Assembly (NCBI GenBank): GCA_013823325.1
Contig: PNLY01000009.1
Coordinates: 37,431 to 101,430 of the forward strand
Length of the DNA stretch: 64,000 bases
From: Methylobacterium sp.
GTDB lineage: Bacteria > Pseudomonadota > Alphaproteobacteria > Rhizobiales > Beijerinckiaceae
Direction of reading: 5' to 3'
Each line of letters begins with the position of its first letter. The stretch's first letter is position 1. The notes beneath the pieces were generated by a model. That model did not search any database. It was not told the DNA's origin and saw nothing but the letters and a program-made list of their open reading frames with translations. The position numbers and the translations under genes were made by a program. Shown in pieces: positions 1-64,000 of the stretch.

Positions 1-1
1 G

Positions 2-799
2 AAGGCGCTCGCCGGCTCGGCCGTGCCGGTGCCGCCGGCATTGCTGCTGCACGAGGCGGACGATGTCGTCGGCACGCCGTTCTACCTGATGGAGCGGCTG
101 GAAGGCCGCGTTTTCCACGACACCGCCCTGCCCGGCGTCGCGCCTCACGAGCGGCGCGCCATGTATTTCGCCATGGCCGAGGCGCTGGCGGCGCTGCACG
201 GCTTCGACTGGCAGGGCGCCGGCCTCGCCGATTTCGGCAGACCCGGCAATTACTATGCCCGCCAGCTGGCGCGCTGGGGCCGGCAATGGCGCGAGACCCG
301 GACGCGGGAGATCCCGGCGATCGACCGGCTGATCGACTGGCTCGGCGCCAATCTCGACGAGACGTCGGACACGACCATCGTCCATGGCGATTTCCGGCTG
401 GGCAACCTGATGTTCGCGCCCGATGCGCCGAAGGTCGTCGCGGTGCTCGACTGGGAGCTCTCGACGCTCGGCCATCCGCTCTCCGACGTCGCCTTCTCCT
501 GCCTGCCCTGGCATTCGACGCCGCAGATGTATGCCGGCATCGTCGGGCTCGACCGCGAGGCGCTGGGGATACCGACGCAGGACGAATACATCGCGCGCTA
601 TTGCGCCGCCGCCGGGCGGGCTGAAGGGCCGGGCCGCTTCCACCTCGCCTTCTCGCTGTTCCGCTTCGCCGTCATCCTCGACGGCATCGCCGCGCGGGCG
701 AAGACCGGCAACGCCGCCGCGGAGAATGCCGTCGCTGTGGGCGCGATGGCGGAGAGTTTTGCCGAGCGGGCGGACGCGCTGGTCGCAGGTGATGGCTAG
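2..799 (+). CDS. Phosphotransferase (APH-fold kinase), 5' end outside window
   Basis: This is the C-terminal part of an aminoglycoside-phosphotransferase-fold kinase. The frame is open to the first base, so the true start lies upstream; the family is usually about 340-350 residues and about 265 are present. The catalytic loop VHGDFRLGNL (HGDxxxxN) and the metal-binding segment VLDWELSTLG are both intact, so the kinase should be active. In bacteria and mitochondria this subfamily pairs or fuses with an ACAD10/11-type acyl-CoA dehydrogenase and phosphorylates 4-hydroxyacyl-CoA (LvaA-like). The next gene is such a dehydrogenase, 146 bp downstream. Antibiotic resistance is unlikely. The exact substrate is inferred from family and neighbour. 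Confidence 0.85.
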   Translation, partial: KALAGSAVPVPPALLLHEADDVVGTPFYLMERLEGRVFHDTALPGVAPHERRAMYFAMAEALAALHGFDWQGAGLADFGRPGNYYARQLARWGRQWRETRTREIPAIDRLIDWLGANLDETSDTTIVHGDFRLGNLMFAPDAPKVVAVLDWELSTLGHPLSDVAFSCLPWHSTPQMYAGIVGLDREALGIPTQDEYIARYCAAAGRAEGPGRFHLAFSLFRFAVILDGIAARAKTGNAAAENAVAVGAMAESFAERADALVAGDG

Positions 800-811
800 T
801 TTGTTTCTCTG

Positions 812-921
812 GTCGTCCCGGGCGACCGCAGGGAGACCCGGGACCCATTCCGGAACCTCTATCGGAAAGGCTCCGGAATGGATCCCGGATCGGCGCCGCT
901 TCGCGGCTTGTCCGGGATGAC
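812..921. repeat. Palindromic intergenic element (family A, copy 1)
   Basis: An imperfect palindrome of about 110 bp. It begins GTCGTCCCGGG and ends TCCGGGATGAC, with internal CATTCCGGA and TCCGGAATGG arms. The last 16 bases are the exact reverse complement of the first 16 bases of the element at 42547-42657, so these are two copies of one dispersed family in opposite orientation. It lies between two same-strand genes and could fold as an RNA hairpin. Confidence 0.8.
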
Positions 922-945
922 TAGGTAAGGATTGGGAGAAGAGTG

Positions 946-2217
946 ATGGATTTCGCCTATTCGGCCAGGGTCGAGGAGCTGCGCGCCAAGCTGCAGGCCT
1001 TCATGGACGCCCATGTCCAGCCGGCCGATGCCGCCTGGAAGCACGAGGTCGAGGCCAACAGATATCCCACCGCACTGATCGATGGTCTCAAGGCCAAGGC
1101 GAAAGCCGAGGGGCTGTGGAACCTGTTCCTGCCGGCGCTCAAGCCGGATGAGCCCGGCACGCGGCTGACCAATCTCGAATACGCCCCGCTCGCCGAGATC
1201 ATGGGCCGAATCTACTGGTCCTCGGAGGTGTTCAATTGCAATGCCCCCGACACCGGCAACATGGAAATCCTGCACATGTTCGCGACGCAAGAGCAGCGCG
1301 AACGCTGGCTGAACCCGCTGCTCGATGGCGAGATCCGCTCCTGCGTCGGCATCACCGAGCCGGGCGTCGCCTCTTCCGACCCGACCAATCTGCAAACCAC
1401 CATCATCCGCGACGGCGACCATTACGTGATCAACGGCCGCAAATGGTGGACGACCGGGGCGCTGCACCCCAAGGTGAAATTCTGCATCGTCATGGGCCTG
1501 TCCGATCCGCGGCCCGACGCCGATCCGCACAAGCGCCACAGCATGATCATCGTGCCGATGGATTCGCCCGGCCTGACGGTGATGCGCAACCTGCCGCTGC
1601 TGAACCATTATTCGATCGAGGGCCACACCGAGACCGATTTCACCAATGTCAGGGTGCCCGCTGCGAACCTGCTGGGCGAGGAAGGCGCGGGCTTCGCACT
1701 GGCACAGGCGCGGCTCGGGCCGGGGCGCATCCACCATTGCATGCGCACGATCGGCCAATGCGAGGTCGCGCTCGAACTGATGGTCGAGCGCGCGCTGGAG
1801 CGCAAAGCCTTCGGCCGCAACCTCGCCGACTACGCCAATGTCCAGGACTGGATCGCCGAGGGACGCATGGAGATCGACCAGGCCCGCCTGCTCTGCCTGC
1901 GCGCCGCCTGGATGATGGACAAGCATGGCAACAAGGCCGCGCGCACCGAGGTCTCGGCGATCAAGGTCGCGGCGACGCGGCTGCAAACGAAAATCGCCGA
2001 CCGGGCGATGCAGGTGTTCGGCGCCGGCGGGCTCTCCAACGATACCCCGCTCGCCTTCATCTACTCCTGGGGCCGGGCCCTGCGCTTCATCGACGGGCCG
2101 GACGAGGTCCACCTGCGCACCATCGCCCGCGCCGAGATCAAGAAGCGCAAGGAAAGCAACCGCAGCACCTTCGCGGAACAGGGCGTGCTGCGGCCTTGGG
2201 TGAAGGGGGCGAGCTAG
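946..2217 (+). CDS. Acyl-CoA dehydrogenase, ACAD10/11-like
   Basis: A 423-residue FAD-dependent acyl-CoA dehydrogenase. The N-terminal helical domain, the beta-domain signature around CVGITEPGVASSDP and NGRKWWTTG, and the C-terminal helical domain are all present. The C-terminal DGPDEVHL segment is typical of the ACAD10/11 group. ATG 946 is preceded by GGGAGAAG; an in-frame GTG at 943 is also possible. Together with the kinase upstream it would form a split ACAD10/11 system, in which a 4-hydroxyacyl-CoA is phosphorylated and then turned over by a dehydrogenase-fold enzyme. It could instead be an ordinary branched-chain acyl-CoA dehydrogenase. The gene converges closely on the DUF3108 gene. 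Confidence 0.9.
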   Translation: MDFAYSARVEELRAKLQAFMDAHVQPADAAWKHEVEANRYPTALIDGLKAKAKAEGLWNLFLPALKPDEPGTRLTNLEYAPLAEIMGRIYWSSEVFNCNAPDTGNMEILHMFATQEQRERWLNPLLDGEIRSCVGITEPGVASSDPTNLQTTIIRDGDHYVINGRKWWTTGALHPKVKFCIVMGLSDPRPDADPHKRHSMIIVPMDSPGLTVMRNLPLLNHYSIEGHTETDFTNVRVPAANLLGEEGAGFALAQARLGPGRIHHCMRTIGQCEVALELMVERALERKAFGRNLADYANVQDWIAEGRMEIDQARLLCLRAAWMMDKHGNKAARTEVSAIKVAATRLQTKIADRAMQVFGAGGLSNDTPLAFIYSWGRALRFIDGPDEVHLRTIARAEIKKRKESNRSTFAEQGVLRPWVKGAS

Positions 2218-2220
2218 CGC

Positions 2221-3054
2221 TCAATCGGCCGCGACGGGCGGTCCGGCGAGCTGGACCGCGACGGTGCCGAACCAGCGCGTCTCGACCTCGAAGCGGACCG
2301 GCACGGGAAACTCGCCGCCCTCGCGCAGCGCGATCAGGACCGAGCCCTTCAAGGGCCGCATCGCCGCCTCGCGATCATCGTCATGCCGGAAGCCGGCGAT
2401 CGTCCGGACGGTGAAGCCGCAGCGCAGCGCGCGGCCGTTCAACGGGCCGTGGTCGGCGACCTGCACTCTCGCCGTGGAGGTCATGACCGCGACCGAGCGG
2501 CGGCGGCCGTCATAGATGGCCGTCGAGCCGTCGCAGGTCTCGCTCTCCGCCACCTTCTTCAGCATCCCGGCGACGCCGGAGAGCGAGTCGACCGTGCCGC
2601 GGATCAGTTCGGGCGAGACGGACTCGCGATCCTCGTTCGACGGCTCCTGCCGCCGGATCGTCGGCACGCCGCGCGGATAATGCATCTCGCTGACATAGGC
2701 CCGGCCGCGCCATGAGCCGTTCGCCTGATAGAACCGCGGCTCGGGGCCGCCGCGGCCCCAGCGGCCTTCGACCTTGCCGGATTGCTCGGCCGCCCCGACG
2801 AGCTGCGCCGCCCGGTAGGGGCGCGTGCGGATCTCGATGCGATAGCCGGCGCGGTCGAGCATCGAGGTCACCTCGATCTCGCCGAGCGTGACCCCGCCCA
2901 GCACCGTGACATCGTAGCGAAGGTGCATCTCGCGCGCCGAGGCGGCCGAGGGCGCGGCGCAGGCGAGCGCCCCGGCGATCAGAGCGCCTGCCGCGATGGC
3001 CCGTGCCTGTCTCGCTGCGATACCGGCTGCCCTCCCGCCGCGCCCGGGCATCAT
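2221..3054 (-). CDS. DUF3108 domain protein, secreted
   Basis: A protein of about 277 residues with an N-terminal signal peptide: basic MMPGRGGRAAG, a hydrophobic stretch near residues 19-35, and a likely cleavage after AAPSAASA. The mature part, starting near REMHLRYDVTVLGG, has the all-beta pattern of DUF3108 envelope proteins, whose function is not established. The start was chosen to keep a normal signal peptide; an in-frame ATG near 3135 would add 27 residues. It stops 4 bp from the convergent dehydrogenase gene. No conserved partner is visible. Confidence 0.7.
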   Translation of the reverse strand: MMPGRGGRAAGIAARQARAIAAGALIAGALACAAPSAASAREMHLRYDVTVLGGVTLGEIEVTSMLDRAGYRIEIRTRPYRAAQLVGAAEQSGKVEGRWGRGGPEPRFYQANGSWRGRAYVSEMHYPRGVPTIRRQEPSNEDRESVSPELIRGTVDSLSGVAGMLKKVAESETCDGSTAIYDGRRRSVAVMTSTARVQVADHGPLNGRALRCGFTVRTIAGFRHDDDREAAMRPLKGSVLIALREGGEFPVPVRFEVETRWFGTVAVQLAGPPVAAD

Positions 3055-3315
3055 CGCCGTCGCCGGAGAGGCTGCACAGCCTTGCAGCCGCTGCGCGTCG
3101 TTGCTGTCGAAGTCGCGCCCGAGCATCCGCATCATCCCGCACAGGACCTGCCGGCCCCTTCCCTCCGCGTGAGCGCCCGGTGTTACAGGGCCAAGGCGAT
3201 GTGCCGTTGTAGCGCGGACGACGAGAGCCCCGCCATGCACGAAGGCGCGACGGGTTGCGGTTCGTCGATTGCGCAATGCAGACGCCGGCGCCGGGGGCCC
3301 GCCAACGCCGCCCGG
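3055..3315. other. Intergenic, no gene recognised
   Basis: About 260 bp between the DUF3108 start and the end of the ATP-grasp gene, both on the minus strand. I see no convincing coding frame, RNA gene or strong hairpin. It probably holds the promoter of the DUF3108 gene. Confidence 0.4.
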
Positions 3316-4416
3316 TCAGTAAGGCGTGACGTTTGCCGGGACCGTGACGACGGTTTGATCGCGCGGAAGCGGCGGCGCCGCGGGTTTCGTCCTGCCGAGC
3401 AGCTCGAGGAGCGGCAGCACCGGATCGCGCGCAAGTTCGCGAATGACACGCCGCTCCAGCCAATTGAGCCGCCAAGGCAGCACGGCCGCCTTGAGGAGGC
3501 GGCCGCGATTCCTCAGCTCCAGCCCGTCCGGCGGCCCTTTTCCCAGCGCTTCCTTCATCAAGGCCGCCCGGACGAAATCCAGGCCTGCAAGCGCCATCAC
3601 GTCCATCCGGAACCAGAAGCGCGGATTGCTCTCGATGAAGAAGACCTGACCATCCGCACGCTCACGCAGGTCGAACCCGATCACTCCATCGAGCGCGAGA
3701 TGCGTTGCGACGAACCGACTGAGAGCATCGACATTCGGACGCCGAACGAAACGGATGCCATGACGCGCAAAGGTGTAGGCCACTTGACCGACGATCGCTC
3801 CGCGCTCGCACAGGTAGAAGACGCAAAGGTCCCGGCCGGGAATGAAATCCTGTGCCAGGATCGGACTGTAGTCGATCCGCCCGCGCAGATCCTCCGGTCC
3901 GCTGATCCTGCGCACGCCCCATCCGCCGTCAAGGTTCGTCGGCTTGACAATGAAGGGATAGGTCAGCGCCCTCGTCGAGGCGGCGGCGCGCAGCTCGGAC
4001 CAGGTCTCGAAGATTTTCGTGCCGGGCACGGGCAGGTCGAGATCGCGGCAGAGCTGGTGGAAGGTAAGCTTGTTGTTCAGCAGATCGAACGCCTCCCCGG
4101 CAGGAACCGGGAAGCAGGGTGTCTCGAACCTGTCCGAATAGGCCGCCAGAAAACGCGTGGTGTGTCCACAGGTCGGAAGGATGCAGGAAATCCGGTTGTC
4201 TTTTGCGTAGCTATCGATCGCGGCTGCCTCGGCATCGCCTGCGTTGGCGAATGGTTTTCCCAATTCGTGGAATGCCGAACAGTGCCGTGAATACTTGAGC
4301 CAGGCCCCATCTCCCGTTCCTACAACGTGTATCTCGTGGAAAAAGAAGGATACTGCCTTGAGTATCCTGTATTCCATTCGAAACCTGTCTGCCAGAAGGA
4401 TTGCGCGTCCAGTCAT
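3316..4416 (-). CDS. ATP-grasp domain protein
   Basis: A 366-residue ATP-grasp enzyme related to carbamoyl-phosphate-synthetase-like and PylC-like ligases. Visible are a Rossmann-like N-terminus (RAILLADRFRMEY), the ATP-grasp lysine region YPFIVKPTNLDGGWGV, and the metal-binding end FFIESNPRFWFRMD with its ExNPR motif. Such proteins join a carboxylate to an amine or thiol using ATP. ATG 4416 is preceded by GAAGAGAAAAG; an upstream start at 4443 is weaker. It is divergent from a CelD-type acetyltransferase. This pairing is common in surface-polysaccharide or small-peptide modification loci, but no polysaccharide gene is nearby and the substrate is unknown. Confidence 0.8.
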   Translation of the reverse strand: MTGRAILLADRFRMEYRILKAVSFFFHEIHVVGTGDGAWLKYSRHCSAFHELGKPFANAGDAEAAAIDSYAKDNRISCILPTCGHTTRFLAAYSDRFETPCFPVPAGEAFDLLNNKLTFHQLCRDLDLPVPGTKIFETWSELRAAASTRALTYPFIVKPTNLDGGWGVRRISGPEDLRGRIDYSPILAQDFIPGRDLCVFYLCERGAIVGQVAYTFARHGIRFVRRPNVDALSRFVATHLALDGVIGFDLRERADGQVFFIESNPRFWFRMDVMALAGLDFVRAALMKEALGKGPPDGLELRNRGRLLKAAVLPWRLNWLERRVIRELARDPVLPLLELLGRTKPAAPPLPRDQTVVTVPANVTPY

Positions 4417-4670
4417 TGCTCGGCTTTTCTCTTCAAAGGCCAAGTCGGATTGGAGACCATTCGGAAACTCCGTCCGCTTTCTCCTGCCGTGTCATATTTG
4501 CCTGCTTGGCATCGCCTCGCAACCGATCCGCGCAGAAGCCAAAGGTGTTAAGCCGATTTATCTCTGGAAGGTTGGTGCGCTTCGGAGATCATGAGGCATC
4601 GCATCGATCCTCGGGGGCGCGGGTGGACAGCGCAGGTCCTCTCGACAGAAGGCGAACGCCAGCGGACACG
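4417..4670. promoter_or_regulatory. Divergent promoter region of ATP-grasp and GNAT genes
   Basis: This 250-bp divergent spacer is visibly AT-richer than the surrounding sequence, especially 4417-4570. The shift continues into the 5' third of the ATP-grasp gene. No clear operator palindrome was found. Locally unusual base composition may mark recent acquisition of the pair. Confidence 0.4.
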
Positions 4671-5918
4671 ATGCCGCCTGGTGACCGACGCTTCGGCCTC
4701 CCGGGCTCCGTCAGGGCGGTCCGGACCGCTGCAGAAGGGCTTGACCTTGGCGAAAGGCTTGAGGCGGAGATCGTTACAGCTTCGGATTTCGCGAGGCATC
4801 AAGGCGATTGGGACGATCTCGTCCGTCGCGCACTGATCCCGAACGTCTACATGCATCCGGCAGTCGCGCTCGCAGCCGAGCGGCATGCCGGCCGGCCTGT
4901 CGTCGTTGCGCTGGTCTGGCGAGCAGCCGGCCTCGGACGGGTGCTCGTCGGCGCCTGGCTCCTGGGCGAATTCGCTGAGCGTCGAGGCTTCTTCAGGGTT
5001 CTCGACACGGCGCTGAACCGGCTCGTCTTCGCGGGCACGCCGGTCGTCGACGCCGGGCTGGTTCCGGATGTTCTCGACAAGCTGCTGGACGTCATCGTCG
5101 ACCAGCCGAACCTTCCCGGCATCATCGTCGCATCTGATCTAAACGCAGACGAGCGATTGCTTTCCTACCTGCGCGAGGTTCTCGGCCGGCGCCGCTCCCG
5201 CGCCATGGTCGTGGGGCGGCGGCGACGCGCGGTCCTGACCCGCCGATCCGACGGGGAGCTGCCGGAACATCCGGGAGCGTCCGCGAAACAGAGACAGAGC
5301 TTCCGTCGGAGAAGCCGGCGCTTTGCCGAGGCCGGCATAGAGCATGTCGCCCTGATGTGCGGACCGGAGATCGCGGAGGCGTTCCGGGCATTTCTTGAGA
5401 TCGAGGCCGGCGGCTGGAAGGGCAAGCAGGAGCACAAAGGCTGGGCGATCCGGCTCGACCCAAAGCTGGAGCCGTTCGCAACCGAAATGATCGAAGGCCT
5501 GGCGCGAGCCGGATGCGCGAGCATCGAGGGCTTGCGGCATGGCGGGCGCTGGATCGCCTTCTCGATCTGGCTTCGCTCCGGTTCGCGCGCCTTCGGCTGG
5601 AAGATGGCATATGACGAGGCGTTCGCCAGCTTCGGGCCCGGGCGCCAGCTCTCGGAACTGGTGATGGCGACGTTCGTCTTCGATCCAGCATTGGCCGATT
5701 TCGACAGCTGCAACGGCTCGGAGACATCCTTTCACGCTGCCATCTGGCCGGAGCGGCTCGAACTGGTCGACATGATCATCGACGCCCGCCGTGGCGGTTC
5801 CCTGTCAGGTACACTCTTCATGATCGTCGAGCTGGCATATCGCCGAGGCCGAGGCTGGCTGAAGGCCGCGCGCGATACCGTGCGTGCGCGCTGGCATGGC
5901 CTGCGCTTGAGCAGGTGA
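4671..5918 (+). CDS. GNAT acetyltransferase, CelD / FemAB-like
   Basis: About 415 residues. The C-terminal half has the CelD-type GNAT fold: SAKQRQSFRRRSRRFAEAG, then EIEAGGWKGKQ near the middle, and a late SCNGSETSFHAAIWPE. This is the Acetyltransf_6 / FemAB-like pattern seen in proteins linked to cellulose or exopolysaccharide modification and aminoacyl or acyl transfer. The start is uncertain: ATG 4671 is used, GTG 4623 is an alternative, and the frame is open back to 4401. It is divergent from the ATP-grasp gene and followed at once by a strong hairpin. The acyl acceptor is unknown. Confidence 0.7.
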   Translation: MPPGDRRFGLPGSVRAVRTAAEGLDLGERLEAEIVTASDFARHQGDWDDLVRRALIPNVYMHPAVALAAERHAGRPVVVALVWRAAGLGRVLVGAWLLGEFAERRGFFRVLDTALNRLVFAGTPVVDAGLVPDVLDKLLDVIVDQPNLPGIIVASDLNADERLLSYLREVLGRRRSRAMVVGRRRRAVLTRRSDGELPEHPGASAKQRQSFRRRSRRFAEAGIEHVALMCGPEIAEAFRAFLEIEAGGWKGKQEHKGWAIRLDPKLEPFATEMIEGLARAGCASIEGLRHGGRWIAFSIWLRSGSRAFGWKMAYDEAFASFGPGRQLSELVMATFVFDPALADFDSCNGSETSFHAAIWPERLELVDMIIDARRGGSLSGTLFMIVELAYRRGRGWLKAARDTVRARWHGLRLSR

Positions 5919-5954
5919 CCCCGCCGTGCCGAAGCGAGCTTCGGCACGGCGGGG
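5919..5954. terminator. Bidirectional hairpin terminator
   Basis: A perfect 16-bp stem with loop CGAG begins just after the GNAT stop codon, 14 bp from the stop of the convergent RND permease. There is no T-tract, but the position between convergent genes supports a two-way terminator. Confidence 0.75.
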
Positions 5955-5967
5955 CAAGACCTGACCG

Positions 5968-8900
5968 TCAAGCCGCCTCGGCGAGGTGCTTGTCGCCCCC
6001 CTCCACCCCATGCTGCCGCAGCGGCTTGTTGCCCGAGAGCCTCCGCATCAGCACGTAGAACACCGGCGTCAGGAAGATGCCGAAGGCGGTGACGCCGATC
6101 ATGCCGGCGAAGACCGCGATGCCCATGGCCTGGCGCATCTCGGCGCCCGCCCCGGTCGAGAGCACGAGGGGCACCACGCCCATGACGAAGGCGAGCGAGG
6201 TCATCAGGATCGGCCGCAGACGCAGGCGGCTGGCCTCGATCGCGGCCTCGACCGGCGTCCGGCCCTCGAATTCGAGCTCGCGCGCGAATTCGACGATCAG
6301 GATGGCGTTCTTGGCGGATAGTCCGACCAGGACGACGAGGCCGATCTGGGTGAAGACGTTGTTGTCGCCGCCGCTCCACCAGACGCCGGCCATCGCCGCG
6401 AGCAGGCCCATCGGGATGATCAGCAGGATCGCGACCGGCAGGGTCAGGCTCTCATATTGCGCCGCCAGCACCAGGAAGACGAGCAGGATCGCGACCGGGA
6501 AGACCAGGATGGCGGAATTGCCGGCCAGGATCTCCTGATAGGTCAGCTCGGTCCATTCGAAGGCAAAGCCCTTGGGCAGGGTCTCGGCGGCGATGCGGGT
6601 GACGGCGTCCTGCGCCTGGCCCGAGGAGTAGCCGGGGGCCGGGCCGGCATTGATGTCGGCGCTGAGGAAGCCGTTATAGCGCATGGCACGTTCGGGGCCG
6701 GCATCGGTGCGCACATTGAGCACGGCCGAGAGCGGCACCATCTCGCCCGAATTCGAGCGGACCTTGAGCTTGCCGATGTCCTCCTGATAGGCGCGGTAGG
6801 GCGCATCGGCCTGGACGCGCACCGTGTAGGTGCGGCCGAACTTGTTGAAGTCGTTCACATAGGACGAGCCGAGATAGATCTGCAGCGTCTCGAAGACATC
6901 GGTGACGGGAACGCCGAGCTGGCGCGCCTTGGTGCGGTCGATGTCGGCATAGAGCTGGGGCACGTTGACCTGGAAGCTCGAGAACATGCCGGCGAGCTCG
7001 GGCGCCGCCGCGGCCTTGGCCATGAAGGCCTTGGTCGCCTCGTCGAGCGCCTTGTAGCCGAGGCCGGCGCGGTCCTCGATCTGCAGCTTGAAGCCGCCGA
7101 TGGTGCCGAGGCCCTGGACGGGCGGCGGCGGGAACATCGCGATGAACGCCTCCTTGATGCCGGCGAACTCCTTGTTGAGCTGCATGGCGATGGCGTTGCC
7201 GGAGAGTTCAGGGGTCTTGCGCTGGTCGAAGGGTTTCAGGCCGACGAAGACGATGCCGGCATTGGACGAGTTGGTGAAGCCGTTGATCGACAGGCCCGGG
7301 AAGGAGATCGCGTTCTCGACGCCGGGATGCTTCAGGGCGATCGCGTCCATCTTGCGGATGACGTCCTCGGTGCGGTCGAGCGTCGCAGCATCAGGCAGCT
7401 GGGCGAAGCCGACGAGATACTGCTTGTCCTGGCCCGGCACGAAGCCCGACGGCACCTTCTGGAAGAGCAGGACGGTCAGGCCGACGAGGCCGGCATAGAC
7501 CACGAGCATCACGGTCTTGCGGCCGAGGATGCGGGTGACGCCGCCACCATAGGCCTCCGACGAGCGGTTGAAGAAGCGGTTGAAGCCGCGGAAGAACCAG
7601 CCGAACAGCTTGTCCATGCCGCGGGTCAGCGCGTCCTTGGGGGCGTCATGGCCGCGCAGCAGCAGGGCGGCGAGCGCCGGCGACAGGGTCAGCGAGTTGA
7701 TCGCCGAGATCACCGTCGAGATCGCGATGGTGAGCGCGAACTGGCGGTAGAACTGGCCGGTCAGGCCAGAGATGAAGGCGAGCGGCACGAAGACCGCGAC
7801 GAGGACGAGCGCGATCGCGATGATCGGGCCGGAGACCTCGCGCATCGCCTTGTAGGTGGCTTCGCGCGGCGACAGGCCGTTCTCGATGTTGCGCTCGACG
7901 TTCTCGACCACGACGATGGCGTCGTCGACGACGATGCCGATCGCCAGCACCAGGCCGAACAGCGAGAGCGCGTTGATCGAGAAGCCGAAGAGATACATCA
8001 CCGCGAAGGTGCCGACGACCGAGATCGGCACGGCGACGAGCGGGATGATCGAGGCGCGCCAGGTCTGCAGGAAGACGATGACGACGAGCACGACCAGCGC
8101 GATCGCCTCGAGCAGGGTCGAGATCACCGCCTTGATCGAGGCACGGACGAACTGGGTCGTGTCGTAGACGATCGAGTAGTCGACGCCCTCGGGCATGTTC
8201 TGCTTGATCTCGCGCATCGTCTCCTGGACGCGGTCGGCGATGGCGATGGCGTTCGAGTTCGGCGCCTGGAACACCGGCACGGCGACGGCCGACTTGCCGT
8301 TGAGCAGCGAGCGCAGCGCGTATTCGGCGGCGCCCAATTCGATGCGGGAGACGTCCTTGAGTCTGACGACGGCGCCACTTTGCGCGGTCTTGACGATGAT
8401 CTCGCCGAACTCCTCCTCGCTGGCGAGGCGGCCTTGCGCGTTGACCGAGAGCTGCAGGTCGAGCCCCGGCCCGCTCGGCGAGGCGCCGATGACGCCGGCC
8501 GCGGCCTGGACGTTCTGGGCGCGGATCTCGCGGACGATGTCGGAGGGCGAGAGGCCGTGCTCGGCGACCTTTTGCGGGTCGAGCCAGACGCGCATCGAAT
8601 AGTCGCCCGAGCCGAAGAGCTGAACCTGGCCGACGCCGTCGATGCGCGCCAGCCGGTCCTTGACGTTGAGGACGGCGTAGTTGCGCAGATAGGTCATGTC
8701 GTAGCGGCCGTTCGGCGAGGTGATGTGCACCACCATCGTCAGGTCGGGCGAGCTCTTGATGGTGGTGACGCCGAGGCGGCGCACCTCCTCGGGCAGGCGC
8801 GGTTCCGCCTGGGAGACGCGGTTCTGGACCAGCTGCTGGGCCTTGTCCGGGTCGGTGCCGAGCTTGAAGGTGACGTTCAGCGTCATCACGCCGTCGGTCG

Positions 8901-9153
8901 TCGCCTGGCTCGACATGTAGAGCATGCCCTCGACGCCGTTGATCTGCTCCTCGATCGGCGTCGCCACGGTCTCGGCGATGACGCGGGGATTGGCGCCGGG
9001 ATATTGCGCGCGCACCACCACGGTCGGCGGCACGACCTCGGGATATTCCGAGATCGGCAGCGCCCTGAGCGCCAGCAGGCCGGCGAGGAAGATCAGGACG
9101 GAGAGGACGCCGGCGAAGATCGGCCGGTCAATGAAGAACTTCGAGAGGTTCAT
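5968..9153 (-). CDS. RND multidrug efflux permease (HAE1 / AcrB-MexF family)
   Basis: A 1061-residue inner-membrane drug:proton antiporter of normal length. It begins MNLSKFFIDRPIFAGVL, the standard HAE1 N-terminus. The paired proton-relay aspartates in TM4 are present (IGIVVDDAIVVVENVE, Asp410/411). It also has two large periplasmic loops and TM clusters at about 340-560 and 880-1040. With the adaptor encoded upstream it would form two thirds of a tripartite pump; no outer-membrane channel gene is in the window, so TolC or another OprM-like protein must be shared. A 146-bp palindromic element lies between adaptor and permease. Substrates cannot be read from sequence. Confidence 0.97.
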   Translation of the reverse strand: MNLSKFFIDRPIFAGVLSVLIFLAGLLALRALPISEYPEVVPPTVVVRAQYPGANPRVIAETVATPIEEQINGVEGMLYMSSQATTDGVMTLNVTFKLGTDPDKAQQLVQNRVSQAEPRLPEEVRRLGVTTIKSSPDLTMVVHITSPNGRYDMTYLRNYAVLNVKDRLARIDGVGQVQLFGSGDYSMRVWLDPQKVAEHGLSPSDIVREIRAQNVQAAAGVIGASPSGPGLDLQLSVNAQGRLASEEEFGEIIVKTAQSGAVVRLKDVSRIELGAAEYALRSLLNGKSAVAVPVFQAPNSNAIAIADRVQETMREIKQNMPEGVDYSIVYDTTQFVRASIKAVISTLLEAIALVVLVVIVFLQTWRASIIPLVAVPISVVGTFAVMYLFGFSINALSLFGLVLAIGIVVDDAIVVVENVERNIENGLSPREATYKAMREVSGPIIAIALVLVAVFVPLAFISGLTGQFYRQFALTIAISTVISAINSLTLSPALAALLLRGHDAPKDALTRGMDKLFGWFFRGFNRFFNRSSEAYGGGVTRILGRKTVMLVVYAGLVGLTVLLFQKVPSGFVPGQDKQYLVGFAQLPDAATLDRTEDVIRKMDAIALKHPGVENAISFPGLSINGFTNSSNAGIVFVGLKPFDQRKTPELSGNAIAMQLNKEFAGIKEAFIAMFPPPPVQGLGTIGGFKLQIEDRAGLGYKALDEATKAFMAKAAAAPELAGMFSSFQVNVPQLYADIDRTKARQLGVPVTDVFETLQIYLGSSYVNDFNKFGRTYTVRVQADAPYRAYQEDIGKLKVRSNSGEMVPLSAVLNVRTDAGPERAMRYNGFLSADINAGPAPGYSSGQAQDAVTRIAAETLPKGFAFEWTELTYQEILAGNSAILVFPVAILLVFLVLAAQYESLTLPVAILLIIPMGLLAAMAGVWWSGGDNNVFTQIGLVVLVGLSAKNAILIVEFARELEFEGRTPVEAAIEASRLRLRPILMTSLAFVMGVVPLVLSTGAGAEMRQAMGIAVFAGMIGVTAFGIFLTPVFYVLMRRLSGNKPLRQHGVEGGDKHLAEAA

Positions 9154-9231
9154 TTGGGTGCCCCTTCAAGGCGGCGGCCCCGCCGGTCCCGAAGCGGCCG
9201 GCGGGGCGGAAATGGAGGTGAGGAACCTCGC

Positions 9232-9377
9232 CGTCATTCCGGGGCTTCGCGCAGCGAAGAGCCCGGAACCCAGAACCGATGCGCCTGTTCGGAAGGCGCG
9301 GGACCGGGTCATCCAATCCAGAACCGGCATCGGTTCTGGGTTCCGGGCTCAGGCCTTCGGCCTGCCCCGGAATGACG
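9232..9377. repeat. Palindromic element between adaptor and permease genes
   Basis: A long interrupted palindrome running from CGTCATTCCGGGGC to GCCCCGGAATGACG. Its inner arms are AGAACCGATGC / GCATCGGTTCT and GAGCCCGGAACCC / GGGTTCCGGGCTC. It sits inside an operon and could form stacked hairpins in the mRNA that make permease levels lower than adaptor levels. Confidence 0.8.
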
Positions 9378-9385
9378 GCGGAGCT

Positions 9386-10603
9386 TCAGCGCTGCGCGAG
9401 CTCGGTTTTGGGCTTCTTCAATTCGGAGCGCTCGGCCATCGGCACCTGCTCGGGCGCGACGGAGGCGCCCGGGCGGATGCGCTGCAGGCCGTTGACGACG
9501 ATCTGCTCGCCGGCCTCCAGCCCGCTGGTAACGATGCGCAGGCCCTCGGCCGAGGTGCCGAGGGTGACCTCGCGCCACTGCGCCTTGTGGTCCTTGCCGA
9601 CGACGAAGACGAACTTCTTGTTCTGGTCGGTGCCGACGGCGCGTTCGTTGATGACCAGCGCCGGTTCGGACTTGGCCTGGCCCATGCGCAGGCGCACGAA
9701 CTGGCCGGGCATCAGCGCACCGTCCTTGTTGTCGAAGATCGCCCGGACGCGAACCGTGCCGGTCGCGGCGTCGATGCCGTTGTCGACGAAGTTGAGATGG
9801 CCGGAGATCGGCGCGGCCTCGTTCGTCGCGGTGGTCATCTGCACTGGGATGCGCTTGAGGTCGCGCGGCTTGCCGGCCTCGGCCGGCAGCGTCGCCAGCG
9901 CCTTGAGCAGCGAGCCCTCATCGGCGTTGAAGCCGGCATAGACCGGATCGACCGAGACCAGCGTCGTCAGCAGCGGTGCATTGGCGCCGGCGGCGACGAG
10001 ATTGCCGACGGTGACTTCCAGCCGGCCGATGCGACCGCCGATCGGGGCGCGGATCTGGGTGTAGTCGAGGTTGAGCCTTGCCGACTGCAAAGCGGCGCGA
10101 GCGGCGCGCTCGTTAGCCTGCGCCTCGCGCAGGGCGTTGAGCCTGGCGTCGAGGTCGCGCTGCGAAACGTTCTGCGTCGACATCAGCTTCTGGCCGCGTT
10201 CATGCTCGCCCGCAGCGAGCGCGACGCGGGCCTCGGCGGCCAGCAACTGCGCCTGGGCACGCTCGAACTCGGCCTGGTAGGGCGCCTGGTCGATGCTGAC
10301 GAGCAGGTCGCCCTGCTTGACCAGCGCGCCCTGCGCGAAATGCACCTGCTCGACCACACCGGAGACGCGTGAGCGGATCTCGACGCGCTCGATCGCCTCG
10401 AGCCGGCCTGAGAATTCGGCCCAGCTGACCAGCTCGCGTTGCTCGACCGTGGCGACCGAGACCGGTGTCGCAGCCGGCGCAGCGGGAGCGGTGTCGCCCT
10501 GCGCCGTGTTCGAGCCGTGGACGGCGACGGCGAGCGCCGCGAGCGAGACGCCGGCAGCCAGAGTAACGCCCAACAGGGCATGACGGATCGTTCCCAGAAT
10601 CAT
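9386..10603 (-). CDS. RND efflux periplasmic adaptor subunit
   Basis: A 405-residue membrane-fusion protein. It has an N-terminal membrane anchor or signal (about residues 8-28), lipoyl half-motifs split by a hairpin (SRVSGVVEQVHFAQGALVKQ and TQIRAPIGGRIGRLEV), a coiled-coil alpha-hairpin at about 105-165, and a beta-barrel domain with PGQFVRLRMG. It links the RND permease to an outer-membrane channel. It is the second gene of the unit hydrolase-adaptor-permease, 51 bp after the hydrolase. This is the MexE/AcrA type, and a LysR regulator is divergent from the unit, as MexT is for MexEF. Confidence 0.95.
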   Translation of the reverse strand: MILGTIRHALLGVTLAAGVSLAALAVAVHGSNTAQGDTAPAAPAATPVSVATVEQRELVSWAEFSGRLEAIERVEIRSRVSGVVEQVHFAQGALVKQGDLLVSIDQAPYQAEFERAQAQLLAAEARVALAAGEHERGQKLMSTQNVSQRDLDARLNALREAQANERAARAALQSARLNLDYTQIRAPIGGRIGRLEVTVGNLVAAGANAPLLTTLVSVDPVYAGFNADEGSLLKALATLPAEAGKPRDLKRIPVQMTTATNEAAPISGHLNFVDNGIDAATGTVRVRAIFDNKDGALMPGQFVRLRMGQAKSEPALVINERAVGTDQNKKFVFVVGKDHKAQWREVTLGTSAEGLRIVTSGLEAGEQIVVNGLQRIRPGASVAPEQVPMAERSELKKPKTELAQR

Positions 10604-10654
10604 GGGTCTAGTCCTTCGTGGAGAGAGATCGAAAGAGCGGGGCGGCTGCCGGCG

Positions 10655-11491
10655 CTAGGACGGCGCAGTCGCGGTGAAGAACTCGCTGACGTGATGACAG
10701 GCCGCGCAAAGGCAGGTGCCGTCGCAGGGGCCTTCGGCGAAGGCGTCCGGCCAACGGCTCGGGCCGCCGACGACGCGGATGGTGGTGTCGACGCCGGCTG
10801 CCTTCAGCCGGTGGGCATAGTTGATGCTCTCGTCGCGCAAGAGGTCGTCCTCGGCGGTGACGATCAGCGCCGGGGCGAGCCCCGTGAGCCGGACGGCATT
10901 GACCGGGGCGGCGTAAGGATGGGCCGCCTTCTCGGGCGAGCCGAGATAGGCGTGCCAGCCATCGGCCCAGCGGCAGCCGACCGGACCGGCCTCGGCATTG
11001 CGGAAGGAATAGGTGCCGAGGCAGGAATCGAGCATCGGCGAGAACAGGATCTGGCCGGCGAGCGCCGGGCCATGCCGGTCGCGCACCATCATGGCAAGCG
11101 CCGCGGCGAGGTTGCCGCCGGCCTCCTCACCCGCCACATAGAGCGGCGCGGTCTTGCCGACCCAGCGCGCCTTGTCGCGGGCGATCTTCTCCAGCGCCGC
11201 ATAGGAGGCTTCGAGCGCCTGCGGAAATGGGTTGGCGGGAGCGAGCGGGTAAGGCAGCGAGATCACGATCGCGCCAGCCTCGGCCAGGGTGGTCGCGACG
11301 GCTTCGCCAGAGGCAAGTGAGCCGCTGTCGAAAGTGCCGCCATGGAGGTGGACGACGAGACCGGCCTCGTCCGGCACCGATGCCGGGGCGTAGAGCCGGC
11401 CAGCGAGCTTGTCGCGCCCGACCTGGACGCTCTGCTCGCGCCAGAAGACGGCGCGGCGATAGCGGCTTTCGGGGACGGACGGGGCGAGCAT
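10655..11491 (-). CDS. Alpha/beta hydrolase-fold protein, catalytic residues replaced
   Basis: A 278-residue protein resembling the hormone-sensitive-lipase/esterase family. The oxyanion motif HLHGGTFDSG is present. The nucleophile elbow reads VAGEEAGGNLA instead of GDSAGGNLA, so Ser is replaced by Glu123 (codon 11123-11125). The usual HGF histidine segment reads VVGGPSRWPDAF and lacks His, although TAEDDLLRDES still matches the acid region. The C-terminus is Cys-rich, CDGTCLCAACHH. No signal peptide is seen. It is probably not a classical esterase; a sensor, chaperone or altered-chemistry role is possible. It is the first gene of the efflux unit and divergent from lysR. Confidence 0.85.
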   Translation of the reverse strand: MLAPSVPESRYRRAVFWREQSVQVGRDKLAGRLYAPASVPDEAGLVVHLHGGTFDSGSLASGEAVATTLAEAGAIVISLPYPLAPANPFPQALEASYAALEKIARDKARWVGKTAPLYVAGEEAGGNLAAALAMMVRDRHGPALAGQILFSPMLDSCLGTYSFRNAEAGPVGCRWADGWHAYLGSPEKAAHPYAAPVNAVRLTGLAPALIVTAEDDLLRDESINYAHRLKAAGVDTTIRVVGGPSRWPDAFAEGPCDGTCLCAACHHVSEFFTATAPS

Positions 11492-11519
11492 GGCGACGGC
11501 GCCTGACGAATGTTGCGGT

Positions 11520-11540
11520 GCATCACGATTTAGGTGATGC
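11520..11540. promoter_or_regulatory. Inverted repeat, likely LysR operator
   Basis: A perfect inverted repeat with 7-bp arms and a 7-bp spacer (GCATCAC-N7-GTGATGC), 28 bp upstream of the hydrolase start in the hydrolase/lysR spacer. It contains ATC-N11-GAT, a layout close to that of LysR-family recognition sites. Confidence 0.6.
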
Positions 11541-11577
11541 CCTGCGCTTAATAAACCGCCGATCCGCTCCTACATTA

Positions 11578-11591
11578 TTTCCATATGGAAA
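11578..11591. promoter_or_regulatory. 14-bp perfect palindrome upstream of lysR
   Basis: TTTCCATATGGAAA, a perfect 14-bp palindrome in an AT-rich stretch 28 bp before the LysR start codon. It may be a second regulator site or overlap the lysR promoter; TACATTATT directly upstream is -10-like. Confidence 0.45.
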
Positions 11592-11619
11592 CAATCGACG
11601 GATCATCCGGAGCCTCGAT

Positions 11620-12600
11620 ATGGATCAGCTCAACGCCATGCGCGCCTTCGTACGCGTCGTCGAGGTCGGCACCTTCACCCGCGCGGCGGAGCTGCTCGAC
11701 CTGCCCAAGCCGACCGTGACCAAGCTGATCCAGCAGCTCGAAGGCCATCTGCACGCGCAATTGCTCAACCGCACGACGCGGCGCGTCACGGTGACGATGG
11801 ATGGCGCCGCCTATTACGAACGGGCGCTGCGGGTGCTCGGCGAGATCGACGAGCTCGATCAGAGCATGACCTCGTCGCAGGCCCGGCCGAGCGGACGCTT
11901 GCGCATCGATGTCAGCGTGCCGCTCGCCACCGACATCATCCTGCCGGCGCTGCCGAGCTTCCATGCGCGCTATCCGGATATCCAGATCGACATGGGCCTG
12001 TCCGATCGGCCAGCCGACCTGATCGGCGAGAATCTCGACCTCGCCGTCCGTGCCGGCGCGATCGACGACCAGAGCCTGATCGCCCGCCGCATCGGCGAGA
12101 TGATGCTAATCACCTGCGCCACACCCGGCTACCTTGCCAAGCACGGGACGCCGCAGCACCCGCGTGATCTGGAGGACGGCCATCTTGCAATCGGCTATCG
12201 CCGGGCTGGGACCAGCCGGATACTGCCGCTTACCTTCGCCAGCGCGAAGGAAACGATCGAGATCCAGGGCGACTATGTCGTCTCTCTGAACGAGGGCAGC
12301 GGCTATGTCGCAGCCGGGCTGGCGGGAATGGGCGTCATGCAAGTGCCGACCTTCATGGCGATGGCGCATATCGCCGCCGGGCGGCTCGTGCCGGTTCTGA
12401 CCGACTGGTGCACCAAGCCGAAGCCGCTGCACATCATCTACCCGCCGAACCGGCACCTCTCCAACAAGGTCCGCGTCTTCGTCGACTGGCTGGCCGAACT
12501 GTTCGCACGGAACGACCTGCTCCAGGGCAAGCCGCTTCTGCCCTGCCCCGGCGGTGTCGCCGCGGGAACGCCCATCCATCAGCCCGAGCAGGCCGCCTAG
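11620..12600 (+). CDS. LysR-family transcriptional regulator
   Basis: A 326-residue regulator. The N-terminal winged helix-turn-helix (MDQLNAMRAFVRVVEVGTF through LPKPTVTKLIQQLE) is typical of the large group with RTTRRVTVT after the helix. A LysR substrate-binding domain follows from about residue 90. The ATG at 11620 is the family start; the frame is open upstream but carries no LysR sequence. It is divergent from the hydrolase-adaptor-RND unit, the classic layout for its regulator, and palindromes lie in the shared 128-bp spacer. The inducer is unknown. The next amidase gene may be separately transcribed. Confidence 0.93.
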   Translation: MDQLNAMRAFVRVVEVGTFTRAAELLDLPKPTVTKLIQQLEGHLHAQLLNRTTRRVTVTMDGAAYYERALRVLGEIDELDQSMTSSQARPSGRLRIDVSVPLATDIILPALPSFHARYPDIQIDMGLSDRPADLIGENLDLAVRAGAIDDQSLIARRIGEMMLITCATPGYLAKHGTPQHPRDLEDGHLAIGYRRAGTSRILPLTFASAKETIEIQGDYVVSLNEGSGYVAAGLAGMGVMQVPTFMAMAHIAAGRLVPVLTDWCTKPKPLHIIYPPNRHLSNKVRVFVDWLAELFARNDLLQGKPLLPCPGGVAAGTPIHQPEQAA

Positions 12601-12707
12601 CCGCGCAAGGCCGGGATGACGGGCCGGCGGTTCCATCGCATCGCGAACTGGCCTAACTGGAGGCGCCGGCTTTTCGCCGTACGCCCTCCAGCAGCTAGGT
12701 CCGCCCG

Positions 12708-13994
12708 ATGTCCCGCAGCGTCCGCGACAAGCTCGAAGCCAATCTCGCCCGCATCGGCGACGGCGCACCGGTCTTCACCAAGCTCCTGCTCGATACGGCG
12801 CGGGCCGAGGCCGACGCCGCAGACCGCCGCCGCGAGTCCGGCCTGCAGCTGAGCGCGATCGACGGCACGATCGTCTCGGTCAAGGACCTGCTCGACGTAA
12901 AGGGCGTGACGACCTGGGCCGGCTCCAGCGCCCTGAAAGGCGCGCCTGCCGCGACACGGGACGCGCCCTCGGTAGCGCGTCTGCGCCGGGCCGGCGCGGT
13001 GATCATCGGCAAGACCAACATGACCGAGTTCGCCTTCTCCGGCATCGGCCTCAACGCCACCTTCGGCACGCCGGGCAGCGCCGTCGACAAGGCGCGCATC
13101 CCCGGCGGCTCCTCCTCCGGCGCGGCGGTCTCGGTGGCGGAAGGCTCGTCGGAACTGACGGTCGGCACCGACACCGGCGGCTCCTGCCGCATCCCCGCCG
13201 CCTTCAACGGCATCACCGGGATGAAGCCGACGCACAAGACCGTTCCTGACGAGGGCTGCTTCCCGCTGGCGCCGAGCCTCGATTCGATCGGCCCGCTGGC
13301 CAAGGACGTCGCCGGCTGCGCGCGCCTGCTCTCGGTGCTGGCCGACCGGCCTTTCGATCTTGTTGACGGAGTTTCGCCTGGCCGCATCCGGCTCGGCGTG
13401 GCGCGCGGCGGCTTCCTGGCCGAGGCCGATCCCTCCGTCGCCAGGGCCTATGAAGCGGCGATCGAGCGCGTGACACGGCTCGGTATCACAGTCGAGCCGG
13501 TCGATCTCGACGGGTTCTACAAGGAGATGCTGGCGGTCTGCCCGGTGCCGCTCGTCACGGTCGAAGCGGCGGCGGTGCATCGCGACCTCCTGGCCAGCAA
13601 GGCCGACGCCTATGATCGGCGCGTCGCAGCCCGCATCGCCATCGGCGTGCCCTGCAAGGCGGCCGACTACATCATCGCCATGGAGAAGCGCCGGGTGCTG
13701 ATCGCCAAGCTCAAAGCCCAGCTCGACGGGCTCGACGGCTTCCTGGCGCCTACCGTCCCGATCGAGGCGCCGACGATCGCCGCGATGGAGGCCGGCGACG
13801 AGGCCTTCTTCACCGCCAACCGGCTGATCCTGCGCAACCCGGCCTTCGGCAACCTGTTCGATTTGTGCTCGATCTCGCTGCCGATGCCGCTCGGCGACAA
13901 GCTCTCGGGCGGGCTGATGCTGAGCGCGGTCGCGGGACGGGACCTGCAATTGCTCAACATCGCCAAGCTGATCGAGCCGGCTGCGGCGGGCTGA
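12708..13994 (+). CDS. Amidase signature family enzyme
   Basis: A 428-residue amidase of the GatA/AS family. The Ser-cisSer-Lys triad is complete: Lys in TIVSVKDLLDV, cis-Ser in PGGSSSGAAVSVA, and the nucleophile in TDTGGSCRIPAAFNG. It should hydrolyse a carboxamide to acid and ammonia. No GatB or GatC gene is adjacent, and the protein is shorter than true GatA, so a catabolic amidase (or an AtzF/allophanate-hydrolase relative) is more likely than tRNA amidation. The start ATG 12708 follows a weak ribosome site. The gene is followed by a palindromic element shared with the convergent pyrC. Confidence 0.9.
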   Translation: MSRSVRDKLEANLARIGDGAPVFTKLLLDTARAEADAADRRRESGLQLSAIDGTIVSVKDLLDVKGVTTWAGSSALKGAPAATRDAPSVARLRRAGAVIIGKTNMTEFAFSGIGLNATFGTPGSAVDKARIPGGSSSGAAVSVAEGSSELTVGTDTGGSCRIPAAFNGITGMKPTHKTVPDEGCFPLAPSLDSIGPLAKDVAGCARLLSVLADRPFDLVDGVSPGRIRLGVARGGFLAEADPSVARAYEAAIERVTRLGITVEPVDLDGFYKEMLAVCPVPLVTVEAAAVHRDLLASKADAYDRRVAARIAIGVPCKAADYIIAMEKRRVLIAKLKAQLDGLDGFLAPTVPIEAPTIAAMEAGDEAFFTANRLILRNPAFGNLFDLCSISLPMPLGDKLSGGLMLSAVAGRDLQLLNIAKLIEPAAAG

Positions 13995-14016
13995 GCGGAC
14001 GACAGACACCTGCTAT

Positions 14017-14162
14017 CCCCTCTCCCCTTGCGGGAGAGGGCTAGGGTGAGGGGTCGCGCGACGCCCATCGCTGGCTTGGCGCCGAGTTTCCCGAAACGTT
14101 CAAGACCTGCGCAACCCCTCATCCGGCCCTTCGGGCCACCTTCTCCCGCAAGGGGAGAAGGG
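14017..14162. repeat. Palindromic element, CCCCTCTCCCCTTGCGGGAG type
   Basis: Two oppositely oriented arms, 14017-14053 and 14115-14162, share CTTGCGGGAGA / TCTCCCGCAAG and CCCTCA / TGAGGG blocks. This is a dispersed palindromic unit common in alphaproteobacterial genomes. It fills the space between convergent amidase and pyrC and probably acts as a bidirectional terminator. Confidence 0.75.
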
Positions 14163-14170
14163 AAGAAGCG

Positions 14171-15265
14171 TCAGCCCCTCACCTCACCGAGCGACCAGGG
14201 CAGCTCCTCGCCGCCGCGGAAGATGACGACGTCCTCCTCGCCGACCGCCACGGTCGGCGAGACCCGACAGGGGCGCTTCTCCAGGGTGATCGTGCCCTCG
14301 TTCAGCGGCAGGCCGTAAAAGCGCGCCCCGTTCTCCGAGGCGAAGGCCTCGAAATGCGGGAGAGCGCCCTCCTCGTCGAAGACCTGCACGTAAGTTTGCA
14401 AGGCGGTGGCGCCACCGAAGACGCCGGCCGAGCAGCATTCGGCCTGCTTGGCTGAGCGCAGATGCGGCGCGGTGTCGGTGCCGATGAAGAAGTTGCCGTC
14501 GCCGGAGGTGACCGCCTTGCGCAGAGCGAGACGATGGCGCTCGCGCTTGGCGACGGGCAGGCAGTAGAGATGCGGCCGGAGCCCGCCCTGGAAGATCGAG
14601 GTGCGGTTGAGGATCAGGTGGTGCGGCGTCACCGTAGCCGCTGCCCGGCCGGCATGGGCGCGCACCAGTTCGACGGTCTCGGCGGTGGTGACGTGCTCGA
14701 CCACGACCTTGAGGCCCTGATGCCGCTTGAGCAGCGGCAGCATCTCCGTCTCCATGAACACCGCCTCGCGGTCGAAGATGTCGACGGCCGGATCGGTGGC
14801 CTCGCCATGTACCAGGACCGGCATGCCGATCTTCTCCATCCGCTCCAGCACCGGGGCGAGCTTCGGAATATTGGTGACGCCGTGATGGGCATTGGTGGTG
14901 GCACCGGCCGGGTAGAGCTTGGCCGCGGCCCAGACGCCGTCGCGGAAACCGCGCTCGATCTCGTCCGGATTGGTCGTGTCGGTCAGATAACAGGTCATCA
15001 GCGGGGTGAAATCGTTGCCGTCGGGCCGCGCCGCGAGGATGCGCTCGCGATAGGCCGTGGCCGCGTCGACCGACGTCACCGGCGGCACCAGGTTCGGCAT
15101 GATGATGCCGCGCCTGAACTGCGCCGCGGTGAAGGGCAGCACCGCCTTCAGCATGGCGCCGTCGCGCAGATGCACGTGCCAATCGTCCGGACGGCGGATC
15201 GTCAGGGTCTCGAAGGTTCCGGCTGCCTTGGCTTGCGTGCTGCCGAAGAGTTCCGTGACGCTCAT
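14171..15265 (-). CDS. pyrC: Dihydroorotase, class II
   Basis: A 364-residue zinc enzyme of pyrimidine synthesis that interconverts carbamoyl-aspartate and dihydroorotate. The metal-binding HxH is in RPDDWHVHLRDG (His30, His32), the carboxylated lysine is in AKLYPAGATTN, later histidines are at VHGEA and VEHVTTA, and the catalytic Asp is in FIGTDTAPH. It lacks the ATCase-associated class I features. Start ATG 15265 was chosen because the upstream extension is proline/arginine-rich and not conserved-looking. It is divergent from pyrE, giving two successive pathway steps. Confidence 0.96.
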   Translation of the reverse strand: MSVTELFGSTQAKAAGTFETLTIRRPDDWHVHLRDGAMLKAVLPFTAAQFRRGIIMPNLVPPVTSVDAATAYRERILAARPDGNDFTPLMTCYLTDTTNPDEIERGFRDGVWAAAKLYPAGATTNAHHGVTNIPKLAPVLERMEKIGMPVLVHGEATDPAVDIFDREAVFMETEMLPLLKRHQGLKVVVEHVTTAETVELVRAHAGRAAATVTPHHLILNRTSIFQGGLRPHLYCLPVAKRERHRLALRKAVTSGDGNFFIGTDTAPHLRSAKQAECCSAGVFGGATALQTYVQVFDEEGALPHFEAFASENGARFYGLPLNEGTITLEKRPCRVSPTVAVGEEDVVIFRGGEELPWSLGEVRG

Positions 15266-15505
15266 GACCTGCCCCTGTGCTGACCTACCCGCCCGGCCGA
15301 ATCCACCGCGGGGCTGGCCTTTCCATAGCCGCCTTGCCCGGGCCGTGCGAGCCTCTCCATGCAATCATGCCGGGGACAGCGCATGGCGGGGATTGACCTT
15401 CACCGGCAACCTGTCGAGAAGGGGCCGTTTGCGAATTCGACACGAGCCGCGCCAACGCCTGCAAACGGCGAAGGCTGGCGCGCGCTGGCCCTGGAGACCA
15501 AGACC
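15266..15505. promoter_or_regulatory. pyrC/pyrE divergent promoter region
   Basis: A 240-bp spacer between divergent pyrimidine genes. I found no attenuator-like hairpin with a T-run and no clear operator. The pyrE ribosome site is CTGGAG upstream of ATG 15506. Confidence 0.4.
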
Positions 15506-16216
15506 ATGCCCAATCTCTACATGCCGGTCGACCGGGAGACCATCGCCCTTGAGGCGGCCAAGATGCTGCTCGAGATCAAGGCGGTCCACTTCTACAAGGA
15601 CAAGCCCTTCATCTTCACCTCCGGCTGGGCGAGCCCGGTCTATATCGACTGCCGCAAGATCATTTCCTTCCCGCGTTTGCGCTCCTCGCTGATCGACTTC
15701 GCCGCGACCACCATCGTGCGCGATATCGGCTATGAATCGATCGACATCGTCGCCGGTGGCGAGACAGCCGGCATTCCCTTCGCCGCCTGGATCTCCGATC
15801 GCCTGTCGCTGCCAATGCAATATGTCCGCAAGAAACCCAAGGGCTTCGGTCGCAATGCCCAGATCGAGGGCGAGGTCGTCGAGGGCGCACGCACGCTGCT
15901 GGTCGAGGACCTCGCCACGGATGGCGGCAGCAAGGTCAATTTCTGCAAGGCGCTGCGCGACGCAGGCGCCAAGGTCGATCACTGCTTCGTGCTGTTCTAC
16001 TACGACATCTTCCCGCAGGGGCGCGCAATGATGCAGGAGATCGGCGTCGGCCTGCATTACCTCACCACCTGGTGGGACGTGCTCAAGGTCGCCAAGGCGA
16101 GCGGGCATTTCGAGCCGAAGGTGCTGGACGAGGTCGAGAGCTTCCTGAACGAGCCGGCCAAATGGTCGGCCGCGCATGGCGGCATCTCGGACTTCAACCA
16201 AGCCAAGGGCGCCTGA
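15506..16216 (+). CDS. pyrE: Orotate phosphoribosyltransferase
   Basis: A 236-residue type I PRTase that makes OMP from orotate and PRPP. The PRPP-binding loop reads [14 protein letters not shown], a variant of the usual VEDVxTTGGS found in an alphaproteobacterial clade. The family start [17 protein letters not shown] and the flexible-loop region [17 protein letters not shown] are present. Upstream in-frame starts (15359, 15383) would add about 49 residues without homology, so ATG 15506 is preferred. It is divergent from pyrC and followed by a hairpin before the convergent binding-protein gene. Confidence 0.96.
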
Positions 16217-16251
16217 GGACCAAGACCGGCTGAGGACGAAGACCGGCCGCG

Positions 16252-16272
16252 CCGGCCAACGGATTTGGCCGG
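16252..16272. terminator. Hairpin between convergent pyrE and binding-protein gene
   Basis: CCGGCCAA-N5-TTGGCCGG, a perfect 8-bp stem 35 bp after the pyrE stop and 22 bp from the stop of the opposing gene. No T-tract is present. It is probably a two-way terminator. Confidence 0.55.
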
Positions 16273-16293
16273 TCCGGCAGGCTCGGCGCGTGC

Positions 16294-17367
16294 TCAGCCA
16301 GCGCGCAGGATGCGAAAGCGATCGGGCGCCGCCAGGTCCCGGTCGACCACCTGGATCGGCGGCCAGGCCCATTGCCAGACCCCGATGCCCGGCACGCGCG
16401 AGAAGCCGATCCGCCCGCGCGTGCCTTCGACGGAAACATGGGGCCAGGCCTCGGCAAGGCGTGCCCGATCCGGGCCGTGAGACCGCAGCATGCCTGCGAG
16501 AACCGCGATCGTGTCATAGCCCTCGAAGGCGACGAACGACGGCGCCTGCGCAAGCTGCTGGCGCAGGGCCGCCTCGACTCGCAGACCGAGCGGCGGAAGC
16601 TGCTCCGGCAAATAGCGCAGGAACGGGATCGCGGCCCCGTCCTCGCCCAGCAACGCCAGCCATGCGGGCAGCTCCGGCGGCCCGGCCGGTGCGCCGATCA
16701 GGACGCCGCCAAGGCGCGGATCGCTGCGGACGGCCTTGACAATCGAGACCGCCGGCTCGGGATGGCCAACCAGGAGCAGCAGGGCCGTGGCGCCCTTGCC
16801 GGCGAGTTCGTCGCAGAGCGCGGCAGGCGTGAGCGAGTTCATCTCGAACTCCGTGACGCTCCCACCGCGTGGCGTGATGTAGTCCCGCAGGATGCGGGTC
16901 CCGGAGGCCCAATAGACACTGGGCACGGTCGCGACGGCGATGCGCTGGTGCCCTGCGCTCAGCAGGAAGTCAGCATAGAGCCGCCAGCCGCGCGATTGCG
17001 CCGGGGCGATCCGGGCAACCCAATCCGTCGGCAGTTCGGTGAGCGCATCGAGAACCGCCGAGGAGCAGAGGAACGGCAAGCGCAGGGCATCGGCCCTGGC
17101 GGCAGCGGCGCGGGCAACGACGCTGTGATATTCCCCGGTCAGCGCGACGACGCCCAGACCGGCCAGCTCGTCGACTGCGGCCACTGCCTTCTGCGGATCG
17201 GCAGCGGTGTCGCGTACGATCAGCTGGAGCGGCCTTCCGTCGATCCCGCCGGCCGCGTTGACGTCGGCGGCGGCGAGTTCGAGCCCTATGAGCAGATGCC
17301 GGCCGGCTTCGACCCAGCCGGGCGGCGACAGCGGAGCCAGGGCACCGATCCGGATGGGCGTCGTCAT
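16294..17367 (-). CDS. Periplasmic-binding-protein-fold protein (Leu/Ile/Val type) without signal peptide
   Basis: A 357-residue type I binding-protein fold: IRIGALAPLSPPGW, then LAAADVNAAGGIDGRPLQL, the usual start of the mature Leu/Ile/Val-binding family. The polypeptide begins directly with the first beta-strand. No signal peptide precedes it and no alternative start codon lies in the open frame upstream. It therefore looks cytoplasmic, like the amidase regulator AmiC, rather than an ABC importer subunit; no permease gene is nearby. An amidase gene lies 2.3 kb away, but no AmiR-type antiterminator is visible. Its upstream neighbour is a MarR gene on the same strand. Confidence 0.8.
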   Translation of the reverse strand: MTTPIRIGALAPLSPPGWVEAGRHLLIGLELAAADVNAAGGIDGRPLQLIVRDTAADPQKAVAAVDELAGLGVVALTGEYHSVVARAAAARADALRLPFLCSSAVLDALTELPTDWVARIAPAQSRGWRLYADFLLSAGHQRIAVATVPSVYWASGTRILRDYITPRGGSVTEFEMNSLTPAALCDELAGKGATALLLLVGHPEPAVSIVKAVRSDPRLGGVLIGAPAGPPELPAWLALLGEDGAAIPFLRYLPEQLPPLGLRVEAALRQQLAQAPSFVAFEGYDTIAVLAGMLRSHGPDRARLAEAWPHVSVEGTRGRIGFSRVPGIGVWQWAWPPIQVVDRDLAAPDRFRILRAG

Positions 17368-17484
17368 GCGTAGGGCATCTCCCAGCCAAGGTTTTGCTCG
17401 CCCTATGCTAGGGTCGCACAGGCAGACGTCAGTAGCGTAGGCGCAGCGCGCCCAAGAGTATCCCGCATGGGCCTCCGGCGGCGA

Positions 17485-17937
17485 TCAAGCCTCGTCCGGT
17501 TGCAGCATCCTCAGGATACGGGCGAGCTCGGTGAGATCGCCTTGCGCCAACCGGGTGAGCTCGGCCGGTGGGCGGTGATAGGCCGCCGTCAACTCCCGCA
17601 TGGTCGCCCTGCCCTTTTCCGTCGCCTGGACCAGCTTCACGCGCCGGTCGGCCGCCGAGGCGACGCGCTCGGCCAGGCCCGCCCGCTCCAGCCGGTCGAC
17701 CAGCCAGGTCGCGGTCGAGGGATCGCAGGCCCACTCCTTCGCCAGCGCGCCCATCGGCTTGTCGCCGGCGAGGAGCGAGGACAGCGCGCGGGCATCGTTC
17801 GGCGTCAGCCCCCGCTCCTGCTGGGCCAGGAGCCGCTCGGGCGCGGAGCGCATCAGGAAGCCGAACATCAGCCGCCATGCCTCGGCGGCCGCCTCGGCCG
17901 CCTCTTCGGGAGATGGCCTCGTCGCATCGCGTGTCAT
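17485..17937 (-). CDS. MarR-family transcriptional regulator
   Basis: A 150-residue winged-helix regulator. The recognition region is LAKEWACDPSTATWLVDRLE and the wing is RVASAADRRVKLVQATEKG, both standard for MarR. The ATG at 17937 was chosen over an upstream ATG at 17964 because the latter overlaps the operator palindrome. It is divergent from a FAD monooxygenase, and two AT-rich palindromes fill the spacer, so repression of both genes with relief by an aromatic ligand is the likely scheme. Confidence 0.92.
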   Translation of the reverse strand: MTRDATRPSPEEAAEAAAEAWRLMFGFLMRSAPERLLAQQERGLTPNDARALSSLLAGDKPMGALAKEWACDPSTATWLVDRLERAGLAERVASAADRRVKLVQATEKGRATMRELTAAYHRPPAELTRLAQGDLTELARILRMLQPDEA

Positions 17938-17962
17938 CGGCTCAGGACCTCGGTGTCTTGAC

Positions 17963-18001
17963 ATATTTTGATATACAAAATATTTTGAATCATCAAAATA
18001 T
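17963..18001. promoter_or_regulatory. Double AT-rich palindrome, likely MarR operators
   Basis: Two overlapping perfect inverted repeats: ATATTTTG-N5-CAAAATAT at 17963-17983, and ATATTTTGA-N4-TCAAAATAT at 17980-18001. They share the half-site ATATTTTG and stand out in an otherwise GC-rich region. They lie between marR and the monooxygenase gene. Confidence 0.8.
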
Positions 18002-18087
18002 CTTTCGTATGCGGGCCTTGGCTGCTGCAGGAGCCGTCCCGCTCCAGCCGTCGGATCGCGAAGGCTGCCGTTCGAGGGGAAACCATC

Positions 18088-19665
18088 ATGAGCACCAGCA
18101 CTGGCGTCCTCATTGTCGGCGGCGGCCTGAGTGGGCTCGCGGCCGCCACGCTCCTCGCCCACCATCGCATCGACTGCATGGTTGTCGAGCGTCATGCCGA
18201 AACCTCGATCCAGTACAAGTTCACCGGGATTTCGCCACGCAGCATGGAGATCTTCCGCAGCCTCGGGCTGGAAGCGGAGATCCGCGCCCGGCGCACCGGC
18301 GACCAGCAAAGCGGCGGCATCGCCCGGGCGAGAAATCTGGCCGATCCCGAGGTGCAATGGAGCGAGGTCGGCTGGCCCGACGCTACGCCCTATAGCCCGA
18401 CCCAGCCGGCGACTTGCGACCAGAACGTGCTGGAGCCGATCCTGAGGCGCCATGCCGAGCGGCTCGGCGCGACCATGCGCTTCAATACCGAGTTCGAGGC
18501 CCTCGAGCAGGACGAGCGGCAGGTCCGTGCCCGGATTCGAGACCGGAGCAGCGGAGCCGAGGAGACCGTCGCCGCCGACTACCTGATCGTCGCGGACGGC
18601 GCCGGCGGTTCGCTGCGCCAACGTCTCGGCATCGGCATCGACGGCCCCGGCGTGCTGCAGCACTGGATGAACCTGATCTTCGACACCGACCTGCCACCGA
18701 CCCTCGGTGGCAAGCGCTTCACCTCCTGCTTCGTTACCGACCTCAACGCCACGCTCACCCCGCGCCGCCAAGGGCGCTGGCTGCTGGCGCTGCAGTATTT
18801 TCCCGAGAATGGCGACAGGCCGGAGGATTTCGACGCGCAGCGCTGTCGTGAGCTGGTCACCCGGGGCGCCGGACGACCCGACGTCAAGGCGGAGCTGGTC
18901 GATGCGCGCCCCTGGGCGCTGGCCGCCCAGATCGCCGAGCGCTTTCGCGAAGGCCGCTGCTTCCTCATCGGCGATGCGGCGCATCTGATGCCGCCGACCG
19001 GCGCCTTCGGCGGCAATTCCGGCATTCACGATGCGCACAACCTCGCCTGGAAGCTCGCCCTGGCCATGCAGGGTAAAGCGCGGTCCGAGCTGCTCGACAG
19101 CTACGACCAGGAACGTCGCCCGGTGATCGCGGCGACGCTGGCGCAGGCGCTCGCCCGGCTCCAAGCCTGGTTCCGGGACCCGGCCGGGCGCCTGCCGACA
19201 CCGCCGCCGATCGTCGCCGATTACGACGTGATCTTCGGCCAGCGCTACGACGCCGGTGCGATCCTCCACGACGGCGCGCCGCCCGATGCGCCCTTCGTGC
19301 CTTTCGCGACGCTGTCCGGGCAGCCGGGGACGCGCGCGCCGCATCATCAGATCGAGCATCAGGGCAAGGCGCTTTCGATGCTCGACCTGTTCGGCCGGGA
19401 TTTCGTTCTGCTGAGCCGCGATCCGGCCTGGCACGAAGCCGCTGAGGCGATCCGAAGCGAATGCAGCCTGCCGCTCACCAGCTGGGGCCTCGGCGCGGAG
19501 GACTGGCTCGGCAGCTACGGCATAAGCCGCCAGGGCGCCGTTCTGGTCCGCCCGGACGGCTTCGTGGCATGGCGGACGCCGGAGCCAGCCGACGACCGGA
19601 AGGCCATGCTGCTCAGCGCCCTCGACCGGATCGGCCTGCGCGCCGAGGCTGGCGGAGAGGTCTGA
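18088..19665 (+). CDS. FAD-dependent aromatic monooxygenase
   Basis: A 525-residue group A flavoprotein hydroxylase of the PheA/TfdB/MhpA type. The FAD dinucleotide motif is VLIVGGGLSGLAAATLL near the N-terminus, and the second FAD motif is FLIGDAAHLMPPTGAFGGN near residues 292-310. A C-terminal thioredoxin-like region ends with GAVLVRPDGFVAWR. It should hydroxylate a phenolic or polyketide-like ring using NAD(P)H and oxygen. ATG 18088 has GAGGGGA upstream. The next gene overlaps its stop by one base, so the two are translationally coupled. It is controlled from the MarR-operator region. Confidence 0.93.
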   Translation: MSTSTGVLIVGGGLSGLAAATLLAHHRIDCMVVERHAETSIQYKFTGISPRSMEIFRSLGLEAEIRARRTGDQQSGGIARARNLADPEVQWSEVGWPDATPYSPTQPATCDQNVLEPILRRHAERLGATMRFNTEFEALEQDERQVRARIRDRSSGAEETVAADYLIVADGAGGSLRQRLGIGIDGPGVLQHWMNLIFDTDLPPTLGGKRFTSCFVTDLNATLTPRRQGRWLLALQYFPENGDRPEDFDAQRCRELVTRGAGRPDVKAELVDARPWALAAQIAERFREGRCFLIGDAAHLMPPTGAFGGNSGIHDAHNLAWKLALAMQGKARSELLDSYDQERRPVIAATLAQALARLQAWFRDPAGRLPTPPPIVADYDVIFGQRYDAGAILHDGAPPDAPFVPFATLSGQPGTRAPHHQIEHQGKALSMLDLFGRDFVLLSRDPAWHEAAEAIRSECSLPLTSWGLGAEDWLGSYGISRQGAVLVRPDGFVAWRTPEPADDRKAMLLSALDRIGLRAEAGGEV

Positions 19666-20027
19666 TGAAACCTTCCGCGACGCTGACCAAGATTCTGGCC
19701 GTCGAGATCCTGCTCTTTGCCGGCGCCACGCTGGTCCATGCCGGCATCCTGATCGGCGGCCATGAGCACGGCTCGGCCAGGACGGCGGAAGGCGTGATCG
19801 CAGCCGTGCTGGTGCTCGGCCTGATCATCTGCCTGCTGCGCCCGGCGGCGATGCGGACGATCGCCCTCGCCGTGCAGGGTTTCGCGCTGCTCGGCACGCT
19901 GGTCGGCGTCTTTACGATCACTGGCGGCGTCGGGCCGCAGACGCTGGCGGACAAGGCCTTCCACGGCGCCCTGCTGATGGTGCTCTTCGCCGGGCTGGTA
20001 GCCGCCTGGCGCGCACCGCGCGGCTAG
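19665..20027 (+). CDS. Small four-helix integral membrane protein
   Basis: A 120-residue protein with four predicted membrane segments (about residues 8-28, 40-60, 65-88, 95-115). It starts MKPSATLTKILAVEILLF at an ATG that overlaps the monooxygenase stop (TGATG). I do not recognise the family. Coupling to the monooxygenase suggests a membrane partner or a transport or protection role for its substrate. The last four bases overlap the convergent crotonase gene. Confidence 0.75.
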   Translation: MKPSATLTKILAVEILLFAGATLVHAGILIGGHEHGSARTAEGVIAAVLVLGLIICLLRPAAMRTIALAVQGFALLGTLVGVFTITGGVGPQTLADKAFHGALLMVLFAGLVAAWRAPRG

Positions 20028-20812
20028 AATTTCGGCGACCGGCGCTCGAAGAAGGCGGCGATGCCCTCGCGGAAATCCGCCGTGCCGGCGTTCGCGACGA
20101 AGTTCTGCTTCTCCAGGTCGAGCTGCGCATCGAAGGAGCCATGAGTCGCGGCCTGGACCAGTGCCTTGCTCGCCGCTTGCGCGCCGACGCTGCCGCGGGC
20201 GAGCTTTTCCGCCATGGCTCGCGCCGTCTCCATCAGCTCATCCTTCGGCACGAGGCGGTTGACCAGGCCGAGCTGGAGCGCGGTCTGCGCATTCATCGCC
20301 TCGTTGAGCAGCACGAATTCCAGCGCCCGGCGCGGGCCGAGCAACTGCGTCAGCGTCCAGGTGGTGCCGCCATCGGGGCTGGTGCCGAGCTTGGTATAGG
20401 CCGAGAGGAAGCTCGCATCCTCTGCCGCCACCACAAGGTCGCAGGCGAGCGCCAGCCCGACGCCGCCGCCGGCGACCGGCCCCTGTACCGCCGCGATCAC
20501 CAGCTGCGGCATCGCCTTGATCAGGCGCATCAGCGTGTGGAAGCGGTCGATCAGCTTCGTCGCGGTCTGCGGCGCGCCGGGCAGGTCGCTCTGGAAGCGG
20601 GCGAGATCGCCCCCCGCCATGAAGGAGCGCCCTGCCCCGGCCAGGATGACCGCGCGGATCGTCTGGTCGGCTGCGAGCCCCGAGAACGCCGCGACCAGCG
20701 CATCCGCCATCGCCTCGTCGAGGACGTTGAGCACCTTGGGGCGGTTCATGGTCACAATAAGGATCGGCCCATGCCGCTCCGTGATCACCACCTCGCCTGC
20801 CGCATCGCTCAT
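20024..20812 (-). CDS. Enoyl-CoA hydratase/isomerase (PaaG-like crotonase)
   Basis: A 262-residue crotonase. The oxyanion segments AGAGRSFMAGGDLARF and GPVAGGGVGLALACDLVVA are intact. The acid position reads KLGTSPDGGTTWTLTQLLG, with Asp where hydratases often have Glu, as in PaaG-type isomerases. It is the last gene of the Liv-type operon, 33 bp after the PaaK-like ligase, and probably acts on the CoA ester that ligase makes. The substrate is unknown. Confidence 0.92.
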   Translation of the reverse strand: MSDAAGEVVITERHGPILIVTMNRPKVLNVLDEAMADALVAAFSGLAADQTIRAVILAGAGRSFMAGGDLARFQSDLPGAPQTATKLIDRFHTLMRLIKAMPQLVIAAVQGPVAGGGVGLALACDLVVAAEDASFLSAYTKLGTSPDGGTTWTLTQLLGPRRALEFVLLNEAMNAQTALQLGLVNRLVPKDELMETARAMAEKLARGSVGAQAASKALVQAATHGSFDAQLDLEKQNFVANAGTADFREGIAAFFERRSPKF

Positions 20813-20845
20813 CGTCCCGTCCTCATCCTGTCTGCGCCCGCCGTC

Positions 20846-22078
20846 TCAGGCAGGCGTCCTCGTATCGTCGATAACCTTGCCGTCGTTGGGCAATGTCCCC
20901 GGCGCGACCAGCTCGATCGCACCGCCCAGCTTGAAGATATCGCGTACTGAAGCCTTCATCGCCTCCGCCAGGCCGGGCCCCGGCGCGGCAGCCTCGGCCT
21001 TGAAGCACATCGCATCGGTCTCGCCGGCACGCATCACCACCAACCGGCACCGGCCGAGTTCCGGATGGCGCGCGGCAACGGCTGCAACCTGCTCCGGTCG
21101 GACGAACATGCCCTTGACCTTGGCCGACTGGTCGGCCCGGCCGAGCCAGCCGCGGATGCGCTGGTTGGTGCGCCCGCAAGGCGACAAGCCCGGCAACGTC
21201 GCGCTGAGATCGCCGACGGCGAAGCGGATCAATGGCTTCTTCGGATCGAGGATGGTGACGGCGATCTCGCCGATCTCGCCCTCCGCCACGGGCTGGCCGG
21301 TGCCGGGCCGCAGGATCTCGACGATGATGTCCTCGTTGAGGACGAGGCCTTCGCGGGCCGGCGTCTCATAGGCGATGACGCCGCATTCGGCGGTGGCGTA
21401 GCACTGATAGGCGTCGATGCCGCGCTCGCGGAATTCGGCCTGCAGCGAGGGCGGGAAAGCGGCACCGGAAACCATCGCCCGCTTCAGCGAGGAGAGATCG
21501 CGCCCGCGCGCCGCGCCGAGATCGAGCAGGATCTTCAGGAAGTCCGGCACGCCGGCATAGAGCGTCGGGCGATAGGCCTCGATCAGGTCGAGCTGGGCGT
21601 CGCTATTGCCGGGCCCTGCCGGGATCACGGCGCAGCCGAGCACGCGCGCCCCGGCATCGAAACACCATGCGCCGGGCGTCAGGTGATAGGAGAAGGTGTT
21701 GAGCACGATGTCACGCCAGCCGGCGCCGGTCGCGGCGAGCGCGCGGGCGACCCGCCAGGGATCATCGTCATGGCTCTCGGGCTCGAAGATCGGCCCCGGC
21801 GACATCATCAAGCGGCGATAGTCGCTCGGACGGCCCGGTAGCAAACCGCCAAAGGGCGGCTTGCCGCGCTGGGTCGCCGGCAAATCCGACTTGCGCAGCA
21901 CCGGCAGGCGGGCCAGCGGCGCCCGGTCGGTGACGGCCTGCGGATCGATGCCGCGCAGATGCTTGCGCCAGGCGGGCAGCCGCTGCGCCGCCGCCAACAC
22001 CTGCGGCAGCCGCCGGAACAGATCGGCCTCGCGGCGCGCGGGCGTGCGGGTCTCCCGGCGGTCGTAGTGCTTCCCCAT
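20846..22078 (-). CDS. Phenylacetate-CoA-ligase-like AMP-binding enzyme
   Basis: A 410-residue adenylate-forming enzyme of the PaaK family. Visible are NTFSYHLTPGAWCFDAGARV, the PTLYAGVPDFLKILLDL stretch, YATAECGVIAYET (A5-like motif) and GRADQSAKVKGMFVRPEQV (the hinge and C-terminal domain). It should activate an aryl or alkyl carboxylic acid to its CoA thioester. It lies 7 bp after livF and before the crotonase, so the operon carries a second ligase besides the acyl-CoA synthetase near its start. Confidence 0.88.
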   Translation of the reverse strand: MGKHYDRRETRTPARREADLFRRLPQVLAAAQRLPAWRKHLRGIDPQAVTDRAPLARLPVLRKSDLPATQRGKPPFGGLLPGRPSDYRRLMMSPGPIFEPESHDDDPWRVARALAATGAGWRDIVLNTFSYHLTPGAWCFDAGARVLGCAVIPAGPGNSDAQLDLIEAYRPTLYAGVPDFLKILLDLGAARGRDLSSLKRAMVSGAAFPPSLQAEFRERGIDAYQCYATAECGVIAYETPAREGLVLNEDIIVEILRPGTGQPVAEGEIGEIAVTILDPKKPLIRFAVGDLSATLPGLSPCGRTNQRIRGWLGRADQSAKVKGMFVRPEQVAAVAARHPELGRCRLVVMRAGETDAMCFKAEAAAPGPGLAEAMKASVRDIFKLGGAIELVAPGTLPNDGKVIDDTRTPA

Positions 22079-22085
22079 GACGGCC

Positions 22086-22877
<792 letters not shown>

Positions 22878-22929
22878 CGGCCCGATCCGAAAAGGGGCGG
22901 TGCGGAACACCCGCGCCGCCCGCGCAGGG

Positions 22930-24192
22930 TCATTTCCCGGACTTCTTGAACTCGTCCGAGTTCTTGCGGATTTCCTCCCAGACCACGTCCTGGTTGGCGG
23001 AGAACCAGTCGGTGATCGGCACGAACCTGGCGCCGTCCCAGCGCGCGATCCGGCCCATGCCGCCGCCCTGGTGGTCGTCCCTGGTGATCGTGGTGGGCGG
23101 CAGCAGGCCGTCGGCGGTGAAGTTGGTGATCGAGCGCAAGCCTTCGTTGAGCCAGGGGCCGGTGACCGGGCCGTTCGGCGCCTTCTCGGCCGCCCTGCGC
23201 ACGCCCTCGACCATCAGCGTCGCCATCTGGACGCCGTAGTTGTAGTAGGCGGTGCCGACCTTGTTCTCGGGGCCGGCGCCTTTGCCCTTGCCGACGACGT
23301 CGGCGAGGATGTCCTTGATCACCTTGGGCTCGCGGCCGCCGACGCAGGGCTCGACCTTCATCACGCCCTTGGCCGCCTCGCGCCCGACCACATCCATGTC
23401 GGATTCGGAGAGCCAGACGCTGCCGGAGACGCGGTCCATCGGCAGGCCGTTGCGGATCGCCTCGGTCAGCGCCACGGTCTGGCCGACGCCGGCACCCCAG
23501 AAGATCACGAAATCGGGCCGCGCACGGCGCACCTGCGGCCAGATCGCCGACTGGTCGTTGCCCGGCGGCGTATAGGGGAAGGCGGCGAGCTCGTAGCCTT
23601 CCTTCTTGGCGAGGACGTTGAGGATCGGCAGCGGCTCCTTGCCGAAGGGCGTGTCGATGTGGACGAAGACGATCTTCTTGCCCTTGAGGCTGCCCTTCTC
23701 GGTCTTCTTGAACTGCTCGATGATCAGGCCCGCCTGGGTCCAGTAATTGATCGAGAGCGGCAGCACATAGGGGAAGGCGCTGCCGTCGGCGGCGTCGCTG
23801 CGGCCGGAATAGGCGGTGATCATGTTGATCTTGTCCTCGAGCGCGCGCGGTACCAGAGCCCGCGCCACCGGCGTCGAGAGCGGGTCGATCAGCACCGCGC
23901 CCTCGCGCTTGCCACGCTCATAGGCCTCGATCGCGCGCGGCAGGTCGTTGGCGTGGTCGGTGATATCAGCGACGATCTTGTAGCCGCCGACGCCGCCGCG
24001 CTCGTTGACCAGGGTGAAGTAGTCGCGCTGGCCCTGGTTATATTCCGAGGTGACGAAGGTGTAGATGCGGGTGAAGTCCTGCGGCAGCGTGAAGCGGACG
24101 ATCTTCTCCTGGGCAAAGACCTGCACCGGAAGGGCGAGCGGCACGGCCAGCGCGGCCGAGCCGGCGATGAACGAACGGCGATCGAGCGACAT
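22930..24192 (-). CDS. ABC transporter substrate-binding protein, Tat-type leader
   Basis: A 420-residue type I binding protein. The leader MSLDRRSFIAGSAALAVP carries a twin-arginine motif followed by a hydrophobic stretch and a QVFAQ cleavage region, so export folded through Tat is likely. Start ATG 24192 has a strong GGAGGAAACAGG site. The fold follows the LivJ/HBP family (TLPQDFTRIYTFVTSEYNQG). Members of this group inside operons with CoA ligases often bind aromatic or aliphatic carboxylates rather than amino acids; that is an inference here. Confidence 0.92.
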   Translation of the reverse strand: MSLDRRSFIAGSAALAVPLALPVQVFAQEKIVRFTLPQDFTRIYTFVTSEYNQGQRDYFTLVNERGGVGGYKIVADITDHANDLPRAIEAYERGKREGAVLIDPLSTPVARALVPRALEDKINMITAYSGRSDAADGSAFPYVLPLSINYWTQAGLIIEQFKKTEKGSLKGKKIVFVHIDTPFGKEPLPILNVLAKKEGYELAAFPYTPPGNDQSAIWPQVRRARPDFVIFWGAGVGQTVALTEAIRNGLPMDRVSGSVWLSESDMDVVGREAAKGVMKVEPCVGGREPKVIKDILADVVGKGKGAGPENKVGTAYYNYGVQMATLMVEGVRRAAEKAPNGPVTGPWLNEGLRSITNFTADGLLPPTTITRDDHQGGGMGRIARWDGARFVPITDWFSANQDVVWEEIRKNSDEFKKSGK

Positions 24193-24229
24193 CCTGTTTC
24201 CTCCAGCCCTGTCGTTGATTGAGGCACCG

Positions 24230-25303
24230 TCACCGCTGGGCATGGCGGAACGGCCAGACGAGCAAGTAATTGCGGAAATTGGCGTAGATCTTGGCGAGGC
24301 CGAGCGGCTCGTAGAGCAGGAAGCCGATCACCAGCGCGCCATAAGCCATCAATGGCAGATGGGCGCGCAGGTCGATCGGCAAGGACCAGCCGAATGTGCC
24401 GGCGGTGAAGCCAAGCAAATTGTTGAGCAGGATCGGCGCGAACAGGATGAGCGCCGTGCCGAAGAACGGGCCGAGCACGCTGCCGAGACCGCCGACGATG
24501 ATCATCGCCAGGATCTGGATCGAGAGCTCGATATGGAACTGGTCGGGCGAGATCGCCCTGAGATAGGTCACCGCCAGCAGCGAGCCGACGACGCCGCCGA
24601 TGAAGGACGAGACCCAGAACGCCAGCAGCTTGTAGCGGAAGGTCGAGATGCCGAGGATCTGCGCGGCGTAGTCCTTCTCGCGCAAAGCCGCCAGGGCGCG
24701 GCCGAAGCTGGTGCGGCGGACGTTCAGCATGAACAGTGTGATGACGAAGCAGACGCCGAAGGCGAGGTAATAGGTCGGCAGGTCGCCTTGCAGCGGGATG
24801 CCCAAGAAGCGGACCGGTGGCACCTGCAAGGTCGCGAGCGAGCCGCCGCTGATCACCGAAGAGTGCGAGATGACGAAGTCGACGACATACTGCATGGCGA
24901 GCGTCGCCATCGCCAGATAAATGCCCTTCATGCGCAGGGCCGCGCCGCCGAACATGGTGCCGATGGTGGCGCTGAGCAGGCCGCCGGCGATCATGGCGAT
25001 CTCGAGCGGCACGCCGAGGCGCACCAGATGGACCGAGCCATAGGCGCCGATGCCCATCACCGCGCCATAGCCGAGATGGATCTGGCCGGACCAGCCCATC
25101 AGCAAGTTGAGGCCGAGCGCCGCTGAGGTCCAGATCAGCCAGGGCAGCAGGTAGCCGGAGACATAGAGCCGGTCGAACAGGAAGGGCGCCGCCAGCAGGA
25201 TGGCGATGACCGCGATGATCAGGCCGCGGTCGAAGCCGAGCGGGAACAGCTGGCGCTCGTCCTGATAGCGCGTGTGGCGGATGCCGGCGCGACGATAGAA
25301 CAC
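24230..25303 (-). CDS. livM: Branched-chain-type ABC permease, LivM
   Basis: A 357-residue inner-membrane permease with about ten hydrophobic segments. It has the LivM signature around GGLGSVLGPFFGTALILFAP and the EAA-like segment LAALREKDYAAQILGIS that contacts the ATPase. It is 4 bp after livH and 37 bp before the binding-protein gene. No unusual feature was noticed. Confidence 0.95.
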   Translation of the reverse strand: MFYRRAGIRHTRYQDERQLFPLGFDRGLIIAVIAILLAAPFLFDRLYVSGYLLPWLIWTSAALGLNLLMGWSGQIHLGYGAVMGIGAYGSVHLVRLGVPLEIAMIAGGLLSATIGTMFGGAALRMKGIYLAMATLAMQYVVDFVISHSSVISGGSLATLQVPPVRFLGIPLQGDLPTYYLAFGVCFVITLFMLNVRRTSFGRALAALREKDYAAQILGISTFRYKLLAFWVSSFIGGVVGSLLAVTYLRAISPDQFHIELSIQILAMIIVGGLGSVLGPFFGTALILFAPILLNNLLGFTAGTFGWSLPIDLRAHLPLMAYGALVIGFLLYEPLGLAKIYANFRNYLLVWPFRHAQR

Positions 25304-25307
25304 GGCG

Positions 25308-26195
25308 TCAGACCCTCTCGATATGGTGACGGCCGAACAGGCCGTGCGGCTTGAGCAGGAGCGTCACCAGGATGATCACGGCCGCGACCACGTCGCGCGA
25401 GCCGCCGCCGACCAGCGGGTCGAGCACGCCGGTGGCGAGGCTCTCGGCGACGCCAACGATGACGCCGGCGATCAACACGCCCGGAATGGAGTCGAGCCCG
25501 CCGAGGATGGCGATGGCGAGCGCCTTGATCAGCAGCAGCGAGAGCGACCAGTCGATGCCCTGGGTGCTGCCCCAGAGCACGCCGGCGGCGGTGGCGGAAA
25601 CGGCGGCGAGCCCCCAGGCGACGGCGATCGCGCGCTCGACCCTGATGCCGACCGACCAGGAGGCGGTCTGGTCGTCGGCGACGGCGCGCATCACCACGCC
25701 GTAGCGCGAGTTGAAGAAGAACAGTGAGAGCAGGATCAGCAGCAGCGAGATCGAGCCGCCGATCATCGTGGAGCGATTGAGCAGGAGATCGCCGACGAAG
25801 AGCGGCTGCTGCGGCAGGCCGATATCGAGGCGCTTGACCGCCGCACCGAAGATGCCGGGGAGAAGGCCGCGCAGCATGATCTCAACGCCGAGCGTCAGCA
25901 TGATCGTCATGATCACCGGCTGGCCGATCATCCGGCGCAGCGCGATGCGTTCCATCAGCAGGCCGAAGCCGAACATGCCAACGAGTGCAACGGGAATCGC
26001 CAGCCACATCGGCAGGCCGACCAAAGTGGCGAGCGCCCAGGTGACGTAGCCGCCGGTCATGGCGATGGCGCCCTGGGCGAGATTGGCGGTGCCGGAGGTC
26101 TTGTAGATCAGCACGATGCCGAGCGAGACCAGCGCATACATCAGGCCGACGAAGACGCCGTTGGCCGAGAGTTCCGCGAGCAGGATCCAGTCCAT
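25308..26195 (-). CDS. livH: Branched-chain-type ABC permease, LivH
   Basis: A 295-residue permease of normal length with eight or so membrane segments. LivH features include LVSLGIVLIYKTSGTANLAQGA near the start and ILGGLDSIPGVLIAGVIVGV near residue 240. Its ATG overlaps the stop of the acyl-CoA synthetase by one base, which ties transport and CoA activation into one translation unit. Confidence 0.95.
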   Translation of the reverse strand: MDWILLAELSANGVFVGLMYALVSLGIVLIYKTSGTANLAQGAIAMTGGYVTWALATLVGLPMWLAIPVALVGMFGFGLLMERIALRRMIGQPVIMTIMLTLGVEIMLRGLLPGIFGAAVKRLDIGLPQQPLFVGDLLLNRSTMIGGSISLLLILLSLFFFNSRYGVVMRAVADDQTASWSVGIRVERAIAVAWGLAAVSATAAGVLWGSTQGIDWSLSLLLIKALAIAILGGLDSIPGVLIAGVIVGVAESLATGVLDPLVGGGSRDVVAAVIILVTLLLKPHGLFGRHHIERV

Positions 26196-28144
26196 CAGGC
26201 GACGACCTCACTGATCTTGAGCGTCCGCCGGATCACGCCGCGCTCCCCGTTCTCATAGGCGATGGTGGCGTCGAACACGGTCTCGGTCGCCCCGCTGTAG
26301 AGCGCCTCGATCAGCGAGGCGTAGGTGGTCTCGATGGTGTTGCGGCGCAGCTTGCGGGTGCGGGTGATCTCGCCGTCGTCGGCGTCGAAATCCTTGTGCA
26401 GGTTCGAGAAGCGCCTGATGCGCAGGCCGTCCGGCTGCGTGCCGTTGACGTGCCTGACCACCTGGCCGATCAGCGCCTGCACCTCGGGCCGCTGCGAGAG
26501 CTCGGCATAGGAGGTGTAGGAGATGCCGCGCTCCTCGGCCCAGTGGCCGACCGCGTCGAAATCGATGCAGACGATGGCGGTGAGCTGGTCGCGCCCGGCG
26601 CCGATCACCGCGACATTACGGATATAGGGGCTGAATTTCAGCCGGTTCTCGATGAAGTTCGGGATGTAGCGCTCGCCCGAGGCGGTGCGCACGACCTCGC
26701 TGACGCGGCCGAGCACGACGAGCTGGCCGTCCTCGTCGATGCGCCCGGCATCGCCGGTGTGCAGCCAGCCATCGACCAGCGCCTTGGCGCTGCTTTCGGG
26801 ATCGTCATAGTAGCCGTCAACCACCGAGGTGGAGCGCACCAGGATCTCGCCGCTGTCGTCGATCCTGATCTGGCTACCTTCCATCGGCTTGCCGACCGTG
26901 TGCAGCTTGACCTGCCCCTCGGTCTGCGCCGCCGTCAGCGCGCAGGTCTCGGTCTGGCCGTAGAACTGCTTCAGCTTGATGCCGAGCGCCCGGAAGAACA
27001 GGAAGGTGTCCTCGCCGAGCGCTTCGCCGCCCGTGAAGGCGCGCTCGGCGCGTCCCAATCCCAGATGATCGCGCAGCGGCGCATAGACCAGCACGTTGCC
27101 GACGGCATCAAGCAGCTTTTCCGTCAGCGTCAGTGAGCCCCCGGCGAGGCGCTTGCGCTCGTAGGCGACGGCGCGCTCCATCGTCGTCTCGAACAGCCAG
27201 CGCTTGAACGGCGTCGAGTTCTTCATGCCGACCTGGACGCGGGTCAGCATCTGGTCCCAGGCGCGCGGCGCGGCGAGATAGAAGGTCGGCGAGACCTCGC
27301 GCAGGTCGCGCATCACCGTCTCCTGGCGCTCGGGGATGTTGATCGTCGCCGCCATCATCATGCCGGCGCCCAGCGTGAAGACGAAGTCGCCGACCCAGGC
27401 GGTGGGCAGATAGGCGTAGAGTTCCTCGTGCTGGCGGAAATAGCCGCTCGCCCTCGCGTTGAGCAGGCCGCCGGTGACGTTGCGATGGCGCAGCGGGATA
27501 CCCTTGGGCAGGCCCGTCGTGCCGGATGAGTGCAGCAGCACGGAGATGTCGTCGGCCTGCGGCTCGTCGACGAAGCGCCTGAGGAGATTGGGCTCGCGCG
27601 CCAGCCGCTCGCGGCCCTTGGCGACCAGTGCATCGAGCGACATCAGACCGGGCAGGTCGTAGGTATCGAGCCCACGCTCGTCATCGTAGAGGATGGTGGC
27701 GACGCGGCCGGTCGCGTCGCGCAGCTGCAGCAGCTTGTCGACCTGCTCCTGATCCTCGGCGATGCCGACGGGCGGCGCGCCATGGCGGGTCGCGACGATC
27801 AGCTCCTCGAGCGGAACGTCCGGAAAGACCGGCGACGGGAAGGCGCGCAGCATGTTGGCGGCGAGCATGGCGTAATAGAGCCGCGGGCGGTTGTCGCCGA
27901 TCACGGTCATCGCGGCGCCGGCGACCAGGCCGGCCTGCTCGAGCCCCGCCGCCATCGCGGCGATCTCCGCGAAAACCTCGCGCCAGTTCTGCTCCTGCCA
28001 GATGCCGTAGCGCCGCTCACGGAAGGCGACGCGATCGCCGAACTCGGCGGCATTGCGGGCGAGCGCCGCGATCAGCGTCGCCGGCTCGCCATTGGCCGCG
28101 ACCGGCCAATGGGCGCCCTCCCCGATCTTGCCGAGCGCCGTCAT
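26195..28144 (-). CDS. Long-chain-type acyl-CoA synthetase (AMP-binding)
   Basis: A 649-residue adenylate-forming ligase. The P-loop is SVLLHSSGTTGLPKG, the A5 motif is FYGQTETCAL, and the hinge is GWLHTGDAGRIDEDGQLVVLGR, all complete. It resembles the large synthetases that sit between livG and livH in many proteobacterial Liv-type operons. It overlaps livG by 4 bp (ATGA). The predicted role is to trap the incoming acid as its CoA thioester in the cytoplasm. The chain type cannot be read from sequence, but context points to branched or aromatic acids. Confidence 0.94.
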   Translation of the reverse strand: MTALGKIGEGAHWPVAANGEPATLIAALARNAAEFGDRVAFRERRYGIWQEQNWREVFAEIAAMAAGLEQAGLVAGAAMTVIGDNRPRLYYAMLAANMLRAFPSPVFPDVPLEELIVATRHGAPPVGIAEDQEQVDKLLQLRDATGRVATILYDDERGLDTYDLPGLMSLDALVAKGRERLAREPNLLRRFVDEPQADDISVLLHSSGTTGLPKGIPLRHRNVTGGLLNARASGYFRQHEELYAYLPTAWVGDFVFTLGAGMMMAATINIPERQETVMRDLREVSPTFYLAAPRAWDQMLTRVQVGMKNSTPFKRWLFETTMERAVAYERKRLAGGSLTLTEKLLDAVGNVLVYAPLRDHLGLGRAERAFTGGEALGEDTFLFFRALGIKLKQFYGQTETCALTAAQTEGQVKLHTVGKPMEGSQIRIDDSGEILVRSTSVVDGYYDDPESSAKALVDGWLHTGDAGRIDEDGQLVVLGRVSEVVRTASGERYIPNFIENRLKFSPYIRNVAVIGAGRDQLTAIVCIDFDAVGHWAEERGISYTSYAELSQRPEVQALIGQVVRHVNGTQPDGLRIRRFSNLHKDFDADDGEITRTRKLRRNTIETTYASLIEALYSGATETVFDATIAYENGERGVIRRTLKISEVVA

Positions 28145-28980
28145 GCCGCGCTCCCGGTCTGATGGCGCTTGGCGGCGCGCTCGCCCAAATAGGCGCTGAC
28201 CACAGCCGGATGCGAGATCGCCGCCTGCGGCTCGCCCTCCGAGATCACCTCGCCATAGCTCAGCACGACGACCCGGTCGCAGATCGAGGTCACCACGTCC
28301 ATGTGGTGCTCGATGATCAGGGTGGTGACGCCGCGGGCCTCGCTCGCATCGAGGATGAAGCGGGCGATGTATTCCTTCTCCTCCTGGTTCATGCCGGCCA
28401 TGGGCTCGTCCAGGATCAGGAGGCGCGGCTCGGCGACGAGGGCGCGCGCCAGCTCGACGCGCTTCTGCAGGCCGAGCGGGATGACCTCGACCGGCTCGTC
28501 GCGGATGTCCTGGAGCTGCATGAACTCGATCATCTCTTCGACGACGCGCCGGTGCGCCAGTTCCTCGCGCTCGGCCCACCACCAGTAGAACAGCGCCCCG
28601 AGCGCGCTCGGCTTCATGTGGGTGTGACGGCCGATCAGGATGTTGTCGAGGACGCTCATGCCCTTGAACAAAGCGAGGTTCTGGAAGGTGCGGGCGACGC
28701 CACGGGCCGCGACGCGATGCGGCTTCAGCGCGGTGATGTCCTCGCCGAACAGGCTGACCTTGCCGGCATTGGGCGGGTAGAAGCCGGTGATCACGTTGAC
28801 CATGGTGGTCTTGCCCGAGCCGTTCGGGCCGACGAGGCCGAGGATCTCGCCCTGGCGAACGTCGAGCGAGACGCCCTTCAGCGCCCGCAAGCCGCCGAAG
28901 CTGCGCTCGATCCCGGCGCAGGAGAGCGCGACGGGCGCGCCTGCGACGCTCGTGGCGGGGCGGTATTGAACCTCATTCAT
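28141..28980 (-). CDS. livG: Branched-chain-type ABC transporter ATPase, LivG
   Basis: A 279-residue ATPase and the first gene of the eight-gene operon. Walker A is GPNGSGKTT, Walker B is [12 protein letters not shown], and the LivG-specific [19 protein letters not shown] is present. The signature is altered: [16 protein letters not shown] replaces the usual LSGGxQR(R)LEIARAL-like wording, as in several LivG of this type. Start ATG 28980. The mRNA probably starts near 29145, leaving a leader of about 165 nt. Confidence 0.93.
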
Positions 28981-29302
28981 TCGAGACACCCGCAACAGCC
29001 GGCCGAAGAGCCGCAATCGGCGACCCAAACCCCGATATCTGCGGGCGCCCGGCACACATGCGGCGCCGCCGCGCGAACGGCGTTGACTCCCACGGCATCC
29101 TCCCCGGCTGCGCTGGCTTGTTGGCTCAATAGGCGTCAGCTCGATACAGCTAATGAATAGAATTCATCTCTTACTGTCAACTCTCCAGGCGATCGGTTTC
29201 CGCCCTGTCAGCAGGTTGGAATTTTCGCACGGGCACGCCCGGAGTACCCCGTTCGCGCCGACCAGCGCACGCCTCTCAGCCGAACACCTCAATGAACCCG
29301 GC
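28981..29302. other. Spacer between livG and flavin oxidoreductase gene
   Basis: About 320 bp without a credible gene. It holds the livG operon promoter and operator site A. The stretch 29110-29220 is AT-richer than its surroundings. Nothing else was recognised. Confidence 0.5.
29152..29180 (-). promoter_or_regulatory. livG operon promoter with TetR-type operator (site A)
   Basis: On the minus strand a perfect -35 TTGACA (29180-29175) is followed after 17 bp by TTCATT (29157-29152). Between and overlapping them is the palindrome ATGAATAGAATTCAT (plus-strand sense, 29153-29167; 6-bp arms, 3-bp centre). The same 15-mer pattern occurs at 30466-30480 and 33717-33731. A repressor here would block polymerase. 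Confidence 0.75.
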
Positions 29303-30265
29303 TCAGTCCACCGGCCCGCCAACGGTCCGGCACGACAGATTCACGGCGCCTGCCAAGGTCGCCTCGTATTCTTCGGCCAATCGCCGGCATAGCTCGGATG
29401 CAGCGGGCAGGTCATCGATCGCACCGACACCCTGCCCGGCCGCCCAGATATCGCGCCAGGCCTTGGCCTCCGTCGTACCGAAATCATAGCTCGCCGGCTT
29501 GCCGAGATCGTCGGGATCGCGCCCCGCTGCCAGGATGCTCGCACGCAGGAAATTGCCATGCACGCCACTGATCGCCGGGGTGTAGACGATGTCGGCGGCA
29601 GACGAATCGAGCAGCATCGAGCGCAGCGCCTGCGGCGCCATGCTCTCCTGCGTTGCCATGAAACGCGTGCCGAGATAGGCCATGTCGGCGCCCGCCAGCC
29701 GGGCGGCCGCGACCTGCGCTCCATTGCTCAAAGCCCCGCCAAGCACGAGGGTACCGTCGAAGATGCGGCGGATATCGGCGAGCGCCGCGAACGGATTGAG
29801 CGGCCCGGCATGGCCGCCGGCGCCAGCAGAGACAGCAATCAGCCCGTCGACGCCAGCATCGGCCGCCTTGGCGGCAAAGGCGAGGTTGATCACATCATGG
29901 AAGACCAACCCGCCATAGCCATGTACCGCCTTGATCAGGTCGCGATTGAGACCAAGCGAGGTGATGACCAGCGGCACCTTGCGCTCGACCACGACGGCAA
30001 GATCGGCCTCCAGCCGCGGATTGCTGCGGTGAACCACCAGGTTGACACCGAAAGGCGCAACCTCACCCCCAACTCCCAGCCGCCCTTCGATCTCATCGAG
30101 CCAGTCGGCGAAGCCGGCGGTGGTCCGCTGGTTGAGCGCCGGGAAACTGCCGACGACGCCATTGCGGCAGCAGGAGACGACGAGATCCGGCCCCGACATC
30201 AGGAACATCGGCGCGGCGATGACGGGAACGCGCAGGCGTCCGGCGAAAGCGGCAGGCAACGGCAA
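29303..30265 (-). CDS. Nitronate monooxygenase-family flavin oxidoreductase
   Basis: A 320-residue FMN-binding TIM-barrel protein of the 2-nitropropane dioxygenase / NMO family (also DUF561-like enoyl reductases). It starts RVPVIAAPMFLMSGPDLV and carries the phosphate-binding GLIAVSAGAGGHAG with its conserved His, and later TLVLGGALSNGAQV and DMAYLGTRFMAT. The start is TTG 30265, supported by an AGGGAGGG ribosome site five bases upstream; no ATG fits. It is divergent from tetR and may belong to the same regulon. In such clusters NMO-like proteins may act as enoyl-CoA or side-product reductases; this is unproven. Confidence 0.9.
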   Translation of the reverse strand: MPLPAAFAGRLRVPVIAAPMFLMSGPDLVVSCCRNGVVGSFPALNQRTTAGFADWLDEIEGRLGVGGEVAPFGVNLVVHRSNPRLEADLAVVVERKVPLVITSLGLNRDLIKAVHGYGGLVFHDVINLAFAAKAADAGVDGLIAVSAGAGGHAGPLNPFAALADIRRIFDGTLVLGGALSNGAQVAAARLAGADMAYLGTRFMATQESMAPQALRSMLLDSSAADIVYTPAISGVHGNFLRASILAAGRDPDDLGKPASYDFGTTEAKAWRDIWAAGQGVGAIDDLPAASELCRRLAEEYEATLAGAVNLSCRTVGGPVD

Positions 30266-30327
30266 GGATCCCTCCCTCTAGCGATGCGATATCCGGCCGC
30301 GACGCAAGACGGCGCGGCACAGAATCA

Positions 30328-30342
30328 ATGAACGTGACTTAT
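30328..30342. promoter_or_regulatory. Weak TetR-operator-like site D
   Basis: ATGAACGTGACTTAT matches the outer half-sites of the 15-bp motif (ATGAA at one end, TTAT at the other) but differs in the centre. It lies 63 bp upstream of the flavin oxidoreductase start, close to a minus-strand TTGATA. Confidence 0.35.
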
Positions 30343-30465
30343 CAAGTCCTCCGGGAGCGCCGCCGCCGACAGAATGCGAGATCATCCGCCAAGCCGAAGC
30401 GCCGCCGACATTGCCTCGACCAGCCTTCCGACGTACCCCGCGTTCCCGCTTGCGGCACGATAGTG

Positions 30466-30480
30466 ATGAATGGTATTTAT
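30466..30480. promoter_or_regulatory. TetR-type operator (site C), upstream of tetR
   Basis: ATGAATGGTATTTAT, the third good match to the ATGAATNGAAWTCAT motif. A possible -35 TTGCGG (30450-30455) and -10 TATTTA (30474-30479) flank or overlap it, so autoregulation of the TetR gene 94 bp downstream is likely. Confidence 0.6.
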
Positions 30481-30573
30481 TAGCGCTGCGCCGGCCCGGC
30501 CTTGCGCAAAACCCTCGACCGGCTTTACCAGCCCCGCCGGCGCGCCGCCGCTTGGCCTCAGCAAGGATCGTCG

Positions 30574-31305
30574 ATGCCGCCCCGCACTGCCCTGAAGCGC
30601 CAGGTCAACCGGCTGCCGCCCGAGCGGCGCATCTCCGACATCATGGCCGCGGCCAAGGAGGTCTTCGTCGAGAAGGGCTACAACGACGCGCTGATCACCG
30701 ATATCGCGCTGCGCGCCGGCGTGGTCGAAGGCAGCATCTACCGCTTCTTCGCCAACAAGCGCGAATTGCTGGTCAAGGTCGTCGAGCACTGGTTCGAGGA
30801 GATGCTGCGCGACGACGCCGAGCAGTTCGCCGCGGTGCGCGGCAGCTGGAACCAGATCCGCTTCATCATCTACACGCACCTGACCTCGATCCATCGCGAT
30901 CCGGCGCTGTCGCGCCTGATGTTCCAGGAGATCCGCCCGGCGCCGGACTATCGCGGCTCGCACCTGTTCGAGCTCAACCGCGCCTACACAAATCGCCTCG
31001 TTGACGTGGTCAAAGCCGGCATCGCTTCGGGTGAGCTGCGGCCCGAGACCTCGCCGAGCCTGGTGCGCGATCTGGTCTTCGGCTGCATCGAGCATCGCAC
31101 CTGGGCCTTCCTGCGCGGCGAAGGCGATTTCGACCCGGCCGAGATGGCTGACGCGATCACCAATCTGGTTCATCACGGCTTGGCGCTCGGCGGCGAGCCG
31201 GCTTCCCCGATGGAGAGCGTCGTCGCCCGGCTGGAGACGGCGACGGCGCGGCTGGAGGCAGCTGCCGGAATCGCTCCGGAGAAGCCCTCCCCACGACGCA
31301 GCTGA
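30574..31305 (+). CDS. TetR-family transcriptional regulator (AtuR/PsrA-like context)
   Basis: A 243-residue TetR repressor. The helix-turn-helix is at about residues 20-65: RISDIMAAAKEVFVEKGYND, then ITDIALRAGVVEGSIYRFF and ANKRELL. The C-terminal ligand domain is not diagnostic. Start ATG 30574 was chosen; the frame is open to 30502 but the extension looks noncoding. It sits in the middle of the acyl-CoA gene block, and a common 15-bp palindrome occurs before this gene, before the livG operon and before the crotonase-AtuA operon. It is therefore the obvious candidate regulator, probably released by an acyl-CoA. Confidence 0.92.
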   Translation: MPPRTALKRQVNRLPPERRISDIMAAAKEVFVEKGYNDALITDIALRAGVVEGSIYRFFANKRELLVKVVEHWFEEMLRDDAEQFAAVRGSWNQIRFIIYTHLTSIHRDPALSRLMFQEIRPAPDYRGSHLFELNRAYTNRLVDVVKAGIASGELRPETSPSLVRDLVFGCIEHRTWAFLRGEGDFDPAEMADAITNLVHHGLALGGEPASPMESVVARLETATARLEAAAGIAPEKPSPRRS

Positions 31306-31310
31306 AAATT

Positions 31311-31430
31311 CAGCCCTCATCCTGAGGAGCGCTCCAACGGAGCGCGTCTCGAAGGATGCTCCAGGAGGCTCCTGAACCAGCTGGAACATCCTTCGAGACG
31401 CCGCTTCGCGGCTCCTCAGGATGAGGGCTG
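31311..31430. repeat. Palindromic element between convergent tetR and SDR genes
   Basis: CAGCCCTCATCCTGAGGAGC on the left is matched by GCTCCTCAGGATGAGGGCTG on the right. The inner arms GTCTCGAAGGATG / CATCCTTCGAGAC are also perfect. It is a dispersed element of about 120 bp and a likely bidirectional terminator. Confidence 0.8.
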
Positions 31431-31440
31431 TGGTCATGGT

Positions 31441-32322
31441 CTATCGATCATTACCCGGACCATCGAAGAAGGCCGGGCGCGGGATCGTCCAGGTCTCGCC
31501 CCAGAGCTGCGCGCCGCCGGCGACGTGAAGCACTTCGCCGGTGACATAAGCCGCCGCCGGCCCGCAAAGATAGGCGCAGGCCTCCGCCACCTCCCAGGTC
31601 GTCGCGGTGCGCATCATCGGGTTGGAGCGCGGATAGGCCTTGATCTGCTCGGGAGCGTAGACCCGCCAGCCCGGCGTCTCGATCGCGCCCGGCGCGATGC
31701 AGTTGACCCGGATGCCGAGCGGCGCCCATTCCACCGCCAGCGCCTGGGTCAGGCCGACCACGCCGGCGCGCGCCGCGATGGTATGGGCGACACCGTGCAG
31801 GCCCTGGCGCGTCACCACCACGATCGAGACGATGCTGCCCGGCCGCTTCGCGTCACGCCAGCGCCGCGCGACCTCCTGCATCATGTACCAGGTGCCGTTG
31901 AGGTTGGTGTCGACGACGGCGTTCCAGCCCTTCGTCGAGAAATCAATCGCCGCCTGCGGGAACTGGCCGCCGGCGCTGTTGACGAGAATGTCGATGCCGC
32001 CGAATTCGGCCGCGATCCAGTCATGCAGCGCGGTGATTGTCGCGGGATCGCGCACGTTCACCGCCTTACCGGCCGCCTTCAGCCCGGCGGCCCGCATCGC
32101 CTCGGCGGCCGCCTCCAGCCTGCCCTCGTGGCGCCCGGCGATGATCACCTGCGCGCCGAGCCGGCCGAGCAGCCAGGCGGTCGCGCGGCCGATGCCGCCG
32201 GCGCCGCCGGAGATCAGGACGGTCTCGCCGGCGAAGGCCTCCGGCCCGTAGACCGTCGGCAGCACGGCGAGGTCGGCGTCGTCCAGCCCGAGCTCGCCGG
32301 GATCGATGACAGCCTCAGCCAT
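31441..32322 (-). CDS. Short-chain dehydrogenase/reductase, atypical catalytic motif
   Basis: A 293-residue SDR. The cofactor motif ISGGAGGIGRATAWLLG and the NSAGG motif are normal, and AVEWAPLGIRVNCIAPGAIET is the standard late SDR motif. The catalytic YxxxK is missing: the segment is GVAHTIAARAGVVGL, so Tyr and Lys are replaced (by Thr and Arg if aligned to YxxxK). This pattern recalls 2,4-dienoyl-CoA reductases, which also lack the standard Tyr. It overlaps the acyl-CoA dehydrogenase gene by 8 bp and is probably the AtuB/AtuG-like reductase or a dienoyl-CoA reductase of the pathway. Confidence 0.9.
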   Translation of the reverse strand: MAEAVIDPGELGLDDADLAVLPTVYGPEAFAGETVLISGGAGGIGRATAWLLGRLGAQVIIAGRHEGRLEAAAEAMRAAGLKAAGKAVNVRDPATITALHDWIAAEFGGIDILVNSAGGQFPQAAIDFSTKGWNAVVDTNLNGTWYMMQEVARRWRDAKRPGSIVSIVVVTRQGLHGVAHTIAARAGVVGLTQALAVEWAPLGIRVNCIAPGAIETPGWRVYAPEQIKAYPRSNPMMRTATTWEVAEACAYLCGPAAAYVTGEVLHVAGGAQLWGETWTIPRPAFFDGPGNDR

Positions 32323-33526
32323 GGCGCTCCATCCCCTTCAGCAATTCGCCGGCGATGATCATCTTGCGCACCTCGGTGGTGCCGGCGCCGATCTCGAGCA
32401 GCTTGGTGCTGCGGAAGAGCCGGTTGATCTCGGATTCCCAGATATAGCCGGCGCCGCCATGGACCTGCACGGCCTTGTCGAGCACATCGTGGCAGGCCTG
32501 CGCCGCATACATCACCGAGGCTGCAGTCAGGCGGTGGATGTCGCCGCGTCCGCCGCCGCCGACCTCCAGCGGAGCCGCCTCGGCCAAAGTGCGGTAGCTG
32601 AAGCTGCGCATGGTCTCGACCAGCACATACATCTCGGCCAGCATCGACTGGACCATCTGGAAGGCGCCGATCGGCTTGCCGAACTGCTTGCGCGTCTTGG
32701 CGTAGTCGATCGAGAGCTCGAGCGCCCGCTCGGCAACGCCGAGGCAGAGCGGCGAGATCATCGCGCGTTCCAGATCGAGCCCGCTCATCACGATGGCGAC
32801 GCCCTGGTTCTCGGCACCGACGAGATTGGCGGCCGGGACGCGGCAATCCTCGAACAGCAATTCCGCCGTCTGGCTGCCGCGATAGCCCATCTTGACCAGC
32901 TTCTGCGCCACCTTGAAGCCGGGGAAATCCTTCTCGACGATGAAGGCGGAGATGCCGTGCGGGCCCCGTTCCTTGTCGGTCTTGGCGTAGACCAAGAGCA
33001 CATCGGCGACCGGGCCGTTGGTGATGTAGATCTTGCTGCCGTTGAGGATGTAGTGGTCGCCCTCGCGGCGCGCGGTGGTGCGCATCGAGCCGAGCGCGTC
33101 CGAGCCCGCCCCCGGCTCGGTCAGGCCGAGCGCGCCGATCGTCTTCCCCGAGCAGAGATCGGGCAGATAGCGGCGGCGCTGTTCCTCGTTGCCGTTGCGA
33201 TAGATGTTGTTGGCGCAGAGGTTGTCGTGCGCGACGACGGAGAGCGCCATGGCGTGGTTCCAGCGGCTGAAGCCCTGCAGGACCAGCCCGGCCTGAAGCA
33301 GGTCGAGCCCCGCTCCGCCATATTGCTCGGGGATGGTCGCGCCGAGGAAGCCGCTGGCGCCGATCTGCCGGAAGGCCTCGTCCGGCCACCACTCCTCGTC
33401 GTCCATGCGCTGCGAGAGCGGGTAGAGCTCGGCACGGGCATAGCGGTCGGCGCCGTCGAGGATCGCGTTCTGCTCCTCGTCGAGGCCGAAGGCGTTGGCG
33501 CGGTTGCTACCGTTCACGGCGTTCAC
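32315..33526 (-). CDS. Acyl-CoA dehydrogenase, isovaleryl/citronellyl-CoA type
   Basis: A 403-residue dehydrogenase. The catalytic Glu is in the helix-G position typical of isovaleryl-CoA dehydrogenase (MSGLDLERAM, Glu253), and the C-terminal LEIGAGTTEVRKMI has no second Glu base. FAD-binding GLTEPGAGSDALGSM and YITNGPVADVLLVYAKT are normal. GTG 33526 was chosen because GGGAGGAG (33540-33533) stands six bases upstream; the GTG at 33553 lies on the other side of that site. It matches AtuD-type enzymes that desaturate methyl-branched acyl-CoAs. It is co-transcribed with the SDR and divergent from the crotonase operon. Confidence 0.93.
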   Translation of the reverse strand: MNAVNGSNRANAFGLDEEQNAILDGADRYARAELYPLSQRMDDEEWWPDEAFRQIGASGFLGATIPEQYGGAGLDLLQAGLVLQGFSRWNHAMALSVVAHDNLCANNIYRNGNEEQRRRYLPDLCSGKTIGALGLTEPGAGSDALGSMRTTARREGDHYILNGSKIYITNGPVADVLLVYAKTDKERGPHGISAFIVEKDFPGFKVAQKLVKMGYRGSQTAELLFEDCRVPAANLVGAENQGVAIVMSGLDLERAMISPLCLGVAERALELSIDYAKTRKQFGKPIGAFQMVQSMLAEMYVLVETMRSFSYRTLAEAAPLEVGGGGRGDIHRLTAASVMYAAQACHDVLDKAVQVHGGAGYIWESEINRLFRSTKLLEIGAGTTEVRKMIIAGELLKGMERHG

Positions 33527-33532
33527 GTCGAT

Positions 33533-33540
33533 CTCCTCCC
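33533..33540 (-). promoter_or_regulatory. Strong ribosome site fixing a GTG start
   Basis: On the minus strand this reads GGGAGGAG with six bases to GTG 33526. It selects 33526 over the upstream GTG 33553 for the acyl-CoA dehydrogenase. Confidence 0.75.
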
Positions 33541-33704
33541 TCGGCCTCGTCACCTAGCGGCGCGGGCGCCGGGCCATTCGGCCCTCCAATCTTATTGAGC
33601 CCATTTCATCAGCGACAACTCTCCCTGTCAACGCGATGCAGATGCGGCAAAATCGAATAATCCGTTTGCGCACCTGCTCGCACTGTCCAAGCGCAAAACT
33701 GCTA

Positions 33705-33733
33705 TTGACACCTCAAATGAATTGAAATCATTT
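33705..33733 (+). promoter_or_regulatory. Crotonase-AtuA operon promoter with TetR-type operator (site B)
   Basis: A perfect -35 TTGACA (33705-33710), a 17-bp spacer and TCATTT at the -10 position. The palindrome ATGAATTGAAATCAT (33717-33731) occupies the spacer and -10, beginning 6 bp after the -35; at site A it begins 7 bp after. The same region may also serve the divergent acyl-CoA dehydrogenase/SDR pair. Confidence 0.75.
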
Positions 33734-33776
33734 ATTTGGCGAAGGCTCCCTCAGCGAGCCGCGCAGGGATGGAATC

Positions 33777-34559
<783 letters not shown>

Positions 34560-34564
34560 ACGCC

Positions 34565-36396
34565 ATGGTGGCGACAATGCGCGAGAGCATCCGCATCGGC
34601 TGCGGCGCGGGCTTCTGGGGCGACAGCCCGGAGGGGCCGCGCCAGCTCGTCCGCCAGGGCGGCATCGATTATCTCGTGCTCGACTATCTCGCCGAGATCA
34701 CCATGTCGATCCTCGCCCGGATGAAGGCGAAGAACCCCGCGCTCGGCTATGCCACCGACTTCGTCTCGCTGGTGATGAAGCCGCTCGCCCGCGAGATCGC
34801 AGAGAAGCGCATCCGCGTCGTCACCAATGCCGGCGGCGTCAACCCGGAAGCCTGCCGCGACGCCCTGCTCGCCGCCTTCAAGGGGGTCGGCGTCGAGCTC
34901 AAGGTCGCGATCGTCACGGGCGACGACCTTTCGGGCGAGGCCGAGCGGCTGCGCGCCGCCGGTACCCGCGAGATGTTCTCGGGCGCGCCCTTCCCTGAGA
35001 AGATCGCCAGCATCAACGCCTATCTCGGTGCCTTCCCGATCGCGGCGGCGCTCGCAGCCGGCGCCGATGTGGTGGTGACCGGGCGCTGCGTCGACTCGGC
35101 CGTGGTGCTCGGCCCGCTGATCCATGAATTCGGCTGGACGCCCGAGGATTATGACCGGCTCTCGGCCGGAAGCCTCGCCGGCCACATCCTCGAATGCGGC
35201 GCGCAGGCGACCGGCGGCATCGTCACCGACTGGCGCGAGGTCGCGAGCGATTGGGCGGATATGGGCTTCCCCTTCGCCGATTGCCGGGCCGATGGCAGCT
35301 TCGAGATCGGCAAGCCGGAGGGCACCGGCGGGCGCGTCAGCCCGGCGACCATCGCCGAGCAGGTGGTCTACGAGGTCGGCGACCCCGCCGCCTATTTGCT
35401 GCCGGATGTCACTTGCGACTGGTCGCAGGTGAAACTCGAAGCCTCGGGTCCAAACCGCGTCCGGGTCTCCGGTGCGCGCGGGCGTGCGCCAACCGCCAGC
35501 TACAAGGTCAGCGCCACCTATGCCGACGGCTATCGCTGCACGGCGACGATGATGATCGTCGGCGACGAGGCGGCCGAGCGGGCCGAAGCGGTCGCCAAGG
35601 CGATCCTCGCCCGCTGCGGCCGGTTGATCCGCGAGGCCGGTTTCCCGGACTTCGCCGAGACCTCGATCGAGACGCTCGGCGCCGAGGCGAGCTATGGCAC
35701 CCAAAGCCGGGCGCGAGCGACGCGCGAGGTCGTACTCAAGATCGCCGTGCGCCATTCGTCCAAGGAGGCGCTGCAGATCTTCGCCCGCGAGATCTACCCG
35801 GCCGCAACCGCGATGGCACAGAGCCTGACCGGTTTCGCCGGCGGCCGGCCCGAGCCGCAGCCGGTGATCCGGCTGTTCTCCTTCCTGATCGACAAGGCCG
35901 AGCTGAACCCGACAGTCAGCGTCGACGAGACCAGTCTGCCAGTGCCAGCGCACATTCCAGCGGCGGCCGCGGACGCCCCCTCGCCCGCCCGCGCAGTTGC
36001 GGATGTTGCGGAGGCCACCAGTGAGACGGTCACCGTCCCGCTTGTCGCCCTCGCCTTCGGCCGCAGCGGCGACAAAGGCGACATCGCCAATATCGGCGTG
36101 ATCGCGCGCGATCCCACCTTCCTGCCCTGGTTGCGCCGGGCGCTGACGCCGGAGGCGGTCGGCCGGCACTTCGCCCACCATGTCGCCGGCAAGGTCGAGC
36201 GCTTCGACTGGCCGGGCCTTGGCGGCTTCAATCTCGTGATGCACCGCGCGCTCGGCGGTGGCGGCATCGCCTCGCTGCGCCATGACCCGCAGGGCAAAGC
36301 GATGGCGCAGGTGCTGATGAGCCTGCCGGTGCCGGTCCCCGCCACTTGGCTCGCGCCGGGCGGCTCCCTCCACGGCTTCAAGACAACGGACGACGC

Positions 36397-36400
<4 letters not shown>
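34565..36400 (+). CDS. atuA: AtuA-family protein (acyclic terpene utilization, DUF1446)
   Basis: A 611-residue AtuA family member. The N-terminal DUF1446 domain starts ESIRIGCGAGFWGDSPEG and continues through TNAGGVNPEACRDALL and GRCVDSAVVLGPLIHEFGW. A C-terminal alpha/beta domain with AFGRSGDKGDIANIGVIARD is fused to it; some species encode this part separately. AtuA is needed for citronellol/geraniol growth in Pseudomonas, but its reaction is not established. The gene starts 5 bp after the crotonase stop (an ATG at 34577 is also possible) and overlaps the next gene by 4 bp. Confidence 0.93.
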
Positions 36401-37896
<1,496 letters not shown>

Positions 37897-37898
37897 GC

Positions 37899-38399
37899 AT
37901 GGTCCTCAAGCTCGATCTCGACGGCACCGTCCACCGCGTCACCATCCTGGCGCGCCGGCCGCATCTGGTGCTCTCCGTCGATGGGCGCCGTCACGTCATC
38001 CAGAACCTCGACGAAGCCGGCGACGGCAGCCGCCGGCTCACGCTCGACGGCGAGCCGGTCGCCTTCGCCCGCGCCGATAGCGTCGACGGCGCCATCGTCC
38101 GGCTGGACGGGCGCAGCTTCGCGCTGCGCCGCGTCGATGCCGCCGCCGAAGCCTCCGCGGCCGGGGGCGGTGCGAACGTCGTGCGCGCGCCGATGCCCGG
38201 CACGGTCATCGTGGTCCACAAGCGCGTCGGCGACAGCGTCCAGCGCGGCGAGACCATCGTCACGATCGAAAGCATGAAGCTGCAGATGAAACTCGATGCG
38301 CCGCGCGACGGCGAGATCGCCGAGATCGCGGCGCGCGAGGGCGAAGGCTTCGACAAGGACGCCGTCCTCGCCCGTCTCGCGGCTCCGGCGGAAGGCTGA
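37899..38399 (+). CDS. Biotin carrier (BT-like plus biotinyl domain), separate subunit
   Basis: A 166-residue protein. Residues 1-80 are beta-rich and resemble the BT linker domain of carboxylase alpha subunits; residues 93-163 are a biotinyl domain with IESMKLQM, so biotin should sit on Lys127. It is placed 2 bp after the biotin carboxylase and 4 bp before the carboxyltransferase. In the Atu and Liu systems this domain is fused to the carboxylase, so this looks like a gene fission with preserved order. Confidence 0.92.
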   Translation: MVLKLDLDGTVHRVTILARRPHLVLSVDGRRHVIQNLDEAGDGSRRLTLDGEPVAFARADSVDGAIVRLDGRSFALRRVDAAAEASAAGGGANVVRAPMPGTVIVVHKRVGDSVQRGETIVTIESMKLQMKLDAPRDGEIAEIAAREGEGFDKDAVLARLAAPAEG

Positions 38400-38403
38400 C
38401 CCG

Positions 38404-40011
38404 ATGTCCAGACTGCAATCGTCGATCAACACCGCCTCCGCCGATTTCCGCCGCAACGAGGCGCATAACCGCCGGCTCGTCGCCGAATTCCGGGCGAAGC
38501 AGGAAGCGGCCCGCCATGCCCGTCCGCAGCGTGATCTGGAGCGATTGGAGCGGCAGCAGAAGATGCCGCCGCGCAAGCGCATCGAATTGCTGCTCGACCC
38601 CGGCACGCCCTTCCTCGAGCTGTCCTCGCTCGCCGGGAACATGGCCTATGGCGGGGAATCGCCTTCCGCGAGCTCGATCGTCGGCATCGGCATCGTGTCG
38701 GGCCGCGAGGTCGTGATCCGTGCCGACGATCCGACGGTGAAGGGCGGCGCCTGGTATCCGCTCACCGCCAAGAAGATCGTCCGCGCTCTCGACATCGCCA
38801 TGGAGAACCGGTTGCCGGTCGTCCATCTCTGCGATTCCGCCGGCGGCTTCCTGCAATTGCAGTCGGAGGTCTTCCCGGACCGCTACATGGCCGGGCGCAT
38901 CTTCCGCAACCAGTCGCTGCTGTCGAAGATGGGCGTGAAGCAGCTTGCCCTCGTCTTCGGCCACTGCACCGCCGGCGGCGCCTATATCCCGGGGCTCTCG
39001 GATTACAGCGTGATCGTGCGCGGCACCGGCGCAGTCTTTTTGGGCGGCCCGCCCCTGGTGAAGGCGGCGACCGGCGAAGACGTCACGGTCGAGGAACTCG
39101 GCGGCGCCGAGATGCACACCAGCGTTTCCGGCACCTGCGACTATCCCGCCGACAGCGAGGAGCACGCCATCGAGATCGGCCGCGAGATCGTCGCGCAATG
39201 GGACCGGCTGCCGCGCTGGGAGTTGCAGCGCGAGGCTCCCGAGGAGCCGTTCTACGATCCCGCCGAGATCTACGGGATCGTGCCCGACGACATCAAGAAG
39301 GCCTTCGACATGCGCGAGATCATCGCCCGCATCGTCGACGGCAGCCGCTTCCACGAATACCAGCCGGCCTATGGCACGACCTTGGTCTGCGGCTTCGCCA
39401 ATATCTGGGGCTACAAGGTCGGCATCCTCGCCAATAACGGCGTTCTCTTCAACGATTCTTCGCTGAAGGGCGCTCATTTCATCGAGCTTTGCAACCAGAA
39501 CAACACGCCATTGGTCTTCCTGCAGAACATCACCGGCTACATGGTCGGGCGCGAATACGAGCGGCGCGGCATCACCAAGGACGGCGCCAAGATGATCATG
39601 GCGCAGAGCTGCTCGCGGGTGCCGAAATTCACGGTGATGTGCAACGGTTCTTTCGGCGCCGGCAATTACGGCATGTGCGGGCGCGCTTTCGACGGGCGCT
39701 TCCTGTTCTCCTGGCCGAACCACCAGATCGGCGTGATGGGCGGCGACCAGGCGGCGAACACGCTGGCCGAGGTCAAGGCCAACCAGATGAAGCGCAATGG
39801 CGGAGCAGTCGACCAGGGCGAGATCGAGCGGCTCTGGGAGGAGACGCGAAAAGCCTATCAGGAGCAACTTTCGGCCTATTACTCGACCTCGGAACTCTGG
39901 GACGACGGCATCATCGACCCGCTCGACACCCGCAATGCGCTCGGCGTGGCGATCTCGGCCTCGTTGAACGCCCCGCTCGGCTCGCCCGGCTACGGCGTCT
40001 TCCGGTTCTGA
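38404..40011 (+). CDS. Acyl-CoA carboxylase, carboxyltransferase beta subunit
   Basis: A 535-residue carboxyltransferase of the MCC/GCC beta type. The acyl-CoA site FGHCTAGGAYIPGLSDYSVI and the carboxybiotin-side FLQNITGYMVGREYE with NGSFGAGNYGMCGRAFDGRF are present. It transfers CO2 from biotin to the gamma carbon of a 3-methyl-2-enoyl-CoA. Whether it prefers geranyl-CoA or 3-methylcrotonyl-CoA cannot be settled by eye; AtuA, the AtuD-like dehydrogenase and the TetR favour the longer substrate. It is AtuC/LiuB-like. Confidence 0.93.
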   Translation: MSRLQSSINTASADFRRNEAHNRRLVAEFRAKQEAARHARPQRDLERLERQQKMPPRKRIELLLDPGTPFLELSSLAGNMAYGGESPSASSIVGIGIVSGREVVIRADDPTVKGGAWYPLTAKKIVRALDIAMENRLPVVHLCDSAGGFLQLQSEVFPDRYMAGRIFRNQSLLSKMGVKQLALVFGHCTAGGAYIPGLSDYSVIVRGTGAVFLGGPPLVKAATGEDVTVEELGGAEMHTSVSGTCDYPADSEEHAIEIGREIVAQWDRLPRWELQREAPEEPFYDPAEIYGIVPDDIKKAFDMREIIARIVDGSRFHEYQPAYGTTLVCGFANIWGYKVGILANNGVLFNDSSLKGAHFIELCNQNNTPLVFLQNITGYMVGREYERRGITKDGAKMIMAQSCSRVPKFTVMCNGSFGAGNYGMCGRAFDGRFLFSWPNHQIGVMGGDQAANTLAEVKANQMKRNGGAVDQGEIERLWEETRKAYQEQLSAYYSTSELWDDGIIDPLDTRNALGVAISASLNAPLGSPGYGVFRF

Positions 40012-40014
40012 TCG

Positions 40015-40620
40015 ATGCCGGGAGCGCTGCGCCTTTATCTCGATTTCGCCTCGCCCTATTCCTATTTCGCGCTCCATTCGCTGGCGCGACTGGCCGAGGA
40101 ACATGGCCGAGCGCTAGAACTCAGGCCGATCCTGCTCTGGGCGGTTTTCAAGCAGCAGGGTGTGACCAATCCGCTGGAGAAGCCGGCGCGCCGGCGCTAT
40201 TTTCTCGAGGACGTGACCCGCTCGGCCGAGTTCTTCGGCTTGCCCTTCCGCATTCCAGAGCCACTGCAGATCTCGGCCCATCTCGCCGGCCGGCTCCATC
40301 ACGCCTGGACTGCGACACGGCCACAGGACGGTTTGCGACTGGCGAGCGAGATCTTCGAGGCCTTCTTCGCCCGAGCCGAGGACATCACCGACCCGGCCGT
40401 GCTCGCCGCCCTGCCGTGCCTCGCCGACGAGACGCCGGAGGCGATCCGCGCCATGATCGATGGGGCGGAGGGCCGCCGGCGCCTCAGCGAGGCAGTGGAT
40501 GAGGCCTGCGCAGCCAATATCACCGGGGTGCCCTTCGTCACGCTGGACGGCGAGAGCTTCTTCGGCGCCGACCGCCTGCCGCAGATCGCCTGGCGGCTGC
40601 AGCGTCCGCGCGAGACGTGA
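40015..40620 (+). CDS. DsbA-family / 2-hydroxychromene-2-carboxylate isomerase-like protein
   Basis: A 201-residue kappa-GST/HCCA-isomerase type thioredoxin-fold protein. The active-site start reads LYLDFASPYSYFALHSLARL, with Ser in place of a CxxC cysteine, and the cis-Pro motif is NITGVPFVTLDG. These use glutathione for cis-trans isomerisation in aromatic pathways. Its place inside a branched acyl-CoA operon, 3 bp after the carboxyltransferase, suggests isomerising an enoyl or glutaconyl intermediate, but that is a guess. Confidence 0.88.
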   Translation: MPGALRLYLDFASPYSYFALHSLARLAEEHGRALELRPILLWAVFKQQGVTNPLEKPARRRYFLEDVTRSAEFFGLPFRIPEPLQISAHLAGRLHHAWTATRPQDGLRLASEIFEAFFARAEDITDPAVLAALPCLADETPEAIRAMIDGAEGRRRLSEAVDEACAANITGVPFVTLDGESFFGADRLPQIAWRLQRPRET

Positions 40621-40633
40621 TCAGGAGAGTGGG

Positions 40634-41323
40634 ATGAGCGACGACAGGCTCGCCGGAGCGCTGAAAGCGACGCCCTTCATCGATGCCAACGCGCCGGCGA
40701 TCCGCGCCTTCGTCGACCGCCATGCCGGCACTGGCCCCGACCGCTACCGCGCCGTCCGGCTCTACTACGCCGTCCGCGACGCCGTGCCCTACGACCTGCG
40801 CTATTTCGGCATCGAGCGCGACATCTTCGTCGCCTCGCGCTGCCTGGAGGCGAAGGGATCGTTCTGCGTGCCCAAGGCGGTGACGCTCGCCGCAGTTTGC
40901 CGCGCCGCCGGTATCCCGGCGCGCGTCGGCTTCGCCGATGTGCGCAACCACCTGGCCTCGCCGCGCATCCTCGACCTGATGGGCACCGACGTCTTTCGCT
41001 GGCACGCCTATACGCTACTCCATCTCGAAGGCCGCTGGGTCAAGGCGACGCCGGCCTTCGACCTCGCCTTCTGCGCTCGCTTCGATGTCGAGCCGCTCGA
41101 TTTCGATGGGAGCACGGATTCGATCTTCCAGCCCTTCGACGCAGCCGGCCGCCAGCACATGGACTATGTGCTCGACCGCGGTGACCATGACGAGATGCCG
41201 TTCGAGGCCTTTCGCGAGGCGATGCAGCAAGCCTATCCTCGCCTGATCACGGCGATGGCGGCAGAGCGTGCCGCCCTCGCCGGCAAGCCACAGCCCAAAC
41301 CCGTCACGGGAGAACAGCCATGA
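40634..41323 (+). CDS. Transglutaminase-like cysteine protease-fold protein
   Basis: A 229-residue protein with an intact transglutaminase-core triad: Cys78 in KGSFCVPKAVTLAAVCRAAG, His124 in FRWHAYTLLHLEGRW, Asp143 in KATPAFD. No signal peptide is seen, so it should be cytoplasmic. The ribosome site AGGAGAG precedes ATG 40634, and the stop overlaps the thiolase start by 4 bp. A transglutaminase-like enzyme between an isomerase and a thiolase is unexpected; hydrolysis or transfer on a thioester or amide of the pathway is conceivable. Its function is unknown. Confidence 0.88.
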   Translation: MSDDRLAGALKATPFIDANAPAIRAFVDRHAGTGPDRYRAVRLYYAVRDAVPYDLRYFGIERDIFVASRCLEAKGSFCVPKAVTLAAVCRAAGIPARVGFADVRNHLASPRILDLMGTDVFRWHAYTLLHLEGRWVKATPAFDLAFCARFDVEPLDFDGSTDSIFQPFDAAGRQHMDYVLDRGDHDEMPFEAFREAMQQAYPRLITAMAAERAALAGKPQPKPVTGEQP

Positions 41324-42501
41324 CCGAATCCGTCGTCATCGTCGGCGCGGCCCGCAGCGCGATCGGCAGCTTCGGCGGCTCGCTCGCCGGCCATGCTCCC
41401 GCGGCGCTTGGCGCCCTCGTTGCCGGCGAGGCCTTGCGGCGGGCCAAGCTCGACCCCGGCGAGGTCGGCCATGTCGTCTTCGGCAACGTCATCCCGACCG
41501 GGCCGCAGGACGCCTATCTCGCCCGCGTCGCGGCGGTCGAGGCCGGCATACCGGTCGAGACCCCGGCGCTGACGCTGAACCGGCTCTGCGGCTCGGGCGT
41601 GCAGGCCATCGTCTCCGCCGCTCAGTCGATCATGCTCGGCGACGCCGAGACCGCGCTCGCCGGCGGCGCCGAGGTGATGAGCCGTGCCCCGCACCATCTC
41701 ACCTCCGCCCGCTTCGGCCAGCGCCTCGGCGACACCACCATGCTCGACGGCCTCACCGGCGTGCTGACCGACCCGTTCGGCAACGGCATCATGGGCATCA
41801 CCGCCGAGAACGTCGCCGAGAAATACGGCATCTCGCGCGACGCCCAGGACGCGTTCGCGGCCGAGAGCCAGCGCCGGGCCGGTGTCGCCATCGCGGAAGG
41901 TCGCTTCGCCGACCAGATCCTGCCGGTCGAGGTGACCAAGGGCCGCGCGCAGATCGCCTTCGCCACCGACGAATACCCCAAGCCGGAGACGACGACGGAG
42001 AGCCTCGCCAAGCTGCCCACGGTTTTCAAGAAGGGCGGCAGCGTCACCGCCGGCAACGCCTCGGGCATCAATGACGGAGCAGCGGCGATCGCCCTCGCCT
42101 CGGAACGGCGCGCCGAGGCCGCCGGCATGACCCCGCTCGCCCGCATCGTCGGCTACGCCCATGCCGGCGTCGAGCCCGGCCTGATGGGCATCGGTCCGAT
42201 CCCGGCCGTGCGGGCGCTGCTGAAGCGGACCGGCCTGTCGATCGGCGATTTCGACGTGGTCGAGTCGAACGAGGCCTTCGCCGCCCAGGCGCTCGCCGTC
42301 GCGCGCGAGCTCGGCCTCGACCCGGCCCGCACCAATCCCGATGGCGGCGCGATCGCGCTCGGCCATCCCGTCGGCGCGACCGGCGCGATCCTGGTCGTCA
42401 AGGCGCTGTCGCATCTACGCCGGAATGGCGGCCGCTACGGCCTGATCACCATGTGCATCGGCGGCGGCCAGGGCATAGCGCTGGCGGTCGAGCGGCTCTG
42501 A
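41320..42501 (+). CDS. Thiolase (acetyl-CoA acyltransferase)
   Basis: A 393-residue thiolase with all catalytic residues: Cys90 in LNRLCGSGVQ, His349 in GGAIALGHPVGATG, Cys379 in MCIGGGQG. It cleaves a 3-ketoacyl-CoA with CoA. It is the last gene of the crotonase-AtuA operon (4-bp overlap with the previous gene) and probably does the final chain shortening. No HMG-CoA lyase gene is in the window, so acetoacetate- or HMG-type products must be handled elsewhere or the route differs. Confidence 0.95.
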   Translation: MTESVVIVGAARSAIGSFGGSLAGHAPAALGALVAGEALRRAKLDPGEVGHVVFGNVIPTGPQDAYLARVAAVEAGIPVETPALTLNRLCGSGVQAIVSAAQSIMLGDAETALAGGAEVMSRAPHHLTSARFGQRLGDTTMLDGLTGVLTDPFGNGIMGITAENVAEKYGISRDAQDAFAAESQRRAGVAIAEGRFADQILPVEVTKGRAQIAFATDEYPKPETTTESLAKLPTVFKKGGSVTAGNASGINDGAAAIALASERRAEAAGMTPLARIVGYAHAGVEPGLMGIGPIPAVRALLKRTGLSIGDFDVVESNEAFAAQALAVARELGLDPARTNPDGGAIALGHPVGATGAILVVKALSHLRRNGGRYGLITMCIGGGQGIALAVERL

Positions 42502-42546
42502 AGGGCAAGTGCACGCCCCAATCTCGCGCGAAAGCGCATAATTCAG

Positions 42547-42657
42547 GTCATCCCGGACAAGCGGCGAAGCCGCGCCGATCCGGGATCCATTCCGGAGCCT
42601 ATCCGAGAAGGTTCCGGAGTTGGTCCCGGGTCTTCGCTTCGCTGAGCCCGGGACGAC
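42547..42657. repeat. Palindromic intergenic element (family A, copy 2)
   Basis: Begins GTCATCCCGGACAAGC and ends CCCGGGACGAC. It is the inverted counterpart of the element at 812-921; the inner arms GGATCCATTCCGGA and TTCCGGAGTTGGTCC match less perfectly. It follows the thiolase stop by 45 bp and may end that operon's mRNA. Confidence 0.8.
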
Positions 42658-42936
42658 CAGGGAGCTGGTGATCAGGCAGCGCAGCTCGACCTGATCGCAA
42701 TTCCTCCACACTGGCCGGCTATGAAACGCGCTTCGCTGGCGGCCGCTCCGACATTGCGGCTCGCTGCCAGCCGAACATGCGTGGTCGCGTGTCGGCGCCC
42801 CCATCTCATCTTGATCAGAACGCACGCAAATACAGACCCCTTTCGACGCAGATTTTATAAGACGGCTAATGAATTTCGCGGCATAATCCGCCGCTTGATC
42901 TCTCCGATTCCCGCCTGAAGGAGCGCCCTCCCCACG
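42658..42936. other. Spacer upstream of Na/Pi cotransporter gene
   Basis: No credible gene. The stretch 42810-42885 is AT-richer and contains TATAAG at 42856-42861, a possible -10. No pho-box-like direct repeat was seen. A GAAGGAG ribosome site lies about 15 bp before the start. Confidence 0.4.
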
Positions 42937-44673
42937 ATGAACGCCGCCGAGAGCACCACCGCCATCCTGATCCATCTCGCCGGTTCGGTGGCGCTGCTGA
43001 TCTGGGCGGTCAGGCTCGTTCGGACGGGCGCGACGCGGGCCTTCGGCCCCTCGCTGCGGCAGGGGCTGGCGCGCTTCGCCGGCAACCGCGTCTCGGCGAT
43101 GGCGAGCGGGGCGGTGGTGACGCTGATCCTGCAGAGCTCGACGGCGACGACGCTGCTGCTCTCGTCTTTCGCGGGCCAGGCGCTGATCGGCCTGCCCATG
43201 GCCTTCGCCGTGCTGCTCGGCGCCAATGTCGGCACGGCGCTCGCGGCCTTCCTGGTCTCGTTCGAGCTCGGTTGGCTCTGGGGCGCCTGCCTTGCCGTCG
43301 GCGTCGCGCTCTACCTTGCCAACGAGGCGATGAACCGCGCCCGCAATATCGGACGCCTGATCGTCGGCATCGGCCTGATCCTGCTCTCGCTCGCCGAGCT
43401 CAAGACCGCCTCGGCGCCGCTGGCACAATCGCCGGTGTTCCGCTCGGTGTTCGAGGCGCTGGCGAGCGAGCCGCTGCTCGCTATCGCGATCACCGTCGCG
43501 GCGACCTGGCTGACCCATTCCAGCCTCGCCATCGTCCTGCTGATCGCCTCGTTCTGGGCAGGCGGGCTGTTCCCGGCGCCGACCGCGCTGATCCTGATCG
43601 TCGGCGCCAATCTCGGCAACGCACTGATCCCGGTGCTCGACCAGCTCGGCGCACCGGTGGTGCAGCGCCGCGTCGCGCTCGCCAACCTGCTGACACGCAT
43701 CCTGATCGCGCTCGTCGTGATCCCCTTCGCCAAGCCGCTTTCCGGCTGGTTCTCGGCGCTGTCGCACGATCCCTCGCGCCTGGCGGTCGAGATTCACCTG
43801 GCGCTGAACATCGTCGGCGCCATCGCCTTCCTGCCGTTCGTCCAGCCGATCGCGGCGCTGGTCACGCGCCTGACCCCGGCCAAGCCCGAAACCGAGCAGC
43901 GCATCCGGCCGCTCTATCTCGACGCCGGCCTGCTCGACAGCCCGCCCGAAGCCCTTGCCAGCGCGATGCGCGAGACGCTGCATCTCGGCGACCGGGTCGG
44001 CGCCATGCTGAAGGACCTGCAGACCCTGCTGGAGCAAGACAAGCTCGCCCTCTCGCGCGAGATCGCCGCCGCCGATGACGGCGTCGACGCGATCCACGAG
44101 GCGATCAAGCTCTATCTCGTCAAGCTGTCGCGCCACCCACTCGGCGAGGAGGACAGCCGTCGCCTGTTCGAGATCATCACGGCGACTACCAATCTCGAGC
44201 ATATCGGCGACATCATCGACAAGAACCTGCGCGAGCTCGCGGAGAAGAAGATCCGCAAGCGCTATCGCTTCTCGGAGAATGGCATCGCCGAGATTCGCGA
44301 TTTCCACATACGAGTCAGCCACAGCCTGCAGCTGGCGCTCAACGTGCTGGCCACGCGCGATATCGGGCTTGCCCGCCAGCTTTTCGACGAGAAGAGCGCG
44401 ATGCGTCTCGCCGAACGCATGGCGACCGAGAAGCACTACGAGCGCCTGCGCAGCGGGGTGACGGCGTCGCTCGAGACCTCCTCGATCCATCTCGACGTGC
44501 TGCGCGACCTCAAGCGCATTCACGGCCACATCACCTCGATCGCCTATCCGATCCTGGAAGCCGCGGACGAGCTCAGCGAGACCAGGCTGCGCAGGGCTGA
44601 CGAGCAACAGGCCGAGAAGCAGCCCAGCGAGGCTGCCAGCTACGGCCTCGCCTTGCCGCAGAAGCCGGCCTGA
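42937..44673 (+). CDS. Na/Pi cotransporter family protein with PhoU-like domain
   Basis: A 578-residue inner-membrane protein of the NptA/PNaS family. The two inverted repeats show the family QSST motif: LILQSSTATTLLLSSFAG near residue 65, and WLTHSSLAIVLLIASFW near residue 187. Several further membrane segments reach to about 310. Residues from about 340 on form a soluble helical PhoU-like domain (REIAAADDGVDAIHEAIKLY). It imports phosphate with sodium or regulates phosphate balance. It appears to be a single gene. Confidence 0.92.
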   Translation: MNAAESTTAILIHLAGSVALLIWAVRLVRTGATRAFGPSLRQGLARFAGNRVSAMASGAVVTLILQSSTATTLLLSSFAGQALIGLPMAFAVLLGANVGTALAAFLVSFELGWLWGACLAVGVALYLANEAMNRARNIGRLIVGIGLILLSLAELKTASAPLAQSPVFRSVFEALASEPLLAIAITVAATWLTHSSLAIVLLIASFWAGGLFPAPTALILIVGANLGNALIPVLDQLGAPVVQRRVALANLLTRILIALVVIPFAKPLSGWFSALSHDPSRLAVEIHLALNIVGAIAFLPFVQPIAALVTRLTPAKPETEQRIRPLYLDAGLLDSPPEALASAMRETLHLGDRVGAMLKDLQTLLEQDKLALSREIAAADDGVDAIHEAIKLYLVKLSRHPLGEEDSRRLFEIITATTNLEHIGDIIDKNLRELAEKKIRKRYRFSENGIAEIRDFHIRVSHSLQLALNVLATRDIGLARQLFDEKSAMRLAERMATEKHYERLRSGVTASLETSSIHLDVLRDLKRIHGHITSIAYPILEAADELSETRLRRADEQQAEKQPSEAASYGLALPQKPA

Positions 44674-44800
44674 GCCAGATCGCTCCGACCACGGATCGAG
44701 GCAGGGCCAATCCTGCACTCTGGATGCGCTGAGCTTCGCCTTGCAATCGGCTGCCTGAGACGGACACTGCCGCCATGGCCCGGCCTCGCGAGGAACGATC

Positions 44801-45856
44801 ATGACCAGTACGGTACAAGCGCGACTGCTCGACCTGTTCGGCATCGAACTACCGATCATCCAGGGTCCGATGGCCCTCGCCTCGACTCCCGAGATGGTTA
44901 TCGCCGTCAGCGAAGCCGGCGGCCTCGGTTCCCTGGCGGGCGCGCAATACGATGCGGCGGGCCTGCGAATCGCGCTCGACACGGTGCGAGCCGGCACGCG
45001 CCGGCCGATCAACGTCAACTTCTTCTGCCATACGCCCCCGGCCGACGATCCCGCCCGGCAGGCGGCCTGGCTGAAGCGCCTCGACGGCTATTATGCCGAG
45101 GCCGGGCTCGATCCCGGCATGCCGAAGACGCCGAGCGGACGCACCCCCTTCGACGCGGGCTTGGCAGGCGTCGTCGAAGAGTATCGCCCCGAGATCGTCA
45201 GCTTTCATTTCGGCCTGCCGGCGCCGGAGCTGTTCGACCGCGTCAAGCGCACCGGCGCCAAGATCATCGCCTCCGCCACGACCGTGCCGGAGGCGCGCTG
45301 GCTCGCGGAGCACGGCGTCGACGCGGTCATCGCCATGGGCGCCGAAGCCGGCGGCCATCGCGGCATATTCCTGAACGACCGGCTCTCCGAGCAGGTCGGC
45401 ACCTTCGCGCTGGTGCCGCAGGTCGTCGACGCCGTCGCGGTCCCGGTGATCGCCGCCGGCGGCGTCACCGACCGGCGCGGCGTGGAAGCCGCCTTCGCCC
45501 TCGGAGCGGCGGCCGTCCAGGTCGGCACCGCCTATCTTTTTACGCCCGAGGCCAAGATCTCGCCGATCTACCGCAAGGCGCTCGGCATGAGTGAGCGGCC
45601 GACGGCAATCACGAACCTGTTCACCGGCCGGCCGGCACGCGGCATCGTCAACCGGGCCATGACGGAGCTCGGCCCGATCTCCGAGCTCGCACCGGCCTTC
45701 CCGACCGCCGGCACGGCGCTGGGGCCGCTGCGCAGCGCCGCGGAAGCGGCAGGCCGCGACGACTTCACCCTGCTCTGGGCCGGCCAGTCCTACCCGCTCG
45801 CAAGGCCGATGACATCGGCGGCGCTGACGCGGATGCTCGCTGGGATCGACGTCTGA
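44801..45856 (+). CDS. Nitronate monooxygenase-like flavoprotein
   Basis: A 351-residue NMO class I-like FMN protein. It has the N-terminal FGIELPIIQGPMALAST, NVNFFCHTPP, the active-site region GAEAGGHRGIF with its conserved His, and VPVIAAGGVTDRRGVEAAFALGA plus QVGTAYLFTPEA at the phosphate end. It should oxidise alkyl nitronates such as propionate-3-nitronate. It is longer than, and not close to, the NMO-like protein at 29303-30265. It stands alone, converging on the FAD-dehydrogenase operon. Confidence 0.93.
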   Translation: MTSTVQARLLDLFGIELPIIQGPMALASTPEMVIAVSEAGGLGSLAGAQYDAAGLRIALDTVRAGTRRPINVNFFCHTPPADDPARQAAWLKRLDGYYAEAGLDPGMPKTPSGRTPFDAGLAGVVEEYRPEIVSFHFGLPAPELFDRVKRTGAKIIASATTVPEARWLAEHGVDAVIAMGAEAGGHRGIFLNDRLSEQVGTFALVPQVVDAVAVPVIAAGGVTDRRGVEAAFALGAAAVQVGTAYLFTPEAKISPIYRKALGMSERPTAITNLFTGRPARGIVNRAMTELGPISELAPAFPTAGTALGPLRSAAEAAGRDDFTLLWAGQSYPLARPMTSAALTRMLAGIDV

Positions 45857-46071
45857 CGACGACGGCGGGCTCGACGTCACCTTGCCCCGCCCGCGAAGGC
45901 GGCGGCGATCCGATCGGCCGGCCGCTCGATGCCGGCGACGCGACGCCCTTCCCCGCGCCCCTCATTCACAGGTCGCGCAATATTTCGGACCCACGGGAAA
46001 GAAGCGGTCCGGACCACCTGTCCAACCCATCAACCATGGCGCAAGCCCGAACCTGAAGGCTTCCCGCCCAC

Positions 46072-47238
46072 CTACGCCGCCACCGCCTCGGCCGCGGCGG
46101 TCACCTGCCAGCCCTGGAGTTCGCGCCAGTTCGGCTCCAGCTTAGAAAAGCGCGCCAGGCTGAACGTGGAGATGTCGGCGAAGCCGCAGGCGCCGTCGAC
46201 GAGGAGATCGCGGATCGCCCGGCCGCTCGCCGGCGAGAGCCCGAAGCCGACGCTCGACAGCGTCGCCACGACGACATTGGCCTGGGAGGCGAGCCGGTCG
46301 ATCACCGGCCGCCCGTCCGGCGTGTTCTCGATCACGCCGGCCCAGGAGCGGATGATCCGGGCATGCGCCGCCTTGGGCAGCAATTGCGCGAGGCGCTTGC
46401 CCATATGCAGCATCAGCGGCGCGGTCGGCTTGGCCGGCGTGCCCTCTTCGGCCATCGCCAGCCACTCATGCGGGCCGCCGCCATAGGCGAGGTTGCCGCG
46501 CAGGGTCTGGCGGCCATAGAGCCCGCAGCCATCGACGCCGCCGAGCGGCATCAGCGGCAGCGGCTCGGTCACGATCATCTCGCAGCGGGCCGACTGCACC
46601 GGCACCTCCTGCCCGAGCATGGCGGAGAGCCGCCCGGTCTGCGGGCCGGCGGCGAGCACGAGATTGTCGCAGCCGATCTCGCCGCGATCGGTCTCGACCG
46701 CGATGACGCGGCCGCCCTCGCCGCGGAAGCCGGTGACGGTGGTGTGCTGCAGGATGCGCCCGCCATGATCCTGCATCGCCCAGGCATAGCCCTGCAGCGT
46801 CCGGTGGGGGTTGGCGTGGCCGCCGAACCTGTAATGGTAGCCGCCGACAACGCTGTCGCCGGCCAGCGGCACCAGCTCCTTGACCTGCTTGAGGTCGAGC
46901 ACATCCGACTGGAAGCCCTGCCGCTCGGCATTACGCAAGGCACGACCATAGAGCGCCATCTGCTGCTCGCTGGCGGCGAGGCGGATGCGCTCGGGCCGGA
47001 ATTCGGTGGGGTAGCCGAGCAATTCGTCCATCAGCGGCCAGAGCCGCTGCTCCTCGGCGAAGAGCGGCGAATGATGGTGCGAGCAGCCGCCGCCATTGCG
47101 GCCGGACGCCTCCCAGCCGACCAGCCCCTTCTCCAGCACCAGCACGTCGACGCCATCCCGCGCCAGCCACCAGCCTGCGGAGAGGCCGGTGACGCCGCCG
47201 CCGACGATGACGACCGAAGCTCCCTTGATCCCGCTCAT
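46072..47238 (-). CDS. FAD-dependent dehydrogenase, HcnC/OoxB-like beta subunit
   Basis: A 388-residue DAO-fold flavoprotein: ASVVIVGGGVTGLSAGWWLA, RNGGGCSHHHSPLFAEE and the late GVIENTPDGRPVIDRL. It resembles the beta subunits of opine oxidase, D-hydroxyproline dehydrogenase and hydrogen cyanide synthase. It is 5 bp after the alpha-subunit gene and ends the operon that starts with an amino-acid-type binding protein. The substrate is probably an imported imino or amino acid. A third, small [2Fe-2S] subunit usual for some relatives is not seen here. Confidence 0.88.
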   Translation of the reverse strand: MSGIKGASVVIVGGGVTGLSAGWWLARDGVDVLVLEKGLVGWEASGRNGGGCSHHHSPLFAEEQRLWPLMDELLGYPTEFRPERIRLAASEQQMALYGRALRNAERQGFQSDVLDLKQVKELVPLAGDSVVGGYHYRFGGHANPHRTLQGYAWAMQDHGGRILQHTTVTGFRGEGGRVIAVETDRGEIGCDNLVLAAGPQTGRLSAMLGQEVPVQSARCEMIVTEPLPLMPLGGVDGCGLYGRQTLRGNLAYGGGPHEWLAMAEEGTPAKPTAPLMLHMGKRLAQLLPKAAHARIIRSWAGVIENTPDGRPVIDRLASQANVVVATLSSVGFGLSPASGRAIRDLLVDGACGFADISTFSLARFSKLEPNWRELQGWQVTAAAEAVAA

Positions 47239-47243
47239 CGCTC

Positions 47244-48854
47244 TCACTCGCTCGCAACAGGGCCGGACGCATCGTTGCCCGCGACGGTGTAGCGCGCCGG
47301 CACCTCCCAGAACGGCCGCCACTGAGCGTGCATGCCGAACCAGGTGTCCCAATGCTCGGCCTGCTCGGGCGCCTCAGGGACAAGGGTAGTCATCGCCAGC
47401 GCCATCGGCCGGACGGGCGCGCGATAGCCGGCGAGCGGGATCGCCGAGAGCGGCTGCGCCGCGCCGAGCGCCAGCAGGGCCGCTACCTGCTCGCGGCAGC
47501 GCCGGCCCTGGCAGGGGCCCATGCCGGCGCGGGTCAGGCGCTTGACCTGGTCGGGATTGGGCGGCCCCTCGCCGAGCAGCGCCGAAAGCGAGCGGTCGTT
47601 GCGGCGCTCGTTCTGCCAGTCGAGATAGCGCGGCGGGCGGACCTCGAGGATCTCGCGCGCCGTCACCTCCTCGCATTGGCAGACATGGAACTCGGCGCGC
47701 GCCTCGACAACGCTCGCCCGGACCCAGGCGAGGCGATAGGCGGAGATGTCGTAGCCCGGCGCGGGCGGCGCTGCGGCTTGCACACCGGCGATGTCCGCCC
47801 CGAGCGCCGCGACGGCGCGGGCGGCCTCCGCCTCGGCGATGGCGCGGTCGCGCGTCTTGGCCGCCCAGATGCCGGCACAGTCGCCGACCGCGTAGACATG
47901 GGCGAGGCTGGTGCGCTGGCTCGCATCGAGCACAGGCGCGTAGCCGCTGCGCTCGGCCTGGAAGGCGACCTTGCCGCCGGCTGCGTCGATCAGGTCGACG
48001 ACCGGCGTCGCGCCGACCGCCAACACGATGCCATCACAGGCGATGGCGCGCTCTTCGCCGACCGGCCTGCCCTCCTCGTCGAGCGTCGCGATCAGCGCCG
48101 CTTCGACGCCGTCGCGGCCGGTCGCTTCGCGCACGACATGGCTTGCCAGGATTTCGGTGCCGCCAACGCTGAGCTTCGCCAGCAAGTCCGCATCGCCGAT
48201 CGGCTCGGCCGCCTGCTCGACGATGGCGGCGATGGTGACGCCCGCCTCACGCAAGGCGAGCGCGGTGGTCAGCGCTTCCGTGGTCGAACCGAGGATCACG
48301 ACCTTGCGCGGGCCGAAAGCGTCATAGCGCGTCGCAAGATTGAGCGCGGCGGTGGCGCCGATCACGCCGGGCTTTTCCCAGCCGGGAAAGCCGAGGCCCA
48401 TGTCGCGGCGGCCGCAAGCGAGGATGACGTGCTGCGCCTGGACGAGGATGCTGCTGTCCTCATTGGCGAGGCCGGCGACGAGGCCCGGCATCCAGCCGAG
48501 CGCCGGGCCGTTGGCGTAGAGCCCCCAGCAGGCCGTGCCGAGGCGAAGATCGACGCCGGCCTCGAACGCCTCGGCAATCCGTGGCTCGGAGGCGACAACG
48601 GCCTCCATCATGGCGTTGCGATTGCGGGCGCTGGCGGCCATGCCCCGGCCGAAATGCAAGGGGACGTCGTCGCCCATCGTCTTGAACGGGACCGGGTTCT
48701 CATCGACCAGCAAGACGCGAAAGCCCCGCGCCGCCGCCCCGATCGCAGCGGCGAGGCCGGCGGGGCCGGCGCCGATGACGAGGACATCGACGCTTTCCGC
48801 GATGGCGAGCGGTTTGCCGGTGACGGATTTGGGATCGGAGGCCGGAACGGTCAT
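47244..48854 (-). CDS. FAD/[2Fe-2S] oxidoreductase, HcnB/OoxA-like alpha subunit
   Basis: A 536-residue flavoprotein. FAD motif VDVLVIGAGPAGLAAAIGAA and a second dinucleotide motif RKVVILGSTTEALTTALAL are present, with HVYAVGDCAGIW near residue 345. The C-terminal BFD-like cluster-binding region has CQCEEVTAREILEV and MGPCQGRRCREQV, four cysteines for a [2Fe-2S] centre. Start ATG 48854 was chosen over 48905. It pairs with the next gene as the alpha subunit of an amino-acid, opine or D-hydroxyproline dehydrogenase feeding electrons to the respiratory chain. Confidence 0.9.
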   Translation of the reverse strand: MTVPASDPKSVTGKPLAIAESVDVLVIGAGPAGLAAAIGAAARGFRVLLVDENPVPFKTMGDDVPLHFGRGMAASARNRNAMMEAVVASEPRIAEAFEAGVDLRLGTACWGLYANGPALGWMPGLVAGLANEDSSILVQAQHVILACGRRDMGLGFPGWEKPGVIGATAALNLATRYDAFGPRKVVILGSTTEALTTALALREAGVTIAAIVEQAAEPIGDADLLAKLSVGGTEILASHVVREATGRDGVEAALIATLDEEGRPVGEERAIACDGIVLAVGATPVVDLIDAAGGKVAFQAERSGYAPVLDASQRTSLAHVYAVGDCAGIWAAKTRDRAIAEAEAARAVAALGADIAGVQAAAPPAPGYDISAYRLAWVRASVVEARAEFHVCQCEEVTAREILEVRPPRYLDWQNERRNDRSLSALLGEGPPNPDQVKRLTRAGMGPCQGRRCREQVAALLALGAAQPLSAIPLAGYRAPVRPMALAMTTLVPEAPEQAEHWDTWFGMHAQWRPFWEVPARYTVAGNDASGPVASE

Positions 48855-48956
48855 GGGCTGCGCTCTCGAAGGGCTGCGTTCAGTCTCGGCATCGGCAGGC
48901 GGCACGCAGGCCGGTTTGCGACATCGTCTCGCCCGGATGCGACATCGCTTCCGCGC

Positions 48957-49715
48957 TCAGAGCACCTGTTCGAGGAAGGCGCGGGTGCGTGTCTCGCGCG
49001 GCGCGCCGAAGAACTCGGCCGGGGCTGCATGCTCGACGATGACGCCGCCATCGGTGAAGTAGACGTGGTCGGCGACCTCGCGGGCGAAGCCCATCTCATG
49101 GGTTACGAGGATGCAGGTCATGCCCTCCGCCGCGAGGTCGCGGATGGTCACGAGGACCTCCTTCTTGGTCTCGGGGTCGAGCGCGGCGGTGACCTCGTCG
49201 AACAGCATCACCTTCGGGTTCATCGCCAGCGAGCGGGCGATGGCGACGCGCTGCTGCTGGCCCCCGGAGAGCTCGCCCGGATAGGCGTCGTGCTTGTGCG
49301 AGAGGCCGACCTTGGCGAGCAGGCGCCTGGCCCGCTCTCCGACCTCGGCAGGGTCCTGCTTGAGCACATGGATCGGCGCCATCATCACGTTCTGAAGCGC
49401 CGTCTTGTGCGGGAAGAGATTGTATTGCTGGAAGACGATGCCGACGTCGCGGCGCAGCGCCAGCTTGTCCAGCGCGGGATCGTTGACCTGCCGGCCGGCG
49501 ACGGTGATCGAGCCCTTGCTGATCGGCACCAGCGCGTTGATGCAGCGCAGCAGCGTCGACTTGCCGGAGCCGGACGGACCGATGATGCAGACGGTCTCGC
49601 CGCGGCGGATGGTGAGGCCGACATCCTTGAGCACGACGAAGGCGCCGAACGCCTTCTCGACGCCCTCGATGACGACGACCGGCTCGCCGAGTTCATGCCT
49701 GGCAGCCATGGTCAT
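48957..49715 (-). CDS. Polar amino-acid-type ABC transporter ATPase
   Basis: A 252-residue GlnQ/OccP-like ATPase. Walker A is GPSGSGKSTLLRCINAL, the signature is ELSGGQQQRVAIARSLA, and Walker B is VMLFDEVTAALDPE. Its ATG overlaps the upstream permease stop (ATGA). It provides energy for the importer made with the two permeases and the binding protein upstream. A gap of 102 bp separates it from the dehydrogenase subunits. Confidence 0.95.
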   Translation of the reverse strand: MTMAARHELGEPVVVIEGVEKAFGAFVVLKDVGLTIRRGETVCIIGPSGSGKSTLLRCINALVPISKGSITVAGRQVNDPALDKLALRRDVGIVFQQYNLFPHKTALQNVMMAPIHVLKQDPAEVGERARRLLAKVGLSHKHDAYPGELSGGQQQRVAIARSLAMNPKVMLFDEVTAALDPETKKEVLVTIRDLAAEGMTCILVTHEMGFAREVADHVYFTDGGVIVEHAAPAEFFGAPRETRTRAFLEQVL

Positions 49716-50563
49716 CCCTTCACGTTGAAGCGGCGTTCGAGCGCCATGGTCAGGCGCGCGATCGGGTAGCAATAGGCGAAGAACATCAGCAGCAGCAGCA
49801 GATACATCGGCAGCATCAGCTCCGGCCGGCTCTCGGCGACGAGGGCGGCGCGCGTGATGGTCAGCCCGTCCTGGATGCCGACGACCGAGATCAGCGTCGT
49901 CGCCATGGTCAGGATGGCGTAGAGGTTCATCCAGGGCGGCAGCATGCGTTTGATGGCCTGCGGCAGGATGATCATCCACATCGTCTGGCGGCGGGTGAAG
50001 GCGAGCGCCTCGGCCGATTCCCACTGGCCCGTGGGAATCGAACGGATGCCGCCGCGCACGATCTCCGAGACATTGGCCGCGACCGGCAGCGCCAGGCCGA
50101 TGATCGCCTTGACCCAGGCCGGGAAGGCGATGGTGACCGGCCCGAGCCTGATCTCGAAGGGCAAGAGGAACATCGCGTAGAACAGCAGCACGAGCCAGGG
50201 CGCGTTGCGGAAGAACTGCGTCGCCGCCCATGACGGCTGGCGCATGATGGCCGAGGGCGAGACCTGGCCGATACCGAACAGCACGCCGACCGCGGTGCCC
50301 AGGGCCATGGAGAGGACGCTGATCAAGAGGTTGAACAGGAATCCCTGGAAAATCAGCGGCGCCCAGCGCAGCAGGATGGTGACGGCGCCGTCGCGGGCGG
50401 CGGGGCCGGTCGCCTGCGCCATAGCGAGGGAGGCGGCGAAGAGGATGGCGACACCAGCTATGAGCCCGGCGCTGAGCATCATCGGCGCAGCGAGCCCGCT
50501 CGGCGCGATCGGCGCCGCGCGGAAGGGTTTCAGGACGGGGAGATCGGTCGTGGCGGTCTTCAT
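49712..50563 (-). CDS. Amino-acid-type ABC permease (HisM/OccM-like)
   Basis: A 283-residue permease. After about 70 extra N-terminal residues with one hydrophobic segment (ASLIA-type, about 27-50) come the usual segments and the EAA loop ESAEALAFTRRQTMWMIILPQ. NPFRNAPWL-type wording (FFRNAPWLVLLFYAMF) is typical of the family. It overlaps the first permease by 4 bp and the ATPase by 3 bp. Confidence 0.93.
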   Translation of the reverse strand: MKTATTDLPVLKPFRAAPIAPSGLAAPMMLSAGLIAGVAILFAASLAMAQATGPAARDGAVTILLRWAPLIFQGFLFNLLISVLSMALGTAVGVLFGIGQVSPSAIMRQPSWAATQFFRNAPWLVLLFYAMFLLPFEIRLGPVTIAFPAWVKAIIGLALPVAANVSEIVRGGIRSIPTGQWESAEALAFTRRQTMWMIILPQAIKRMLPPWMNLYAILTMATTLISVVGIQDGLTITRAALVAESRPELMLPMYLLLLLMFFAYCYPIARLTMALERRFNVKG

Positions 50564-51309
50564 GGCATGTATCCAGGAATGCGCATGGCCCGCTCCCAGC
50601 GATGCATCACCCAGACCAAGACCGCCACGAGCAGCACATAGACGACGAGCAGCACGTTCATCATCTCGCGGACATTGAAGACCTCGGACCAGATCTGCGA
50701 TGCCGCATAAAGCAGTTCGGGCACGCCGATGGCGTAAGCGAGCGTCGTGGTCTTCACGAGGTTGACGAGGTTGTTGTTGAGCGCAGGCAGGCAGATGCGG
50801 AAGGCGAGCGGCAGCACGATCTGGCGCCAGAGCTGGAAGCGGGTGTAGCCGAGCGATTCAGCCGCCTCGACCATCGTCTCCGGCACCGCCTCGATGCCGG
50901 CGCGGAAGATCTCGACATTGAAGGCGCCGGCGAAGAGCGAGAAGGCGATGATGGCCCAGCCGGTGCCGCTGACTAGCGGCGACTGTCCGCCGAAGCCGTC
51001 GGAGACGGTCGGCAGCATTCCGCCGACGGCAAAGTAGAAGAAGGAAAGCTGCACCAAAGGCGGCGTGTTGCGGAAGAACTGGACGTAAGCCCGCACCACG
51101 AGCCGGCCGAGCCGCGAATTGCTGCCGGCGATCCAGACGCCAAGCAGCCCGATCGCGAGCGAGGCAAAGATCGAGACGACGCAGATATAAGTCGTCGTCC
51201 ACAGCCCGGTCAGGAAGCGCGAGCGGTCGAAGGCGTCGTAGAAGATCGAGAAGTTGAGGCCGTGGACCTCGTTCAGGCGCTCGAAGAAAGCGGCGATCAT
51301 GTCCGACAT
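50560..51309 (-). CDS. Amino-acid-type ABC permease (HisQ/OccQ-like)
   Basis: A 249-residue permease with five to six membrane segments, the family RNTPPLVQLSFFYFA, and the EAA loop EAAESLGYTRFQLWRQIVLP. It forms the channel with the second permease. It is separated from the binding-protein gene by a 109-bp spacer full of inverted repeats. Confidence 0.94.
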   Translation of the reverse strand: MSDMIAAFFERLNEVHGLNFSIFYDAFDRSRFLTGLWTTTYICVVSIFASLAIGLLGVWIAGSNSRLGRLVVRAYVQFFRNTPPLVQLSFFYFAVGGMLPTVSDGFGGQSPLVSGTGWAIIAFSLFAGAFNVEIFRAGIEAVPETMVEAAESLGYTRFQLWRQIVLPLAFRICLPALNNNLVNLVKTTTLAYAIGVPELLYAASQIWSEVFNVREMMNVLLVVYVLLVAVLVWVMHRWERAMRIPGYMP

Positions 51310-51330
51310 CTCGGGATGACTTGGTGCGTC

Positions 51331-51406
51331 ATGGTCGGGCCGGGCCCGACCATCTCGAAAACCAGAACCTTCTGGTCATGAGATTCTCGGAGCAAGCCCG
51401 AGAATG
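51331..51406. repeat. Tandem hairpins between binding-protein and permease genes
   Basis: Three inverted repeats in a row: ATGGTCGGGCC-N1-GGCCCGACCAT at 51331-51353, ACCAGAA-CC-TTCTGGT at 51361-51376, and ATTCTCGG / CCCGAGAAT at about 51383-51405. They sit downstream of the binding-protein stop and before the permeases on the same transcript. They would protect the upstream mRNA and lower permease synthesis. Confidence 0.75.
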
Positions 51407-51418
51407 ACGCGCCCTCGC

Positions 51419-52240
51419 CTACGAGCCGCCCTTCAGCTTCTTGTTGGTCTCGATCAAATAGGGGCTCTGCTTGATACCCCATTTGGTCTCGAGCGCGAGC
51501 AGCTTGCCGCTCTTGTGCCAGTCGACCGACATCTCCTTGACCAGCTTGCCGAAGGGGCCGTCGAGATCCTCGAGCCGCACGCCGATGGCCCAGAGCTGCG
51601 GGTCTTCCGAGACCAGCGGCATCTCGTAATTCGCCCATTTCGGGTCGCCGCCCGACAGGGTCGAGACGATCAGCGTGTCGTCGAACAGGAAGGCGACGCA
51701 GTTATTGCCCTGCAGCGCGTTGAGGGCGTCGGGCACCGAGGGGAACACCACCATCTCCGGCGAATACATCTGCGAGACGCGGCGGTTGTAATAGGCGCCC
51801 TGCACAGCGCAGACCTTGCGGCCCTTGAGGTCTTCCCATTTCTTCAAGCCGGCGCTCTTGGGCGCGAGCACATTGGTGGCGCCGGCATAATAGTTCGGCT
51901 CGATCATGCCGATCTGTTTGCGGCGCTCGGCCGTATCGCCGAGCGTCGCCAGGATCATGTCGATGCGGCCTTGGCGCAGGAACTCGATGCGGTTGGCGGC
52001 GATCACCGGCACCATGTCGAGCTTGACGCCGATCTTGCTCGCGACCTCCTGGGCGAGATCGATCTCGAGGCCGACGATCTTGCCCGACGGATCGAGGAAG
52101 CCCCAGGGCTTGTAGTCGTTCTTGACGCCAACGGTGAGAACGCCCTTTTCCTTGATCTTGGCGAGCGTGTCCTGCGCGAAGGCCGGCACGGCGGCGAGCG
52201 TGGCGGCGAGTGCGAACGCCAGGGCGGTCAGTCGTTTCAT
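51419..52240 (-). CDS. Amino-acid-type ABC substrate-binding protein
   Basis: A 273-residue periplasmic protein. The signal peptide MKRLTALAFALAATLAAVPA ends at FAQ. The mature part follows the family-3 pattern: GVLTVGVKNDYKPWGFLD, then GLEIDLAQEVASKIGVKLDM. ATG 52240 has an AAGGGGA site. It heads the operon binding protein-permease-permease-ATPase-dehydrogenase alpha-beta. Ligands of close types include opines, glutamine and other polar amino acids; this one is unknown. Confidence 0.95.
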   Translation of the reverse strand: MKRLTALAFALAATLAAVPAFAQDTLAKIKEKGVLTVGVKNDYKPWGFLDPSGKIVGLEIDLAQEVASKIGVKLDMVPVIAANRIEFLRQGRIDMILATLGDTAERRKQIGMIEPNYYAGATNVLAPKSAGLKKWEDLKGRKVCAVQGAYYNRRVSQMYSPEMVVFPSVPDALNALQGNNCVAFLFDDTLIVSTLSGGDPKWANYEMPLVSEDPQLWAIGVRLEDLDGPFGKLVKEMSVDWHKSGKLLALETKWGIKQSPYLIETNKKLKGGS

Positions 52241-52291
52241 CGGTCGCGATCCCCTTGTCTTATTATGAAGCCCTAGCTTCCGGTGGATCGG

Positions 52292-52313
52292 CGCACAGAT
52301 TTGATCCTGTGCG
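52292..52313. promoter_or_regulatory. Inverted repeat between binding-protein gene and regulator
   Basis: CGCACAG-N8-CTGTGCG, 52 bp upstream of the binding-protein start and 16 bp downstream of the regulator stop. It may be the operator of the transport operon or the terminator of the regulator gene; the lack of a T-run favours the former slightly. Confidence 0.5.
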
Positions 52314-52328
52314 ACGCTTTCTTGACTC

Positions 52329-53330
52329 TCAGCGCCGAGCCGGGCGGACCTCCTGCACGCGCTCGGCCCGCGGCGGGTGGCCGAAGCGCTCGCGATAGCT
52401 GCGCGAGAAATGGCTGGCGCTGGCAAAACCGCAGGCGAGCGCCGTCTCCAGGATCGAGAGGCTGGTCTGGCGGAGCAGGTCGCGGGCGCGGTCGAGCCGC
52501 AAGCCGAGATAATGCTCGCCGAGCGAACGGCCGAGATGCTGGCGGAACAGGCGTTCGAGCTGGCGCAGCGAGACATTGGCGAGGCGGGCCAGGTCCTCCC
52601 GCGGTTCGGGGTTCTCGATGGTCTGCTCCATGCGGGCGATGACGCGCAGCAGGGGTGCATGGGCGATGCCGAGCCGCTCGCGCAGCGGCATGCGCTGCGG
52701 CCCCGCCCCTTCCCGGACATGGGTCTGCAGGAACCATTCGCTGACGGCGAGCGCGAGCTCGCTGCCATGCTCGCGCGCGATCACCCCGTGCAGCATGTCG
52801 AGCGGCGCCGTGCCGCCGCTGCAGGTCAGCCGGTCGCGGTCGATCTCGTAGAGCGAGCGGCGTAGGTCGAGCTCGGGATATTCCTCGAGGAAAGCCGGCG
52901 CGTGCTCCCAATGGATGGTGAAGCGATAACCGGAGAGGAGGTTGGCCCGCGCCAGCAGATAGGACCCACCCGAGACGCCGCCGATCTTGACCCCGCGCCG
53001 CGCGAGCTGGCGCAGCCAGGCGAAGGTCGGCTGGTGATGGAACAGCGCCGGATTGCCGCCGGCGCAGACGAAGAGATAGTCGAGCCTGAGCTCGGTGCCG
53101 ACGCTGGCATCGGCGGCGATGGCGACACCGTTCGAGGCGGGCGCCGCCGCGCCGTCGATCGAGACATGGCTCCAGCGATAGAGCGCCCGGCCGGAGAGCC
53201 GGTTGGCGGCGCGTAAGGGTTCGATCGCCGAAGCGTAAGGCAGCAGCGCGAAATCGGGGATCAGCAGGAAGCCGACATGGGTCGGCGCGCTGTCGTCGCT
53301 TTCAGGCAATCTGATGTCGCTATCGAGCAT
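52329..53330 (-). CDS. GlxA-family AraC regulator (DJ-1/PfpI domain), GbdR-like
   Basis: A 333-residue regulator. Residues about 17-190 form a DJ-1/GATase1-like sensor (VGFLLIPDFALLPYASAIEP, VSGGSYLLARANLLSGY); the nucleophile Cys is replaced by Ser-Gly-Gly wording, so it senses rather than catalyses. The C-terminal AraC domain has two helix-turn-helices (LARLANVSLRQLERLFRQHL, ALACGFASASHFSRSYRERF). Relatives GbdR, SouR and CdhR control betaine, sarcosine and carnitine catabolism. It lies between the amino-acid transporter operon and divergent soxBDAG, so it may control both. Confidence 0.93.
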   Translation of the reverse strand: MLDSDIRLPESDDSAPTHVGFLLIPDFALLPYASAIEPLRAANRLSGRALYRWSHVSIDGAAAPASNGVAIAADASVGTELRLDYLFVCAGGNPALFHHQPTFAWLRQLARRGVKIGGVSGGSYLLARANLLSGYRFTIHWEHAPAFLEEYPELDLRRSLYEIDRDRLTCSGGTAPLDMLHGVIAREHGSELALAVSEWFLQTHVREGAGPQRMPLRERLGIAHAPLLRVIARMEQTIENPEPREDLARLANVSLRQLERLFRQHLGRSLGEHYLGLRLDRARDLLRQTSLSILETALACGFASASHFSRSYRERFGHPPRAERVQEVRPARR

Positions 53331-53385
53331 GTCGGCGAGCCTATGTCGGTCAATCTCGCGATGACAAGACCGCCCGGACCCATCG

Positions 53386-54636
53386 ATGCGTTATTCCATC
53401 TTCTCGCTGCTGTCGCAGGCCCTACAGGGCCACAAGGGCTGGACCCCGGCCTGGCGCGATCCCGCGCCGAAGCCCGAATATGATGTCATCATCATCGGCG
53501 GCGGCGGCCATGGCCTGGCGACGGCGCATTACCTCGCCAGCCGGCACGGCATCAGCAATGTCGCGGTGCTGGAGAAGGGCTATCTCGGCTCCGGCAATGT
53601 CGGCCGCAACACCACGATCATCCGCTCGAACTATCTGCTGCCGGGCAACACCCCGTTCTACGAGCTCTCGATGAAGCTCTGGGAGGGGCTGGAGCAGGAT
53701 CTGAACTACAACGCCATGGTCAGCCAGCGCGGCGTCCTGAACCTCTACCATTCCGACGCCCAGCGCGACGCCTTCGCCCGGCGCGGCAATGCGATGCGGC
53801 TCGCCGGAGTCGATGCCGAATTGCTGGGCACCGATCAGGTCCGGGCGATGCTGCCCTATCTCGATTTCGACAATGCCCGCTTCCCGATCCACGGCGGGCT
53901 GCTGCAGCGCCGCGGCGGCTCGGCCCGGCACGACGCCGTCGCCTGGGGCTTCGCCCGCGCCGCAGACAGCCGCGGCGTCGACATGATCCAGAACTGCGAG
54001 GTCACCGGCATAACCATGGCGGGCGGGCGCGCCGTCGGCGTCGAGACCTCGCGCGGGCCGATCCGGGCGAAGAAGATCGCCATGGCGGTCGCCGGCAATT
54101 CCTCACGCGTCGCGGCGATGGCCGGGATGCGGCTGCCGATCGAGACCCATGTCCTGCAGGCCTTCGTCTCGGAAGGGTTGAAGCCGCTGATCGACGGCGT
54201 CGTCACCTTCGGCGCCGGACATTTCTACATCAGCCAATCCGACAAGGGCGGCCTCGTCTTCGGCGGTGACATCGACGGCTATAATTCCTACGCCCAGCGC
54301 GGCAACCTGCCGGTGATCGAGGATGTGATGGAATCTGCGATGGCGCTCTGGCCGGGCCTTGGCCGGGTGCGGATGCTGCGCCATTGGGGCGGTGTCATGG
54401 ACATGTCGATGGACGGCTCGCCGATCATCGACACGACGCCGGTCGAAGGGTTCTATCTCAATGCCGGCTGGTGCTATGGCGGCTTCAAGGCGACGCCGGC
54501 CTCGGGCTTCTGCTTCGCCCATCTGATCGCGACGGGCCAGCCGCACAAGGTCGCCACCGCCTATCGGCTCGATCGCTTCGCCACCGGGCGCGTGATCGAC
54601 GAAAAGGGCGCCGGCGCCCAGCCGAACCTGCACTGA
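53386..54636 (+). CDS. soxB: Sarcosine oxidase beta subunit
   Basis: A 416-residue subunit of heterotetrameric sarcosine oxidase. FAD motif YDVIIIGGGGHGLATAHYLA is near residue 32. The covalent-FMN histidine is His182 in RRGGSARHDAVAWG. The conserved MDMSMDGSPIIDTTPVEG and CYGGFKATP are near the C-terminus. It demethylates sarcosine to glycine with transfer of the C1 unit to tetrahydrofolate. Only 55 bp separate it from the divergent regulator. Confidence 0.97.
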   Translation: MRYSIFSLLSQALQGHKGWTPAWRDPAPKPEYDVIIIGGGGHGLATAHYLASRHGISNVAVLEKGYLGSGNVGRNTTIIRSNYLLPGNTPFYELSMKLWEGLEQDLNYNAMVSQRGVLNLYHSDAQRDAFARRGNAMRLAGVDAELLGTDQVRAMLPYLDFDNARFPIHGGLLQRRGGSARHDAVAWGFARAADSRGVDMIQNCEVTGITMAGGRAVGVETSRGPIRAKKIAMAVAGNSSRVAAMAGMRLPIETHVLQAFVSEGLKPLIDGVVTFGAGHFYISQSDKGGLVFGGDIDGYNSYAQRGNLPVIEDVMESAMALWPGLGRVRMLRHWGGVMDMSMDGSPIIDTTPVEGFYLNAGWCYGGFKATPASGFCFAHLIATGQPHKVATAYRLDRFATGRVIDEKGAGAQPNLH

Positions 54637-54657
54637 CCGCGCGCTGCCGAGGATCCC

Positions 54658-54933
54658 ATGCGCATCACCTGTCCCCATTGCGGCGCGCGCGACGCCCAGG
54701 AATTCAGCTATCTCGGCGCTGCCGATCTGCAGCGCCCCGAGGGCATGGCGGCGAGCGAGGCCGCGATGGCCGATTATGTCTATCAGCGCGACAACCCGGC
54801 CGGCGTCCATCGCGAGCTCTGGTATCACGGCGCCGGCTGCCATGCCTGGCTGGTGGTGACCCGCGACACCCGCTCCCACGCGATCACGGCGGTCGAGGTC
54901 GCGAAGGCGCGCAAGGCGGGAGCGGCGGCATGA
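54658..54933 (+). CDS. soxD: Sarcosine oxidase delta subunit
   Basis: A 91-residue zinc protein. Ligands are visible in ITCPHCGARDAQEFSYLG (CxxC with His) and later in HRELWYHGAGCHAWLVVTRD, the standard delta-subunit pattern. It stabilises the alpha-beta interface. It starts 21 bp after soxB and overlaps soxA by 4 bp. Confidence 0.96.
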   Translation: MRITCPHCGARDAQEFSYLGAADLQRPEGMAASEAAMADYVYQRDNPAGVHRELWYHGAGCHAWLVVTRDTRSHAITAVEVAKARKAGAAA

Positions 54934-57911
54934 GCACCCAACCTTTCCGCCTCGCCTCCGGCGGCCTGATCGATCGCGGCCAGCAGCTGGATTTCAGCTT
55001 CGACGGCGCCTCCTATCGCGGCTATGCCGGCGACACGTTGGCTTCGGCGCTGCTCGCCAACGGCGTGCGCCTGGTCGGCCGCTCCTTCAAATATCACCGC
55101 CCGCGCGGCATCCTCTCGGCCGGGCCGGAGGAGCCGAACGCGCTGGTCGAACTGCGCTCCGGCGCGCGCCGGGAGCCCAACACCCGCGCCACCGTCGTCG
55201 AGCTGTTCGGCGGCCTCACCGCCGCGAGCCAGAACCGCTGGCCTTCGCTCGCCTTCGACCTGCTCTCGATCAACGGGCTGGTCTCACCGGCTCTGGTCGC
55301 CGGCTTCTACTACAAGACCTTCATGTGGCCGGCCTCCTTCTGGGAGAAGCTCTACGAGCCGCTGATCCGGCGCGCCGCCGGCCTCGGCCGCGCCGCCGGA
55401 ACGGAAGACCCGGATCATTACGAGAAGGCCTTCGCCTTCTGCGACCTCTTGGTGATCGGCGGCGGGCCGGCCGGCCTGTCCGCCGCGCTGGCAGCCGGAC
55501 GCAGCGGCGCCCGCGTCATCCTCTGCGATGAGGATTTCCGGCTGGGTGGTCGGCTGCTGGCCGAGAAGCGCGAGATCGGCGGCAAGCCGGCCTCCGAATG
55601 GCTCGCCGCGACGCTGGCCGAGCTTGCAAGCCTGCCGGAGGTGCGGATCATGCCGCGCACCACCGTGTTCGGCCTCTATGACCACGGCATCTACGGCGCG
55701 GTCGAGCGGGTCGCCGACCATCTGCCGCAGCCGCCGGCCCATTTGCCGCGCCAGCGCGGCTGGCGCATCCAGGCCAAGCGGGCGATCCTCGCCGCCGGCG
55801 CGCTGGAGCGGCCGATCGTCTTTGCGGGCAATGACCGGCCGGGCGTGATGCTGGCCGGCGCGGTTCGCTCCTATGTCAATCGCCATGGCGTCTTGCCCGG
55901 CCGCGAAACCGTGCTGTTCACGGCCGGTGACGATGGCTGGAGGACAGCGCGCGACATCGCCGCGGCCGGCGGCAAGGTCGCCGCGATCGTCGATTCACGC
56001 CCCGCCGATCCGGCGCGCAAGGCGCTCGCCGACAAGCTCGGTGCGCGCCTCTTCGCCGGCGGCGCTGTGATGGGCGCGCGTGGCGGCCGGCAGCTCAATG
56101 GCGTCACCATCCGCGACGCATCGGGCGCGGTGAGCGAGCTGTCCTGCGACCTGCTCGCCGTCTCCAATGGCTGGAACCCAACGCTGCACCTGACCTCGCA
56201 CCAGAACGGCAAGCCGGCCTGGGACGATGGTCTGCAATGCTTTGTGCCCGGCACCGTGCCGGCCGGGCTTGCGGTAGCCGGCAGCGCCGCCGGGCGTTTA
56301 ACCCTGGCGCAGGCGCTGGAAGACGGCGCGAGGCTGGGGAGCGAGGCGGCTGTCGAGACAGGCTTTGCCACGAAGCTGGCCGAGCCGGTCCCCGCGACCG
56401 ATCCCGAAACCAATGGCCTTTCGCCGGTCTGGCGGGTGTCAGGCGGCAGGGGCAAGGCCTTCGTCGATTATCAGAACGACGTCACCGACAAGGATGTCGA
56501 GCTCGCCGCCCGCGAGGGCTTCCGGCCAGTGGAGCATCTCAAGCGCTACACCACGCTCGGCATGGCGACCGATCAGGGCAAGACCTCGAACCTCTCCGGC
56601 CTCGCCATCATGGCCGAGCAGACCGGCCGGACGATCCCGCAGACTGGCACCACCACCTTCCGCCCGCCCTATACCCCGGTCGCGATCGGGGCGCTTGCCG
56701 GCCATCACCGCGGCAAGGACTTCAGGCCGATCCGGCTCGCGCCGACGCATGACTGGTCGAAGGAGCAGGGCGCCGTCTTCGTCGAGGCCGGACAATGGCT
56801 GCGGGCGCAATATTATCCCCGCCCCGGCGAGGCCGACTGGCTGACGACGGTCAACCGCGAGGTCAAGGCGGTGCGCGCCGGCGTCGGCCTCTGCGACGTC
56901 TCTACGCTCGGCAAGATCGACATCCAGGGCGCCGACGCGGCCGAGTTCCTGGAGCGGGTCTACATCAACGGCTGGAAGGCGCTGCCGATCGGCAAGGCAC
57001 GCTACGGGCTAATGCTGCGCGAGGACGGCTTCGTCATGGATGACGGTACCACCTCGCGCCTCGGCGAGACGCATTTCCTGATGACCACCACCACCGCCAA
57101 TGCCGGCAAGGTGATGCAGCATCTCGAATTCTGCCATCAGGTGCTGTGGCCGGAACTCGATATCCGCATGGTCTCGGTCTCCGAGCAGTGGGCGCAGGTC
57201 GCCATCGCCGGGCCGAAGGCGCGCGAGACCCTTCGCGGCGTCGTCGATGCCGAGTACGACCTCTCGAACGAGGCCTTCCCCTATCTCGCGGCGCGCCCCG
57301 TCACCGTCGGCGGCGGCATCCCGGCGCGGCTGTTCCGCATCTCCTTCTCGGGCGAGCTCGCCTATGAGCTGGCGGTTCCGGCGGACTACGGCGACGCCAT
57401 GATGCGGGCGCTGATGCAGGCGGGCGCGCCCTTGGGCATCACGCCCTATGGCACCGAGGCGCTCGGCGTGATGCGCATCGAGAAGGGCCATGTCGCCGGA
57501 AACGAGCTCAACGGCCAGACCACGGCGCGCGATCTCGGCCTCGGCAGGATGGTGTCGTCGAAGAAGGACTTCATCGGTCGGCTGATGGCGGGCCGGCAGG
57601 CCCTGGTCGAGCAGGACCGTCCCGCCTTCGTCGGCTTCAAGCCGGTCGAGCCCGGCCAGCGCCTGCGCGCCGGCGCCCATTTCATCGGCATCGGCAAGCC
57701 GGCGGCGATGGAGCATGACGAGGGCTACATGACCTCGGTCGCCTACTCCCCTCATCTCGACCACTGGATGGGGCTCGGCCTGATCAGGGGCGGCGCCGCC
57801 CGGATCGGCGAGCGCGTGCGCGCCTATGACCCGGTGCGCAATGGCGACATCGTCGTCGAGATCTGCTCGCCCGTCTTCGTCGATCCCGAAGGAGCCCGCC
57901 TCCATGGCTGA
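54930..57911 (+). CDS. soxA: Sarcosine oxidase alpha subunit
   Basis: A 993-residue subunit of normal size. Order of parts: N-terminal ferredoxin-like domain lacking an iron cluster (VRLVGRSFKYHRPRGILSAG), FAD/NAD-binding domain (CDLLVIGGGPAGLSAALAAG near residue 172), then a C-terminal GcvT-like folate-binding domain with GKIDIQGADAAEFLERVY and GNELNGQTTARDLGLG. NAD binding and folate-coupled C1 transfer happen here. ATG 54930 overlaps the soxD stop; the open frame upstream is the other strand phase of soxB and not coding. Confidence 0.97.
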   Translation: MSTQPFRLASGGLIDRGQQLDFSFDGASYRGYAGDTLASALLANGVRLVGRSFKYHRPRGILSAGPEEPNALVELRSGARREPNTRATVVELFGGLTAASQNRWPSLAFDLLSINGLVSPALVAGFYYKTFMWPASFWEKLYEPLIRRAAGLGRAAGTEDPDHYEKAFAFCDLLVIGGGPAGLSAALAAGRSGARVILCDEDFRLGGRLLAEKREIGGKPASEWLAATLAELASLPEVRIMPRTTVFGLYDHGIYGAVERVADHLPQPPAHLPRQRGWRIQAKRAILAAGALERPIVFAGNDRPGVMLAGAVRSYVNRHGVLPGRETVLFTAGDDGWRTARDIAAAGGKVAAIVDSRPADPARKALADKLGARLFAGGAVMGARGGRQLNGVTIRDASGAVSELSCDLLAVSNGWNPTLHLTSHQNGKPAWDDGLQCFVPGTVPAGLAVAGSAAGRLTLAQALEDGARLGSEAAVETGFATKLAEPVPATDPETNGLSPVWRVSGGRGKAFVDYQNDVTDKDVELAAREGFRPVEHLKRYTTLGMATDQGKTSNLSGLAIMAEQTGRTIPQTGTTTFRPPYTPVAIGALAGHHRGKDFRPIRLAPTHDWSKEQGAVFVEAGQWLRAQYYPRPGEADWLTTVNREVKAVRAGVGLCDVSTLGKIDIQGADAAEFLERVYINGWKALPIGKARYGLMLREDGFVMDDGTTSRLGETHFLMTTTTANAGKVMQHLEFCHQVLWPELDIRMVSVSEQWAQVAIAGPKARETLRGVVDAEYDLSNEAFPYLAARPVTVGGGIPARLFRISFSGELAYELAVPADYGDAMMRALMQAGAPLGITPYGTEALGVMRIEKGHVAGNELNGQTTARDLGLGRMVSSKKDFIGRLMAGRQALVEQDRPAFVGFKPVEPGQRLRAGAHFIGIGKPAAMEHDEGYMTSVAYSPHLDHWMGLGLIRGGAARIGERVRAYDPVRNGDIVVEICSPVFVDPEGARLHG

Positions 57912-58536
57912 GACCGCGACCTTGTGGGCGCCGCGCAGCGCCTGGGCCGGCATCGCGCAGGCCGGCCAGATCGGCGCGGCCGGCCCAGCCGGTGTCACTG
58001 CGACCTTGCTCGACGGCTTCGGGCTGGCGACGCTGATAGCTGCCCCCGGCGGAGCTCCGGCCTTGTCGCAGGCCGTCGAAGGGCGGTTGGGCATCGCCCT
58101 GCCGGCGACGCCGAAGATCGTCTCGGGTGTCTCACATGACGCGATCTGGTCCGGCCCCGATCAGTGGCTGCTGCGTGCCGCCACGCGCGACGGTTTCAGC
58201 GGCCTGCTGGAGGCGCTATCGGCTCAGGCCGCGGTCAGCGACCAGAGCGATGCGCGCGCCGCAATGCGGCTCTCCGGCCCACGCGTCCGCGAGGTTCTGG
58301 CCAAGGGCGTGATGCTCGATCTGCATCCCGCCGCCTTCGCGGTCGGCGATACTGCCTTGACAAGCGTCGCTTATATCGGTGTGCATCTCTGGCGGCTCGC
58401 TGACGGGCCGGATGGGTCCGTGTTCGAGATCATGGTCGCGCGCAGCATGGTGGGAAGCTTCTGGTCCTGGTTCGCCGCCTCCGCGGCCGAATTCGGCTGC
58501 CAGGTCTCCATCGACCGCTCCACCGGCCGAGGTTGA
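57904..58536 (+). CDS. soxG: Sarcosine oxidase gamma subunit
   Basis: A 210-residue gamma subunit with the GcvT-like C-terminal pattern (SDQSDARAAMRLSGPRVREV). It overlaps soxA by 8 bp, completing the order B-D-A-G. The gamma subunit assists folate-domain assembly. Gamma subunits diverge fast, so recognition rests partly on context. Confidence 0.93.
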   Translation: MAETATLWAPRSAWAGIAQAGQIGAAGPAGVTATLLDGFGLATLIAAPGGAPALSQAVEGRLGIALPATPKIVSGVSHDAIWSGPDQWLLRAATRDGFSGLLEALSAQAAVSDQSDARAAMRLSGPRVREVLAKGVMLDLHPAAFAVGDTALTSVAYIGVHLWRLADGPDGSVFEIMVARSMVGSFWSWFAASAAEFGCQVSIDRSTGRG

Positions 58537-58623
58537 CGGCAGCGCGCTGCGCGCCATTCCTTCCTTCGACCTTTCCCGATTCTCACGTCTTCAGGGACCC
58601 GCGCGAGCGGGCCGATCCGTCAC

Positions 58624-59487
58624 ATGTCCGATTCTCCGATGATCCTTGCTTTGTCCTGCCCTGACCGGCCGGGTATCGTCGCCGCCGTGTCGACCTTGCT
58701 GGCCGAAGCCGGCTGCAACATCCGCGACGCGCAGCAATTCGACGACCTCGAAACCGGCCGCTTCTTCATGCGCGTGGTGTTCGACCGGCTGGAGGGTGCC
58801 CGCAGCGCCACCGACATCCAGGGCCTCGTCGACGAACTGGCGGCGCGCTTCAAGATGACCGTCTCGCTGCGCGACGCCGCCGCGCGCAAGCGCGTGCTGC
58901 TGCTTGTCTCGAAATTCGACCATTGCCTAGCAGACCTGATCTATCGCTGGCGCATCGGCGAACTCCCGATGGAGATCACCGCGATCGTCTCGAACCATGC
59001 CCGCGAGCACATCGCCTCGACCGATCTCGGCGACCTGCCCTTCCACCACCTGCCGGTCAACCGGCAGACCAAGATGGAGCAGGAGGCCGAGCTCTGGCGC
59101 CTGATCCAGGAGACCGGCAGCGATCTCGTCGTGCTCGCGCGCTACATGCAGGTTCTCTCGGACGGGCTCTCGGCCAAGCTCTCGGGGCGCTGCATCAACA
59201 TCCACCACTCGTTCCTGCCTGGCTTCAAGGGCGCCAAGCCCTATCACCAAGCGCATGAGCGCGGCGTGAAGCTGATCGGCGCGACCGCGCATTACGTCAC
59301 CTCCGACCTCGACGAAGGGCCGATCATCGAGCAGGATGTCGAGCGCATCAGCCATCGCGACACGCCCGACGACCTCGTCCGCAAGGGCCGCGACATCGAG
59401 CGGCGCGTGCTGGCGCGGGCGGTGCGCTATCATCTGGAAGACCGCGTGCTGCTCAACGGCAAGAAGGCCGTCGTCTTCACCGATTGA
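58624..59487 (+). CDS. purU: Formyltetrahydrofolate deformylase
   Basis: A 287-residue enzyme: an N-terminal ACT domain ([20 protein letters not shown]) and a formyl transferase-type catalytic domain with [20 protein letters not shown] and the catalytic Asp in [12 protein letters not shown]. It releases formate from 10-formyl-THF and restores free THF. Placed 87 bp after soxG, it disposes of the one-carbon unit made by sarcosine oxidase. A long hairpin follows the gene. Confidence 0.97.
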
Positions 59488-59493
59488 GGCGAC

Positions 59494-59527
59494 GCGGCAT
59501 GGCGGGCGTCAGCGCCCGCCATGCCGC
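59494..59527. terminator. Bidirectional hairpin between purU and dctD
   Basis: GCGGCATGGCGGGCG-TCAG-CGCCCGCCATGCCGC, a perfect 15-bp stem with a 4-base loop, between the stops of convergent purU and dctD (10 bp from dctD). Confidence 0.8.
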
Positions 59528-59536
59528 CAGGAACCT

Positions 59537-60904
59537 CTACTGTGTGACCACATAGGCGGCGCGGTCGATGCCGTGGCGGGTGAGCTTGTCGTAGAAGGTC
59601 TTGCGCGGGATGCCCAGCATCTCGAGGGTGGCGCGGACATCGCCGCGATTGGCCTCCAGCGCCTCCCGGATCAGGTTGGCCTCGATCGCGTTCAGGCGCT
59701 CGGGCAGGCTCGCCGGCAGGTCGTCGCCCTCGACCGGCGCCGCCGGCAGGTCGGCGACCAGGCCGAGCGCCACCCTCTCGGCGAAATGGACAAGCTCGCG
59801 GACATTGCCGGTCCAGGCGTTCTCGACGAGATGGCGCTCGACGCTGCGATCCAGCGTGGGGACATCGCGCCCGTATTTCCGCGCCGCACGGGCGAGGAAC
59901 TGGGCGAAGAGCAGAGGCACGTCGCGGCGGCGCTCGCGCAGCGGCGGAATCCGCAAGGTGACGACGTTGAGGCGGTAGAACAAATCCTCGCGGAAATCGC
60001 CGCGCTGGGCGGGATCGCCGAGATCGAGCTTGGTCGCGGCGACGACGCGCAGATCGACCCGACGGCGCTCATTCGAGCCAAGCGGCGAGATCTCCCGCCC
60101 TTCCAGCACCCGCAGCAGCTTGACCTGCGCCGCCGGCGGCATGCTTTCCAGCTCGTCGAGGAAAAGCGTGCCGCCGCTGGAATGCTCGATGCGGCCGACG
60201 CGCTTCTTCTGCGCCCCGGTGAAGGCGCCGGCCTCGTAGCCGAACAGCTCGCTCTCGATCACGCTCTCGGGCAAGGCCCCGCAATTCAGGGCGACGAAAG
60301 GCTTGCTGCGGCGGCGCCCCTGCTGGTGGAGCAGGTTGGCGACGACCTCCTTGCCGGTGCCGGTCTCGCCCAGGACCAGCACGTCGACATCGACATCGGC
60401 GAGGTCGCGGATGGTCTGGCGCAGGCGGATGATCGCCGGCGCCTCGCCGAGCAGAGCAGTCTCCTCCTCCGGCGCCGCCGCGAGCGAGCGCAACCGCCGG
60501 TTCTCCAGGACGAGCGCGCGCTTCTCGACCGCACGCCGGAGGGTCTCGACCAGACGATGGCCGGAATAGGGCTTGGCGATGAAGTCATAGGCGCCCTCGC
60601 TCATCGCCTCGACCGCCATGGCGACATCGGCGTGGCCGGAGATCACCACCACGGGAATATCGGCGTCCAGCGCGCGCAGGCGCCGGAACAACGCGATGCC
60701 GTCCATGCCGGGCATGCGCACATCGGTGACGACGACGCCGGCATAGTCCGGGCCGATGCGATCGAGCGCCGCCTGGGCCGAGGCGAGCGGGATCGCGGCG
60801 AAGCCGGCGAGCCGCAGCGCCTGGGCGTTGGCGTCGCGCAGGTCCGGATCGTCATCGACGAAGGCGACCTCGATGGCGCTCTGGTCGCTGGCGGGAGCGG
60901 TCAT
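59537..60904 (-). CDS. dctD: Sigma-54-dependent response regulator, DctD
   Basis: A 455-residue NtrC-class activator. The receiver has phospho-acceptor Asp61 in [17 protein letters not shown]. The AAA+ domain carries Walker [14 protein letters not shown], the sigma-54 loop GAFTGA in [13 protein letters not shown], and Walker [12 protein letters not shown]. The Fis-type helix-turn-helix is at the end ([20 protein letters not shown]). It activates dctA from upstream sites when phosphorylated by DctB. It overlaps dctB by 4 bp. Confidence 0.97.
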
Positions 60905-62724
60905 GCGGCTCTCTTCAGGCTGATCGTGAAGGTGCTGCCCTCGCCCGGACGACTGGTCGCGGAGAGCGTGCCGCCGAAGGAGGTGACGATGTCCTGCGAG
61001 ATCACCAGCCCGAGCCCGAGGCCGCGCGGCTTGGTGGTGCGGAACGGCGCGAAAAGCGCGGCGAGCGCGGCGCCGTCAAGGCCCGGACCGTTGTCGATGA
61101 TGGCGATATCGACCTGCTCGCTCCGGATCGCGACATCGATCGCGAGTTTCGGCGCGCGCCCGTCCTGTGTCTCCGCCATGGCTTCGACGGCGTTGCGCAT
61201 CAGGTTGACCAGGACCTGCTCCAGCTCGACCAGCCGGGCCAGCACGAAAACCGGCTCGGCCGGCGCCGGCAGCGTCGGCACGACGCCGGCATGGCGCAGC
61301 GCGGCGTCGAGGATCATCAGCGCGCCGTCGATCGCCTCGCGCAGATCGACCGGCCCATGTGGGCCGCCACCGCGCCGAGCGAAGCCGCGCAACGTGTCAG
61401 TGATGGTACCGATCCGGTCGGTCAATCCGACGATCCTGGCCAGTGCGCCATCCGCCCCGCTCGCGTCGGCGCGAACGAGGAAGGCGCGGGCGTTCTCGGC
61501 ATAGGTGCGCATCGCTGCAAGCGGCTGGTTGATCTCATGGGCAACGCCGGCCGTGACCTGACCGAGCGTCGCCAGGCGGTTGGCCTTCGCCAACTCCTCG
61601 CGCGCATCGGACAGGCGCTCCTGCGCCCGCGTGCGCTCCGCCATCTCCTCGACCAGCCGGTCGTTCGCGCCGGCCAGAGCGAGCGTGCGCTCGGCGACGC
61701 GCCGTTCGAGCTCGGCCTTGACCCTCGCCTCGGCAGTGCGCCGGGCGAGATTGAGCTGGCGCCGCCGCAGCGCGAACGCGCCGATCGCGGCGCCGGGCAT
61801 GAGCACGAGCGCTACCAGCGTCTGCAGGCGAACCTGCTCGTCGCGGATCGCCGCGCCGACCGGCATCAGCACCTCGAGCTGCCAGTCCGTGGTCGGGATC
61901 GGGATGCGCGAGGCGACATGCGTGCCGGCTGCGTTACCCGTGCCACGGACGATCTCGCCGTCACGCCGCAAGGGCAGCAGCGTCAGCGGCGCCGCGCCAA
62001 ATTGCAGCGACTGCCGGATCTCCGCCGCCGCTTGGGGGGACAGCGCGGTCTCGGTCTCGAAACGCCAGTCCGCGATGGTGGAGAGCAGCACGACGCCGCG
62101 CCGGTCGACGACATAGGTCTGGCCGCCCAGCGCCCGCCAATCGGCCTCGACCTGGTCGAACTCGACCTTGGCCACGACGACGCCGAGCGGTTCGCCGCCT
62201 TCGTCGACGCGGCTGGTGATGTAGAGGCCGGGGCGCTTGCTGACCGTGCCGAGGGCGAACTGCTCCGCCGTGCCGCCGGTGACCGCGCCGCTGAAATAGT
62301 CCCGGAAAGCATAGTCGTTGCCGACGAAGCTCGTCGGCTCCCGCCAGTTGCTGGCGGCGATCGCGACGCCGTCCTTCCCCAGCACATAGATCACCGCGGC
62401 GCGCGTCTCGCGGGCGATCGCCTCCAGCTTGAGGTCGAGCGCATGGGTGCCGCCGCCCCTCAGCGCCGAGCGAACGTCCGGATCGCGCGCCAGGATCACC
62501 GGCAGCGCACGCTGCTTCTCCAGTTCGCCGCGCAAGATGGCGAGCGCCAGCGTCCCGGCATCGGCGGCACGGACGCGCATAGCCGCGATGGCGCGACTGC
62601 GGCCGGCATCGCCCGCAACCAGGAAGGCGATGCTGGCGATCGCCACCGTCACCAGCGCGAAGACGATCCAGAGGCGGCGCCTGGCGGTCCAGCGACCGCG
62701 CTCGTCGAGCGGGCTTTTGCTCAT
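60901..62724 (-). CDS. dctB: C4-dicarboxylate sensor histidine kinase, DctB
   Basis: A 607-residue membrane kinase. Transmembrane segments are near residues 18-38 and 300-320, enclosing a periplasmic double-PDC sensor (GYV-type fold, e.g. [19 protein letters not shown] and [20 protein letters not shown]). The cytoplasmic part has a coiled coil, the H-box [20 protein letters not shown], the N-box [12 protein letters not shown] and the G-box [12 protein letters not shown]. Start ATG 62724; an extension to 62757 would run into the operator palindrome. It senses succinate, malate or fumarate and phosphorylates DctD. Confidence 0.96.
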
Positions 62725-62733
62725 GCGCCATGA

Positions 62734-62751
62734 TGTGCGGAATTTCGCACA
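62734..62751. promoter_or_regulatory. DctD upstream activating site 1
   Basis: TGTGCG-N6-CGCACA, a perfect inverted repeat 105 bp upstream of the sigma-54 promoter, in the dctB/dctA spacer. The distance fits an enhancer-type site. Confidence 0.7.
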
Positions 62752-62792
62752 AATCAACCCGCTGGCGTGCGGATTGCCGCCAAGCTGCCTTT

Positions 62793-62805
62793 TGCGGTGA
62801 CCGCA
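62793..62805. promoter_or_regulatory. DctD upstream activating site 2
   Basis: TGCGGT-G-ACCGCA, a perfect inverted repeat containing TGCG-N5-CGCA, like the TGCG-N6-CGCA core of site 1. It lies 51 bp upstream of the -24 element. Two tandem sites are usual for DctD. Confidence 0.65.
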
Positions 62806-62855
62806 TTGATCTCGTAAGCCACTGAAATCGTGTGACTACTCTCATGGCCCGGCAT

Positions 62856-62871
62856 TGGCACGGCGATTGCC
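62856..62871 (+). promoter_or_regulatory. Sigma-54 promoter of dctA
   Basis: TGGCACGGCGATTGCC matches the -24/-12 consensus TGGCAC-N5-TTGC exactly. It is 65 bp upstream of the dctA start and downstream of the two DctD-type palindromes. Confidence 0.88.
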
Positions 62872-62935
62872 AACATGGCAGCAGCGGCGTCGAGAACAGC
62901 AAGAACCCGCGAGCAAGGCCCCTACGGAGGAAACC

Positions 62936-64000
62936 ATGGCGATCACGCTTGACCAGGCGCCGGCGCAGCCGGCTCGTCCCCGGAAATTCTATCAGCACCT
63001 CTATGTGCAGGTGCTCGCGGCCATCGCGGCCGGCATCCTGCTCGGGCATTTCTGGCCGGAGCAAGGCGCGGCCCTCAAGCCGCTCGGCGATGCCTTCATC
63101 AAGCTGGTGAAGATGATCATCGCGCCGGTGATCTTCCTGACCGTCTCGACCGGCATCGCCGGGATGAGCGACATGCAGAAGGTCGGCCGCGTCGCCGGCA
63201 AGGCGATGATCTACTTCCTGACCTTCTCGACGCTGGCGCTGGTCGTCGGCCTGATCGTCGGCAACCTCGTCCAGCCGGGCAGCGGCCTGCACATCAACCC
63301 GGCCAGCCTCGACGCCAAGTCGGTGCAGGGCTACGCGACCCAAGCGCATGACTCCAGCATCGTCGGCTTCCTGCAGAACATCATCCCGAACACGATCGTC
63401 GGCGCCTTCGCCTCCGGCGACATCCTGCAGGTGCTGTTCTTCTCGGTGCTGTTCGGCCTGTCGCTCTCGCTGGTCGGCGAGCGCGCCAAGCCGGTCACCG
63501 ACTTCCTGCAGACGCTGTCGATCCCGATCTTCAAGCTGGTCGCGATCCTGATGAAGGCAGCGCCGCTCGGCGCCTTCGGCGCCATGGCCTTCACCATCGG
63601 CCGCTACGGTATCGGCTCCGTCGCCAATCTCGCCATGCTGATCGGCACCTTCTACCTGACCTCGGCGATCTTCGTCTTCGTCGTGCTCGGCGCCGTCGCC
63701 CGCTACAACGGCTTCTCAATCCTGGCGCTGATCCGCTACATCAAGGAGGAGATCCTGCTGGTGATCGGCACCTCCTCCTCGGAAGCGGCGCTGCCGACCC
63801 TGATGGAGAAGATGGAGGCTGCCGGCTGCAAGCGCTCCGTCGTCGGCCTGGTGGTGCCCACCGGCTATTCCTTCAACCTCGACGGCACCAATATCTACAT
63901 GACGCTGGCGGCGCTGTTCATCGCCCAGGCGATGGACATCCACCTGCCGCTCGGCGACCAGATCCTCTTGCTGCTCGTCGCCATGCTGAGCTCGAAGGGC
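62936..64000 (+). CDS. dctA: C4-dicarboxylate transporter DctA, 3' end outside window
   Basis: The first 355 residues of a DAACS-family proton/dicarboxylate symporter (usual length about 430-450); the frame is open at the window end. It starts after GGAGGAAACC. Visible motifs are [36 protein letters not shown] (the hairpin-1 serine-rich motif) and [20 protein letters not shown] (TM7, substrate/cation site). It imports succinate, fumarate and malate under DctBD and sigma-54 control. Confidence 0.97.

What the first reader, a model, noticed from the sequence alone, without database searches (positions are those of the whole stretch)
20024..42501. Atu-like branched-acid catabolic regulon with its own Liv-type importer and two CoA ligases
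Seen: within 22 kb there is a complete Liv-type ABC importer whose operon also encodes two acid-CoA ligases and a crotonase, plus a TetR, an isovaleryl/citronellyl-type dehydrogenase, an SDR, an AtuE-like hydratase, AtuA, a biotin-dependent carboxylase and a thiolase. Established: AtuA, AtuB/G (SDR), AtuC/AtuF (carboxylase), AtuD (dehydrogenase), AtuE and AtuR (TetR) are the Pseudomonas acyclic terpene set. Inference: this strain imports a free isoprenoid or methyl-branched acid instead of oxidising the alcohol, then activates and degrades it. The combination with a dedicated ABC importer and the extra DsbA/HCCA-like and transglutaminase-like genes looks like an undescribed variant.
Basis: partly seen in the sequence, partly recalled or inferred. 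Interest (0 to 1): 0.85.

Follow-up and report, generated by a model that had tools for sequence, protein, structure and literature searches.

The report
Importer-coupled branched-acid degradation gene cluster
A soil bacterium related to Bosea carries a conserved, probably co-regulated set of genes predicted to import a bulky methyl-branched (terpene-like) acid, activate it and remove its blocking methyl branch, using a carboxylase lineage distinct from the two known ones of this type.

Summary
Window 20024-42501 holds a complete Liv-type importer with two CoA ligases and a crotonase, then TetR, SDR, isovaleryl-CoA-dehydrogenase-type enzyme, hydratase, full-length AtuA, carboxylase and thiolase. 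"One regulon" is supported: ATGAATNNNATTCAT (0-1 mismatch) occurs in the three control regions, 3 of only 4 such sites in the 6.03-Mb genome, and is conserved in Bosea relatives. The combination is not unique to this strain: 24 of 25 evaluable loci with the same carboxylase have Liv/FadD genes beside it, in several gene orders. "Atu-like" is right for predicted chemistry, not for membership: the carboxylase beta subunit is neither geranyl-CoA carboxylase (GCC) nor ordinary methylcrotonyl-CoA carboxylase (MCC) but its own clade (100/100). It has MCC loop length, but the Phe that keeps bulky substrates out of MCC is Ala/Gly in 26 of 26, and its alpha subunit is split in 26 of 26. AtuA is a relative of a PDB entry named citramalate lyase A, consistent with the proposed acetate-lyase role. 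Best reading: uptake, CoA activation and breakdown of a 3-methyl-branched acid larger than isovalerate. The actual substrate is untested.

The parts
20024..20812 (-). crotonase (ECH_liv) at the end of the liv operon
   Evidence: ECH_1 3.3e-60; 67-69% orthologue after the PaaK-like gene in L155/L156; copies of about 60-65% beside ACAD in L069-L073
20846..22078 (-). PaaK-like CoA ligase
   Evidence: PF00501 1.8e-18, PaaK models about 103 bits, far below cut-off; 77% in L155/L156, 90-92% in three Bosea
22086..22910 (-). LivF-type ATPase
   Evidence: ABC_tran 3.3e-27
22930..24192 (-). Liv-type binding protein (ORF to 24243); N-terminus MSLDRRSFIAG looks like a twin-arginine signal (recalled motif)
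   Evidence: Peripla_BP_6 5.4e-37; best PDB 4ru0, 202 bits; N-terminus printed
24230..25303 (-). LivM-type permease
   Evidence: BPD_transp_2 1.6e-34
25308..26195 (-). LivH-type permease
   Evidence: BPD_transp_2 3.7e-27
26195..28144 (-). FadD11-like acyl-CoA ligase with AMP-binding_C_3 (ORF to 28582)
   Evidence: PF00501 2.5e-54; FadD11 model 262 bits, cut-off 950
28141..28980 (-). LivG-type ATPase, first gene of the liv operon (ORF to 29055; in-frame ATG read from the sequence at 28980)
   Evidence: ABC_tran 1.8e-31 and BCA_ABC_TP_C
29153..29167 (.). predicted TetR operator, exact ATGAATNNNATTCAT, upstream of LivG
   Evidence: exact in 7 of 7 Bosea-type contigs
29303..30265 (-). NMO-family FMN protein, role unassigned
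   Evidence: NMO 9.3e-18; 60-76% copies in six of the 15 liv-linked clusters
30466..30480 (.). predicted operator, 1 mismatch, NMO/TetR control region
   Evidence: in 6 of 7 Bosea-type contigs
30502..31305 (+). TetR-family regulator, FadR-like (ATG at 30574 is a likely start)
   Evidence: TetR_N 7.2e-13; FadR model 89 bits, cut-off 200
31441..32322 (-). SDR oxidoreductase
   Evidence: adh_short_C2 1.8e-51
32315..33553 (-). acyl-CoA dehydrogenase, isovaleryl-CoA-dehydrogenase type (start perhaps 33499)
   Evidence: top five PDB hits are named IVD (329-365 bits); 'GLDLER' Glu kept
33717..33731 (.). predicted operator, 1 mismatch, ACAD/ECH divergent promoter
   Evidence: in 7 of 7 Bosea-type contigs and in L007, L008, L017
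33777..34559 (+). crotonase-fold hydratase (ECH_atu); first canonical Glu replaced by Gly, second kept
   Evidence: ECH_1 8.1e-53; alignments
34556..36400 (+). AtuA with C-terminal ferredoxin-like domain: predicted acetate-releasing lyase
   Evidence: PF07287 481 bits, PF23544 92 bits; profile hits PDB 9erq at 5.7e-11
36397..37896 (+). biotin carboxylase subunit without BCCP (ORF from 36346)
   Evidence: Biotin_carb_N/CPSase_L_D2/Biotin_carb_C
37899..38399 (+). stand-alone BCCP, ESMKL biotinylation motif, weak BT-domain trace at N-terminus (E 0.007)
38404..40011 (+). carboxyltransferase (beta) subunit, small-gate clade (ORF from 38296)
40015..40620 (+). HCCA-isomerase/GST-kappa-like protein (PF01323), proposed cis/trans enoyl-CoA isomerase
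   Evidence: PDB 3fz5 71 bits, GST kappa 51 bits; motif
40460..41323 (+). transglutaminase-like protein (start probably 40634), role unknown
   Evidence: Transglut_core 3.3e-12
41320..42501 (+). BktB-type 3-ketothiolase
   Evidence: PRK09051 subfamily 611 bits, cut-off 565; BktB equivalog 573, cut-off 725, not met

Best explanation
A TetR-controlled, importer-coupled catabolic system for a bulky 3-methyl-branched (isoprenoid-type) carboxylic acid. Uptake: the binding protein and LivHMGF bring in the free acid (inferred). Activation: the FadD11-like ligase, in Bosea also the PaaK-like one, makes the acyl-CoA (inferred from family). Oxidation: the IVD-type dehydrogenase makes a 3-methyl-2-enoyl-CoA (inferred; catalytic Glu conserved). 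Carboxylation: a split biotin carboxylase (BC + BCCP + CT) carboxylates the methyl branch; the residue that blocks bulky substrates in MCC is Ala here (shown in sequence; effect inferred from published mutants). The HCCA-like protein may supply the cis isomer that GCC-type enzymes are thought to need (speculative). Cleavage: the crotonase hydrates the glutaconyl-CoA product and AtuA splits off acetate, leaving a 3-oxoacyl-CoA (inferred). Thiolase: the BktB-type enzyme takes off acetyl-CoA, and the rest enters beta-oxidation and the host's separate leucine-type genes (Phe-gate, MCC-like CT on contig C115; HMG-CoA lyases on C28 and C29).
For: Gene content and order. A shared operator in all three control regions, 3 of 4 sites with at most 1 mismatch in the whole genome, at orthologous places in Bosea and near gene starts in other families. 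Liv/FadD genes beside 12 of 20 close AtuA loci versus 1 of 20 distant ones in the order, in two different liv clades and several gene orders; both modules stand in tandem in L151/L152. CT gate Ala/Gly in 26 of 26 cluster CTs, Phe in the host's own other MCC-like CT; the Gly/Phe exchange changes substrate preference (PMC4673880, passages). Split BC/BCCP in 26 of 26. AtuA profile matches PDB 9erq, named citramalate lyase subunit A; [quoted passage not shown] That paper also reports linalool-growth-deficient Thauera mutants with insertions in branched-chain amino acid transporters. IVD-type base kept. MCC-like CT and HMG-CoA lyases elsewhere in the genome.
Against: No substrate, binding or growth data. 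The SBP's nearest PDB relative is annotated as branched-chain amino acid binding, so an amino acid or other solute is not excluded. The Mesorhizobium locus L008 has core and TetR but only weak ABC-ATPase hits (25-30%) in about 20 kb upstream. Outside Bosea the operator was not found with at most 1 mismatch in 8 liv-linked clusters (L062, L063, L065, L066, L068, L073, L102, L105 and their scanned extensions). The operator pattern was derived from the window itself. The hydratase falls far below the AtuE model. A small gate is not exclusive to this clade: L013_642, an unplaced long-branch CT, has Ala and the MCC-length loop too. Only 16 of the 26 cluster CTs were put in the tree. The Thauera paper discusses its transporter mutants under toxicity, not uptake.
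Confidence: 0.7

Rival explanations
1. Plain member of the Pseudomonas acyclic terpene (citronellol/geraniol) pathway to which a nearby transporter happens to be adjacent.
For: Full-length AtuA at 53-55% to AtuA in Pseudomonas-type clusters L129-L133; same functional gene set.
Against: CT outside the GCC clade, no 3-residue deletion, split alpha subunit; AtuE model not met; no AtuR operator in the control regions; the transporter is linked by a common operator and recurs beside this core.
Confidence: 0.12
2. A second leucine/isovalerate (Liu) pathway: Liv imports leucine or isovalerate and the carboxylase is an MCC isoenzyme.
For: CT scores higher with MCC than GCC structures (594 against 460 bits); IVD-type dehydrogenase; Liv-type importer.
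Against: Gate Phe replaced by Ala/Gly in 26 of 26; no HMG-CoA lyase in the cluster and an AtuA instead; host has a separate Phe-gate CT and HMG-CoA lyases; two CoA ligases would be superfluous for leucine.
Confidence: 0.1
3. Degradation of a cyclic or aryl-bearing acid with a 3-methyl-2-enoyl side chain (for example an apocarotenoid- or abscisate-type acid), the core serving to shorten that side chain.
For: A PaaK-like ligase and a crotonase closest to oxepin-CoA-hydrolase/PaaG models, below their cut-offs, accompany the liv operon; a FAD_binding_3 / ring-hydroxylase-type gene lies next to the operon at 18088-19665; open CT pocket.
Against: The ring-hydroxylase-type gene has no match in any of the 17 cluster groups nor in the three Bosea liv stretches; the PaaK-like gene was found in 2 of the 15 liv-linked clusters, several only partly covered.
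Confidence: 0.08

Closest known systems
Pseudomonas acyclic terpene utilization (Atu) cluster, atuRABCDEFGH
   Same: AtuA, SDR, acyl-CoA dehydrogenase, crotonase, biotin-dependent gamma-carboxylase, acyl-CoA ligase, TetR; same predicted order of reactions
   Different: No Liv module in the 20-kb stretches of five GCC-type clusters (L129-L133; one lone 26% ATPase hit); GCC-clade CT with deletion and Gly; fused alpha subunit; different operator; different hydratase subfamily
Leucine/isovalerate utilization (Liu) with MCC
   Same: IVD-type dehydrogenase, MCC-length CT loop, crotonase
   Different: Phe gate replaced, alpha split, AtuA instead of HMG-CoA lyase, importer and two ligases
Liv-type ABC importers linked to CoA ligases (aromatic-acid uptake; recalled, not searched)
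   Same: Liv importer genes mixed with CoA ligases in one operon
   Different: Here joined by a common operator to an AtuA/carboxylase core
Citramalate lyase subunit A (PDB 9erq/9evf, names as deposited)
   Same: AtuA-family domain; GR..D.A and EC stretches aligned
   Different: 456 aa, too short for the fused ferredoxin-like domain; E = 5.7e-11 only by profile

Membership tests
Pseudomonas-type Atu system | Full-length AtuA (PF07287 plus PF23544) | tested here: met
   481 and 92 bits; 53-55% to AtuA in L129-L133; but in the tree the window AtuA and the L129-L133 AtuAs fall in different groups
Pseudomonas-type Atu system | GCC-type beta subunit: Gly at 162 and 3-residue deletion relative to MCC (PMC4673880) | tested here: not met
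   Gate is Ala (small, as in GCC) but no deletion, and outside the GCC clade
Pseudomonas-type Atu system | Fused BC-BT-BCCP alpha subunit (AtuF) | tested here: not met
   BC and BCCP separate here and in 26 of 26 cluster loci; fused in 22 other AtuA-linked BC ORFs, plus L096, full length but missed by the motif test
Pseudomonas-type Atu system | AtuE-type hydratase | tested here: not met
   PRK05674 gamma-carboxygeranoyl-CoA hydratase 125 bits, cut-off 426
Pseudomonas-type Atu system | AtuR operator AGCAAGCGCTTGG in the control region (sequence from PMC9973270) | tested here: not met
   6 matches at 2 mismatches in the window, 2.8 expected, none in a control region of the cluster
Pseudomonas-type Atu system | Growth on citronellol/geranate depends on the genes | not testable with these tools
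   needs mutants
MCC / Liu | Phe at position 191 of the beta subunit | tested here: not met
   Ala; A/G in 26 of 26 cluster CTs; Phe in host CT L028
MCC / Liu | HMG-CoA lyase in the cluster | tested here: not met
   none among the 20024-42501 proteins scanned; two elsewhere in the genome
Isovaleryl-CoA dehydrogenase type | Catalytic Glu in helix G motif GLDLER (role recalled) | tested here: met
   alignment to 1ivh, 4o5m, 4kto
Liv-type ABC importer | SBP + two BPD_transp_2 permeases + two ATPases | tested here: met
Liv-type ABC importer | Branched-chain amino acid as ligand | not testable with these tools
   needs binding assay
HCCA isomerase / GST kappa | SPY-type N-terminal motif without CXXC (role of the Ser recalled) | tested here: met
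   SPY in 15 of 15 rows, SPY[SA]Y in 14
HCCA isomerase / GST kappa | Glutathione-dependent isomerase activity | not testable with these tools
   needs enzyme assay

The most novel reading that the evidence does not exclude
The cluster defines a third lineage of biotin-dependent gamma-carboxylases, separate from MCC and GCC, with a bulky-substrate pocket and a split BC/BCCP alpha subunit. It is dedicated to hydrophobic 3-methyl-branched acids that are taken up as free acids by a Liv-type ABC importer under one TetR operator, with an HCCA-type isomerase that supplies the cis-enoyl-CoA the carboxylase requires.
Probability: 0.35. Interest if true: 0.8.

Novelty: new variant of a known kind. Interest (0 to 1): 0.6.

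Why it matters
How bacteria take up terpenoid and other branched acids is, to my knowledge (recalled), poorly defined. A Liv-type importer tied by one operator to an AtuA/carboxylase core would name a transporter that a binding assay can test directly. The carboxylase clade gives a natural test of how MCC/GCC-type enzymes change substrate size, and in the loci compared here the split alpha subunit is confined to this clade. It would also caution against annotating Liv operons of this type as amino acid transporters.

Tried and rejected
Tried without result: AlphaFold model of AtuA. The machine was full; the job accepted was still unfinished, so no fold comparison was made and the AtuA/9erq link rests on the sequence profile. 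Eight paper searches listed no paper that I could recognise as describing a Liv importer joined to an AtuA cluster; only the open library was searched, listings were judged by title and start of abstract, four papers were opened at passages, and one search was swamped by Portuguese words.

Rejected: DsbA oxidoreductase role for 40015-40620 (no CXXC). Split BC/BCCP as a sequencing error (same split in 26 of 26 loci). GCC membership from AtuA linkage alone (tree and loop length disagree). Liv beside AtuA as coincidence (recurrence, shared operator).

Weak points of the counts: loci are related, so the Fisher value (12/20 against 1/20, p = 4e-4) is not a test of independent events. 20 of 43 distant AtuA rows were fetched, and 40 of 92 further rows (three genomes are in both). 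Stretches are about 20 kb (some extended); L077, L083, L112 and L134 are short. 'Liv/FadD genes beside' means at least LivG plus the FadD-like ligase: in L070 and L072 only these two were within the stretch. L078 (weak LivH/LivM hits) was counted as not linked; L094 (LivF, LivG and LivH hits but no FadD-like ligase) was counted as the one linked distant locus. L007 was not evaluable (contig end). L010 and L062 are one genome, counted once. The operator density in liv-type stretches (39 in 728 kb against 5 in 1,202 kb of other loci) counts orthologous and duplicate sites many times.
Full report
What is there. The window lies in a 6.03-Mb, 234-contig genome whose nearest AtuA loci are Bosea. The leftward liv operon reads LivG, FadD11-like ligase, LivH, LivM, binding protein, LivF, PaaK-like ligase, crotonase. 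Next come an NMO-family gene (minus), TetR (plus), and SDR and acyl-CoA dehydrogenase (minus). The rightward operon reads hydratase, AtuA, BC, BCCP, CT, HCCA-like, transglutaminase-like, thiolase.

One regulon. The palindrome ATGAATNNNATTCAT lies upstream of LivG (29153, exact), in the NMO/TetR region (30466, 1 mismatch) and in the divergent dehydrogenase/hydratase promoter (33717, 1 mismatch). In the window 5 sites with up to 2 mismatches were found where 0.61 are expected; the other two, at 24917 and 28966, have 2 mismatches. In the whole genome only 4 places have at most 1 mismatch, 3 of them these; the reversed control pattern gave none. The pattern was taken from the window, so the independent support is conservation. 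Of seven Bosea-type contigs (L002-L006, L009, L011), 7, 6 and 7 keep the three sites. Sites also stand in or near gene-start regions of L007, L008, L017, L064, L067, L069-L072 and L103 (judged on stop-to-stop ORFs). In 8 other liv-linked clusters none was found at this stringency. AtuR's operator is absent from the control regions.

Recurrence. In 297 genomes of the order, 20 AtuA homologues above 50% identity besides the window's own were found and all fetched; 12 have Liv/FadD genes in the stretch, against 1 of 20 fetched distant homologues (of 43). In 40 further loci from class and phylum searches, 3 more do. These 15 loci plus named contigs show several arrangements and two liv clades: Bosea-like (LivG 81-87%) and another (LivG 46-51%). 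L151/L152 have both in tandem. The same-genus genome G985 has no AtuA match at the threshold, so the cluster is accessory even within the genus. L008 (Mesorhizobium) keeps core and TetR without a liv module in about 20 kb upstream. Counting by carboxylase, 24 of 25 evaluable small-gate loci have Liv/FadD genes beside them.

The carboxylase. Against the PDB the CT scores 594-596 bits with the best MCC and AccD1 chains and 460 with GCC. A 42-row tree puts the 16 cluster CTs included in one clade (100/100), apart from the GCC-side clade (16 rows, 100/100) and from MCC; the join of the first two is 89/79. PMC4673880 (passages) gives Phe191 in MCC against Gly162 in GCC, plus a 3-residue insertion in MCC, as the substrate-size switch. 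The residue was placed here by matching chain numbering in the printed alignments. Cluster CTs have Ala (18) or Gly (8) in 26 of 26, with the MCC-length loop; the host's other MCC-like CT keeps Phe (L028). One unplaced long-branch CT, L013_642, also has Ala with the long loop, so a small gate alone does not define the clade. The alpha subunit is split into BC and BCCP in 26 of 26, and fused in 22 other AtuA-linked BC ORFs, plus L096, full length but missed by the motif test. BC of L068 is cut by the stretch end; its BCCP is separate in L144.

The other steps. The dehydrogenase aligns best with isovaleryl-CoA dehydrogenases and keeps the GLDLER Glu. The hydratase has Gly in place of the first crotonase Glu and keeps the second, and is not AtuE by model. 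The AtuA profile matches 9erq/9evf, deposited as citramalate lyase subunit A, at 5.7e-11; single-sequence searches gave only about 0.04. PMC4847356 and PMC9973270 (passages) give AtuA as a tentative or speculated acetate lyase; PMC4682846 (passages) only notes a DUF1446 gene of unknown function beside methylaspartate ammonia-lyase. The thiolase passes the BktB subfamily cut-off (611 over 565) though not the BktB equivalog one. It would fit the 3-oxoacyl-CoA left by AtuA (inference). The HCCA-like protein is present in part of the clusters (7 of 17 groups, plus Bosea); [quoted passage not shown]

Function. The inference is import of a free acid, CoA activation, dehydrogenation, gamma-carboxylation, hydration, acetate release and thiolysis. 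[quoted passage not shown] The ligand here is unknown.

Verdict. It is a new variant of a known kind.

Noticed in passing
5968-10603 (-): AcrB-type RND efflux pump and HlyD-type adaptor genes.
   Followed up: no
16294-17367 (-): A lone Liv-type binding protein gene (Peripla_BP_6) near the liv operon, also near it in two of three Bosea relatives read.
   Followed up: partly
18088-19665 (+): FAD_binding_3 / aromatic-ring-hydroxylase-type gene next to the liv operon; no match in the 17 cluster groups or the three Bosea stretches.
   Followed up: partly
31300-31450: Long inverted repeat between TetR and SDR genes, REP-like or a two-way terminator (sequence seen).
   Followed up: no
47244-59487: Sarcosine-oxidase-like and GCV_T genes, an amino-acid-type ABC importer and a formyl-transferase/ACT protein: looks like an N-methyl amine demethylation cluster.
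   Followed up: no
59537-62757 (-): Sigma-54 response regulator with a dCache histidine kinase.
   Followed up: no
L151 and L152: Two different Liv/FadD modules in tandem beside one AtuA core.
   Followed up: partly
L118, L119, L126: AtuA with a 55-56% SDR neighbour but no carboxylase found in about 20 kb, though AtuA groups with the liv-type clade.
   Followed up: no
L162 (contig C14): Fourth genomic operator-like site, between an SDR gene and a LysR-type gene (family names by eye); link to this TetR unclear.
   Followed up: partly
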